DNA from: Cenococcum geophilum 1.58
Taxonomy: Eukaryota; Ascomycota; Dothideomycetes; Gloniales; Gloniaceae
Length of the DNA: 64,000 nucleotides
Reading direction: 5' to 3'
Assembly (NCBI GenBank): GCA_001692895.1
Contig: KV748217.1
Coordinates: forward strand, 744,001 to 808,000
Numbering within the stretch: position 1 is the stretch's first letter; each line of letters begins with the position of its first letter. Shown here in pieces: positions 1 to 64,000 of this stretch. The notes beneath the pieces were generated by a model. That model did not search any database, was not told where the DNA came from, and saw only the letters and a program-made list of their open reading frames with translations. Both the position numbers and the translations under genes were made by a program.

Positions 1-1194
1 AGAACCTTCCTATATTAAATAGCAAGCGCTAGCAGATATTTGATCCTCTACGCGGTAAGGCAATAACGGTAAAGCTATTATACGGTCCTCCAAAGGCAAT
101 TAAAACGCACACTTATATAGACTAAAGGACGTTTAAATTGCTGCTCAATTGGCTGGTTAACAAATACAAATTACGCCTATAGGAATGTATATCAGCGGAG
201 CAGAAGCTGATAATATTTATGGCGATATATGGGGGGGGGGCTTAGTATGAGGATAGCCGGGTGGGAGTTTTAACATTCGACTCGTACAATTAGCCTGTAG
301 GTAGTTAATATTTAAAGTTATAGAGGACTAGAACTTACCTATATAAGCGCTTTTTATAAAGTTCTTAATGCTCTATGCAAGCTGCATAAAGATATCATCA
401 AACTGCCGCCTAATTGCATACCCGAACGGATCGAATCTGACGACAAAATGTGGCCATTTTTTAGTGACTGTATAGGCGCGCTCCACGGCTCGTATGTGCC
501 TATTTCGGTGCCAAAAGCTGAGCAATCGGCATGGCGAAATAGGAAGGGCTGGATATCGCAGAACGTGCTCGCGGCGTGCGATTTTAATATAAACTTCGTG
601 TATATTTTACCTAGGTAAGAAGGCTCTGCATACAACAGCCAAGTGCTTAGTTTTGCGAAGGATCGGGGCTTCTATACACTACTAGAAAAATACTATTTAG
701 CAGATGCCAGATATATAGCTAACAATCCTTTAGTTCTAGTACCATATTGAAAGGTTAGATATTATCTAAAAGAGTAGGCTAAGGCAAGGCAGAGGCTAAA
801 GAATAAGTATAAACTATTTAACCTGCGCCATGCGTCCTTAAGGAATGTTATTAAGCGTATATTTGGTGTACTTAAAGCGCGCTTTTTAATATTTAATAAA
901 GGCCGTAGAGGCTATGCCCGGAAGACGCAGGTAAAGATTATATAGGCGTTAACGGCGGTGCATAACTTTCTAAACTAGAATAGCTGTAATCCGCATAAGG
1001 ATAACTCTGGTTATAAAAGTAAGGACGATTTAGATACTAATAACTATACGGCTTCTAATAGCGCAGGTAAGTAAATAATAAGCTAGCGGCGGGAGGATAT
1101 AGCAGATGCAATATAGGAGTAGTATTAGGGCGTTCTAGCTACAAGGCGTGGGTGTAGTTAAAGAAATCCTAGAAGTTCTATATTCGATTTTTAA
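1..1194 (+). pseudogene. PIF/Harbinger-type transposase remnant
   Basis: DDE transposase of the PIF/Harbinger (HARBI1-like) class, which would cut and paste its own element. The N-terminal helical part reads in one frame from about position 42 to a run of ten G at 231-240. After that run the reading moves to the frame of position 241 and stays there to the stop at 1192-1194. Recognisable parts are SDCIGALHGSYVPI (catalytic-domain start, about 464), the RNRKGWISQN block (about 540), KYYLADARY (about 690) and FNLRHASLRNVIKRIFGVLK (about 820), followed by the acidic tail IADA usual in this family. In-frame TAA/TAG lie at probable Gln/Trp codons, as RIP would leave them, and one TGA follows VPY. 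The 5' end lies outside the window. The partner SANT-like ORF is convergent. Confidence 0.85.
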
Positions 1195-1343
1195 TAGTAA
1201 TATTACCTGTTTTCACAAAGGTTAAAGCGGCAGATGTAATTAATCTATTAGCGTAGCATTTCAGTACCTAAAAATACGTGCAACACCACTATTAAAAAAG
1301 TTGTGATAGGTTATTTAGCTATAGATTAATTACTTTACCTATA

Positions 1344-1770
1344 ACGTTTTACACAAGCGAGCGCCGCATACGGCTGAGCGCCGCATCTTAAAACCCCACC
1401 AAAAATTGGGAAATTTATACTTTAATATCTTAACAACCACTAAATAATAAATTCTAATAATTTAGATTTAGACTTTTATATACACTCTATAGCTTCTATT
1501 AAAGTTATATAGTAAATAGTTTAGTAGTTTTTAAGATATTAAATCTTAGAGGCTAAAATAGGGCTGGGTTGCTCTTATCTTAAAAACTACTAAACTATTT
1601 ACTATATAACTTTAATAGAAGCTATAGAGTGTATATAAAAGTCTAAATCTAAATTATTAGAATTTATTATTTAGTGGTTGTTAAGATATTAAAGTATGAA
1701 TTTTCTAATTTTTGGTGGGGTTTTGAGATGCGGCGCTCGGCCGTGTGCGGCGCTCGCTTGTGTAAAACGT
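1344..1770. mobile_element. Foldback MITE with TA duplication (copy 1)
   Basis: The whole 427-bp segment is a long inverted repeat: the left arm from ACGTTTTACACAAGCGAG runs about 200 bp and returns in reverse complement to end CTCGCTTGTGTAAAACGT. TA flanks each side (1342-1343, 1771-1772), the usual Tc1/mariner-type target. The arms differ mostly by C/T and G/A changes. It sits between the convergent Harbinger transposase and the SANT-like ORF. Its inner arm (CCACCAAAAATTGGG, then TTTAATATCTTAACAAC) matches the foldback at 51297-51730, but the outermost 45 bp differ. It has no coding capacity. Confidence 0.9.
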
Positions 1771-1789
1771 TACTACTTAAGGACTAGAG

Positions 1790-2111
1790 CCAAAATTAAC
1801 GTTATACTAATCCTCTACTAAAGGACCCTAATTATTTAAGATGTAACTGCTGCCGTTTTATATTAACTACTAGCTGCCTAATATACCCTTTTTAAGCTTT
1901 ATTAGTAAGTAAATTAAAAATATAGGTCCTGCTTTTAACCTTAAATCCTTTTAAAATAAGTTGCTAATTAATAATAGAAAGGTACCTAAAATTATAAATA
2001 AAGCTACCCATAGCCTTTTTAAGTGGCGAGCTATGCATTACTAACAGCGTTATCTTTAATAATTTAAACGTTACCGCCGCCTTATTAATACTCTCACTTA
2101 AAGCTTTTATT
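1790..2111 (-). pseudogene. SANT/MADF-like accessory ORF, C-terminal part
   Basis: Read on the minus strand this continues the SANT-like ORF of 47744-48883 beyond the gypsy-B insertion. The text includes AVTFKLLKITLLVMHSSPLK and GYIRQLVVNIKRQQLHLK, with TAA/TAG at Gln codons. Fungal Harbinger elements often carry such a second DNA-binding ORF, and long helical C-termini are common in them. The duplicated ACTAC/ACCAC at the gypsy-B borders and the same orientation on both sides support one split gene. The exact stop is uncertain (about 1790-1830). Confidence 0.65.
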
Positions 2112-2116
2112 ACTAC

Positions 2117-2303
2117 TATTACGGTACTGACTTAACGTATACTATTTTATACTATCTCGTACTATTTCCTACTATTAGCTAGCCTACTACTAGTAACTTA
2201 GCGGCCGGCCCTACTATTTATATATAATACCCCCTTTCTACCTTCTTCCCCTCTTTATACTATAACGTAGTTATTTAGTCTACTTTATTATAGTACTATA
2301 ATA
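2117..2303 (+). repeat. gypsy-B 5' LTR
   Basis: 187 bp, beginning TATTACGG and ending ACTATAATA, which are the RIP forms of a TG...CA LTR. It matches 47552-47738 along its length, with differences mainly C/T and G/A. Confidence 0.85.
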
Positions 2304-3593
2304 GTTTATAGTATCTTTAATTTGCGCCCCGTCGTGATTACTAATTCCTTATACCCTAGCTAATTAACCTTCGCCCTAGAGCAATTGTGACCTATATACG
2401 CCTCTACTAAAACCAATATATCCCTAGTATAGTCCTAAAACAATCCTTAGTTTTTACCTAGCGCCTAAATAGGCAACACTAATAACACTAAAATAGCCGA
2501 AACTTAGAACCCCCGTAACGTTTTTATAGACCTCTTTATAGAGATATACCCTAATATCGCGTAGATAATCCGCCGCTCCCTACTATACCCTAAAACCTTT
2601 AAGCTTAGTAAAGCTTACCTTACCCTTATTAACTATACTAATAAGTTCCTTAATAATATTAAAGAAGGACTATAGTATATATATAATATAAACACTGCCA
2701 ATAAGAAAGCTAATAAAAACCTTAGTGCCCTTATTACTTCTTAGATAGGAACTATTAACTCCTAAATAGAGACTATCGCCATTCTAAAATAATTAACCCC
2801 TATAATAATAGTAGTAACTTAGCAGAAAAAACGGAGATCTAAAAACCCACCAGTATTTAGCGGAAAAAGTACCCTACTAGAATAATAAGCTAATTTTAAA
2901 ACCTAGTATATTAAGATTAAGGAAGTCTTTAACCGGGACTAGGATTACTTTAATATAGTTTAGTTCTAGATCCTTTATATCTCGGATATACTAAAGGATA
3001 AGGCCTATAAGTTTATTAAGTAGGGCCTAAAGCTTATATACGAGAACCCAAATAACACATTTACGTAGAAATGGCCTACTAAGGAAGATATACTTAAAGA
3101 CCTTACTACCTATTATAAGGTCCTTAATATAACCTAGGTTATAAAGAATAAGCTTAACTATTTCCCCTAGGGCGAGCGTAATTACTAGTTTTAGAAGGGA
3201 GAGCTTAATAAGCTAATAGTCTGCGCTAAGAAGATAGATAAATAGAAGGTAAACCTACTCTAAAGTAAAAGAGCTAGTACTTAGACTTACCTATAAAATT
3301 AATAACAGCGACTATATAGGTTAGAGTAAGTAGATAGATATATTTGCTAAGAACCTTATAAACTATATATACTAAACTAACCTTAAGAAAAACGCTAACC
3401 ACCGCCTACCTACCTAAGCCCCTGCCCCTATATTAACCCTAACCCTAGTAGTAACTAGAAAACCTATAAACCTTAATAGAATCTTAGATACGGAGCGTAA
3501 GCGCTATATTAATAATAGACTATACCTTACCTATAGCCTACCTAGCTATTAAAAGGATACCTATAACCCTACTAAGATAGTAAACCTAGTTCT
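2304..3593 (+). pseudogene. gypsy-B leader and gag region
   Basis: Internal DNA following the 5' LTR. From about 2390 it reads as a gag-like polypeptide on the plus strand, with a capsid-type helical segment around 2900-3250. It ends where gypsy-A copy 1 inserted (duplicated GTTCT at 3589-3593). This is a broken fossil; the function is inferred from position and general resemblance to gypsy gag. Confidence 0.6.
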
Positions 3594-3803
3594 TGTAACG
3601 GCGCTATCGCACGTTACCTGCCAAATTCTGCCATATTCTACTAATTTGCGATTAGCCCGCCTAAAGCTAGCGCCTTAGCGGCTTACCCTATATATTTATT
3701 TATATTGGTCCTAGCGACCCCTTTTCCTTTTCTTTAGCTTAGTATTTTTGTAATATAGCATTCTATAAGCTTCGGTTTAGAAGCATTTGTATAAGCCGTA
3801 ATA
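3594..3803 (+). repeat. gypsy-A copy 1, 5' LTR
   Basis: 210 bp, starts TGTAACGGCGCTATCGCA and ends GCCGTAATA. It matches 9571-9780 and the LTRs of copy 2. Confidence 0.9.
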
Positions 3804-4033
3804 TTATACTAAGCTCTCCCTACCTTACCTGGGAAGGCCTTAATAATATTCCACCCTAAAGAAACTTCGTCTGCAACAACGCATTAACGCGCTATACTTA
3901 GACACTAAAATAACTCTATATTGCCTGGGAAGGCCTAGATAATATCCTACCTTATAAGCTAGATAGGACTGGACCTATACCCCCGGAATTAAAACTAAAG
4001 CGTATAATACCGATAAACCTTAAGAAGCTAACG

Positions 4034-7000
4034 ATGGCACCTAAAGCAAGCTTATTTAAGAGAGCTACCTTTACCTAAGAGGAACCTAAGATTTAATTGG
4101 GATTAGAAATTAAAGACAATAATAACGTCGTAGACGTACGCGAGCAGATTCGCGCCCTTGCAGCTAGTTAGGAAGCCAATTATCTTAAAGCAAGAAATAT
4201 ACAAGAGACCCTATAAGAGATCCTAGAAAGCCTTACGGCCCTATAAAATAGCCTAGCTTTCCCTTCTTAAAGCCCTAGCCGACCTGTTTACTCTACTAAA
4301 TATGATATACTAGGGAGTATAGATATAATAACGAAGTAATTAAAGTCCGTTAAGCTCCTTAACCCCCTACTACTATCTAACGGGATAGACCGTACCTTTA
4401 AGAATTAGAGGATTTAAGTATAAGGAAAGCTCCGTGTTAACTATAACTATTTCCTTTCTAAAGAAGCTAAAATACTCTACCTCTTTAGTTAAACCACTGG
4501 GGACGCCTAACGGCACCTTTAAGCTAAGTTTAAGGACGACTTCCCTATCTAATTTATATCTATTAATAAGATAATACGGCACCTAGCGGCTATTTATATT
4601 AACCCGAATAAAGTACAGAATACCCACTATAACTATAATTGCCTAATAATAAAACCGAACTAACCCTTTGCTGAATTCTAGACTTAATTCCTATACCTTA
4701 TAAAAGAAGGCTAGGTTCCCCTTAAGAACTACTAATTAGACATATATAATAAGCTAATAATCCAGCTATAAGAAAAGATCGCTATAACCTTAGATAACCT
4801 ACTAACCTATAAAAAAACTCGCAGCTTATTACTTATTATTAGACTTAAAACTAAAGCGGATTAACACCTACCCTAATTAGTAGAAGCGACTCTATAATAA
4901 TTAGAACTCGCTAGCTATACCTATAGAAGCTAAAGCAGGAAGATAAGTTACGACTACTTTTATACTAAAGGCGGTTATAACTATATACCGGCGAGCCTCA
5001 CCTAACTAGTTATATACCACGCCATTAACTAGTATTCGCCGTAATACTCCGATTAACCCTGCCTTAGCTATATACTTTAACTATAATAAGTAGGGTTACT
5101 TTACCTTATCCTGCCCGGAGCTAAAGGATATAGGCGATATTAAGGAGATAGAGGAAGGAGAAATGTTTAATAAGTTGGGAAAAGAAGAACCCTAGGGAAA
5201 GACTCCTCCCTAGGGTACCCTATTAATCTTAAAGAGATTAATCTTAGTTAGTTAATAGGTGGAAAGTATTTTATAGTTCTATATATAGTATCTTAAAATA
5301 AATATAGAGTTAATATAACCGCCCTTATTAATACTAGAGCAAATAGCTTCGCCTTTATAAATACTGCCTATATAAATAATGTTGCTAAGTTTCTAAATAT
5401 AGAAGCTATTTAACTAGAGAAGCCTATTTAGGTAAAAGGCTATAACGGCTAAGCCGGTTAGCCTATTACCTATATCTTAAAGTTATATATTGCTCTTAAC
5501 GGACAACGCTAATATAATATCCCCTTTTATATCCTAGACCTAGGGTCCTATAATATAATCCTTAGACGAAAATAGATGTCCTATTTTAATATTTAGTTAA
5601 ACGTATAATAAAGACGGTTTGTCTAGCCAGAGGATAAACTAAGGTTACTTTCCTTTATTAGGGAGATCTAAATTAACCGCAAGATACTAACCGTAAGGGC
5701 TGACCCTACTTACTAGTAGGACGTTTAGGCCCGTAACCTAGCCTTTACCTAAAAAGACGCCCGCTACGAAGCTGGAAAGAACTCCGTACTAATAAAGATA
5801 CTCTCCTAAAGCGCTATATTTAAAGAGGACTCTATATATAAAAGTGGGACAGATAGTAATATAGATAATGTTTAAATTATATAGATCTAACTGGTATAGA
5901 AAAGAACGTATTAATAGGATATAAGGGATAACCTCTAAAAAATGCAATAGGAGCTAAAAGGAGTAATAATAACGCCAGTACCCTGGAAGTCCCTAAAGTT
6001 ATATACACCCCCATTATTAGGTAACCCCCCTACTATAAATATTGCCGTAATTAGTGCTATAGCGTTCTACTTTAATATATACCGGAAGGATAATAAGGTC
6101 TTTATAATAAGCCTATATAAGATTAACCGAATTATTAATAATAGAGAGGAAAGGCTAGCTAAGGAAACTAATAAGGAACTAGTTAAATGCCTTCTTTTTA
6201 CCATTTATATAAACTATAAGGATATATTCTTAAAGGCGGCCTTAGATAAGTTACCCCCCTACTAGATATATAATTATAAGATTTAATTAGAAGCTAATAA
6301 CTTGCTAGGCTATAGCCCCCTCTACTATTAATTAATAGATAAGCTAAAAGTAATAAAGTAGTACTTAATTAATAACCTGGATAAAGGGTTTATTAAGCTA
6401 AGTTAAGCCCCTTTTACTTCCCCTATCCTATTCGTAAAAAAGCCTAATAGAGGCCTTTGTTTTTGTATTAACTATTAAAAACTAAACGCTATTACTTAAA
6501 AGAACTGGTATTCTATTCCTTTAATTAATAAAACCCTTATATATCTAAGCTAGGTAAAGATCTTTACTAAACTTAATATCTGCTAAGCTTTTTACCAAAT
6601 TAGGATAGACCCTATATCTAAAGATTTAATAATATTCTGTACCTGTTATGGTTCCTATAAATATAAAGTTCTTCCTTTTAGACTAATAAATGGACCGGCT
6701 ACATACTAAAGGTATATAAATAACGTTCTTTTTAATTACCTTAATGAATTCTGTACGGCATACCTAGACGACATTCTTATATACTTAGACGACGAACTTA
6801 AGTATTAGGTTTATATTAAAAAGGTCCTAAAGAGACTACAGAACGTAGGCTTATAAGTTAATATTAAGAAATATAAGTTTAGGGTAAAGCGTATAAAATA
6901 CCTTAGGTTTATTATAATTATAAAAGGAATTAAAGTTAATACTAAGAAGGTAGAGATAATCCGTAACTAGAAGCCCCCTTATATAGTAAAAGGAATCCAA

Positions 7001-9260
7001 TCCTTTTTTGGCTTTTATAACTTCTACTACTAGTTTATCCGTAACTACGGAATTATAGCAAAACCTCTTATATAACTAACCAGGAAGGACACGTATTTTG
7101 TTTTTAATAATAGCTATATAAAAGCCTTTAAAGAGATAAAAAATCGGCTTATCTCTTTCTTAATCCTTTACCACTATAACCCGGACCTTAAATTAATACT
7201 AAAAACGGATACCTCTAATAGGGTTATAGCGGGAATCCTATTATAGTTACATCTAGACGGTAAATAGTACCCTATAGCTTTTTTTTTTTTAAAGATAATA
7301 GACCTGGCTAAGTGTAACTATAAAGTATATAACAAAGAAATACTAGCTATTATTTAATTACTCTCCTAATAGCGTGTAGAGCTTAAAGGTACGAACTCCT
7401 AGATTAAGATATATATAGATTATAAAGCCCTAGAGTACCTTATAACTATAAAGCAGCTTACTAAATAATAAGCCTAGTGGGCCAAAATACTCTCCTAATT
7501 CTTCTTTACGATTATATATTATTTTAGTAAGTAAAACTCTAAGGCTAATGCCCTAACCTAAAGAGAATAAGATATAGGCCCTTAGGGTAAGCTAAAGACC
7601 TAATATTAGACGCGCGCCCTCCTCTATTTAGAATAGCTTAACCTATAGATCCTTAAGGAGCTAGACTCTTAGTAAAACGAGCTAGCACTAATAAAGGAGT
7701 CCTTAGATAAGCTAATAGGGCTAATTAACCGCCTCCTAACTANAAACNNCACGGCTNANNCCTTAAGGGCCCTCCGNNAATAAGCNGTAAAAGAAGACCC
7801 TAATTTTAAGACGGAGGAAGGATTGCTCCTATACTAGGAGCGGCTTATAGTCCCTAATGTTAATAATCTACGGACTAAACTAATCCGCGAAGCTTATTAC
7901 TAAGTCTCTATAGTATACCCTAGTAAGAATAAGACCTATAAAATTATTAACTGCCGCTACTACTAGCTAAGAATAGTTATAAATATTAATTGATATATAC
8001 GGAACTGCGAAGACTGCTAAAGAGCTATAATTCTACGGGATAAGACCCTAGGACTACTTAAGCCACTTCTAATACTAAAGCGCCCTTAGTAGTATATCTT
8101 TATAGACTTTTATAAACTACCTAGAGACCATAACGGATACGATATAGTTATGGTTATAGTTAATCGCTTTAGTAAACGCTCGTTTTTAATTCCCTGTTAT
8201 AAGAACATTAATACTAAAAAGGTAGCCTAGCTATATATCTATTACGTCTACCAAATCTACGGACTATTAGATACTATTATATCTAATTATAGGCTATAGT
8301 TTATATCGGCCTTCTGGAATAAGTTTACTTAAATTTTAGGCATTAAGCTAAAGCTTTCTACGGCTTATTACCCCCGGATAGACGGTTAGATAGAGATTGT
8401 AAATTAGTACCTGGACTAGAGGCTTAAGCCCTTTATTAACTATTTTTAGAACAACTGGTTTAAACTACTACCCTTAATAGACTACGCGTAAGCAACCCTA
8501 CCCCATAACTCTATAGGGTTTGCCCTAATTTAGCTAGAAATGGGATACTTACCCCGCATAAGCTTTAACTAGAAAAGGCTAGAAAAACCCTAGACTATAT
8601 AAGAGAAGCTATCCTATACTAAGGCCTAATAGTACGCTAAACAATTGGAGGAAGCCTGGACGGTAGCCTGCGAGAACCTAAAAAAGCTTAGAGGTTAATA
8701 AAATAGTAGGCGAATAAACACCGTCAAGAGCCCGATTTTGCCCCTGGTAATATAATCTAGGTTATAATAAGGAATTAAAAGACTAAACGACCCAGCCGTA
8801 AGCTGGACTATTAGATGGTAGGACTATATAAGGTTCTTAAAAAAATAGGCAACTTGTATAAGATAAAGCTCCTAGATTTAATTAGGGTTTACCTTATCTT
8901 CTTACTAAATAAGTTACGGAAAGCTATAAATAACCTATTACTTGGATAAAAGAAAGAGCCTCCCCTACTAGTTTAAGTAAACGGTGATAATAAATGGGAG
9001 GTTAATAAAATATTAGCCTATAAGATAGTACGGGGAGCGCTAAAATACTATATTTAATAAAAGGGCTACAATTCTAACCTAACCTAGTACCCTATGTAGA
9101 ACTTTATAGGCTACCCCTAGAAGCTTAAAGAATTCTATAACTAATACCCTAATATACCTAGACCCCTAAAGTACCTAGACGAATAGATGAAATGCTAGTA
9201 TAATAAAGATAATAAGTTACTAAAAGAATATAGGGACAAAAACGCCCTAAAGCCCTAATA
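4034..9260 (+). pseudogene. gypsy-A copy 1 gag-pol remnant
   Basis: Plus-strand coding remnant running from gag through protease, reverse transcriptase, RNase H and integrase to a C-terminal chromodomain, the chromovirus order. The same order and length are seen in copy 2. It is a fossil with dozens of breaks, nearly all of the C-to-T/G-to-A kind. Open frames on the opposite strand here (for example 4373-4582) are shadows. Confidence 0.85.
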
Positions 9261-9325
9261 CAGCTGTTTACCAAATTCTGCTATATTCTGCCGTTTTCTG
9301 CTAGTACCGTAAAATTTCAGATATC

Positions 9326-9385
9326 TAGGAACTTTAACCGCCGGTTAAAGTTGTCTAATTAGTTAGATCCGTGCTAAGACTTTTA
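9326..9385 (+). repeat. Shared 3' module, short form (gypsy-A copy 1)
   Basis: AACTTTAACCGCCGGTTAAAGTT followed by a TCTAATTAGTTAGATC-like tail. This is the start of the cassette found in the copia element (17505-17670) and gypsy-B (47275-47431). It lies downstream of the chromodomain and upstream of the polypurine tract. Confidence 0.75.
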
Positions 9386-9570
9386 ATAGCTACTCTTTCT
9401 AGCCTAGTGCTTCCACTTAGCCTATAATCGCCCTTTTATACTTAGTCTGGACGTACTTATATCCCCTTTATCTCCTTATCTTATATTTTATAATCCTACG
9501 TTTATAAGCCTAGTACTACCCTATTTTTAACTAGGCCTAAAGGTAGGCTTTCTTTTAAAGAGGGGGGTAA

Positions 9571-9780
9571 TATAACGGCGCTATTGCATATTACCTGCCA
9601 AATTCTGCCATATTCTGCCAACCTATAATTGGCCCGCCCAAAGCTAGCGCCTTAGCGGCTTACCCTATATATTTATTTACATCGGTCCTAGCGACCCCTT
9701 TTTCTTCTCTTTAGCTTAGTATCTTTATAATATAGCATTCTACAGGCTTTGGTTTAGAAGTATTTATACGAGCCGTAATA
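9571..9780 (+). repeat. gypsy-A copy 1, 3' LTR
   Basis: 210 bp starting TATAACGGCG (RIP form of TGTAACGG) directly after the polypurine tract, and ending GCCGTAATA before the GTTCT duplication. Confidence 0.9.
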
Positions 9781-9785
9781 GTTCT

Positions 9786-10944
9786 AATACTACCCTATTA
9801 AATAATATAAACTAATAACTGCGGACGCGGCAACTATAGAGTTTATTATAAACGCGGCGACTACGGAGCCTATTATAGCCGCGGTAGATAACCCCCCCCT
9901 TTAACTCTATAGCTTAGTTACTTTAAACTATACCTTATATAGGAGCTAACCCATTAATAACGCCTAGTATTAGCAACTCCGCGCTAGTAAATATAAATAC
10001 GGCTATATTATTAGCGAGGTATTATCTTTCTATACCCTAACCGAGACTAAGACTAATACTACTAGCTAGATAGATACTGGACCACCCCGCTAAAACAGCC
10101 CTATACCCTAGTTATTAAAAGGTAGACCTTTAAACTAAGTCGCGTCTAAGGGTCTAAACCATATAAGGAGGAAGATAAGAAAATTAGGTCCCTATTACTA
10201 GATTAATTAATCCTTTCTATTAGTAAGCTGCTATTTAATCTTAAATTAGCAAATAGTAATAAGAAATTAATCCTTATTTAAACCCAACTCTTCTTATTAC
10301 GTAACCTATACCCCTAAGTTTATATTAATATAGTAAGCCTAATAGACTCCGGTAGTACTATAATAGTATTTACTAATATTGAGTCTATTATAAGAAAGTA
10401 TAACGTTATAATTAAGAAGCTGCTAGCACCTAGGCTACTGCGCCTTATAAATAATATCCTAACTTCGCTTGTTACGGACTACTTTACTACCTAAATATTA
10501 ATCGGCCTTTATACTAAAGCTATACTCTTTTTTATTACTAAACTCTCGCCTACTACCCTAATTATCCTAGGTATGCCCTAGCTTTAGAAGTATAAGCCCT
10601 ATCCTAGCTTTAGGAAACTTAAGATCCGCTTTAACTTAGACTACTACTCTAAGCACTACCTCCCGTAGGGGATAACCGACAGTAGTAGGGACGCCCTATA
10701 TAGATACTTAGTACTACTAAGCCTAGTGCCTAGGACTATATATAAAGCCTTAATAGTAAAAGACGTTCCTAATAAAGGGGAGCCTATATAGCTATAAAGA
10801 AACAAAATAGTAAAAGACTGGACTACCCTAGTACTTAAGACTAAAATAACGGGCTAGCTAGCCCTGCTAAGACTAAAGAAGAAGGTCCGCTTTGTGCCGC
10901 TATTATTAAAAATCTAACCCTAACCTAGGCACTATTTAAACTCT
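9786..10944 (+). pseudogene. gypsy-B gag end and protease region
   Basis: Continuation of gypsy-B between the gypsy-A and giant-element insertions. A retropepsin-like segment with an LIDSGST-type active-site motif lies at about 10340. The same frame runs on towards the ACGT duplication at 10945-10948 where the giant element entered. Broken fossil. Confidence 0.7.
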
Positions 10945-10948
10945 ACGT

Positions 10949-10971
10949 CAGGAAAAAATTTACTAGCATTT
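10949..10971 (+). repeat. Left terminal inverted repeat of the giant element
   Basis: CAGGAAAAAATTTACTAGC then ATTT. The right end reads the same in reverse complement except C for T at position 16. Confidence 0.85.
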
Positions 10972-11080
10972 AATTTTACTTTTCTGCCATTTTAGCATTT
11001 TCTAGCATTTCTAGCATTTCCTAGCATTTAGCTGCCAAATGCCGCATTTAGAATTAAGTGTTAGCATTTAGCTACTAAGT
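10962..11080. repeat. Left subterminal AGCATTT repeats
   Basis: At least seven irregularly spaced copies of AGCATTT or a close variant, plus GCCAAATGCCGCATTT. The right end (43440-43490) has the opposite strand version (GCCAAATGCTGC, AAATGCTGG). Repeated subterminal motifs on both ends are typical transposase-binding sites in CACTA/KDZ-like elements; that role here is inferred. Confidence 0.6.
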
Positions 11081-11092
11081 GCTAACTATAAG

Positions 11093-11325
11093 ATTACTAA
11101 GCATATATAAAAGTATAAATTTCATAATTTTTATATTTTATATACACTTTATTAATATTACTAAGCATATATAAATGTATAATTTTTATAAATTTAATAT
11201 TTTATATAGGCTTTATTAATATTACTAAGCATATAAAAATATATAATTTTTATAAATTTAATATTATTAATAAAAATTTAACATTTTATATTTTATATAT
11301 ATTTTATTAATATTAGTAAGCATAG
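11093..11325. repeat. AT-rich tandem repeat, about 64-bp unit
   Basis: Units start ATTACTAAGCATATA: 11093-11156 (64 bp), 11157-11220 (64 bp), 11221-11311 (91 bp, expanded), then a partial unit from 11312. There is no coding. It lies between the left end and the 3' end of the SNF2 gene; 11326-11500 holds nothing I recognise apart from another AAAAAATTTACTAG near 11345. Confidence 0.85.
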
Positions 11326-11499
11326 GGGGCAGGGCGGCATTATAAAAAAATTTACTAGTATCTTAAATTAGGTTTATGCTAATTAAGTAATTTCGGCATT
11401 TAGCCGTATTTAGTTGTATTTTGCGGCTATATACTACACCGCTAATAACAATGCTATAATTTGCGGCTAAACGCCGCCTTAATAATAAAAGTGCTATAA

Positions 11500-12042
11500 G
11501 CTGCAGTATAATGCTCTCTTAGAAATAATAATACTAGAAATATTTTAGTTAACTAAGTTTACTATATACGCTACGCTACTACCTATAAGTTACTAGAAGA
11601 TACGTCCCTTAGCCTACATATACGCCACTATATAATTATAATAGGTTTCGCTATATAGCGGCTATATATAGTATTTGGAACTATTTACAGTTGCATTATA
11701 CTTTTATAATCGTTACCAGTATTAAATAGTCTTAGTGTCTTTCTTCTTGCCTTAGCCTGCTTTTAAGCTTAAATTAGCCTTCTCCTTATATACCAACTTG
11801 TGCAGTAACAACGTAAATTTAGTTAACTTTAATATCCTTTACTTAATACTTAACTTCTAATTAGCTATAATAGTACTATAGTAGATAGGCTTAGTTTATC
11901 CTTGTTAATCTATCTAAGTAAATAGTTACTTTACCTCTAAGAGCTTATGGCTTAGCTTAGCTATAATAGTATAATTTATACGCTATAAGTTAATAGACAG
12001 CCCAATTAATATAAAGGTGTAAAGTAGGATCTACTTAGAGTT
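11500..12042 (-). pseudogene. SNF2-type helicase, C-terminal part (helicase_C)
   Basis: Minus-strand continuation of 18003-21350 beyond the copia insertion. It includes ILIGLSINL and then LFT-ID-QG-TKPIYYS (11885-11950), which corresponds to SNF2 motif VI (QxxGRxxRxGQTxP) with Arg and Gln codons turned to stops or altered by RIP. A basic tail KKKDTKTI follows. The helicase C-terminal lobe is split by the copia element: the duplicated ATTAG (12043-12047 and 17998-18002) marks the join. Reading remains possible to a stop near 11505. Identification rests on motif VI here and Walker A in the other part. Confidence 0.75.
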
Positions 12043-12047
12043 ATTAG

Positions 12048-12228
12048 TGTTGGGAATAGGGCAAATTGCCGCCATATACGGCAAATTGCCGTCACGTGTT
12101 GCCGCGGCACTAGCGTGGTAAGGAACCTTAAGTTCCTTACCCTTCCCCTTTCTTGGAATAAAAACAATAACAATTATTATACTATCTACGAACCGTAGCT
12201 ACGTAATATCCCCCTTGTGTAACCAACA
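12048..12228 (+). repeat. copia copy 1, 5' LTR
   Basis: TGTTGGGAATAGGG ... TGTAACCAACA, 181 bp. It holds two GGCAAATTGCCG units followed by CACGTGTTGCC, a short palindromic repeat also present in the copy 2 LTR. Confidence 0.92.
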
Positions 12229-12334
12229 CTGATTAGTGGTTAACTTTACAGTTATACCACAGAACAGCTAGGTATTCACTAAGAAGAGACGAGCCACTAT
12301 ACTAGTGCTACTCGTGCTAAGGGAAGCTGTCTTT

Positions 12335-12505
12335 TAAGGTCAGAACTGGTCCTAAACCTTAAATAGAACTCTTCCACAAATCTAAGGATCTAAAGGCCAG
12401 AACTGGTCCTAAGCCTTCCCCAGATTACAGATTCTTGCGTCTATTACGTAGAATAATACGCTTTATAAGTCTTCGCGATTTAAGGCCAGAACTAGTCCTA
12501 AGCCC
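12335..12505 (+). repeat. copia leader: three copies of a GGCCAGAACTGGTCC motif
   Basis: AAGGYCAGAACTGGTCC occurs at about 12338, 12393 and 12482 (third as CAGAACTAGTCC), each followed by TAARCC. Two copies survive on the minus strand in copia copy 2 (about 55328-55400). It could be part of a packaging or promoter signal; only the repetition is observed. Confidence 0.75.
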
Positions 12506-12520
12506 TATAATCGCAAATAT

Positions 12521-15500
12521 ATGTCACAAACGCGTACTAAACAACAATCCCTATACTACTAATATTCCCTTCCTCCGAAGATATAACTATAGCCACTCCA
12601 AATAACTGGAGAGACTCCTTACTACTAGGGGTAGCTATATACGCGAAACTTATCGATAAAGATTAGGACGCATTTACCTTTAATGTAATAACCTATACTA
12701 TAAAACAAGTTAACGGCTTTCTCCTATACTATATTCTATTCTACTAAGATAGCCACTACGCCGATTTATAGTTATGGGAATACTTTAGGGAGGATTTTAT
12801 AGGATGGACCGCCGATACCTAGGCACTTGGCAATGTTAATATTATTTAGGATTTTTAAGACTCCCTTTAAAGGAATAGGGTATACGTTATTAAGGACGGT
12901 AACCCAATTGCTAGTAATATTTACGCCGTTCTTACTAGTATAGAAGAACCAGTATAGACGGAAGCTAAGATTATACGTTAACTACGGAAACCTAAAACCA
13001 ACCTATATTCTTTGGAAGGCAACTTTAATTTGGAACAAAACCCCTAGAACGCTACTCTCCTACCTAAAGGTGCTCTCCTACCTAGAGGTGCTCTTCCTCT
13101 ACCTTTACTACCTCTAACTCCTCTATCCTAGCCAACCGATAAGCCTTTATTTTAAGAAGTCACAAATCTAATAAAGGTATATTTGGACGAAGAGAAGAAG
13201 TTTAGAGGAGAATTGTATAATATACTCAGAGCAAAACTACAGGTCTTTTATAACTGCTATAACAAGGTTAGAATTTAACGCCACTAGTTCTATTATGCTT
13301 TCTCTATTATATTAAAGGGATAGGCGGTAACGTTCTATTACGACTATATCGCAGGTAAAAACTATAGCTTTAATGTAATGCTTTAGCTTACTAGAGCCTA
13401 CTTCAAAACCAACAAAAACCGCCAACTCTATATGTCCGAATGGCGGGAGACTATATTCTAGAGAGTTATCGCTTCTAACCCAATAACGACTCGCCTAAAG
13501 TGTCTTTAACTACTCTTTAATAAACTTTAAAAAATCTAATATAGTCTTACTAAAACCTACTAAAATAAGAACAGTCTAAGGGACCAAGTTATCTTAGCAT
13601 GCCGTAGCGTTCCTAAGTATAACTTGGCGCTATATAAACCTATAAATATATTTAAAGGAGTATATACTAAACTACGCTCTACTGTAGGCACTATAATACA
13701 AATATAAGAACCCCAACAATTCTATACTAAAAACCCTATTTAAACCGGGATTCTAGACTAATATAATTATAACTAGACTAATTAAATATATAGTGGCCGG
13801 AGTAGGGGATATAGTAAAGGGTACGATTAACGTTAACTATAAAGCAATTATGGAGGTCCTTGTGGAGGTTCATTTCGGAACAACCGTTAAAAGAAGTACT
13901 ACGTTTATAAGAAGCCAAATTACTAGTTAAATAGACACTCTCTTAACGAGCGAAAGGAGGTATATAATAAGTTCCGACAGAGTATAAAAAACGTCGGAAA
14001 TTGTAAGGTCACTACGGCCTACTTCTAAAGCTTTTTGGTCCAATATAAAGGCATAAAAGACCTTAAGGATAAGGTTAATAAGGCCGAATAGCTCCTTATG
14101 GATATAGATATTAAGGACTACTCTCCCAACTAATACTTTACTAAATATAGTAAGGTAAATGGCACACAAACCGTCGCTATCCTTAATAACTAATCTACGT
14201 TCCATTTTATCACAAAGTTAGATATCTTTAATAAGCTAAAGGAAAGTTCCGCGTTCTCCTTTAATAACAAATACTCGGCAAACGTCTTCTATAGTATTAT
14301 ACCAGATACTGGAGCCGCAGAAGTATCTACAGTAGAAGAACCTTAAGTTCGAGCTCTTTAATAGCTTAATAGCTCTGTTTAAATCGACTAATTAATGGTA
14401 GGCTAATATACAATTTGCTTCGGTAAGGGTACTATAATCTCTTTTAGTATAATTAAGGTCCAAACCCTATTAGGATGTATTACCTTCTACGTTATTCCCA
14501 CAAATACCCCGTTTCTATTCTATATCCAAGATATAGATAAATTAGGCGTTAAGCTTAATAACCTTAAGAATATGCTTATTTAGGGAGACAATCGGGTGCC
14601 CGTTATACGTAAGTGGGGTTACCCTTAGTTGCTCCTCTAATAACCAGAAAGGAGCGTTGTTTAAAGTTACTTAACTAAGTTAGAGCTACGTTAACTACAC
14701 CGTCGTTTTAGCTACCTATCCGTTCACTAACTGCTTAGGGTTCTTTAACGAGCAGGTTATAAAGTCAAGGTTAAGGCAATTAAGTATCTTATAAAGTACT
14801 ACTATTACTGCTAAATAAACTAGAAGTCCCCTGGCCGATTTAAGTTTACCCTTAAAGATAACTATAACTTTAACTTCTGTATCATTATTAATATTATATA
14901 TCTTAACGGTAAGCCAGTCCTCTAAGCTGTTAACTTATTAACCTCCTTTTAAGCCACACGTTTCTTAAGGGATATATTAGCTAAAAACGCATAGGATACC
15001 CTTTAGTTATACTAGATTAATATCTACCTAGAACCCCCTAATTAAATTATTTATAACGCAGGAAAAAATTTCTTATCTATAGAGTTCTGATAATAAATAA
15101 AGGCAATGGCAATTAAGGTTAAGGAAGTCCTTATTAAGGCATATAATAGTATTAAAAAAGTAGAGTGATATTACGCGCCATTACGCCGCGTATATAAGAT
15201 TATCTCTTTAGAACTAAAGGACGCTAGCGAAGAACTTACCTTATAAATAGCTGTTAAAGCTATTAACGATTCCGCTGGCCTGGATGGACTCATACCTACG
15301 TTGCTAGTCTTTGGCGCCTACCCTTAAATAACTAATAATTCTCCACTATCTCCCTCTATTGTGCAATAAGCTAAAGCTATTCGCAAAGCAACGAAGGAGG
15401 TATAACGTCTATACGCTACGCGCCAGGTTAATGACGTATTAGAAATAAGAAATAGCCTAAACACCTTAACTACGCTTAATCTGCCACTCTAATCTAAAGT

Positions 15501-17460
15501 ACGGGTATGGCGTAAAAAGGGAGGATAGTTAGGCCCACATAAACTCATTATAATTAATGGTTAAACTTATACTCTTTAGATGCCCCATAGACCTACTTAA
15601 TTCCGTTTAACCGTTATTAGGCCCTATTATAAAGATAATAGTTCTAAGCCTTTACAGGATGCTCTAAAAGATACCCTAGAAGATGCCCTAGAGGAGAACC
15701 ACAATTAACGTGCCCTAGAAGGCGACTGTAATCCTAATACAATTGTAGTAGATATGCCGCAACTATGACGCGGTAGAGGTCGCCCGAAGGGATCACGAAA
15801 TCGCCAACATCTTATTAATTTTGAAGAGCAATTCGTTGCTGCTATAGAGAGTAGAGTTAAGTTATTAATGGCCTTTATAATAGCTAAAGAGAAGGCTAAC
15901 TTTAAGCTCGCAAAATAGCTCTAAAAGGAAGGTTATATTATAACCCCAGGAGCTCCTTTCCAAGCATCTAACAAGCAGGAGATTAACGGTCTTATCACAA
16001 GAGGAGTCTTTAAATTTAAGAAATATAACCCTACTAAGTTCGATGGAGTTCGCATCTTTAAGTTAAAAATGGTCAATAAGATTAAGGGCAAAGCTACTAA
16101 CGCCCTATTTAAGAAATTAAGGCTTATCATCTAAGGTTACAACAATAATAGCAAAGAGATGATTCTTATATAATCTCCCACGATTTAACGAGCTAGTTAG
16201 CAAGTTATTGTTATATTAGCTCCCTCCTTAATAAAGAATAGAATGGCAGTTTATTTACAAGATATTACTTAAGCCTATACCTAATTAGAGACGCACCTTT
16301 AGCGCTTAATATTGGTATACCTTCTAGAGCAAATTCGCCACTAGTATCCTAAAGACATAATTATAGTTATGCTTAAGCCATTATACGGAATCGCAGAGGC
16401 AGGAACTTATTAGTGGGCTACTTACAGCAAGCACCATAAAGAGAAGCTTTTAATAACTACTTCTACATTCGATCCCTACTTCCTTATTATAACTACAGGA
16501 ACTCTATTCGGAATTGTTGGCATACAAACTAATAATATAATTATCTTAAGAGACAACCAATTCTTAGCTCTTAAAGAAGATAAGCTAGTAAAGGCAAATC
16601 TTATAGCAAAGCTAAAGGAAAGACTTAATTTAATAACACTATTGCTCTTTAATAGATGTATCCTTTCTATAAATAAGGATTCCATTGCTTTATGCCAGAA
16701 GGGTTAAGGCAAGAAGATTAACGTTGTTAACATTAATTCTCCGAAATAAGAATACGTAGAATAACGCGCTTATAGGGCTTATGTTACTTCTATCTATTAA
16801 CCTAAGGCTTCCTTTAATCTCTCTATTACCGCCTAATACTAGGAACTAACTAAGGATAACGTTTTTACTCTAAATAAGCGCCTTTCCTGGCAGATAAATC
16901 ATCTTAACTGAGGGCTACTCTATATACCTATTAATCTCCCCACCGCCAAGATCTTTATATTTATTAATAAATTGTTCGCTAATAATAAAGATTTTAGCTC
17001 CTAGTTAGGATATAAGATTATTATCGCGAACGAATCTACTAGAGAGAATGACTTTATAATCTATAGTAACCTTATCTATTGGAGCTTAACTAAGAGTAAA
17101 CGCGTTACTTAAAGCGTTCTAGCGTTAGAGATATATAGAATAGTTAGCGGAGTTAATATAGTAATTGTAATTGGAACTACCCTTAAGATAATTACGGATC
17201 GACTTAAAATTCCTACTATTCCTATAATTGTATGCACTGACTTATACTCCCTCTATAAGTGTTTAGTTAAGCTTGGCACTATAAAGGAGAAGCGTCTTAT
17301 AATTGATATTATAGCACTTTAGCAATCCTACAAGCTTTAAAAACTCTTTAAGATTTAATAGATTAATAGCTAAGATAACCTAGTAGATGCGATAATAAAG
17401 GTAAACCCAAACAAGGCACTAGAGACATTCATTAATATAAATACTCTACATATATAAGTT
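12521..17460 (+). pseudogene. copia copy 1 gag-pol remnant
   Basis: Plus-strand remnant from the gag ATG to the RNase H end. The gag carries a low-complexity stretch of repeated 'CTCTCCTACCTARAGGTG' units near 13045-13100. A protease motif, a GAG-pre-integrase/integrase block, copia-type reverse transcriptase and RNase H follow in that order. Broken fossil. Opposite-strand open frames at 13927-14205, 15933-16130 and 16476-16685 are shadows of it. Confidence 0.85.
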
Positions 17461-17504
17461 AAAGGTTAGGTTAAGAGGGAAATTTAAAGAAGTTAAGATC
17501 TTAT

Positions 17505-17670
17505 AGAACTTTAACCGCCGGTCGAAGTTATCTAATTGGTTAGATTCTTGCTAAGAGCGCCGCGCCTAATTAATTCGGGTGGCGGTATAGAGTTCTGCTA
17601 ACGCCATTCGTTAATCTAGCCAATTAGGATTTTCCATNCCCGGNATNAAAAATNGCNATTNGCTNGCTTA
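17505..17670 (+). repeat. Shared 3' cassette (copia copy 1)
   Basis: Begins GAACTTTAACCGCCGGTCGA and ends in a long hairpin: AGCCAAT ... GATTTTCCAT against ATGGAAAATC ... ATTGGCT (several bases undetermined here; the stem is clear in copia copy 2 at 52090-52160). It aligns along its length with 47275-47431 in gypsy-B. Confidence 0.85.
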
Positions 17671-17816
17671 CTACTAGCGCCTNNGCGGCCCACTCGTCTT
17701 CGCGTTAACCCCCTAANACCCTTCCTCTTTTCCTTCTTCCCCTTAGCTTTATACTTTTGTATAGTAGCAATCTATAGGTGTTTGTAGATGGTAACTATAA
17801 AAAGAAGAGTTGCTAG

Positions 17817-17997
17817 TGTTGGGAATAGGGCAAATTGCCGCTATATGCGGCAAATTGCCGTTACGTGTTGCCGTGGCACTAGCGTGGTAAGGAACCTTAA
17901 GTTTCTTACCCTTCCCCTTTCTTGGAACAAAAACAATAACAATTATTATACTATCTACGAACCGTAGCTACGTGATATCCCCCTTGTGTAACCAACA
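17817..17997 (+). repeat. copia copy 1, 3' LTR
   Basis: 181 bp, TGTTGGGAATAGGG to TGTAACCAACA, followed by the ATTAG duplication. Confidence 0.92.
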
Positions 17998-18002
17998 ATT
18001 AG

Positions 18003-21000
18003 TGTTAAAGGTTTACCTAGCCTCGGCCTTCTTAATATTGGACATGCCGGCTATATAGCAGAGCACCTTATTTTTACCGTATTTTTTATATAGCCTATTA
18101 AACTAATAAGCTAGTATAAGAGGTAAGCGAGTGGTAATAATAATCTTATACGCTGAACTATCTGTTCGTTTTTTAATATAAACGCAATTATAGATTTTTT
18201 TAGCTTAAAAGAACTTTATATTCTATTAAAAATAGCGGTTAAGTATATTGGTGAACTCCTTACTAAGCGGGTTAGTAGTCTACTTAGCGATAATTAGGTC
18301 CTTAAGTGTGCAACTTTAAGTTTTTAGGTGTTTATTATTGGACTTATTAGACTTATTGGACTTAATTATAACAGGGGTGTACTAGTCCTAGTATTAGACA
18401 ACCTAGGCTACGCTTGCTACCGTTTTCGCGTTGGTATATAACTTAGCTTAGGTAAGTTTCGGTATCTTAGGTTTAGTATTTAGATTACTGCTATCTTCCT
18501 CCTATATAGCCAGAAGTTCCTTATATTGGTGCCTCTGCTCTATTCTCACTCGGTCCTCTATAGCTATAATTATAGCCGCCTTAGTATTATTAGGGTTGGC
18601 CTATAATATAACTAATTTAAGATAGCTATTCTTTGGGATAAGCTTTTACTAGTTAAACCAGAGTGTTAACTCCCCTCTATATATCTAAAACGTTAGAATA
18701 ACTATGCGGAAAAATATAGCCAGTTCGCCGAATTTTCTATTTACTATTACTCTGGCTAGGTTAGTCTTCGCATCCTTATAGAGACGGTTAAATTCCTTCT
18801 TCTTTAGCTAGATGTTTTCTTCTTTAAGCTTAAGCAGTACTTTAAACTCCGTTCCCTTTAGCTTATTAGCTTCTTTTTACTCTAACCTCTTTAATCCTGC
18901 TATAATAAACTGCATTAGTTATATTAGGTTTCCGTTATTAGGCATACTAGACACACCCTATATAGTAGGGCTGTAATTATACGTAATGCGGTACTCCTTA
19001 ACTATATCCTTAATAAACGATATTAAGACTCTACCGGTTACGTCTAGGTGGTATTTATCCTAAAGGATACGCCTAATCGTATTACACTCTTTAATTTCTA
19101 ATATATTTTAGGGGATTAGCTATTTAGGTGTTTCTATATATTAGTTTATATAGTAATAAACCCACGTATTAGTCGTGTGGTAATATAATTTCGCGTAGTA
19201 ATTAGAAGGAATTAGGTTAAGTATCTTAGCGCTAATAGTTCCGTCGCATTAGGGGTAAAGCTATAATTATTCTTAAACCTGGCTTTACCCTATAGGTGTA
19301 ATAGGAGAGCCTTGCTAACTAGATATATGTTATTATTATTCTCCTATTATTCCTTATTGGTCCACTTAAGAGCCTTATAGATTTGCGGCTATTTATCCTT
19401 TTTTAGTTTACTAAATATCTTAACTTTATTATAGCTAGGGGCGAGAATTGTAATCTAGGGCGGGTTAGGGCGCTTTATAATCGCGCCGTCTTATAACATT
19501 ACACTCGCGTCCTTTAGGAATCTTAGTAGGCCTAGGGTTAGCGTAAGGATGACTAAGCAGCCTCGCTATAGGTCTATAGGGTACAGCTTCTTAGAGTTGT
19601 CTTTATAGTAGCATATAATCGGCTACTTTACTACCTATAGGTATTTTAAATCCGGCGGATATATCTTAGGTAGGTAGCGGGTTACGTCCCTAGCAGCTTA
19701 GGCCTCTTAAACGTCCATTATATTCTAATAATAAAAGTAGTTTATTAGCTATTAAGTAATTATTTATACAGTTTTACCCGCGCTAGGTTTATCTGCATAA
19801 ATGCCGCCTCTTTTAATTATCCTCTCTTGCTTAAATGCCTAAGCTATATATACTACTTGGTATAGGCTAAATTTAAAGCCTAATACAAGGCCCTAATTAG
19901 GGAGTTCGATTAGGGCGGTCTTAAAGAGTGCTTTTAATAAGATAAGTGGGAAATACTCTAAAATAAGTAGAAGATCCGCCTCCGTTATATACATTAGTGC
20001 GCTATTTAGGTTATTCTTCCTAGCCTTATAAAGCTGGGCTAAGAAAGTTTACTAGTTAAGTTCTTCCTCTGCGTCTATATCTTAGTTGTTATTATTAACC
20101 AAATCCTTGTCTTAGTCGCTATTATTAACTAAATCCTTATCTTTATCTCTACTCTCCGTATCCTTAAAGTTAGTGTAATATAGAAACTAATTATTGTATC
20201 CACCGGCACGTTATAGCAATTTACTGTCCTCTATGGTAATATCTTAAGGGATATTAACGGTTAGTAATATAGCAGTAGGGTTGTCTATTATATCGTCAGG
20301 CTAGTATATACTGTTAGGTTTGGTAATAAATTGCGGCGATTTACTATTATCTACGGTAATTTCTCTAGTACTACTGTTATTTGCTAATATAGGCTTATAG
20401 GTAAATAGGTTACGTCTTCCCTTTACTAATCGCCTTCTGCGCATAACTGGCTTGTTATTACTGTTTTTTATAAGGGTACTTACTGCTAATTCTGCTTAAG
20501 GGCGTTTCCTACTTCTATTTAGGTTGGCCTTGCAACTATTTAACTTCCTAGGCGCGGCTAGCTCGCTTTTCTTATTCTCCGCTAGGGCATTTATTACCGA
20601 TCTTAGTTAAAGCTACTTATTATATCTACTTAATTTAGTCTTACTATTATCTAATTTCTTATATCTAATAGACTCGCCCTTGCTATCTTTATTGGAGCTA
20701 TATACTGCTAATCCTAAATAACTCCGCTTCTTGCCTTCTCCTAGTTTACTCTTACCGCTGGCCTTACACAGCGTTAGGACTTATTAGCTATCTTTTACAC
20801 TATATCTATCGCGTCTAGGCGCCTTAGATTTAATAGTTAGCGGTATATTATTAGTAGCAGCGACTTAGGAGTTTAAGCTAGGAGGTAAGAGTAATACTAT
20901 AAGCACGGCCTCCTTTGTGCCATTTCGCGCTAAGAGCTATAATAAGTATACCCTCTAACCGTATTATAAGGTTTTTATATCTCCACAGCGATATATAGAT

Positions 21001-21350
21001 ATTTTTTTGGGTAGACCGTTGATGTTAAGCTCTATATAGGCTTGTAGTTCCTCCTATAGCTTACCTAGAGCTATATATAGGTTTTCGCTCATTAGATATA
21101 AGACTTAAACTACCCTAACTATTAACCTACCCGTTAAGCCTATAGATTAGATTTTAATCTTAATATCTCCTATATTAATTGCGTTGCTCGCCACTAAGGT
21201 TACTAGCTAAGGCGAAGGGATACCGTATAGTAGGGTTGTAGTAACGTTTATGGGCTATATCGCATATAGCAGCTAAGGTGGCGTTGTCTTATCTTATGCT
21301 TTAGTCTTTAGGGGTAATATATATTTATATAAAGCATGCCCACTCTTAAA
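18003..21350 (-). pseudogene. SNF2-type helicase, N-terminal and ATPase part
   Basis: Minus-strand coding region of the giant element. Walker A reads GGIYADKPSAGKTV (19765-19812), preceded by LVLGFKFSLYQVVYIA and AFKQERIIKR, the usual SNF2 'LRPYQ ... W' entry. About 100 residues on, ITILAPSYNKVKIFSKL matches motif Ia (ILAP). I could not identify a clear DEAH box. The N-terminal 450-odd residues are polar and basic, with a tandem DKDKDLVNN/DQDKDLVNN repeat (about 20100-20160) and a Lys/Arg-rich stretch near 20450-20600. Stops are TAA/TAG in Gln positions. SNF2 proteins are DNA translocases, often acting on chromatin; a role in mobility or silencing escape is inference. The start is uncertain; I place it near 21350. 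Confidence 0.7.
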
Positions 21351-22149
21351 GGTACTTAGTACCTTCCTCACACGATTGGAATAAGCACTTCTTATAATTT
21401 TTAGGATTACCTGCAATTTCTAATCTAGTAGAGTATTAGTAAATTATAGGAGTTACTTATAAAACTCCTTAACGTACCCTTTTTTTATTATTGTAGAGTT
21501 GCCGCGATATATCACGTACTTAGGCTTAACTTTAATCGCAATATCTTTAACCTTCTCTTTTAGTCTATTATAGTTTTCAATGCTTATTCTAAAGCCTTAG
21601 GTAATATCTACATCTTTAATCAGCTTTAGGTTTGCCTTATACCACGCGTCCGGCTTTACTTATAGTTGCGTTATTATTAAGTTGCTTATTTAGTTAGGTA
21701 CGTATAATATTACAGCATATATTAAGTAGAAGGTAACTATTAAAGTAAAAGGGCTTTATACGGTGGCTGGCTAGCGCTAAACTAGTATAACTCTAGTATT
21801 AGACGTAGTTAGAGGTTAGTTATAGGAGAGATAGAAGGTAGGATAAGTGAAGTTAATTAAGAAGAGGTAAAGAGGTAGATCTTATAATTGCCCGCACGTG
21901 CCCATATAGAGGTAAAATTGGCTATAGTTTGCTGCTACTAGTTAGGGTAAATATAGCTAGACTTAGTACTGTGCAGTTAAATAAGGGTATAATTATATAA
22001 CTTATAGGGACTACCCTACCTAGCCTATTTAGGGCTAGGTGGCGGTTTAATACCGCTAAACTCTTACAGTTTTTAATATAAGCAATTTATTAAGTGCCTG
22101 CAAAGGGGTAATTAGTTATTACAGTATAGTAGACTATAGGAGGTTATGG
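21351..22149. other. Gene-poor stretch between the SNF2 gene and the LINE
   Basis: AT-rich, RIP-type sequence. Some minus-strand reading may extend the SNF2 N-terminus, but I see no domain or convincing start. Nothing else was recognised. Confidence 0.5.
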
Positions 22150-22475
22150 GCGTTACTATATTTCTTATTATTATATAGAGTTGGTATATATACGCGCCGC
22201 TAGAGTTAAAGGGCTGGCTTACGTCTATATATACGGGCCCTATCGCTATAAAGTGTTTACTATATAATAGGTGGTATTTCTAGTAGATGGTGATGTATTA
22301 CACTTATTATAGGCGTTACTATATTTCTTATTATTATACAAAGTTGGTAAATATGCGCGCTACTAGAGTTAAAGGGCTAGCCTACGTCTATACGTGCGGA
22401 CTCTATTACTATAAAGTGCTTAGTATATAATAGGTAGTACTTCTAGTAGACGGCAACGTATTATACTTACTTTAT
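22150..22475. repeat. 163-bp tandem duplication
   Basis: Two head-to-tail units, 22150-22312 and 22313-22475, each starting GCGTTACTATATTTCTTATT. They differ by about two dozen substitutions, mostly transitions. The second unit ends exactly where the LINE target duplication begins. Confidence 0.9.
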
Positions 22476-22489
22476 AATTACTAGTGTTA

Positions 22490-23274
22490 AACACGTAAGA
22501 ACGCCGGGAAACTATCTACCGCAATGCAATACTGGTTGGACTAACGCTGGAGAGGCGAATGGGAGTCGAAGGTACAGAGGCTGGCTCAGGCAAGACGAAC
22601 CCAAGCCATAGCATAGTTAACGCCATGGGGGGTAAATACCCAAGGGCTCCGAGAAGGCCTAACAAAGGCAGAAAACACAATAGCAATACTCTTAAGAACA
22701 GGAATAATAGGACTAAAAGATTGGCTTTACTAGGTGGGTGTCCTAGTAGGTAGCCCGAGATACAAATGTGGCTGGCTAAGATAGACACCAAAACACGTAA
22801 TACTGCTATGCCCCCTACACACCAATTAAAAAACAATGCTCTTAGCAGCTAGCATAGAGAACTATAATACACTGCTCTTAATATAAAAAGGCCTTAAGGC
22901 GGTCACCTAGTGGCTTATTAGTTAAAATGTGCTAAATCAGTTCTGGGTTGCAAGGGAAATGGTAATAAAAGGTAAGGGGGCAAGTAGCAGGTGCCCCCTA
23001 GTAACTCTACAGTAGTAGAGTAATAGTTTGTAATACTAGCGCGTCCGTAGGCTTATTACGGCAGCAGTGGTTCCTAAGGAGGTTAAACAGTAAGGTAGTA
23101 GAGCACTATAGGCGACTCGTAGGCGCTAAGTAGGCGAGTCCTAAAAGGCGGGGAGATGGATTACGGGGTTTTCTCATTTTTCTTAAATAGAGTTTTCTCC
23201 CTATATGTAAATAAGGAGTAGTCCGCGTAGGCCCAATAGGGATCCAAATCGGACGTTAAGCAATGAATTATTAT
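22490..23274 (+). mobile_element. 5'-truncated Tad-like LINE
   Basis: 785-bp insertion flanked by a 15-bp duplication TAATTACTAGTGTTA (22475-22489, 23275-23289), which marks target-primed insertion. The 5' part is the end of a LINE ORF2: the reading from about 22617 contains GLREGLTKAENTIAI, RTGIIGLKDW and a Cys/His motif CGW ... TPKHVILLCPLH, ending QFWVARE, all typical of the C-terminus of fungal Tad-clade polymerases. A 3' UTR of about 260 bp ends GTTAAGCAATGAATTATTAT. The 3' 230 bp is repeated at 49935-50168. Some in-frame TAA/TAG exist, but RIP is lighter than around it. Confidence 0.85.
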
Positions 23275-23289
23275 TAATTACTAGTGTTA

Positions 23290-23900
23290 TTATTATACTA
23301 TATAGCACTTAAGGGCCTACTAGATAAGTTTATTAGAAATAATAATTATCTAGTGTATAGAATTTACGTCTATATATAAATATCTAGTGCTTATTTAAAC
23401 GTATATCTACTATAAAAGGTAGTAGGAGGTTTTATATCTTATATTATAAGTTTATATAATTAATAGCATTTTATAGTATTTTGCGGTATTTTAGGGTATT
23501 TTAAAACAGTAGACATGTTATATATACTAGTATCTAGCCGCTTAGCAATATTAACTTATCTCGCTATTTATCTATTTAGTGTTATATAAGAGGTTAGTAT
23601 TCTACTATAGTATTTATTATATTAGAGTCTCTTAAATTTAATATCTTTATTTTAGATCTGTCTAAAACTATATATAGTCTTATAATATCCTACTCCCCAC
23701 CCAGTACTCTAGTAAGAGATTGTTTAGTTAATAATACCTTTTCTCTTACTAATTAAGGGAGGAAAAGACTTATACTTTCTAGCAGTAGTAAGCTATACTT
23801 ATTAGTGACATTTTTAACAGATTACGGTATTTAAGTTTCCGTTTACCTATAATGTAATTAGCCTACCCATAGTAAAGTGCTTTTACTTTACTACTTGCTT
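23290..23900. other. AT-rich intergenic stretch in the giant element
   Basis: No coding was recognised. At 23465-23505 a run of TAGCATTT/GTATTTT/GGTATTTT units resembles the subterminal AGCATTT repeats of the element's left end. Confidence 0.5.
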
Positions 23901-26900
23901 CTCTTTTCTCTTACCCTTTTATACGTTTATATGCTTACATTATAAACTATAAGAGCTTAATAGTGCTAGACTATCGCCTGGCCTATATTAAGAGATAGGC
24001 TAGGTAGGGTAGTCCCTATAACTTATACTATACCGCGTCTTCCTCTATAGGTTAGTCTCGTCACTATAGATTTACCCTTATACGCGTTTAATCTGCAGAG
24101 TATATAACTATATACTTTGCCACTAAGGCCTTACTTATATAATTTTATTAGGGCGCGCCTTATTTCCTTACCTTTACTAGTTAACCTAACTTTATTAACT
24201 ACCTACCCTTACTCCTACCTTACTAGCATTTACTTCTATAACTAGTGCCTTTATAGATCTATCTAAGCTATAAAGCCTTATAACGTAGTAAGTTAGCTAC
24301 CTTATCTTTAGCCTTAGCTATATAATAGAGGATCTATGTTTACTAATGCGTTTATATAAACTACTACTTAATATAGCCTGCTACTAAAATAGACCTACCT
24401 ACTAATCATTTTATAACTTGCGACGTTAACTACGTCTATAATCACAAAAAGTTCGCTAAAGGTGTCGTGGTTTTTAAGATTACCTTAACTATGGCGACTA
24501 TGGGCTCTAGTATCTCGTAAGGTAACGGTAAGGGCCCTACGCTTAATAAGCCTCTTCCTCTAGAGCTTAGTAGTCTATACCTCTCGGCCAATAACGCTCT
24601 AAAATGCTATCTTTGTCTATCTACCGGCTATATACGCGCCGATTATCCTCTTAAAAAAGCCTCTTAACTTTATTACGGCTATAGTAAGGCTAGTTATCTT
24701 AAAGCTAACTGCCCTAACCCTATATATAATAATTATAGGGAAGCTAGTTATCTTAAGAGTAACTATCTTAGTGTGACGTGTAACTAATATGGTGCTATAG
24801 GCTATAGGGAGCGAGGCTATCCCTAGCTGTTAGGTAAGAAGAAGCGGACTTACCTAAACTATAGCTCCCTAGACCATTAAACTATCTTTTATAGTTAGGT
24901 ATGTAAGAACTGCGGAGTTATAGGGTATAATATTAATAATTATATAAGTGGACCTACTTTAATTTAGGCGATAGACGCCGTAACTGCTTTAGGTAAGGTA
25001 GATATACTAAGTGCTGCCGCTTTAAGTACAGCTGCTACTTCTCCGTTGCCCAAACCTTTTAATACAGCCGGCTTCTATCTAGTGGTAGATGGCCTAATAA
25101 ATAATCTAAACACCTATATAGAGGATAGCAATTCTGTAATAGCCGAACCTTTAGATATACTCTAGCTTCTAAATAATAACTACCTTATAGTTTAGTTTGT
25201 TATACAAATTATTGAAGAGTATATTATAGTATGTGGCATTACGTTCTAGGTATCTTATAAGACTAGTAGAATACCTACTTATTATTTATATAAGACGGCG
25301 TCTGTCCAATTTACAGATATTAATATCGCTGGCAACGTTAAGGTTAATACTACTAATACTACTTCTCTGGTTACTTAACAACTATTATATCTAACTACGC
25401 TTAAGTATCTTACTTATATTCTCCCGTAAGATGCTATAACCCTATAACTTTACTATATTAGGTTTGTTGTTGCCTCTAATAAACTTATACTAGGTACGCG
25501 TACGTTACTTAGTAAGTACTTCTTCGTTAATAGGGACTTCGGCCTATTTACGCCGCAAATCTATAAAGCTTGGGATATACTATTAAATAGTCCTATAGTT
25601 ATTATCTACTTCTTTATACTAGGCACTAAATGGCTTAATAGTTATATTGTAAGCCTAAACGCAAGCCTATAACAGCAGAGCGTTAATAATCCTTTAGGTC
25701 GCTAGTGGAAGAACCGTAATATAAATGTCCAGCTTAGTATATAGCTCTTAGTGGAGGACCGACTATCGTATAAAATCCCTATAAGGTATTAGTTTAATAG
25801 CGTTCTTAAGTATTTTATAGTCTAGTTTTATGCCGCAGTCGCGAGCCTTAAGGCCGTTAATTAGAACCCCTAGGTACCCACTATTATTTATCTTATTACC
25901 TTCCTAGGTAGCGCGGACTGAGTCTATTACGCTACTATCTAGATAGTTAATAGTCTTACCCTTTATACTGACTCTATTATTAATATCTTATTCCTAGGTA
26001 AAGACGTAGATAGCTAGGCCAGTTGGAAAGGAGTTATTATTAATACTACTCCCTTTAGCTCCGGCTATAACTACTATGCTTTTATTTTTTAACTATAGGT
26101 GGGTTATAAGTTTATACTAAACCCCATATTCACTCCGGAGCATATCCTAAGTAGTAATAATTTTATAATAGTTAGTAACCTAAGTAAGGCCCTAATTATA
26201 GCATAGGGCATTAAATATTTTATAACTGAGCGTGTCCCTAAGGTTAGAATTTCCTAAGAGATTAACACTCTATACTACCTGTGGTAAGGAGGTAGTAGTT
26301 TCTATATTAAGCGCTAAATTATACTATCTAACAACTTTATAAATCTCCCGCGTATTAATTACTTTAACTATAATATTGCTAAGTATAGGAAGAACTCGGT
26401 TAATAATGCCCTTAAGGCCGTCTTACCGCTACTTAATAAAGAGTAAACAGGTGCCTGTACTGCGCTTAAATATATAATAGGCGGTATTTTGCTAATATAA
26501 GGCCCTGGTAGTGTTGGGAAATTAACCTTCCTAATTATCTTAGTACGATACTAGTATTAACTTAGGTCGCCCTAGTAGGATCCTACTAGAATCTAGGTCC
26601 TATCGCCACTTAATTACCAACTAGATATACTAACTAAAACGATTAATAATACGCTTATAGAGGACTATAAGGCACTAATTACGCAAGGCCGTCCCGCTAA
26701 ATTTCCTATTGTCCTTCGCCGCTATATAGCGAACAGTAGTAGGTATTAATACTTGTCTTAAGTATTTTAAGGAATAGGATAACTATACTACGATTAATAA
26801 GGACGCGTTTATGCTAAATATAGTATTCCTGCTCTACCGTACGTTTAAGGCTAGTAATGCCACCGGCTTTAATAAGCGGTTATAGGTTATAAATTTGTCT

Positions 26901-28420
26901 AAAGGTTAGTAGTTATTACGCCTTATAGGTGTCCTAGATAGTAATAGAAACCTATATTCTATTATAGACCCTAATACAACTAAATACGCTAAATTCCGCC
27001 AATACTTGCACTAATTTGCGCTTAGTAATAATATAACGCAAGATAATAAGATAGGATTAACATTTGCGACTAACGTAGTTATCGCAGACCTGGCTAAGAA
27101 GGCTAATGTTATTCTTATAACACCTAATATAGTCTCGTAGACTCGTGTATATTCTATTAGCGCTATATATATAGTTTTCCATAATAAGGCCGGGAAGGCG
27201 TCTAAGTTAAGTAGTCTTGCTAGGTTTGCCTAGAGTAGACTATATTTAATCTAAGGAGGTCTATAGATCTAGGCTAGCAACCCTATGCCTTAGGTTCTTC
27301 TTAATAATATATACCAACTAAAACTAATCCTTGGTCCCAATTTTAATAATCCGTTCTACTATTAAAAATCTATTTCCCTCTATACGCGTTTCCTTACGGC
27401 TAGTGCGGATATAGTATAGTTCTCGCTATAATATTAATTCGTTAAAGATATTGTATATCTTATAAATGCCGTCCTGCCGTATAGCTAGCTTTAGATAAGC
27501 CTAATAGTTAAGGACTAAGAGCAGTTAAAGCTGGCGGCGAGCTTTTTTAAGGATATACTGCGCTGCGACTACCCTGTTGCCTTCCTCGCTATTAATAATA
27601 CTATATAGGTAAATGAGCTTAGCTAATTAACGTATAACCTAGTTTACGCTTAACGCGTATTCTAGGTGGCTATGGCGCTAATAGACTTTAGATTTAAGCT
27701 ATTAGAGGTTAGCCTTACCGTTCTATATACAGCCTAACTTACCGTCTACTCCGCAGCGCTGCATACGCTTAAAGAATAGTGCTATACCTAGTAAGATGGC
27801 AGCAAGTGGCGGGAATTTGCGCTAGTAGTTAGCGAGATTAAGGTCTTTACCGTTAACGGCATCTAAGGCGGCTAGGTAGAGTTATTAGTGTATAATATAA
27901 TAGTCGCTAATCTACTAAAATTTGTCTAGGACATAGTAAGGAACCTTTTTATAATTATTAAACTATAAGCGGGCCTTATTATTATTAGTAGTCCCTAGGT
28001 AGTCTATAATTATTATGCCGGTAATAAGACCTTTATAAATACCGCGTATTATAAAATTAAGAAGTAGTGTAAGGATAATAAGGTATTTATTAACCTTAAG
28101 AATCTTAAGCAGAAAGAGCATTTCTAGTAACTTATCGCCCTGTTTAATGTTAATAAAACCATATAGTATATCTACCGCCAGCATACAGCCGATTATATGC
28201 CCATTTCGTACAGTATAAACGTTAACATTACTATCCCTAACTTCGCGGGTGTAGCAAATATTAGCGGCACTAGTAATTATACTAAAGCGTAAAACAAGGC
28301 CAATGGAGAGGGCGCTAATAATAACGGCTGGGGTGGTGCTGGTAATAATAATAAGGATAACAATAATAGAGAGGATATTAGTGGCGTTAGAATATAAGGA
28401 GGGTAGTAAGGACGGATATT
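23900..28420 (+). pseudogene. Zinc-knuckle array fused to a superfamily-1 (UPF1/DNA2-like) helicase
   Basis: Plus-strand coding region of the giant element. Five CX2CX4HX4C knuckles occur at 24605-24950: CYLCLSTGYIRADY, YYGYSKASYLKANC, YNNYREASYLKSNY, one starting CN and CKNCGVIGYNINNY. The missing Cys/His are Tyr or stop, as TGC-to-TAC and CAC-to-TAC changes give. Walker A is GPGSVGKLTFLI (26501-26536). Motif II reads NKAGKAS after VF (about 27190), the RIP form of DEAGxAS, followed by LYLI*GGL (GD-QL-like motif III). DEAG plus these spacings fit UPF1/DNA2-type helicases. The C-terminus is Asn/Gly-rich (28300-28390). It probably binds nucleic acid through the knuckles and unwinds it; the substrate is unknown. 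The N-terminal start was not determined. Confidence 0.7.
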
Positions 28421-28691
28421 ATAGACTTTATTAATAGTAAGACCTTTAAATAGGGATACTAGATAGAAGTTAAGAGCGGTAGTAGCTATAGGCCTTTAAT
28501 ATTTGCAATTTTGCTACAGCACTGGGTAAAATATAGCATATTATAATATTATATATTATAGCTAAATAAGATCTCTAAAACAGATAAGCGTATTACGGTA
28601 AAGACAGCCTAATTTATAAAGCCTAGTGATCTTAGTTTTTATCCCTTTTAGGCTAGCGGTTAATTAATACTAATCCATAATCTAGATTTTA

Positions 28692-29009
28692 AGGGGTCGT
28701 TTAGTTGCAATCTGTTACTTTTAAATTTAAACTAAAAGTCTAGCAGAAAGAACGCGTTCCTTCCCGATTTAATACGCGTTTATAGCTTTATAAGTTATAC
28801 AGATATATATAATTTAAAGCCTTTAGATTTAATTTAGAGTTTAAATAAGGAGCTTTAAGCTCTTAATTTAAATTAACGCTAAGACCTTAGTTCAGATTCT
28901 ATATATAGTAAAGTTACCAACTTTTTAGTAACTTTTAGCGTGTTTTTTAGAATATTAAAATTTTATAGCTAAAGTTAAGTTGAACTAGAATTCAACCAAA
29001 CGGTCACCT
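28692..29009. mobile_element. Small MITE with GTTTGGTTG-type inverted ends
   Basis: The left end AGGGGTCGTTTAGTTG and the right end, reverse complement AGGTGACCGTTTGGTTG, form imperfect inverted repeats about 318 bp apart. TA flanks both sides (28690-28691, 29010-29011). The interior is AT-rich with TTTAAA-type self-complementary stretches and no coding. It sits between the SF1 helicase and the next minus-strand region. Confidence 0.55.
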
Positions 29010-29011
29010 TA

Positions 29012-30013
29012 GAATTAGATTAAAGCTTTAGATTAACTCTATTTTAAAGCCCTTATTCTAATTTAAACTTATAACTAAATGTTCCCTAAGTACTTAACTA
29101 GTTAGATTGTAGTCTAGATATCTCGCCAGTAACTATAACTATTATTAATTACTCTCTATATAGTATAGGCCGCCTTTATTTTTACTAAATTATAATAACC
29201 TTAAATAGGATCTAATCATTTTTTTACTATAGCTGCCGCTAAGGTAACGTGACCTAACGCCCTCTCCTACTTATATTGGGTATGCTATTCCTAGCATTAG
29301 CACGCCGTTACTATATCTTAAGAAACTTGTCGCTAATACTATAGGCCCTTAGAATAATACCTATCCTACTATATTAGCTACTAGCTAGCAAAATATAGGA
29401 CAAATATAATGTTTATATAGTTGCCCCTAATAGAAGAGCCTGTAGTAAAGGCAATTCGCTATACTACGTCTAGATAACCTAAAATTGTATATATAGGCAA
29501 TAATCTTAGGGCTTCCTAGTGTAATAGGAGGTCTTGCTATAAGGTAAACTTAACTAAAGTTACTATCTTTACGTAGATTAGATTAGCTATAATTAATTAA
29601 TACCTTCTAGCCTGCCTAGCGAAATGTGTTACGCTAGAGATAGGGCTAGATAAATATTAGTAATATATTACAATTACAACAAATACCTGCATACTATCTC
29701 TATAGATAGCCGTAAATATAACCTAGCCTACCCTATAATAAACTGCCCTTAATAGAGCAGCCCTTAAGGCCCTATCGTTTTAGATAGGTATAGTCTCTAT
29801 ATAGGCGGCTTATATCTACTCCTTATTATAATCTACCCCGGCCTTTAAAAACATCTTAACTAGTAGCTAATATTCGACTATGCGTAGGTCTTAAGGCGTA
29901 TTAGACAGCGATACTAGACTTAAGGCCACATCTATACTTAGGACTAAGTTTATACCATCTAGTTTCCGCTTATAAAGTAGTATAACGAGTTATTTAAGAT
30001 TATAGCCGCAGTT
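29012..30013 (-). pseudogene. Unidentified minus-strand coding remnant (part 1)
   Basis: Long stretches on the minus strand read with stops mostly at Gln codons, for example ETIPI, NDRALRAALLRAVYYRVG and EALRLLPIYTILGYLDVV. More than one minus frame looks open, so the frame is not settled. No motif was recognised. It is interrupted by gypsy-A copy 2 at the TTATA duplication and seems to continue at 36208-36730. It is a native part of the giant element. Confidence 0.35.
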
Positions 30014-30018
30014 TTATA

Positions 30019-30229
30019 TGTAACGGCGCTATCGCATGTTACCTGCCAAATTCTGCCATATTCTGCCAACCTGCGATTAGCCCGCCCAAAGCTAGCGCCT
30101 TGGCGGCTTACCCTACATATTTGTTTATATTAGTCCTGGCGACCCCTTTTCCTTCTCTTTAGCTTAGTATCTTTGTAATATAGTATTCGTTTAAGCTTTA
30201 GTTTAGAGGCATTTGTTTAAGCCGTGACA
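30019..30229 (+). repeat. gypsy-A copy 2, 5' LTR
   Basis: 211 bp, TGTAACGGCG to GCCGTGACA. It keeps the TG...CA ends that copy 1 has lost. Confidence 0.93.
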
Positions 30230-30459
30230 TTATACTAAGCTCTCCCTACCTTGCCTGGGAAGGCCTTAATAATATCCCACCCTAAAGAAACTTCGTCTGT
30301 AACGACGCATTAATACGCTATACTTAGACACCAAAATAACTCTATATTGCCTGGGAAGGCCTAGATAATATCCCACCTTATAAACCAGACAGGACTAGAC
30401 CTATACCCCCAAAATTAAAACTAAAGCGTATAATACCGACGAACCTTAGAAAGCTAACG

Positions 30460-33400
30460 ATGGCACCTAAAGCAAGCTTATTTAAGAGAGCTACCTCTAC
30501 TCAAGAGGAACCTGAGATCCAATTGGGATCAGAAATTGAAGATAATAATAACATCGTAGACGTACGCGAGCAGATTTGTGCCCTCATAGCCAGCCAGGAA
30601 GCCGATTGTCTTAAAGCGAGAAATATATAAGAGACCCTACAAGAGATCCTAGAAAGCCTTACAGCCCTATAAAATAGCCTAGCTTCCCCTTCTCAAAGCC
30701 CTAGCCGACCTATTTACTCTACTAAATGCGATACACCAGGGAGTACGGATACAATAACGAAGTAATTAAAGTCTGTTAAGCTCCCTAACCCCCCACTACT
30801 ATCTAACGGGATAGACCCTACCTTTAAGAATTAGAGGATTTAAGTATAAGGAAAGCTCCATATTAACTATAACTATTTCCTTTCCAAAGAAGCCAAAATG
30901 CTCTACCTCTTTAGTCGAACTACTAGGGACACCCAACGGCATCTTTAAGCCAAGTTTAAGGACGACTCCCCTATCCAATTTATATCCGTTAATAAGATAA
31001 TACGGCACCTAGCGGCTATCTATATTAACCCGAACAAAGTACGGGATGCCCGTTATAACTATAATCGCCTAATAATAAAACTAAACTAACCCTTTGCCGA
31101 ATTCCAGACTTAATTCCTATACCTTATAGGAGAAGGCTAGGTCCCCCTTAAGAACTACTAATTAGACCTATACAATAAGCTAACAATTTAGCTATAAGAA
31201 AAGATTGCTGTAACCTTAGATAACCTACTAATTTATAAAAAACTCGCAGCTTATTGCCTATTATTAGACTTAGAACTAAAGCGGATCGACGCCCGCCCTA
31301 ATTAGCAGAAGCGACTCCGTAATAATCGGAACTTACTAGCTATACCTATAGAAGCTAGAGTAGGAAGATAAGTTACAACTACTCTTTTACTAAAGGCGGT
31401 TATAACTACGTACTGGTAAGCCTCGCCCGACCAGTTACATACCACACTATTAACTAGTATTCGCCGCAATACTCCAATCGACCCTACCTCGGCCACGTGC
31501 TTCAACTGTAATAAATAGGGTTACTTTGCCTCGTCTTGCCTAGAGCTAAAAGATATAGGCGATATTAAGGAGATGGAGGAAGGAGAAACGTTAGATAAGT
31601 TGGGAAAAGAGGAACCCTAGGGAAAGACTTCCCCCTAGGGTACCCTATTGATTTTAAAGAGATCGATTTTAGTTAGTTAATAGGTGGAAAGCATTTTATC
31701 TTTCTATATATAGTATCTTAAAATAAATATAGAGTTAATATAACTGCCCTTATTAACACTAGAGTAAATAGCTTCGCCTTTATAAATACTGCCTGTGCGA
31801 ATAATGTTGCCAAGTTTTTAAATACAGAAGCCATCTAACTAGAGAAGCCTGTCTAGGTAAAAGGCTATAACGGCCAAGCCAGTTAGCCCGTTACCTATAT
31901 CTTAAAGTTGTATATTGCTCTTAACGAACAACGCCAATACGGTATCCCCTTTTACATTCTAGACCTGGGGTCTTATAATATAATCCTTAGACGAAAATGG
32001 ATGTCCTATTTTAATATCTGGTTAAACGTATAATAAAGACAGTTTATCTAGCCGGAGGATAGACTAAGGTTGCCCTCCTTTATTAGGGAGATCCGAACTA
32101 ACCGCAAGACACTAGCTGTAAGGGCTAATCTTACCTACTAGTAGGATGTCCGGGCCCGTGACCTAGCCTTTGCCTAAGAAGACGCCTACTATAAAGCTGG
32201 AAAGAACTCCGTATTAATAAAGATACTCTTCTAAAGCGCTATATTTAAAGAGGACTTTATATACGGAAGCGGGACAGATAGTAATATAGATAATATCTAA
32301 ATCGCATAGATCTAACCGGTATAGAAAAGAACGTATTAATAGGATATAAGGGATAACCTCCGAAAGATGTAACAGGAGCTAAAAGGGGTAATAATAATGC
32401 TAGTACCCTAGAAGTCCCTAAAGTCACGTACGCCCCTATTATTAGGTAACCCCCCTACTATAGACATCGCCGTAATTAGCGCTATAGCGTTTCACTTTAA
32501 TATATACCAAAAGGACAATAAGGTCTTTACAACGAGCCTATATAAGATTAACCGAATTATTAATAATAGAGAGGAAAAGCTAGCTAAGGAAACCGATGAG
32601 GAACTAGTTAAACGCCTTCTTTTTACTATTTATATAAACTATAAGGATGCATTTTTAAAGGCGGCCTTAGATAAGTTACCCCCCTACCAGATATATAATT
32701 ATAAGATTTAATTAAAAGCCAATAACTCGCTAGGCTATAACCCCCTCTACTATTAATTAATGGATAAGCTAAAAGCAATAAAGTAGTACTTAATTAATAA
32801 CCTGGATAAAGGGTTTATCGAGCTAAGTTAAGCCCCTTTTACTTCCCCTATCCTATTTATAAAAAAGCCTAATAGAGGCCTTTATTTTTATATCGACTAT
32901 TAGAAGCTAAACGCTATTACTTAAAAAGACTAGTATCCTATTCCTTTAATTAACGAGACCCTTGCATATCTAAGCTAGGTAAAGATCTTTACTAAACTTA
33001 ATATCCGCCAAGCTTTCTACCGAATTAGGATAGACCCTATATCTAAAGATTTAATAATATTCCGTACCTGTTATGGTTCCTATAAATATAAAGTTCTTCC
33101 TTTTAAACTAATAAACGGACTAGCTACGTACTAAAGGTATATAAATGACGTTCTTTTTAATTACCTTAATAAATTCTGCACGGTATACCTAGACAATATT
33201 CTTATATACTTGGACGACGAACTTAAGTATTAAGTTTATATTAAGAAGGTCCTAGAGAGACTACGGAACGCGGGCTTATAAGTTAATATTAAGAAATGCG
33301 AGTTTAGGGTAAAATGTACAAAATACCTTAGGTTTATTATAACTACAGAAGGAATTAAGGTTAACCCTAAGAAGGTAGAGGTAATCCGTAACTAGAAGCC

Positions 33401-35685
33401 CCTTTATACGGTAAAAGGAATCTAGTTCTTTCTTAGCTTTTACAACTTTTACCACCGGTTTATCTGTGACTACAGAATTGCGGCAAAACCTCTTATATAA
33501 CTAACTAGGAAGGACACTTCTTTTATCTTTAATAATAGCTATATAGAAGCCTTTAAAGAGATAAAGGATCGGCTTATCTCTTCCCTAATTTTTTGTTACT
33601 ATAACCCGGACCTTAAATTAATGCTAGAAACGGACGCCTCTAATAGGGTTATAGCGGGAATCCTATTATAGTTATATCTAGACGGCAAATAGTACCCTGT
33701 GGCTTTCTTCTTAAAGATAATAGACCCGGCTAAGTGTAACTATAAAGTATATAATAAAGAAATACTAGCTATTATTTAATTACTCTCCTAATGGTGCGTA
33801 GAGCTTGAAGGTATAAATTTCCGGATTAAGATATATACAGATTATAAAGCCTTAGAGTACTTTATAACTATAAAGCAGCTTACTAGACAACAGGCCCAGT
33901 AGGCCAAAATACTCTCCTAATTCTTCTTTACGATTATATATTATTCTAGTAAGCAAAACTCTAAGGCTAATGCCCTAACCCGAAGAAAATAAGACGTAGG
34001 ACTCTAGGATAAGCTAAAGACCTAATATTGGACGCGCGCCCTCCTCTATTTAGAATAGCTTAACCTACGGATTCTTAAGGAGCTAAACTCCTAGTAAAAC
34101 AAGCTAGCACTAATAGAGGAGTCCTTAGATAAGCTAATAGGGCTAATTAACCGCCTCCTAACTATAAACCGCACGGCTGACGCCTTAAGGGCCCTCCGCG
34201 AATAAGCCGTAAAAGGAGACCCCAATTTTAAGATGGAAGAAGGATTGCTCCTATACTAGGAGCGGCTTATAGTCCCTAACGTTAATAATCTATAAACTAA
34301 ACTAATCCGCGAAGCTTATTACTAAGTCTCTATAGTATACCCTAGCAAGAATAAGACCCGTAAAATTATTAACTGCCGCTACTACTGGCTAAGAATAGTT
34401 GCGGATATTAATTAATATATATGGAACTGTGAAGACTGCTAGAGAGCTATAATCCCATAGGATAAGACCCTAGGACTACTTAAGCCACTCCTAATACTAG
34501 AGCGCCCTTAGTAGTATATCTCTATAGACTTCTATAAACTACCTAGGGACCGTAACGGATATAATATAGTTATGGTTATAGTTAACCGCTTTAGTAAACG
34601 CCCGTTCTTAATTCCCTATTATAAGAATATTAATACTAAAGAGGTAGCCCGGCTATATATCTATTACGTCTACCGAATCTATAGACTATTAGATACTATT
34701 GTGTCTAATTATAGGCCATAGTTTATATCGGCCTTCTAAAATAAGTTTACCTAGATCCTAGGCATTAAGCTAAAGCTTTTTATAGCTTATTACCCCCAGA
34801 TAGACGCTTAGACAGAGATTATAAATTAATACCTGGACTAGAGGCTTAGGCCCTTTATTAACTATTTCTAGGATAACTGGTCTAAACTACTACCCTTAAT
34901 AGACTACGCGCAAGCAACCTTACCCTATAACTCTATAGGGTTTACCCCAATTTAGCTGGAAATAAAATACTTACCCCATATAAGCTTTAACTAGAAAAGG
35001 CTAAAAGAACCCTAGACTATATAAGAAAAGCTATCTTATACTAAGGCCCAATAGTACGCCAAACAATTAGAGGAGGCTTAGATGGTAGCCCGTAAGAACC
35101 TAAAAAAAGCTTAGAGGTTAATAAAATAGCAGGTAAATAAACACCGTTAAGAGCCCAATTTTACCCCTAGCGATATAGTCTAGGTTATAATAAGGAATTA
35201 GAAGACCAAACAACCTAGCTATAAGCTGGACTACTAGATAGTAGGACCGTATAAGGTTCTTAAAAAGATAGGCAACTTATATAAGATAAAGCTCCCAGAT
35301 TTAATTAGGGTTTACCCTATCTTCTCGCTGGATAAATTACGGAAAGCTATAAACAACCTATTGCCTAGACAAAAGAACGAGCCTCCCCTACTAGTTTAAG
35401 TAAACGGTAATAGTAAATAGGAGGTTAATAAAATATTGGCCTATAAGATAGTACGGGGAACGCTAAAATACCATATCTAATGGAAGGGCTACGATCCTAA
35501 CCTAACCTGGTACCCTATGTGGAACTTTATAGGCTGCCCCCAGAAGCTTAAAGAATTCTATAACTAATACCCTAATACGCCTAGGCCCCTAAAGTACCTA
35601 GACAAATGGATAAAATGCTAGTATAATAAAGACGATAAGTTACCGGAAGAATATAAGGACAAAAACGCCCTAAAGCCCTAATACA
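30460..35685 (+). pseudogene. gypsy-A copy 2 gag-pol remnant
   Basis: Plus-strand gag, protease, reverse transcriptase, RNase H, integrase and chromodomain remnants, colinear with 4034-9260. The C-terminal chromodomain, recognisable by its hydrophobic/aromatic pattern near 35450-35560, groups it with chromoviruses, whose integrases target heterochromatin marks. Broken fossil. Opposite-strand frames at 30799-31008 and 31302-31505 are shadows. Confidence 0.85.
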
Positions 35686-35747
35686 GCTATCTGCCAAATT
35701 CTGCTATATTCTGCCGTTTTCTGCCAGTACCATAAAATATTAGATAT

Positions 35748-35810
35748 CTAGGAACTTCAACCGCCGGTTGAAGTTATCTGATTAGTTAGATCCGTGCTAA
35801 GACTTTTAGC
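35748..35810 (+). repeat. Shared 3' module, short form (gypsy-A copy 2)
   Basis: AACTTCAACCG-C-CGGTTGAAGTT is a perfect 23-bp palindrome (one central base), followed by a tail close to ATCTGATTAGTTAGATCCGT. It is the best-preserved copy of the module's first part. Confidence 0.8.
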
Positions 35811-35991
35811 GGCTACTCTTTCTAACCTAGTGCTTCCACTTAGCCTACAATTGCCCTTTATACTTAGTCTGGATGTACTCTTATCCCCTTTATCTCCTTA
35901 TCTTATATTTTATAATCCCACGTTTATAAGCCTAGTGCTACCCTATTTCTAACTAAGCCTAAGGGCAGGCTTTCTTTAAAGAGGGGGGTAA

Positions 35992-36202
35992 TGTAACGGC
36001 GCTATCGCATGTTACCTGCCAAATTCTGCCATATTCTACCGACCTATAATTAGCCCGCCTAAAGCTAGCGCCTTAGCGGCTTACCCTATATATTTGTTTA
36101 CATCGGTCCTGGCAACCCCTTTTCCTTCTCTTTAGCTTAGTATCTTTGTAATACAGCATTCGTTCAAGCTTTGGTTCAGAGGCATTTGTTTAAGCCGTGA
36201 CA
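35992..36202 (+). repeat. gypsy-A copy 2, 3' LTR
   Basis: 211 bp, TGTAACGGCG to GCCGTGACA, preceded by the purine tract and followed by TTATA. Confidence 0.93.
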
Positions 36203-36207
36203 TTATA

Positions 36208-36730
36208 TATAGTTAAGCTAGGATAAACTTTATAAGTTTGCGGCAGCCGTATACCCCCTTTCCATATTTACTATATAGTTAATGCTAAGCCGCCCTAGTA
36301 CCTTTATCTTCTTATATATATTTAACTATATACGGGCTAGCATATTCTATATAGCCTTGTGTACCTATAGCGTTAGTGCCTTCTTGTATTCTACTACCTA
36401 ACGGATAACTTTCTAAATTGCCTACTTACGCAGTAAATTGTTTAGTTATTTGCGAAATAAAACGTATAGGATGCTGTCCTTAATAATAACCTACTTAAAA
36501 GTCCGCTTAATAGTATTAAGTCTCTCCACAGTAATGCCTAAGCTAGTAATAAGCTATATATCTTTTTATGGGTCCGTAGCGCTTGCAGAGTTATACTATG
36601 CCGTATTTACGGTATACTGCTATTATATATCGCGTCCTATTATAAAAAACAGTCTAGTATCCTAAGTAGGGAATAGTAGTGTTTAGAATCCTATGCTTAG
36701 TATAACAGAGAGGCGGCGCGATATTAGTAA
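36208..36730 (-). pseudogene. Unidentified minus-strand coding remnant (part 2)
   Basis: Sequence on the other side of gypsy-A copy 2, probably the upstream half of the minus-strand region at 29012-30013. Reading such as ALLWRDLI and RLYRICQPVYS gives stops at Gln codons. A plus-strand open frame at 36438-36665 is hydrophobic and more likely a shadow. No family was recognised; 36731-37080 upstream shows no gene. Confidence 0.3.
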
Positions 36731-37079
36731 TAAGTAGAGTCTCCTAGCCCAATGTAACGCAATTTAGCGTAAATTAGCGTAAAATATAACAGGTTGTGCT
36801 ATCTAGCGCGTTAGTGTCCATAGACATCGCCATACTTTTACTATACTTCTCCTATCTTAACTAGCTTGTAATATAGCATAAGCTATAAATACTACTTTAA
36901 ACATATGGTTCTATATAGATGTTATTTTTAGCTTCCTTTTAACTAAACTATAGTAAATTATAGCTTAATGCGGCAATTTATAAATAAGCTCTATTTAGCG
37001 GTAATATGGAAAGTATAGGACTAAAGTAAAAAGTATAGGCGGTTTAACCTATTATAAATAATATTGTTTAAGATAATAG

Positions 37080-40000
37080 AAACGGAAGAAGGGTAGATAT
37101 AAGGGCGTTAATATTAAAGAGATAAACGATAATGTACCCTTACGCTATTAAAGCTTAGAGGAGTATTAGATAGCCCATTATAGGGCTAAGCTAGAGTAAT
37201 ATAATAAGTGGCCACTTACACAATATATGGACGACGATGCACTATTATGCTATTAAACCTCGGAAGGGCATTATATAACTAATTATAAGGCTAAATTGGA
37301 GTAAGGTAATAAGTGGCCACCTATATAAGCTGTAGGCGATAATATTGTTAATAAGCTAAATAATAAGGCTGCGGATGTGCATTATAATAATAATTCCGTA
37401 ATATTTAATAGGGTATATAACCTAGCGATAGTTAAGACCGATTGGTAAACTTTAACTGGAATATCTATAGATGTCTTTTAGACTAAAATATTTGAAGAGG
37501 CCACTGGCCGCGCTATAGGAAAGCCTCTGGGACGGAACTAAAGAAATCTATAAACTATGGACGATACTATGGTAGTATACGACATTATACCGCGTATTAA
37601 GTGTACTGGCAGTGCACTAGATAAGATACCTCCCCTATTTTATCCGTTTAGTAGTAAGGCAGAATATATATAGGTTTTGTAATAGGTAAGCTATAGGACT
37701 TCTAACCGTGCTATTAACGAGTAGTTTAACGATATTAGGCTTTAAGGAGTATTTACTAACCATTTTTCTTACTAGAGTGCTAATAATATTAAAGTAAAAC
37801 TATTTTTAAAATAGATGCAATCTAAGAGTAATTAACTATAGTAGATTAAAATAATTGTAACTGTAAGGGACTAGTAGCTGCTAGTACGTTACTAAAATAC
37901 TTTAAAGATTATATTTTTCCTTATTAGTTACGGCCCTTTCTAAGGAGATATAACTTTCTTGCTAGTAAGGTAGTATTTATTAATAGGAATAAGAATATAT
38001 AATAAGCTTAATATAGCAGACTGGTAGTAGGAGACGTAAGAGCAGCTACTACTTAGTGTAATTGTAGTGCTAATTATATTAGCTAGCGATAAGACCCAAC
38101 TAATATAATATACTGGTGGTAAGAAAGTATGGCCGCTTTATATTTTAATTAGAAATATTAAACTGCGCGTTTGATAATCCGTAAATTGACTAGCCCTATT
38201 ACTGCTTATATACCTCCTAGTTTATATACCTAGTAACTAAATAATATAACTAGCGGTGTAATATAAGACCCTTACGGCTATCCTTAAATGTATACTTTAG
38301 CGACAGCCCTACTACTAGTATAGTTATGCTAATAATGCCTACAGCGTTAGAGAAAGCTAGTAAAGAAAGAGTATATCTCCTATACGCGGATAGCTAGGAT
38401 TAATACTACTTTCTACTTCTAGCTGTATTTATAGCTAATTATAAAGAATAGGTTACGCTTATAGGTATTAAAAGTGGCTGTAAATATTTAACTTGTTATA
38501 TATATAAAAATAAATAGCATAATCTAATAACTGCTATTTAGCGACTGTGGCCGTTTTATATATATTAATTAATAAAAGACCAAATATAAATATAGTAGGA
38601 AGGTTATAATACTAATAAGAAGGATAACTTAGATTATATTTGGCCGTTTTGTAACTTTATATAGGGCTATAATCTATCTAATATCTATAAGATAATGGCG
38701 CCTAATTTCCTATATTAGGTGCTTAAAGGCCTTACTAGTAAATATTTTATGCACTAAATTAAGGGGCTTATATAAAGTAAAATATAGGCCGGAAAATATT
38801 GGGGTCTTAATATCCCGCGTATAGATAGTTACAGCTAGGAGATATTAAATATTAATGTACTTATTACTACCCGCTTCGTATAGGTGGAATAATTTACTAA
38901 TATAATAGTATGGGATAGCTAGATAAATGTCGGCTAATAAATAGGAAAGATATATAAATCTTTATTACGACAATTAGTCCCTACTATAGCACCCTTACTA
39001 AAATAGAATAAAGGCGCTATGCTATTTATCTGGGCGTTTATAGACTTTACTATACTATCTTAATATGTATTACACGATAAATCAACTATCCGGTATCTAG
39101 TAGTAGCTATTTATAAAATAGAAAAGATAAAGGATATATTTCTTCCGTTTTAACTAAGTAAAATAGGATTACTATACTTTAATATTCCTAAGCTATATAC
39201 TATTACCTATTATCTAGAGAGTATTTAGTGACTAGAAGTAATTAGAGGTATAGATATAGAGTATTTAGAGTAAGTATATAAGCTATAGAAGGCATTTTAT
39301 TATAGAACTAATAAATGGAATAACTATAAAGAGCAGATGCTATAATATAATACTATATATTTTAATACTATGCTTTAAAATAAACTTAAGCTATAGGCGT
39401 TAACTAATATAATTAATATAGTAGACTTAATGAGCGTAATATAGATAATATAACTAGGCCCTATAGTTAATATATACGCATATCGCTTATATATATAGAA
39501 CTTTAATAACTATATAACTTAAATACTTTAAGACTAGAGAATTAATATATCTATCTAGCGTATAGTTAAGGAGGTATAGCGCTAAATAGAGATTACTAAC
39601 CTTATATCTAAACTAGCCCCCTTTATAAGGGAATGCTGTAAGTAGATTAATAGAATCTAGTAAATAGACTGGGACGTTAACTAACTAGAGGCTAATAATA
39701 ATTGGGTATTAAAGATGCTCTTAAGTATCTATTACAGCGTTATATACTATATTCACTTTAGAAAGGATACCACTAATACTAATAAGCTTAATAAGGTGTT
39801 TGCTTAATATACCCCGTTATAGGCTAATACCAAAGCCCCCTGCTATAATGCTGTAATAGTATAAAAATATAAGCGGGTAAATAATAGCCTCCATAGTAAT
39901 AAAGTAGGGAGGCTTTATCTACTACTTATAATCTAGGATACTAGGCGATTAGATAGTAAGAGTAAATACCTAAAATATGCCGGTGCGTTGGTAGAGACCC

Positions 40001-40190
40001 TCTAAGTTTATAACGGTAGTAAGATTAATATAAAAACTGGAATGCTTAGAGTATAGAGTATAAAGCTATCTAATAGCAGGATAAAATGTACGCTAGATAC
40101 CCTCTAAATATATAACATTAACCATATTATGAGGCCCATCTTATTTATACTAATAGATATTAACGTTATAGACTATTTTTTTTATAAATA
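37080..40190 (+). pseudogene. KDZ-superfamily (Plavaka-type) transposase
   Basis: Plus-strand coding remnant in one main frame. Family blocks in order: YPFSSKAEYI (about 37640), ASDKTQLIQYTGGKKVWPLY (about 38083, holding the first catalytic Asp), ILIRNIKLRV, SGCKYLTCYI (about 38470), MAPNFLYQVLKGL (about 38700), LFI-AFIDFTILSQYVLHD (about 39020), FNIPKLYTITYYLESI (about 39180) and IDIEYLE. These match the order in fungal Plavaka transposases. An N-terminal duplication, HYRAKLE-YNKWPL and NYKAKLE-GNKWPP, is visible near 37180-37325. In-frame TAA/TAG lie at Gln positions. Within the giant element it is the only transposase and so the likely mover. Confidence 0.82.
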
Positions 40191-40199
40191 ACTATAGTG

Positions 40200-42640
40200 A
40201 TTGGGATATATATAATACTATATATAATAAAGATTTTAAGCGAATAAATAAGGTATAGGTTAATGTATATGCAAAGAAATAGGCTTATACTAGGCGGTAA
40301 ATAAATATAACTTAGTTAAAATAGCGGTAAGTTATAACTAGCGGCGCCGGATTGTAATAAAGGGGTAGATTACTATAACTATAATAAACTAAAATATAAT
40401 ACTACTATATATTACCCTCTATACACTAGCTACCCTTTATATCCTATACACTGTACTATTTACCTTAAGAGTAAGTAAATATTGCGAGGAACTAGGCTTT
40501 TATGCGGTATAGAAAAAATATTACGTAAAGTAGGACTTTATACTATAGTAAGGCAATCTAATTGCCCTATTATAAAGCTTAATAAATAGTTAGGCCGCCC
40601 TCCTAACTTATTATTATAAGTTTATTAAAGCTCCTTTTTATATACTTAGTAAGAAATGCCTAATTTATATTATAAAAGTTAACTAGGTTGTTATTTAAAG
40701 TATATTAGGTATAAGACTCTAAACTATCTAGCGTCTTTTAGGGAAGTAAGGTGTGTATAATAGCTAAATAGTTCTACTAAACTGATATACTTATCCTCTA
40801 CCTATCCCGTAGAAAAGTAAATAAAGATACTATAAGTTAAGTAGTAGCTTCTAAGATAATATTAGGCTCTATACTGTAACTATTTCTATTAAAAGGTAAG
40901 GCTATTATTAATGTGCTATAGTATAACCTATTATTATTAATTTTAATAACGTTATCCTAACGGATAGTCCCGTTTTTATTAGATAAAAGCTTATAAACCT
41001 TAAGCAACCGCAAGATATCTAAAACCTACACTTAAAAGAAACGCATATATTACTTAAATAAATAACCGCTATAGGATAACTTTAGACGACGTATAAAGTA
41101 GCTACTTAGCCTAATTAATATAAAGATATACGGTATTGTTTAGACATGTCTTATTATATAAGTAATAATAGGCTCTATATCTAAAGAGCTCTATCTTTCT
41201 CCCTAGCCGGAAATAAATATAAGCGGTTTAAATACACTAATAAAGCAGATGTAGAAAGAGGTAATTACTATTATAGACCGTTATAAAAACCTAATAAATA
41301 GAGTATTAAGTATGCTACCGGGGCCGGCAGCACGTAAGGTTCGCGGTCCTTAGATTTAGTAGTACTATATTAACTAATTTTCTCGCTATATAACCAGCTT
41401 AGCGTATTTTAGTATTATATAATAAATATAGTGCGTAATACTGTTACTAGGAGCTATAACTGCCTTAAACTAGATACTAAGGCCGTAGTAAAGGAAGTAG
41501 CGGAACTACTTAAGGATAACTGCTTTACGCTTGGTGGCCTAGTTAGTACTCTACCTTTTACTATACCTAACTAACTAAGGCTAGGATGGAGAGATAAGAT
41601 TTAGGGCGCTAATTATTGCACATTATCTTAAGCGCGTATTCTTTAATACTGGGCTAAGGTTACTTGCCCTTAATAAGAATAGTACTAACCTCTTTTTGCC
41701 TATTATAGCTAATACAATATAGCTTATATGCGTGGCGATTTAATATGCTTTTAAGGACTATAGAAGTGGAATATAAGTTATTTATAAGTTTAAAGCCAAC
41801 GCTATAATTATAGGTAAATCTATAGGAAGCCTTTTACTATACTTACTAAAGCGTATTATAGATAGTTAGGAGTAACTATAGAATATTTAGAAGAGTTACT
41901 AACCTAAGCGTAATAAAAGGCTATATAGGCTACTTCTATAATAAGTTAATAAGATATAAAACGTAATTAGAGATAAGATGCTATAGACTTAATAGGTAAT
42001 TAGTAATTTGTTTAAGGATATTATAGAAGATCTAGAGGAACTAGATCCTAAGTATAATAATAGGTTTACTTGATAACCGTATACTGTAAGTGTAAATATA
42101 TAATATTATATTAATCGCATTATAACGTTATATCGCGATACTCGCTATATACTATAGCACTTTACTACTATTTCCTATGTTATAATATTGCTCTATTTTA
42201 ATTATTATATATAGGCTAATAAAAATAATATAATAGGATAACGGTAGCCTAGCGTATTTATTATAAAGAATAAATCCTAAAACTATATATAAGGTTTTCT
42301 TCTTATAGTATACTAATAAGATAATTTTAATGCTATATAATTATAATATTAACGCTATTTAAGCGCGCCTTAAATAAATTTAAGGTGATAATAAATAGGA
42401 AATAGGAAATAATTACTATATCTTATAGTATACTTTCGCCGGTAAGTTTAAGGTTATAGATATTATAAATAGTGCTATACTAAAGGATATAAAGGCCTGC
42501 CTATAGAGTAGAGATAGACTAGTAATACTAGAATTTACTAATAAAGAGGATAAGAGTAGAGAAGGTAGTGGAATAGATAGGGAAAATAATAGTAAAAATA
42601 ACGGCGAGAATAAAGATAATTAGGGGTTTAATAGTATAGT
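40200..42640 (+). pseudogene. Unidentified ORF downstream of the KDZ transposase
   Basis: From about 40600 one plus frame reads coherently for some 600 codons, with stops only at Gln-type codons. Segments include SMLPGPAARKVRGP (41314), LLLGAITALN, LVLYLLLYLTN, FRALIIAHYLKRVFF (41620), DYRSGIQVIYKFKANAIIIG, NVIRDKMLQT and DLEELDP (42030). It is helix-rich and mixed-charge, without a catalytic motif that I recognise, and is not a TET/JBP or tyrosine recombinase by eye. It could be a second transposition protein. The interval 40190-40600 is poorly resolved. Confidence 0.45.
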
Positions 42641-42777
42641 ACTACTGTCGCGGCGGGACTTATATAAATATTAAACTTAAAATAGTAGGTTAACTAAAGG
42701 GCGTTATTAGGCGTATTAAGGTTATACTATACTACTATTAGGTTAAAATATGTTCTTTATATAGTATATGCTAGGCG

Positions 42778-42950
42778 TATAGAATAAGTAGAGAATATTA
42801 ACTATATAAAATAAGTAAAGGGTACTAACTGCGTAGAATAAGTAAAGGGTACTAACTATATAGACTAAGTAAAGTATACTAATTACGCGGAATAGGTAAA
42901 TACTACTAACCGCGTAGACTAAGTAAATACTATTAAGTGCGCGGAAAGAG
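42778..42950. repeat. 27-bp minisatellite
   Basis: About six units of the form GAATAAGTAAAGGGTACTAAC plus a 6-bp linker (TATATA/TGCGTA/CGCGTA). Units vary mainly by transitions. It lies about 0.6 kb from the giant element's right end. Confidence 0.85.
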
Positions 42951-43095
42951 CAACGCTTATCTATTACTTAAAGTAAGTAAGATATATAAAATGTATAAGG
43001 GGGGTATTATATATTAATTATGTATTAAGTATAGAGAGAGCTTAATAGAATAAAGGTACTATTTTCCTAGGTAGCTGTAAATGCGTAATTAGCTG

Positions 43096-43402
43096 TACCG
43101 CGTTGTTAGATGCGGCAGTATACTATACCGCGTTATTAGATACGGCAGTATGCTATACCGCGTTGTTGGATATAGCAGTATACTTACACCGCGTTGCTAG
43201 ATACGGCAGTATGCTACACCACGTTATTAGATACGGCAGAATACTACACCGCGTTATTAGATACGGCAGTATGCTTACACCACGTTGCTAGATGCGGCAG
43301 TATACTGCACTGCGTTATTAGATGCGGCAGTATGCTATATCGCGTTATTAGATGCAGCAGTATGCTGCACCGCGTTATTGGATACGGCAGTATGCCGCAC
43401 CT
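43096..43402. repeat. 30-bp CpG-rich minisatellite
   Basis: Ten head-to-tail units close to TACCGCGTTATTAGATACGG + CAGTATGCTA, some with one extra base. It starts at 43096 and ends about 100 bp from the right inverted end. The open frames seen through it (43103-43291, 43194-43520) simply translate the repeat and are not genes. Confidence 0.92.
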
Positions 43403-43477
43403 AAGTCGATACTATACGCTACACGTTACAGTGCACGGATTACGCATTTGGCCGCCAAATACCGCCAAATGCTGCGA

Positions 43478-43500
43478 AAATGCTGGTAAATTTTTTCCTG
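43478..43500 (-). repeat. Right terminal inverted repeat of the giant element
   Basis: AAATGCTGGTAAATTTTTTC then CTG, the reverse complement of the left end with one difference, followed by ACGT at 43501-43504. Just inside it are GGCCGCCAAATACCGCC and AAATGCTGC subterminal motifs. Confidence 0.85.
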
Positions 43501-43504
43501 ACGT

Positions 43505-46500
43505 TATTTCCGCCCCCTAGGCTAACTAAGCTGTGCTAGCTTAGCCGTAGTACTAGAGAACCAGATATGCCCTAACCTAAATAATATTAAATATACTTAT
43601 ACTATTAATTTTACCTAGTTCTATAAATAAAAAGACGTAAAGGTAATAAGAATCTATAAGGGGGTGACATAAGTGGGCCAACCGCCCTCCCTGCAAGTTT
43701 TGGTGGCATTATAGTAGCGTCTCGCTAAAATGCTGCCAATATGGTTATAATGCTACTAAAACTTGTAGGGAGGGCGGTTGGCCCGCTTATGTCACCCCCT
43801 TATATATAGCGGAGCTAGTAGAACTAATTAAACAAGATAAGCACTAATAGCTGCTTAGAGAGCTGCCTATAGGCCTAATAAAAGTACTAAACCTATTAGA
43901 AAGGTCTTTCCGCTAGCTAGTAGAAGGTGACTATATAATAAAGGAAGCCTATAAAGTGCTCCCTTTCTATTTCTATAACTTTCTTAAAATAAATTTAAAA
44001 ACTAAACCCGAGCTTTTATATCAGAAGATAGTAGACACTAATATTAAAAATTTCCTAAAAGGTAAACTAGGATTAACCTATAAAGATATTATATAACGCC
44101 TACTAAAGGAGTTTTATAAATATATTAAGCACTTCCTCCCTAAGAATATAAATAAGCTGCCCCCTTACCGACCATAGGACTATAAAATTAAGATTATCCC
44201 TAGAAACTAGGCCCTATACTATAAAAATAGACTACTCTTACCTGCTAAACTTAGGTATGTAAAGAAGTAGATTAATAAGATACTAGATAAGGGTTTTATC
44301 CGTAAATTAACCTTACTAGCTACCGCACTACTCCTCCTTACTACTAAGCCTAGCGGCGGTATATAAATCTACTATAACTACTAAGGCCTAAATATAGTTA
44401 CTATTAAGAATTAGTACCTACTACTACTAATCCATAAGATACTTAACGCACTTTATAGTGCTAAGTACTTTACTAAACTTAATATAATTAATATGTTTAA
44501 CCGGATCCGGATTATAAGGGGCTATAAATAGCTTATAGCATTTATTACCCAGTTTGGACTCTATAAAATACTAGTTATACTATTTAGCCTCTATAACACA
44601 CCCGCTATATTTTAAAACTATATTAACTATATTCTATATAACGCCCTTAATAACTACTACACTGCCTACCTTAATAATATTTTTATCTTTTCTAAAATAC
44701 GCGCTAAGTATACTAAGTATATAAATAAAGTTATCTAAAGACTTAGTAATGCTGGACTTTAGATTAATATTAATAAGTTTAAGTTCTACTCTACTAAAAC
44801 AAAATACCTTGGCTTAATTATCTTAACTAATAACATAACTATAAACCCTAAAAAGGTATAGGCCTTATAGAAATAGAAGGACCTAATATTAATTAAAGAA
44901 CTATAATAATTTCTTAGCTTCGCGAACTTCTACTAATAATTTATCTAAGACTATTCTGTTATTGCTATACCTATAATAAAATTTCTAAAGAAGGATATTG
45001 GATAGCTATAGGGACTAGAGTAAGCTAAATCGTTTAAGGCCCTTAAGGGAGCCTTTACTTTAGCACTAGTATTAGCATACTATAACTATATAAAGAAAAT
45101 AGTGGTAAAGATAGATATATTAAATTAGGCTTCTAGCAAAGTCCTTTCCCAATATAATAATAACGGAAAATTAAAACTGGTTGCATTTTTCTTTATAAAG
45201 CACTTTACGCTAAAATATAACTATAAAATCTATAATAAAGAACTCTTAGCTATTATTAAGGCTTTAAAGAAATAGCGTCCTAAGCTACAAGGGACTAAGA
45301 AACCGTTTAAAATTATTACCGACTATAAGAACCTATAGACGTTTATAACTACTAAGCAGCTAAATTAGCGCTAAATCTAGTAGGCAGAGTTCCTTTTATA
45401 GTTTAATTTTATAATTATATATAAACCTAGTAGTAAAGCCACGCTCCCTAACGCCCTAAGCCGGCTACTAGGAATAAGGCCTAAGGACGCTAATAATAAA
45501 CGCCTTCGCTACTAAGCCTAAGTTATTATACCGCCCTAAAAAGTTAACACTATAATCTTAAAAGAATTACTATATAAGTCCTATAATTATAATAACGCAG
45601 AGTTTATAGCCGCTTTAGACCCCAAAATAGCTAAAAAGTTATTAGATAAGTTAATCTAGCTAAAATACTAGGAGAACAAACTTATAAGAGATATAGTAAC
45701 GGCCCTATATAATTAGAAAGCTTGCTATTAGCTAAAGAAAATTAGGAAATTACTTTATTATAATAAGTTGAAATATAGTATTATTAATAAACAGATCTAC
45801 TTTTACTAACATATCTTTATCTCTAACGCCCTAGATTTTTACCTAAAAGTTACCTATTACTCTTATAGCAGCGGCCCCGCTAGTTACCCTAGCTAGGTTA
45901 AGACTTTTAACCTTTTAAACTAAATATACTAGTAGCTAGGAATCTCCTAGTTTATAACTACCTTTATTAAAGACTATACCCTATACTTTTACACTAAAAA
46001 CCCCTATTTTATCCCACTTAGTTTTTAAAAGTTACTAAAATTACCTACCTACCTATAAACTGATATCTTAATTAACTATATTATAACGCTACTAGTATAC
46101 TAACGCTATGGTAAGGTATATAAGTATATCCTTATTATTATAGACCGCCTAACTAAAATATAACACCTTATTTTAGTAATAGGACTCTTAATAAAGGAGC
46201 TAGTTAATAGCTTTATTAATAACGTATATAAGCTCTACGGTGCACTAAGTATAATTATCTCTAATTATAGCATATAATTTATTAGTGACTTCTAGCAATA
46301 ACTAAGTAAACGCCTTAAGATAACCTTATAACTAAGCTTAGCCTAATACCTAAAAATAGACAGCTAAACTAAAATTATTAACGCTACTATAAATAAATAC
46401 CTTTATGCTTTTATTAGCTTTATATAAGATAACTAGGTTAACTACCTACCACTTACTAAGTTTACTATAAATAACTAAGTTAATAAAAGCATAGGCATCT

Positions 46501-47250
46501 CCCTGTTTTTTGCAAACTATAGCTTTAACCTTTACCTTAAAATTAAGCCTACTAGCCCTTGCTTACTAACACTATTAGTATAATTAAAGAAGGAGTTTTT
46601 CTACGTAGACTCTATGGCTAACCGCTTTAAGCGGATATTAATATAGCTTAAGGCCCTAGCCTAGATTTTATAGTAATGCTATAAAGATAATGCTAATACC
46701 TGTAGGGATAAGAGCGCGTTATTTTATAAAGGCGATATAGTTATAGTTAGCTTAGAAAATATAAAGATAAATAAACCTAAAAAGAAATGGGACGATAAAT
46801 GGGACGGCCTATATCCTATACTCGCAGTATACTAAAGGGTAGTTATAATAGACCTCCCGGACTATATTTAAGTAAATAAATCCTTTTATATATCTAAGAT
46901 CCGCCTCTAGGCTACTAAAGAGATCCCTAGTTAAGTAAATATTAATACTATAGAGCGCTGTAATATATAAGGACGAGTAATAAAGAGAGATAATAATAGC
47001 AACATAGAAGATAAATAAGAGTTTAAGAATTTTTTTAATATATATAATAAAGACCCCTAGGGCCTAACTTATAAGATTAAATAGAAATATTATAAGGATA
47101 TAACCTAGCAGCTAGAGGAAAACCTAAAGGGTTATAAATAAGCTATATAGCGCTTTTATAAGTAACACCTTAAAAAGCTAGGACCCCTAGACTAGGTATA
47201 AAATAAGGAAAAGTTACGCTAAAGTTACGGCCGACTACTATATTAAAATT
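43505..47250 (+). pseudogene. gypsy-B pol remnant
   Basis: Plus-strand reverse transcriptase (about 44210-44930), RNase H (about 45080-45470), integrase (about 45800-46560) and a basic C-terminal tail up to about 47250. This is the half of gypsy-B lying right of the giant element. Heavily broken fossil. Confidence 0.82.
43659..43800. mobile_element. 142-bp foldback MITE
   Basis: The left arm AGGGGGTGACATAAGTGGGC and the right arm GCCCGCTTATGTCACCCCCT are inverted repeats about 60 bp long that nearly meet in the middle. TA flanks on each side (43657-43658, 43801-43802). It is CpG-rich and little RIP-mutated. It is nested in gypsy-B and unrelated in sequence to the 427/434-bp foldbacks. Confidence 0.9.
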
Positions 47251-47274
47251 TATAGTGGTTAAAATATTATAAAA

Positions 47275-47431
47275 GTTTAACCGGCGGTTAAAGTTATTTA
47301 ATTAGCTAAATTTTTACTAAAAAACGCTATGTGGATTAATTTAGGTGGTAGTATAGAGTTCTACTAACCTTACTTACTAAACTAACTAATTAGGATTTTC
47401 TATGCCCAGTATAGAAAATCGCTATTAGCTT
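47275..47431 (+). repeat. Shared 3' cassette (gypsy-B)
   Basis: AGTTTAACCGGCGGTTAAAG, then GGTGGTAGTATAGAGTTCT, then a hairpin GATTTTCTAT ... ATAGAAAATC with flanking AACTAATTA/CGCTATTAGCT. It aligns over about 157 bp with copia copy 1 at 17509-17666. Confidence 0.85.
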
Positions 47432-47551
47432 AGTTAAGGGCAGTAATTAAAACTAATATCTTTATAGTAAAAAATAGGCAACCCTATATACTGCCTATTT
47501 TTAAGTTATCTATTTAGTTTAGGGACTAAACTATCTAGGGAAGAGGAGTAC

Positions 47552-47738
47552 TATTACGGCACTAACCTAATATATACTATTTTATACTGTCTTATACTAT
47601 TTCCTACTATTAGCTAGCCTACTACTAGTGACTTAGCGGCTGGCCCCACTATTTATATATAATACCCCCTTTCTACCTTCTTTCCCTCTTTATACTATAA
47701 TATAGTTATTTAGTCTACTTTATTACAGCACTATAATA
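47552..47738 (+). repeat. gypsy-B 3' LTR
   Basis: 187 bp, TATTACGG to ACTATAATA, preceded by a short purine tract (GGGAAGAGGAG) and followed by ACCAC. Confidence 0.85.
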
Positions 47739-47743
47739 ACCAC

Positions 47744-48883
47744 TAACGTCTTTAACGGACGGCTTTAATTAGTAGCCTTAACCACGTTCTTTATTAACCA
47801 CTTTATTAACTCTAGCCTCTTTACTTTCTTAGTATTTTAAGCCTTTTTTTTTACCACACCAGGCGTAGATAAGGGAGATTAGCTTATGGAAGATAATAAT
47901 ATTAATAAGGATAATAACGAAGATCGCGAAGGCGTTAAAGGCATTAATACACCCGGCGTAGGAGTAGGGCTTTAGTTATTAATTGGCGTACTAAATAGGC
48001 TCCATTTAACTATACCGCGTAATATATTTGGATCCTCACTATCCTTATACTCACCCTTACTATTCTTATTACTATAATTAGACAAATTTAAATCTATATT
48101 GCCCCGGTTCCAAACTAAATCCTTATTAAGCGCCTTCTTAATTATGCCGGCGTAATCGCCATAGGCCATTTTACTAGTAAGCAGCTCCGTTAGTTGCTTA
48201 TAGTAAATAGGCCATTTTGTTTTAAAAGGTCTCCTTTTAATATAGCTATTAAAATAGCCCTTTATAACGCCTTCCTTATTAGTCTATAGTAAGCTAGTAA
48301 CCTTATATTTATTTTACCCTAAACACGCCTTAATATACGCCTCCTATTCGCGGTATATAGCCTTCTAATAATCGTACTTATTTGTTAACTAATTAAGAGT
48401 AAGGTCCTGGCCCGATTTAACTTTAATATAGGTAATAACGTTGACGTAATTAGTGGCTTTAAATGTAGCTCCGTTGGTCTCTTTGCCCTAAGCAACTAAT
48501 AGCTTCAGGTACTCCAGAAATACCTTACTTAACGCCTTAAGCCATACTAATTAAGGCTTCTTACTAGGATCCTCGCCCTTGGCCACCTTCTTCTTTCTCT
48601 ATATCTTTTTAGCAGGTGGCTTAAAACCAGCACTAGTAGCTATAGGATCCTTCTTTACCGTATTCGCCCTTACTTGCTTCTTCGGCGGCTTTACCGCAGG
48701 CGTTAATATTGGTTTAGCAGTAGTAAAGGCAGCTTCAGAGGTCGTTATACTGGGTGTAGAGGTGGTGGTAGAGGTAGTAGTAAAGGTGGTGGTTGGGTCA
48801 TGGCCATGGCCAGGGGCAGGGGCAGCTATATCGGCAGCAGTGTTAACAGGGCTTCCCTCTATAGGCTCGTTGTCGTCGCCCAT
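47744..48883 (-). pseudogene. SANT/MADF-like DNA-binding ORF of the Harbinger element, N-terminal part
   Basis: Start ATG at 48881-48883: MGDDNEPIEGSPVNTAADIA. The first 94 residues are intact and disordered (Thr/Ser/Pro-rich, then KPPKKQVRANTVKK basic). After the first stop the frame continues with stops at Gln/Trp codons: FKATNYVNVITYIKVKSGQD, LTNKYDY, KAIYRE, then WPIYYKQLTELL and MAYGDYAGIIKKAL. This order matches the Myb/SANT-like proteins fungi encode next to Harbinger transposases, where they bind the element's ends. The RIP load is light in the first 280 bp and heavier after. It is split by gypsy-B and continues at 2111-1790. A plus-strand frame at 48579-48935 is a shadow. Confidence 0.72.
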
Positions 48884-49160
48884 TAAAAAAGGTGCGTATA
48901 TTAGGAACGGGTTAATTATATCTATAAGGCTCTAACTACTTGTTTTATATGGAGCCTTTTGACATCCTGCGTGCGGCTTACATAACCCCTACTCCACCGC
49001 TATTTCGCTACCTTAGCGACTACCCCTAGTAAACGAACCGCTCTCACCTGTTCGATCTACACCCCTACACAAGCGCTTGCTAGTGGCGCTTACAATCCAC
49101 CTGTTAAGCCTTAATTTGATCCACCTGGCGGCGTCTAACAGGTGAGCGCGAATAGGTGAA
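48884..49160. other. Upstream region of the SANT-like ORF, possible Harbinger end
   Basis: A lightly RIP-mutated stretch with four CACCTG/CAGGTG hexamers, including inverted CACCTGTT (49045-49052) and AACAGGTG (49137-49144). It could be promoter plus the right terminal region of the Harbinger element. The left end is outside the window, so the terminus cannot be matched. Confidence 0.4.
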
Positions 49161-49366
49161 AAAAGTTAGTAAACAAGCCCTAAGACCCCTAACTATTTAA
49201 TTATATAATTCTCTCGTTATTCCCTTCTCTTTTTTACGTAACGTCTTATTCTTAGCAAGAGCTATATACCCTTAGATTTAGATAAAATATATATCGTTCC
49301 TTTAAATCTTTCTTAAAGTCTCTTCGCGCCCTTATATTACATTACGTTAATATAACTACTATTAAA

Positions 49367-51243
49367 ATGGCAAACGAACCTAAACCCTACGCGTTAATTA
49401 TAAGTATTATAACTCTAGTTAGGGAACAGTTAACTATAATATAATAGTCCTTTACGGACGCCTTAGCTTAGTAGCGGGCTATACTAAAAGCCTAGTATTA
49501 ACAATTAATTAAAGCAGTCCGCGAAGAACTCTATAACGTTAAAGCACTCTTATTAGAGACCCTAACGCTACCTATAAACGAAATTAATATAACTATATCT
49601 AAATCTGGCCTATTAAATGCGAACCCTAAACTAGTAATAGTAGCTTAACCTATATTTATAACGAATCTAATACTTATTATAAAATCTAAAAAGCTTCCTA
49701 AACCTCTAATATCAATAGAAACTAAAATAATTTACGTCTCTTTATAACTAAGCTCCATTTTAAACTTTTAACAAACTATAATTAATACCCTATTAAAGCT
49801 AGCAAGGTTGGCTATAGAATGTCTTGTTTAAGTAAAGACGCTATATAAACTATAGACCTATTCTTCTATAATAGCACCTTCGCTAATTTTAAAATCTTTA
49901 TCTCTCTGCTAGAACAAACGTATAATAACGCTAGCCTCCGTAGGCTTGTTACGGCAGCAGTGGTTCCCAAGGAGGTCAAACAGTAAGGTAGTAGAGCACC
50001 ATAGGCGACTCGCAGGCGCTAAGCAGGCGAGTCCCAAAAGGCGGGGAGATGGATCACGGGGTTTTCTCATTTTTCTTAAATAGAGTTTTCTCCCCATATG
50101 TAAATAAGGAGTAGTCCGCGTGGGCCCAACAGGGATCCGAATCGGACGTTAAGCAATGAATTATTATTAATAACGCTAGCCGCGAATATATAGCCGTTAC
50201 TAAACTTAAAACCCTATAATAATAGAACCAAGACTTTACTAGCTTCTTTTCGGAATTTTTAGGCCTTATTAGCGAGCTGGATTAGAATAAAGCCGCTAGA
50301 GTCGCTGCTCTTTAATAAGCTATTTTAGATAAGATTAGAGCCTAATTAGTAGGTAGAGAACTGCTAAAGGACCTATCTGAATTTATTATAATATATTAAT
50401 AAATTAATAAGAACCTTTAATATAATAAATAGACTTATTCTCTAAAGCTAACTATACCTTATGTTTAAAGCTTTACGAAACCGGTATATACCCTAAAGCG
50501 CGACCCTTCTCTAAAACCTAAAAGCCCTATATATAACCCTATATACCCTTAAAAACTAATAAATAAAGAATATAAGCCGTAAATAGAGAATGCTTTAGAT
50601 GTGGTAAAAAGGGATATATTTAAGAAATTGCCAAACTTACCCTTTTAAAAAGGTCCGCTATAGCTCCTCTTAGTCCTTAAATTGCACTTATTTTATAAAT
50701 TATACTTAGTTACTATAAAGTATTTTACCTTTAGTTAACTTAGAAAATAAATTATTCTAAGGCTAAGTTACGCCTTAGAATAAGAAGTAGAAGAGTATAA
50801 GTATCTAGGCTCTTTTAGCGCTAATATATAATATAACTCCCTTAATATACTTAGCAAAATTTAAATACTTAGAAAATAGAAGGAAGTATAAATCCTAATA
50901 AACAGCGGAGCTACTAGTATAGGCTTTATTAATATAAACTACGCGAAAACTTAACGCCTAAACTTAAAGAAACTTAATAAGCCTTAAGGCTTATAAGGCT
51001 TTAATAGCAAACCCTTAATTTATAGTGAAATAACGTACTACGCTCTTATAAAAATGCGGATAAGTAAATACCTTAAATACGTCTCCCTATTTATAACCCC
51101 TTTAAAGTATTATAAGGTAATACTTAAACACGGATAGCTAAAACAATATAATCCTTTAATTAGCTATGTTAAAGAAACACTAAAGTTCTATATAACCTAC
51201 TGCTAAAGTTATTACTTAAAATACTACTTGCCCTATAAATATG
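49367..51243 (+). pseudogene. gypsy-C gag and protease-region remnant
   Basis: Opens MANEPKPYALIIS and reads as gag-like helical protein. A knuckle-like RCGKKGYI motif lies at about 50595, followed by a protease-region stretch. It is interrupted by the LINE fragment and ends at the copia insertion. The frame at 49909-50097 (minus) is a shadow. Broken fossil. Confidence 0.6.
49935..50168 (+). mobile_element. 234-bp LINE 3' end (severely 5'-truncated copy)
   Basis: Flanked by the 11-bp duplication AATAACGCTAG (49924-49934, 50169-50179). The sequence CCTCCGTAGGCTTGTTACGG ... GTTAAGCAATGAATTATTATT matches the last 230 bp of the LINE at 22490-23274 with roughly a dozen transitions. It is almost free of RIP, in keeping with its short length. 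It could alternatively be a SINE sharing the LINE tail. Confidence 0.85.
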
Positions 51244-51248
51244 CATAC

Positions 51249-51900
51249 TGTTGGTTACACAAGGTGATATCACGTAGCTACGGTTCGTAGATAGTAACGT
51301 GTTTCACCACTCATCCGGCCACCCCAGTCATCCGGCCACTCCAAAAACCACCAAAAATCGGGAAAATCGCATTTTAATATCTTAACAACGGCTTTATAAT
51401 AAATTCCAAAATTTTATAGCTAGCCTTTTATACCTATTCTAAGACTCTTATTAAAGTTCTAAAATAATAAGCCTGGCCGTTATTAAGATATTAAGTTTAT
51501 TAAGTTTTAGCCCCCAATTTTAAGCTAAATTACTATTTCTCTAGAACTACTTAATAAATTACTTCTAAAGTTAGAGTAGAGTCTTAGAATAGGTATAAAA
51601 GGCTAGCTATGGAATTTTGGAATTTATTGTAAAGCCGTTGTTAAGATATTAAAATGCGATTTTTGGTGGTTTTTGGTGGTTTTTGGAGTGGCCGGATGAC
51701 TGGGGTGGCCGGATAAGTGGTGAAACACGTTATAATAATTGTTCTGTATGTCTTATATAAGGGAGGGCAAGGAGCTTAAGGCTCCTCGCCACGCTAGTGC
51801 CGCGGCGACACGTGACGGTAACTTGCTGCACATAATGGCAACTTGCTATACGTGACGGCAATATACCTTATATAGTGACTACTTGCCTTTATTCCCAACA
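51249..51900 (-). repeat. copia copy 2, 3' LTR with nested MITE
   Basis: Starts TGTTGGTTACACAAGG and ends TTATTCCCAACA on the plus strand. The MITE occupies 51297-51730. It has three GGCAACTTGC-type repeats, one more than the copy 1 LTR. Confidence 0.9.
51297..51730. mobile_element. Foldback MITE with TA duplication (copy 2)
   Basis: ACGTGTTTCACCACTCATCC ... GGTGAAACACGT, 434 bp, with TA at 51295-51296 and 51731-51732. The uninterrupted site is visible in the other LTR (ATAGTATAATAATT near 55560), which proves the borders. The inner arm shares CCACCAAAAATCGGG and TTTTAATATCTTAACAAC with the foldback at 1344-1770. Confidence 0.95.
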
Positions 51901-52082
51901 CTAGCAACTCTTCTTTTATAGTTGCCATCTATATATAGATACCGCTTAACTAGCGGAATGAATATTAATCCTCCTTATTTACTATTGCCATTATAATATA
52001 AGTCTCGCTATCCCAAAATTTGCCTCTTAGCACGTAGTGCTTTCTTACTTATAAGTTGTAGGTAGGTATCTTGTTAGTAGGG

Positions 52083-52165
52083 CCGCCAAGGCGCTAGCGG
52101 TAAGCGAGCCAATAGCGATTTTCCATCCCGGGGATGGAAAATCCTAATTGGCTAGGTTAAGTCAG
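52083..52165 (-). repeat. Hairpin half of the shared 3' cassette (copia copy 2)
   Basis: GAGCCAATAGCGATTTTCCA followed by TCCCGGGGATGG and AAAATCCTAATTGGCT: a long near-perfect hairpin, here without RIP damage. It corresponds to the end of the cassette in copia copy 1 and gypsy-B. Confidence 0.85.
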
Positions 52166-55100
52166 GGTCTGTAGAATGTCACGCTCCCCCTTCCAAAAAA
52201 AAGTCTTGGCAAGTGAATCTGACCATCAATTGCAATGAGTTGATGTGGGCCTGACCACCCTCCCTTTTCACGCCATACGCGTGCCTCAGACTGGAGTGGC
52301 AGATTGAGCGTAGTCGAGGTGTTTGGGCCATTTCTCATTCCTAGTGCGTCGTTGACCTGGCGTATGGCGTAGAGACGTCGCACCTCCTTCGTTGCCTTGC
52401 GAATAGCCTCAGCTCATTGCACGACGGAAGGAGATAGTGGAGAATTATTAGTTATTTGAGGGTAGGCGCCAAAGACTAGTAACGTGGGTACGAGTCCATC
52501 CAGGCCAGCGGAATCGTTAATGGCTTTAACAGCCATTTATAAGGTAAGTTCTTCGCTAGTATCCTCTAGTTCTAAAGAGATAATCTTATATACGCGGCGT
52601 AATGGCATATAATATTGCTTTACTTTTCTAATACTATTATATGCCTTAATAGGGACTTCCTTAACCTTAATTGCTATTACCTTTATCTATTATTAAAACT
52701 TTATAGATAAGAAGTTCTTTCCTATATTATAGACGATTTAATTAGGGGGTCTTAGGTAGACATTAATTTAGTATAATTAAAGGGTATCCTATGCGTTTCT
52801 AGCTAATATATCTTTTAAGAAACGCGCGGCTTAGAAGAAGGTTAAGAAGTTAATAACTTAGAGCATTGGTTTGCCGCTAAGGTATATAACGTTAATAATA
52901 ATATAAAAGTTAAAGTCGTAGTTATTTTTAAGGGTGAACTTAAATCGGCCAGGGAACTTCTAGTTTATTTGGTAGTAATAATAATACTTTATAAGATGCT
53001 TAATTGCCTTAACCTTAACTTTATAGCCCGCTTACTAAAGAACCCTAAGTAATTAATAAACGGATAGGTAGCTAAAACGACGGTGCAGTTAGCGTAATTC
53101 TAACTTAGTTAAGTGGCTTTAAGTAACACTCTTTTCTAGTTAATAAAGGAGCAACTAGGGGTGACCCTACTTGCGTATAATAGGTACCCAATTATCTCCC
53201 TAAATAAGTATATTCTTAAGGTTATTAAGCCTAACGCTTAATTTATTTATATCTTTAATATAAAATAGAAACGGAGTGTTTATAGGAATAATATAGAAAG
53301 TAATATATCCTATAGGGGTTTAGACCCTAATTATGCTAAGAGAGATTATAGTACCTTTACTAAAGCGAATTATATATTAGCCTGCCGTTAATTAGTTAAT
53401 CTAAATAGAGCTATTAAGCTACTAAAGAGCTTAAACTTAAGGTTCTCCTACTATAGATACTCCTACGGCTCCTATATCCGGCATAATACTATAAAAAACG
53501 TACGCCGAGTATCTGTCGTTAAAGGAAAACGCGGAACTCTCCTTTAGCTTGTTAAAGATATCTAAGTTCATAATAGAATGGAGCGTAGATTAATTATTAA
53601 GAATAGCGACGGTTTATATACTATCTACCTTACTATACTTAGTAAAGTATTAGTTAGGGGAGTAGTCCTTAATTTCTATATCTATAAGGAGCTGTTTAAC
53701 CTTATTAACCTTACCCTTAAAATCTTTTATGCCTTTATATTAAACCAGGAAGCTTTAAAAGTAGGCTATAATAACCTTATAATTTCTAACATTTTTTATA
53801 CTCTAACGGAACTTATTATATACCTCTTTTTACTTATTAAGGGAGTGTCTAGTTAACTAGTAATTTAGCTTCTTATAAACGTAGCACTTTTTTTTAGCAA
53901 TTATTTCGAAATAAACCTCTATAAGGACCTCTATAATTACCTTATAGTTAATATTAATTATACCCTTTACTATATTCCCTACTACGGCCGCTATATATTT
54001 AATTAATCTAGTTATAATTATATTAGTTAGGAACGCTTAGTTAGGTAGGGCTTTTAGTATAAAACTATTAAAATTCTTATATTTATATTATAATACCTAT
54101 AGCGGAGCGTAGCTTAGTATATACTCCTTTAAATATATCTATAGGTTTATATAGCGCCAAGTTACACTTAGGAACGCTATAGCATGCTAAGATAACCTAG
54201 TCCCTTAGGCTGTTTTTATTTTAGTAAGTTTTAGTAAGTCCGTGTTAGATTTTCTAGAGTTTATTAAAGAGGAGTTAAAGGCACTCTAAATAAGTCTTTA
54301 TTAGGTTAGAAGCAATAACTCTCTAAAATATAGTCTTTCGCCATTTAGATATATAAAGTTAGCGATTCTTATTAGTCTTAAAGTAGGCTCTAATAAGCTA
54401 AAGCATTATATTAAAGCTATAGCTTTTACCCGTAATATAGTCGTAATAGAATATTACTACCCGTTCTTTTAATATAATAGAGAAAGCGTAGTAGTACTGG
54501 TGGTATTAAATTTTAACCTTATTACAACAGTTATAGAAGATCTGTAGTTTTACTCCGAGTATATTATATAATTCTTCTCTAAACTTCTTCTCTTTATCTA
54601 AATATACCTTTATTAGATTCGTAACTTCTTATAATAAAGGGTTACCGGTTAGCTAGAGTAGATAAGCTAGAGGTAATAGAGGTAGAGGAAGAGTACCTCT
54701 AGGTAGGAGAGCACCTTTAGGTAGGAGAGCACCTTTAGGTAGGAGAGTAGCGTTTTAGGGGTTTCGTTCTAAATTAAAGTTGCCTTTTAAAGAATATAGG
54801 TTAGTTCTAGGTTTCCGTAGTTAATATATAATCTTAGCTTTTGTCTATACTAGTTCTTCTATACTAGTAATAATGGCCTAAATATTACTAGTAATTGGGT
54901 TACTGTTCTTAGTAATATATACCCCATTTCTACAGAAGAAGTCTTAAAAATCCTAAATAATATTAACATTGCCAAGTGCCTAGGTGTTAGCGGTCTATTC
55001 TATAAAATCCTCCCTAAATATTCCTATAGCTATAAATCGGCGTAGTATTTACTTTAGTAAAATATAATATAGTATAGGAGAAAGCTATTAACTTATTTTA

Positions 55101-55516
55101 CGGTACAAGTTATTATATTTAAGGTAAATTCGTCCTAATTTTTATTAATAAGTTTCGCGTACAAAGCTACCCCTAGTAGTAAGAAGTCTTCCTAGTCGTT
55201 TAAAGTAGGCGTAGCCATATTTTTAGAGGGAGGGAAGTNTTATTNGNGTAGGGATTATCGTTTAGTACGCGTTTGTGATATATATTTGTCGTTTAGTACG
55301 CGTTTATAATATATATTTGCGATTATAGGGCTTAGGACCAGTTCTGGCCTTTAAATCCTTAGATTTATGGAAGAGTTCTATTTAAGGTTTAGGACCAGTT
55401 CTAACCTTAAAAGATAGCTTCCTCTAGTACGAGTAGCACTGGTATAGTAGCTCGTCTCTTCTTAGTGGAATACCTAGCTATTCTGTGGTATAATAGTAAA
55501 GTTAACTACTAATTAG

Positions 55517-55732
55517 TATTGGTTACATAAGGTGATATTACGTAGCTACGGTTTGTAGATAGTATAATAATTATTCTATATATCTTATATAAGGGAGGGC
55601 GAGGAGCTTAAGGCTCCTCGCTACGCTAGTGCCGCGGCAACACGTGACGGTAACTTGCCGTACGTAACGGCAACTTGCTATATATGATGGCAATATACCT
55701 TATATAGTGACCACTTGCCTTTATTCCCAATA
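55517..55732 (-). repeat. copia copy 2, 5' LTR
   Basis: 216 bp, TATTGGTTACATAAGG to TTATTCCCAATA on the plus strand, both ends being RIP forms of TG...CA. Confidence 0.9.
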
Positions 55733-55759
55733 TATACAACTATTTAAATTTAATATAAT

Positions 55760-58060
55760 ATAAATTGCCTTTACTATAAACCTTAAAACTATATAATAAA
55801 GCTATAACTACTAATTGCGGTAAAGAATGCGAAGATAATATATTAAAACTCCTTAAAATTTATATAATACAAGCCGTACCCTTTTATTTGTTAGTAAGGA
55901 AATAAGATTATAAGATCTTTACTATAATACTAAAAGATATTAAAAAGTCGTTAAAACTAAAGTAATATATTAACCTATGTTCTCTTATACTTACAGAATA
56001 TTATAATCTAATTAATACGTTTAAGAAATGATTTATAGATTAACTACCCCTGTATTAAGATAAATTGAATTTTAAAATTGAATTTAAACCTAGTATAACG
56101 CCGAAGTTTGGCCCGTTATATGGTATATCGCGAGAAGAACTGCTTATAATATAATAATACCTTAAAGAGCACTTAGAGAAAGGATTTATTCGCCCTAGTT
56201 AATTACTATTTACCTTATTTATACTATTTATTAAGAAACCTAAAGGAGGTTTAAGGTTCTGTGTTAATTATTAAGTCCTAAATAAGATTATGATTTAAAA
56301 CCAATATCTAATTCCTCTACTTTAAAAAACGCTTAACTATTTAGTAAAAGTGTAATACTTTATAAAACTTAATATAGTTACTACCTTTAATTAAATCCGT
56401 ATTTATAAAGGAGATAAAAAGTATATGGCTTTCTGTATATAATAGGGACTTTTTAAATACCTAGTAAGGCCGTTTAGTATAACAAATGGTCCCGGTATGT
56501 TTTAGTAATACGTTAATAATACGCTTCGCGAATTCCTTAATATATTTATTACCGCGTATATTAATAATATATTAATCTATTTGTCTTTGCTTTCTAAATA
56601 TTAGAAGCACATCTAAATAGTTCTTAAACGCCTATAAGATATAGGCTTATAATACAATATTAAGAAATGCAAGTTCTACGCGTCTAAAGTTACGTACTTA
56701 GGCCTAATTATATCCCATAATAGAATTAAAATGGACCTTAAAAAAATTACTATAATTATAAACTTAGAAAATCCTAGTAGTATATAAGATATCTAAGGAT
56801 TTCTAGGATTTGCAAATGTTTATATTAATTTAGCAAATTCTAATATTTGTTTAATTGTATTGAAAATAGGAAAATCTAATAATACAAGTAAGTCGTATTA
56901 AGGGGCATGAAATACGTATAGTATCGTATGCTCTTTTGGATGGTGGTAACTATCGATTCTATTAAGGTAGACTACGTAGTCTATATACTGACGCGCATCT
57001 CCCCTAATTAGTTAGCACTTTATAAATAAGTAGTTGGTGCACCAAACGCGTAATTACGCGTTTGGTATACTACGTGCTGTAATTATATAGCAAATTTCTA
57101 TTATTTATTTATTAATTACTTCTTAAAAATTATTTAGCTATTAGTAAACTTAATAAGGAAAAATATATGATTTAAATAGACTACTAAATATAAATAAGCT
57201 TTTAATGACCTAAAACATTGTTTTATAACTACTCTAATACTTATTTACTTTAATTTTAACCTTAAATATATTATTAAAATAAACTCGTCTAATTATATAC
57301 TAGGAGGAGTATTATCGCAATATAATAAGAATGGCGAGCTACGCCTAGCAGCCTTTCTCTTTTAAAAACTTACCCCTACTAAATTAAACTATAAGATATA
57401 TAATAAGGAACTGCTTATAATTATTAGATGCTTTAAATAATAGCGTTTAGAACTTAAAAAAAATCGTTATTTCCGGTACGTATATTAACGGACTATAAAA
57501 ACCCATAGTACTTTATAACTATAAAGCAATTAATATAACGCTAAATTTGTTAGGCCAAATACCTCTTATAATTTAACTTTAAGATTATATACTAACCCGG
57601 TAAACTTAATTAGAAGCCTAACTTATTAATATAATAATTATAGGACTTACCTATAAACGCCTCTAATAAATAGATTATAAATTAATTACAAATTCTGCTG
57701 CCTCCTAAATACTTTAAGAAACTATACTCTATATTTTTAAACGCGGAGCTTAATAGAGATAAATTAGAAATTAATAAGTGGGATATAGAAATTAATAAAC
57801 TAATAGAGTATAAATATAAGAATAACCCCTAGATAGCAGGTATAATAAAAGTAATTTAAATAGGAAAACGGGAATATAAGGATATTACACTTGCTAAATA
57901 TAAAATCTGCAATAATTAGTTACAGTAAAAACTCTTTAGTACGATCTGGTTTGTATAGCTGAGCGTATCGTTATAATAAGAGTATTGTTATATTTAATAT
58001 TTGTATATTAATTACACCAAAGGTTAAAATTATATAATAATATCTTGTATCTACATACGC
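55760..58060 (+). pseudogene. gypsy-C pol remnant
   Basis: Reverse transcriptase (about 56080-56820 and on from 57090), RNase H (about 57230-57600) and uncertain sequence to about 58060. It is split by the 266-bp insert. Broken fossil; the right border with the following minus-strand sequence is not clear. Confidence 0.65.
56824..57089. mobile_element. 266-bp insert with two perfect palindromes
   Basis: It interrupts gypsy-C reverse transcriptase and is bounded by GCAAATGTTTAT (56812-56823) and GCAAATTTCTAT (57090-57101), a probable 12-bp duplication. It contains a 16-bp palindrome TAGACTACGTAGTCTA (56968-56983) and a 26-bp perfect palindrome centred in ACGCGTAATTACGCGT (57041-57066). It is non-coding and light in RIP. 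The family is unknown; duplication length suggests a retroposed (SINE-like) sequence. Confidence 0.6.
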
Positions 58061-58079
58061 GACGTTAAAATTAATTAAT

Positions 58080-58800
58080 TAGCTACACTAAAATAAGTTA
58101 TAATTAAGTTTTGCTTGGTGTTACGAATTTATTACTTTTGTATTTAACGATTGTGCCTTATAAGAGCTATAATTAAGTCTCTATTACCGTCTTTTTATTA
58201 TTCCTTATAGAGATAAAGCTTTTATAAGGCTTGCAAGGCCTTATTAACCTTAATTTAAGGTTATATAAAGTCGTCCTTATCTATTTCTATATCTCTATTA
58301 GGCCCCGCGTAGAGCTCTACTACGTACTTAATAATATCTTTAGTTAAATCCTCTACCTCCTTACCTAGAAGCTTAATAAAATTGCGAATATTCGTGACGT
58401 TATAAACTCTTCCTGCCGTATATAACTGTTTTACTATTTATTATATCTTATCTAGAACAGGAGGATTAATACAATTATAAGGGCAACTCTATAGGCCCTC
58501 TCTTATACTAAATAAGGTAAATTTAATAAAACAACTCTTAATCGCCTATAGTGTTACCTCCCTTTAAGTAGTAATTGCCTATTAAATCGCCTAAAGGACG
58601 TATATCTACTTAATTGGATTCTAGTTCTCTAGTAAGTATTCTACTATAAACTGCAGCTAATATCGTTGATAGAGAGCTTTAAAGTTTATAATTATCCCTT
58701 AATTAAGTGGCTAGTAAACAGACGTGTAATTAGGAAAAAGGAACTTAACTCTTATATTCTTTAACGATTTATTTTTAAGAGCTGTTTAAATAGCTACTTA
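58080..58800 (-). pseudogene. Unidentified minus-strand coding remnant
   Basis: Read on the minus strand, a stretch around 58250-58420 gives NIRNFIKLLGKEVEDLTKDI and KYVVELYAGPNRDIEIDKDD with stops at Gln-type codons. A second segment around 58430-58620 reads in another frame. No family was recognised; it could be the end of an older element or a dead host gene. Gypsy-D begins immediately to its right. Confidence 0.35.
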
Positions 58801-58805
58801 GTAAG

Positions 58806-59020
58806 TGTGAGGGGATCTTGTAGACAGGGGGCTATAAGGACACGATTGGAATAGGATAGATTGGTGAGAGAGACGAATCCTTAAGGAGGTAAGACCTCTG
58901 GGATCGTGGAGACTATATACTACGGGCACGTGCCTCCGGCACGTAACCGGCGACCATCCGAGGGGCGTCCGGGGGTTATCCTAAGGGCAACCTAAGGTGT
59001 CCGCAATAATATCCCTTACA
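58806..59020 (-). repeat. gypsy-D 3' LTR
   Basis: 215 bp, TGTGAGGGGATC to ATCCCTTACA on the plus strand (TG...CA in both senses). It has a strikingly GC-rich, almost RIP-free core (GGCACGTGCCTCCGGCACGT, 58922-58941). The left flank GTAAG is the likely duplication; its partner is outside the window. Confidence 0.85.
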
Positions 59021-59036
59021 TTACCCCCCCCCTTCT
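59021..59036 (-). promoter_or_regulatory. gypsy-D polypurine tract
   Basis: On the minus strand GAAGGGGGGGGGGTAA directly abuts the LTR: the plus-strand primer site expected for an LTR element, with the same GGGGGGTAA ending as gypsy-A. Confidence 0.85.
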
Positions 59037-59159
59037 TATAGTTGGCCCCCGATCGCCATTACCTTGCGGTAGGGAGATTATAAGGGCTTGTCCTAGAAGA
59101 GGTTCGGAGAGATATCGGAGAGGTATTGGCATGCCGCTGTATATTATCTATCTATCTAA

Positions 59160-61390
59160 CCCCTACTTTAAACTCCTGAAAAACCTTAATAAGGAAAAAA
59201 TATAACTAGAGAAAAGACGTAAGGATTGCTAGGAGACCTATTAAAAGCCTACTAGAAGTATGCCGGTAACTACCTAGGCTAATATAGGGATTTTTATACA
59301 ACTCTACTTCCAAGCCTTTATACCGGTCTATAATTAATCACGAGTATTATAGGCAATTTAGTGTTCTAGTATAGTTCCGTAGAACCTTTAGTATAGGATT
59401 TAACATACGGAGCCTTAGCTTGCCGTCGTCTTTAACTACTAAAATATAGTCTATAATCTTTTCTTATAATCATTTTCTTATAATCCCCTGCGTTACTAAC
59501 GCATTACTCCCACATTTGCCCTTAGGTTATTAGATGCGGTTAAGGTATTAATTAGTTAGTTAAAGAGACTTATCTCTTAAGATTTGGTGTATATAGTTTT
59601 AAATCTAGTGGTCCTATGCCGTATATTTAGCGTAGCTCTACTACCTAGCAAATAGGGATATTTCGCAATAGCAATTATAGCTATTATACGATTGTCAAGA
59701 ACGTCTATAACGTTATTCTTTAATACTATAGTATTATTTTAGGCCTAATTTAACCTATATGCGTCTTTAATTTAACGTCTTAATTGCCTTCCCCCGGCCG
59801 CGTAGTTAGTTTTTATAAGGAGGTAATAGTTAAATAACTTATACGCGTGTTTCCTTCCTTCTAAATAGCGCTATTATAACGGAGTTATATCGGCAAGGTT
59901 GCGGCTATTCACTAAAAGGGTATTAGAAGGTAAAGTATAAAGACACCTTGCTTATTGAGCTGCTCCTTTTCTTAAACACCTTACTTCTCGCCATTAACCG
60001 TCATCCAATTTTAGACGTATCTTTAATATATCATTAAGATTTTCTTCTTTTTTATTAATAATTTAATATACCTCTTCGTTCTCCTACTAACTACTCTTCT
60101 AAGCAAATTTTACAGCGTATCCTAGCCCTGCCTTTGCACATAAAACCCTAACCCCCACTAACCCGTAACTGGTACTAGTCCTACCTAAATAATTTTGCCT
60201 GCACGTCTTTAAAAGACTAAAAATCTAATAACAGGATTCTGGAGGCTTATAATAAGACGCACTGCGTTAAATCTAATACCTTTAGTCCTTATAATCGATG
60301 CATACGTACTAAGAGCGGCAGTTACGTTAAGGTGAGTTTTTCTATCCTTAATAGATTTCTATTGCTAACTTTAAGCTTCAATAATAGCCTAGGCCTAAGT
60401 GGCGACGTTCCTTTAATGTCCTTAACTACTATATCACCCAGGCTCTCTCTTATTTCAGCGCAAATACTAAACAACTTAGCCAAATTTAAGACTATACCAC
60501 GGCTATCTACACTGCCCATAATTCCTAGTAAGCTAGCTAGCAACGCCTAATACAAGAGTAAGGTTAGTATACTGAGGATAGGGTAAGGGATAGGGGTAAT
60601 AAGAAGAAGGTTGCTGTCTACTATAGGAAGGAGTTTACATATGCGCGTTAAGTTTTAAAAGAGCATAATATAATGCGGTATTAGGTAGGTTACCCTTTAG
60701 GTACCTAGCGGATAGGTAACTAATGGTTGCTATAGCAAGGTCTTAGTGGTTCTAGACTATACCAGCCAGCTAACGTCTCTATTTATTCTAGGCTTAAGCA
60801 TATCTTTATTAACTATAAGCTTACGCCATAAGAGCTTTGTTAGTATTAGTTTGGACCTAATATTAGTATTAAGCGTTTAAGAGTCTCTACTCTAGCTACA
60901 TCTTATCATCCTACCCCTATTTTTATACCTACTTATACGCCTACCAAGGCATCTAAATCCCATTCTCATTAGCCATCACTTGGTGGCCCAATAGATACTA
61001 ATCCTACTCCTAATAATAATAGGGCGTAGTAGCTTTTCAGATTAGGCATTTATGGTTTAGACTTTTAGGATTCGTTCTTATATATAGTAGCAATTAAGGA
61101 CCTTAATTAGGTGCTCGGAAAGGCCTTAAAAGGCTTTTAGGAGGGGCTTAAAAGCCCTAGGAACAATGTTCCTGGTATAGATTAATAAATAGGAATACAA
61201 TTCTAGCAAAATGCCCTATTAACTCTATGCTATATACGTAAAAAGGCTAAGGACCCATTTTGCCTTAGGCTATATAGCCCTAATCCTTATAGTTTCCGGA
61301 GCTTGTCTATTTTATATCCGATTTAACCTATTTACTCTTTTTATAAGCTTTCTTTATAGGTTGCGATAACACCATAGTATTAGAGCGCTT
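59160..61390 (+). pseudogene. Unidentified plus-strand reading region opposite gypsy-D
   Basis: Between the gypsy-D chromodomain and its polypurine tract. From about 60300 to 61380 a single plus-strand frame is open apart from TAA/TAG at probable Gln codons. Pieces include KWRRSFNVLNYYITQALSYF (60400), AVYYRKEFTYAR (60613), FGPNISIKRLRVSTLATSYH (60850) and SLGGPIDTNPTPNNNRA (60975). It is polar and basic with a Pro/Ser/Thr/Asn linker. I recognise no family. 59160-60300 also favours the plus strand, less clearly. Short frames at 60322-60543 (-) and 60332-60550 (+) are in other frames and are not supported. It is either an antisense extra ORF of gypsy-D or an older insertion. Confidence 0.4.
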
Positions 61391-61399
61391 TCTGTGATT

Positions 61400-64000
61400 T
61401 ATAGATTATAGACCTTAGTCCTAATATTCTTTTAAAATATCTTTATAATAATTAAGGTAATCCTCTGGTTTCTATATAGAGTCCTTAGCGGGCCAGCCTA
61501 GCTATTTAACTTTAAATTAAAGCTTATTCTTAATAGACTTATAGCGTAGTATAGCTTTAACCTTGTACCGCTCGCCTACTACCTTAAGGTATTTAATTAG
61601 GCCTAGACGGAAGTTCTTTTCTAGCAGTAGTCTATACTATAGCTCTAGTAGGTTTATATAAAACACTAAATATACATAGGCTATAAATGGGGGTAGCTGG
61701 AGATAATAGGCTAGCTTGCTAATTTATTCCTTAACTTAGAAGGGACCTAGGTATCTTATATTAAGCTTCTTTAATAATTAATAGGTTTTAATATTTGTTA
61801 AATATAATAGAACCTTATTACCTACTCCGAAATACTTATCCTAGTGCTTATAGTTATACTAAAGTCTCTACTGCTCTTAGGCATCTTATAGGCTCTGCTT
61901 TATATACTTCCATTACTCCTCCTATTCCTAAAGATATCCTTATACTCTCTAGTAGATGTCCTTAAACTTCCCGGTAGGATCCTATAACTAATTATACGGC
62001 CTTAGCTAGTAATTATTAGGTATACTATTAAACCTAAATAGTTAGACGCCATAGGTAATCTAAATTAGTACATACTTATACAATACATATTGCTTTAAAT
62101 TATAAGCGTACTCCGCATACGGAAGTAGCTCGCACTAGTTGTCTTACTAGTAGTTTAAATACATCCATAGGTAAGACTCTAGTTCCTAGTTCTAGCGTTC
62201 CGTTTACCCATCCATCTATAAGTAGAAAGCTATACTATAATAGTGGTCTATCTTTAAATGGAAGTATAAATCCGACCAGTACTAGCTTATAAAGACGCTA
62301 CCCCTATTAGTAATAATAGAGTGCGGCTAATCTACTTTAAGAAAGCATTTCTCCTTAATTAGGTTGGCGAGCTCTTATACGTTAATCGTCTTATTAACAG
62401 GAAGGTATTAAACGTACTTTAAAAACCTATTAATAAGTACGAGGACCGAATCATATATTCGTCCTTAGCCATCTTTAAATAGCGGGAGATCCGTAATAAA
62501 GTCCATAGCGTAATATCGCCATAGCTTACTAGCGGGGGGAACTAATTTAAGTAGACCCTATAGCTTATACCTGCGGATCTTATATACTTAACACTTCTTG
62601 CAATAGCTAATATACTCCTTTACTTCCTAATTAAGCCTTAGCTAATAGTATTTGCGCTAAAGTAATTCCACTATTTTTACTTAACCATAGTGGCCGCCTA
62701 GAGGATTATCGTAATTCTTTATAAGAATCTTCTGTTATAGATTTGCTTCTTATAGCACCTAAACCTTACTACCTCTACGCAGTAGGCCTATTAGGTCCAG
62801 TTCCTAATAGTGGCGCTTAGTAGCTTCCTTTCCGTTACGTTTCCGGTCTACTTTCGCATTAAGAATGGCATAGGAAGCGTCCCTCCGTTGCACCTCATGG
62901 ATGAGATCCGTTAACCCTTCGGATAGTTCCTAGGTAAAAGCTATTTCGTCCTATACTACTCTAAGTACAAGACTAGATAGTACTATAGATCTTATAACTC
63001 TTTAATATATATACGTTAGGAAAGCCGCTATAAGGTTAAAGTCCTTTAGTTATTACAGAGCTCTAAGTTCCGATTACTCTATGGCTTCGCTATTAGTTTA
63101 AGGGAATAGCTTAGCAATTAGGGATAGTGTATTACTGGGTTCTAAGAATATATTAGGGACGTCCTATCTAGGTATATTTGGACCCTTATTGGCAATGGAC
63201 TGGGTACTAGCCGAAACGTTAGTAGAAACTAATAGGGCTTATACCGCCTAAGACTCGGTATATAAAGCTATAGGTACTTAAGTATCCTATACCCAAAGCT
63301 TATTCTACAATATAGGGAGTAAGATATTTATTATCTATTTTCCTTCTCCCATTTTAAAGCCTTTAGCATAGTCTAGCCATCGTGACGGTCTATTAGCAGG
63401 GTTATTTTCCCCTAGCTTATATTTAATCTTAAAATTAAATCGCGCGAGCTCCTCTACCTATCTAGCTTATTAAGGTATAAGCTCCTTTATAGCTATAAAG
63501 TAGCGTAGATTATAGTAATCTAAAAGTATATAAGTGGTATAGCTCGCGTACTTAAGGTAATATCGCCACTATTTAAAGCAGTTAACTATAGCCAGTAGTT
63601 CCTTATCGTGGGTATAATACCTAACTTTAGGTCCCTAGAATTTTCTACTATAAAATGCTACTAGTCTCTAATAGAGCTAGGTAGCGTCCGGATGCCTATT
63701 AGGTTGTAGTAGGATACTAGTAAAGGCAAAATTTAATATATTAGTAATTATTATTAATGGCTAATCTAGGTTAAAATGCCGCAGTAATAAAGCTTCTATA
63801 AACTTTATATAAAGTTCTTAAAAGGCCTTCTAAACCTTTCCGGGCTATAACCATAGCTTATACTATTTAGTTAGTCCCTTTTTAGTTTTCTTCCTTACCG
63901 CCTTTAAGCTTTTTACTCCTTAGGTTAAGTCTTAGAAAGCTTCCGTAATATAGTTAGATAAGTATTAGGTAATATTTAAGTAGTTATAAATAAAGCGCCT
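61400..64000 (-). pseudogene. gypsy-D pol remnant
   Basis: Minus-strand RNase H with the pattern YYTHDKELLAI, an integrase core block reading MDFITDLP near 62500, and a chromodomain at the C-terminus near 61400-61560. This domain order marks a chromovirus. Broken fossil; the 5' part is outside the window. Confidence 0.8.

Follow-up and report, generated by a model that had tools for sequence, protein, structure and literature searches.

A Plavaka-type DNA transposon of about 20 kb carrying SNF2 and SF1 helicase genes in Cenococcum geophilum

Plavaka transposons belong to the CMCT clade, which is related to CACTA/EnSpm, and are described as sharing no sequence similarity with Kyakuja, Dileera and Zisupton (Kojima 2025, PMC12730594). 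In the same account, PlavakaA has TGT..ACA termini while PlavakaB, which carries a TET/JBP gene, has CATCA..TGATG termini. In the open-licence literature searched, TET/JBP is the only accessory gene described for fungal Plavaka, and the search found no Plavaka element reported to combine SNF2 with SF1. Other large or helicase-bearing elements offer partial parallels to the one presented here. The 'Plavaka giant repeats' of Amoebidium are likewise very large and include a Plavaka transposase and genes poor in introns, but they reach 50 kb and hold tandem gene clusters with many tyrosine recombinases, and their description names neither SNF2 nor SF1 (PMC11244446). AcademH and KolobokH are helicase-encoding DNA transposons, fungi included among their hosts; however, they belong to other transposase superfamilies, their helicases have DEAD and Helicase_C domains, and the account of them names no SNF2 and SF1 pair (PMC10799480). 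Finally, En/Spm (CACTA) families of Chondrus crispus are similar in type, size (16-20 kb) and content (4-5 ORFs), but their host is a red alga (PMC6431247).

The window considered here, a stretch of 64,000 nucleotides from Cenococcum geophilum 1.58, contains a RIP-killed copy of an abundant cut-and-paste DNA transposon of ~19.6-19.8 kb. The whole element spans 10946..43503 and is bounded by CGTCAGG...CCTGACG ends that differ from those of both PlavakaA and PlavakaB as given in PMC12730594; neither type of terminus occurs among the 33 ends listed. The left terminal inverted repeat, CGTCAGGAAAAAATTTACTAGCATTT, lies at 10946..10971 on the plus strand, and the right one, which ends in CCTGACG, lies at 43478..43503 on the minus strand. 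As the initial annotation had reported, the two ends agree at 22 of 23 bases, and a shared 15-mer is found at 10949 (+) and at 43486-43500 (-). Across the genome this 15-mer occurs 84+82 times, compared with 0+1 for the reversed pattern. Inside the termini are left subterminal repeats with TAGCATTT runs (10980..11265, including a 64-bp tandem array at 11089-11265), right subterminal tandem repeats of 27/54 bp (42780..42946), and a right subterminal array of about ten 30-bp units (43097..43395).

The sequence ACGT does adjoin both ends, but its earlier reading as a 4-bp target duplication is ruled out by the alignment of ends and by an empty-site comparison: CGT belongs to the terminal repeat, whose first C, G and T are present in 32, 33 and 33 of the 33 ends listed, and the duplication beside the repeat is 2 bp long. 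The further copies that had been anticipated do exist with the same ends, with 2-bp duplications in place of 4-bp ones. A matching 2-bp duplication flanks 12 of 15 end pairs (shuffle P 9e-5), consists only of A/T in all 12, mostly TA, and is also seen in the empty-site comparison for element copy L025. The family thus has the 2- or 3-bp duplication expected of Plavaka, but the window copy does not, since its 2-bp flanks are TA and TT; two further pairs of the 15 are also mismatched.

The element interrupts an LTR element whose LTRs, 91.6% identical, lie at 2114-2303 and 47549-47738. The interruption of this target, a putative gypsy element according to the initial annotation, had been described correctly, but the two halves are not fully accounted for: ~168 bp of the target is missing in the window. 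In target copy L047, 168 bp lie between the junctions without counterpart in the window, and the same holds for ~170 bp in most compared target copies with both halves listed. A search of the genome copies of the target brought up no clean empty site for this insertion. Two full-length LTR elements are nested inside the transposon, as previously noted, and both are absent from sister copy C30. One, at 12037..17997, has 192-bp LTRs that are 95% identical; the other, at 30018..36207, has 217-bp LTRs at 92% and is of the same family as the element at 3594-9780. A third insert, a 785-bp repeat at 22490..23274, is absent at this place from sister copies C30, C24 and C11, and its presence lowers the native DNA from the ~20.4 kb first claimed to ~19.6 kb.

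The predicted Plavaka transposase is present, with PF18759 matched in both the window and sister copy C11. Two plus-strand stretches represent it. The upstream one (37881..38219) covers PF18759 positions 45-162 with an E of 9.3e-12, reaching 1.1e-20 in C11, and the downstream one (38326..40297) matches residues 1-657 of P0003, with a Pfam value of 0.0042 in the window, below the cut-off, and 1e-8 in C11. Splice sites joining the two stretches were looked for and none was settled. P0003 is an open transposase part in public data, 657 aa long, for which Plavaka (PF18759) is listed. It carries a C(2)C motif (CSTC at 54) and an H(3)H motif (HAITH at 291), followed by TEYSEQAHK, so that C(2)C and H(3-4)H precede the last catalytic Glu as in Plavaka; in C11 both motif His read as Tyr. 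An AlphaFold2 model of P0003 from a two-sequence alignment had a pLDDT of 30 and was discarded. PF18759, the C(2)C and H(3)H motifs, the 2-bp duplication and the possession of accessory genes are all shared with Plavaka of the CMCT clade, including the TET/JBP-carrying PlavakaB (PMC12730594). The KDZ label of the initial annotation is therefore dropped, since Plavaka is placed in the CMCT clade without similarity to KDZ in that source. KDZ membership was also considered through the 8-bp duplication of Zisupton; the duplication here is 2 bp, and Plavaka is the only transposase family reported by Pfam. Downstream, one of the at least two ORFs earlier called unidentified carries DUF6532 (PF20149) at 41597..41803 on the plus strand, with a match of 7.4e-4 in the window, below the cut-off, and 8.7e-6 in C11, above it.

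Turning to the helicases, both annotated genes are borne out by matching open proteins in public data. The SNF2 gene lies on the minus strand in two parts: the 5' and central part (17998..21674) matches residues 1-1232 of P0002 with many in-frame stops, and the 3' end (11755..12051) matches residues 1230-1328, its last few bases entering the LTR insert. P0002, an open SNF2 protein of 1328 aa, has SNF2-rel_dom (2.6e-6) and Helicase_C (4.7e-6), both above cut-off, and its PDB matches are weak (0.0024-0.0057). Divergent from it, with a 163-bp tandem repeat between the two (22144..22469), is the plus-strand gene for a CCHC zinc-knuckle, UPF1-like SF1 helicase (AAA_11/AAA_12) at 24389..28298. It needs no intron, contains many stops, can be read on to ~28.4 kb and lacks 44 bp near 26728 that all three sister copies have. 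The corresponding open SF1 protein, P0001 (1355 aa), has zf-CCHC and AAA_12 (8.7e-20) above cut-off and an AAA_11 match of 1.5e-4, below the AAA_11 cut-off; among PDB entries it matches UPF1 at 6.7e-13, over residues 1008-1223 only. A PDB search with a read-through of 24446-26650 gave nothing useful, and Pfam scans of the native window segments in six stop-masked frames returned no SNF2 and no SF1 match.

The cargo of SNF2, SF1 and DUF6532 genes in ~20 kb differs from that of PlavakaB as described in PMC12730594, with no TET/JBP seen here. No Tet_JBP Pfam match appeared in the six stop-masked window frames or in the scanned sister-copy frames, where RIP lowers sensitivity and could hide one. 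The same stop-masked window scans also passed over SNF2 and SF1.

The Plavaka transposase, SNF2 ATPase, CCHC/UPF1-like SF1 helicase and DUF6532 gene are co-mobile as one unit, as had been proposed. Sister copies C30, C24 and C11 are colinear with the window, one of them uninterrupted at ~19.8 kb. Genome-wide, the transposase region and the DUF region were each scored at 40 places, window included, and at the 40 transposase-region places SF1 lies upstream in at least 22, the DUF region downstream in at least 28, and the right-end 15-mer nearby in at least 13 (100 of 166 end positions used). The initial annotation had asked whether the genes occur separately elsewhere; of the 35 SNF2 places scored, 33 are accompanied by another piece of the element in the order and orientation expected, and of the 34 for SF1, 27 are followed on their own strand by the transposase or DUF region. 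It had also considered that the same ends might bound only a small segment. Eight elements of 1.5-2.6 kb do have these ends and look like non-autonomous derivatives, but full copies coexist with them. Plavaka elements can accordingly be ~20-kb multi-gene transposons with two ATP-driven nucleic-acid motors, at dozens of loci.

No copy scored in this genome is open; all are ruined by RIP, a mutation defence of the fungus. The proportion of differences between the open proteins and the four copies compared that is explained by C>T/G>A is 97-99% for P0003, about 92% for P0001 and 87-91% for P0002, with at most 5% for each in the reverse control. Taken in pairs, the copies compared are 90% identical and differ by 1,873-1,911 transitions and 19-61 transversions, which indicates that the four were nearly identical before RIP. 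Motif scans over the four copies were mostly uninformative, and scans of stop density and TGA-free stretches did not mark the genes cleanly.

The explanation we lean towards is that of a transposon with a Plavaka transposase whose SNF2 and SF1 proteins serve the element, most likely by countering silencing. The transposase would recognise the CGTCAGGAAAAAATTTAC ends, and perhaps also the subterminal repeats, and generate the 2-bp duplication on insertion. Both SNF2 and SF1 proteins would act for the element and not for the host: the SNF2 remodeller would open up the chromatin of the transposon itself, so that it can be transcribed and reached by the transposase, and the zinc-knuckle helicase would act on element transcripts or RNA:DNA hybrids. 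Such a role would be analogous to that of the TET/JBP enzymes of other fungal DNA transposons, and cargo thought to counter silencing has a precedent in PMC12730594. Since open protein versions exist in public data, a transposon-borne remodeller escaping silencing is now directly testable. More speculatively, the CGTCAGG ends could mark a third Plavaka lineage with its own two-motor counter-silencing kit, made up of the SNF2 remodeller together with the UPF1-like zinc-knuckle helicase, as a non-TET solution that may have let ~20-kb elements transpose in a burst, in a fungus capable of RIP, until that defence overtook them.

Alternatively, SNF2 and SF1 could be direct transposition machinery that remodels the ends or resolves strand intermediates during excision and integration of 20 kb. 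The large element size would fit this, and so would the finding that the compared copies all have the same genes in the same order, as would the known helicases of Academ, Kolobok and Helitron transposons (PMC10799480). Yet we regard it as rather unlikely, since the elements of 1.5-2.6 kb that share these ends moved too, so the ends need no helicases in cis, with action in trans possible. In addition, the main text of PMC12730594 is without the word SNF2 and has 'helicase' once, so a helicase need is not reported there for other Plavaka.

DNA transposons are well known to capture genes, and only one protein cluster per helicase (SNF2, SF1) was found in public protein data. Both points would suit passive cargo, with host SNF2 and SF1 genes caught by chance and hitch-hiking, but this appears improbable given that both helicase genes are full length, with whole open frames in public data, and that nearly all SNF2 places keep another element part. 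That unrelated repeats merely lie side by side in the window, as its nested and RIPped state might suggest, is scarcely credible in view of the genome-wide linkage and of the copies at other sites that are colinear and share the ends. By an arithmetic estimate, the family makes up ~0.8 Mb of the genome if all 40 scored copies are full length.

Three sister copies in the same genome (C30:196539-216344, C11:2729590-2761998 and C24:496617-529451) align along the native length of the Plavaka element that occupies positions 10946..43503 of the window, and the first of them carries none of its three nested inserts. When joined, the native pieces measure 19.6-19.8 kb and share 90% identity pairwise, with 1,873-1,911 transitions versus only 19-61 transversions. 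This excess of transitions means that the compared copies were nearly identical before RIP. As lower bounds on copy number, the transposase region (36300-38300) is present at at least 40 places in the genome, window included (best 40 of 74 candidates scored), and the DUF region (41300-42600) at at least 40 near-full-length places, window included (best 40 of 80 candidates; 55 rows altogether). The window (G000:C42:744001-808000) belongs to an assembly of 177.2 Mb in 162 contigs; for Cenococcum geophilum, an excerpted paper gives 178 Mbp, 75% of it transposable elements (PMC5816826). The RIP signature is strong, with TA/AT at or above 1.5 in 57 of 64 1-kb windows and (CA+TG)/(AC+GT) at or below 0.6 in 52 of 64. 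The first 1-kb window shows little of it.

The SNF2, SF1 and transposase genes are all broken in the window. By matches to open proteins in public data, the SNF2 gene runs on the minus strand from 21674 to 17998 and from 12051 to 11755 (81 stops), the SF1 gene on the plus strand at 24389-28298 (73 stops), and the transposase stretch at 38326-40297 (50 stops in 38326-40182). Pfam searches of stop-masked frames found Plavaka at 37881-38219 (9.3e-12) and, below the cut-off, at 38335-38745 (0.0042), as well as DUF6532 at 41597-41803 (7.4e-4, also below the cut-off). The same three stretches score 1.1e-20, 1e-8 and 8.7e-6 in the C11 copy. SNF2 and SF1 gave no Pfam match in the stop-masked frames of the window; read-through of sister copies recovered AAA_12 (1.4e-7 and 3.1e-8) and a weak Helicase_C (0.055).

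Protein searches returned one open SF1 protein (P0001; 1355 aa, source jgi, 13 member sequences) and one open SNF2 protein (P0002; 1328 aa, source lgn, 12 members). Four zf-CCHC stretches lie in P0001, along with AAA_12 (8.7e-20) and AAA_11 (1.5e-4, below the cut-off), and its C-terminal lobe matches UPF1 in the PDB (6.7e-13). P0002 has SNF2-rel_dom (2.6e-6) and Helicase_C (4.7e-6), with weak PDB matches (0.0024-0.0057). Two transposase fragments were also found: P0003 (657 aa, 28 members), on a 19,995-base ena contig, and P0004 (516 aa, source jgi), 77% identical to it. For each protein compared with the four copies, we scored the share of amino-acid differences that C>T or G>A could make within the codon, the reverse changes serving as control. 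The C>T or G>A changes account for 97-99% of differences from P0003 (reverse 0%), about 92% from P0001 (reverse 3.6-4.6%), 87-91% from P0002 (reverse 2.5-3.6%) and 69-71% from the more distant P0004 (reverse 6-8%). RIP rather than divergence thus appears to separate the copies from P0003, P0001 and P0002. Judged from these substitutions, P0003 is almost the un-RIPped form of the element's transposon family, and P0001 and P0002 belong to that family or to one closely related. Within the genome itself, stops number 63-91 in every one of 34 main SF1 rows (best 34 of 129 candidates) and 34-91 in every one of 35 SNF2 rows (best 35 of 287), so that no open copy of either occurs among these best candidates, which are no census and lie outside the window.

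The initial annotation had supposed that the genes move together, and their linkage at other places bears this out and answers its main objection, that the genes might occur separately elsewhere. Among the matches listed, 22 of 34 SF1 places have the transposase region downstream on the same strand within 4-40 kb (chance expectation about 0.004 per place), 24 have the DUF region within 8-60 kb, and 27 have one or the other. SNF2 places have, in the expected orientation, SF1 in 20, the transposase region in 25, the DUF region in 27 and any other element part in 33 of the 35 listed. Among the transposase-region places listed, SF1 lies upstream in 22/40 and the DUF region downstream in 28/40, and the right-end 15-mer is nearby in 13/40 (100 of 166 end positions used). 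Where a partner is missing, the cause may be the limits of the lists or damage to the copy.

Found in the window at 10949 (+) and 43486-43500 (-), the 15-mer CAGGAAAAAATTTAC occurs 84+82 times genome-wide (reversed control 0+1). Since the bases just before it are nearly constant in 33 distinct ends (C in 32, G in 33, T in 33), the true repeat starts CGTCAGG. Flanks outside it are identical over 2 bp in 12 of 15 end pairs (eight TA, two AA, one AT and one TT); with the right flanks shuffled, the mean was 6.3 matches and 12 was reached with P 9e-5. The ACGT once read as a 4-bp duplication is therefore the CGT of the repeat plus a neighbouring base. In an empty-site comparison, the short element L025, inserted into an LTR element related to the nested one at 30018-36207, has flanks that end in AACTA and begin with TAGTATT at the point where the window's uninterrupted relative has AACTAGTATT.

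The non-matching pairs are those of the window (TA/TT), C29 (TA/CT) and C2 (TA/AC). In the window, the interrupted LTR element (LTRs 2114-2303 and 47549-47738) holds another LTR copy (3594-9780) and the Plavaka element. Compared with window 10428-10945 and 43501-43658, another copy of this LTR element (L047) has 168 bases between both junctions that are missing exactly at the insertion; the gap is about 170 bp in most copies with both halves listed and about 230 in one. Given the missing 168 bp and the differing flanks, either the element did not enter the window by a clean 2-bp event or two insertions recombined later, which counts against the simple picture.

Not every pair of these ends encloses the full gene set: eight elements (L021-L028), 1.5-2.6 kb long, have both ends and the subterminal stretches in common with the full element. 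They look like non-autonomous derivatives and occur alongside full copies. The objection that the ends might bound only a small part of the segment holds for them. A 10.4-kb stretch (C29:946131-956535; L019-L020) has the same ends, left-type on both sides, and extra inverted left-end copies lie inside several of L019-L028.

Transposons of this group are known to move by cut-and-paste with a DDE transposase. Roles for SNF2, SF1 and DUF6532 are conjectural. For SNF2 and SF1 we prefer a possible counter-silencing role to one in mobility itself, for two reasons: the short elements that share these ends moved too, and some fungal transposons bring along TET/JBP enzymes presumed to act against methylation (excerpt of PMC12730594).

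As excerpted, Kojima (2025; PMC12730594) assigns Plavaka to the CMCT clade and not to KDZ, so the KDZ label is withdrawn; the traits given are duplications of 2 to 3 bp together with the motifs C(2)C and H(3-4)H. In P0003, CSTC and HAITH precede TEYSEQAHK. The element's ends match neither PlavakaA nor PlavakaB as described in that excerpt. Single pieces of the architecture have precedents, again in excerpted accounts: TET/JBP cargo in Plavaka (PMC12730594), Amoebidium Plavaka giant repeats of up to 50 kb (PMC11244446), AcademH/KolobokH helicases (PMC10799480) and En/Spm families of 16-20 kb with 4-5 ORFs (PMC6431247).

Genome-wide, 123 Plavaka rows were scored of 266 candidates; none falls within the window's element, at least one (C55:108079) lies inside a sister copy, and many others resemble different families of Plavaka. 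The best-scoring match listed (G000:C30:1712561-1713541), with 230 bits, 5 stops and the full domain in a single stretch, seemingly belongs to another family. A 785-bp repeat (22490-23274) recurs over 234 bp at 49934-50167 (94% identity); the repeat is also present at other positions in the C11 stretch (86-87%). Palindromic stretches of 81-92% identity lie at 1342-1772, 51295-51732 and 43652-43807, and around the last the interrupted LTR element has about 145 bp extra relative to L047. A 100-aa open stretch at 316-618 (+) looks, by eye, similar to a Harbinger-type nuclease.
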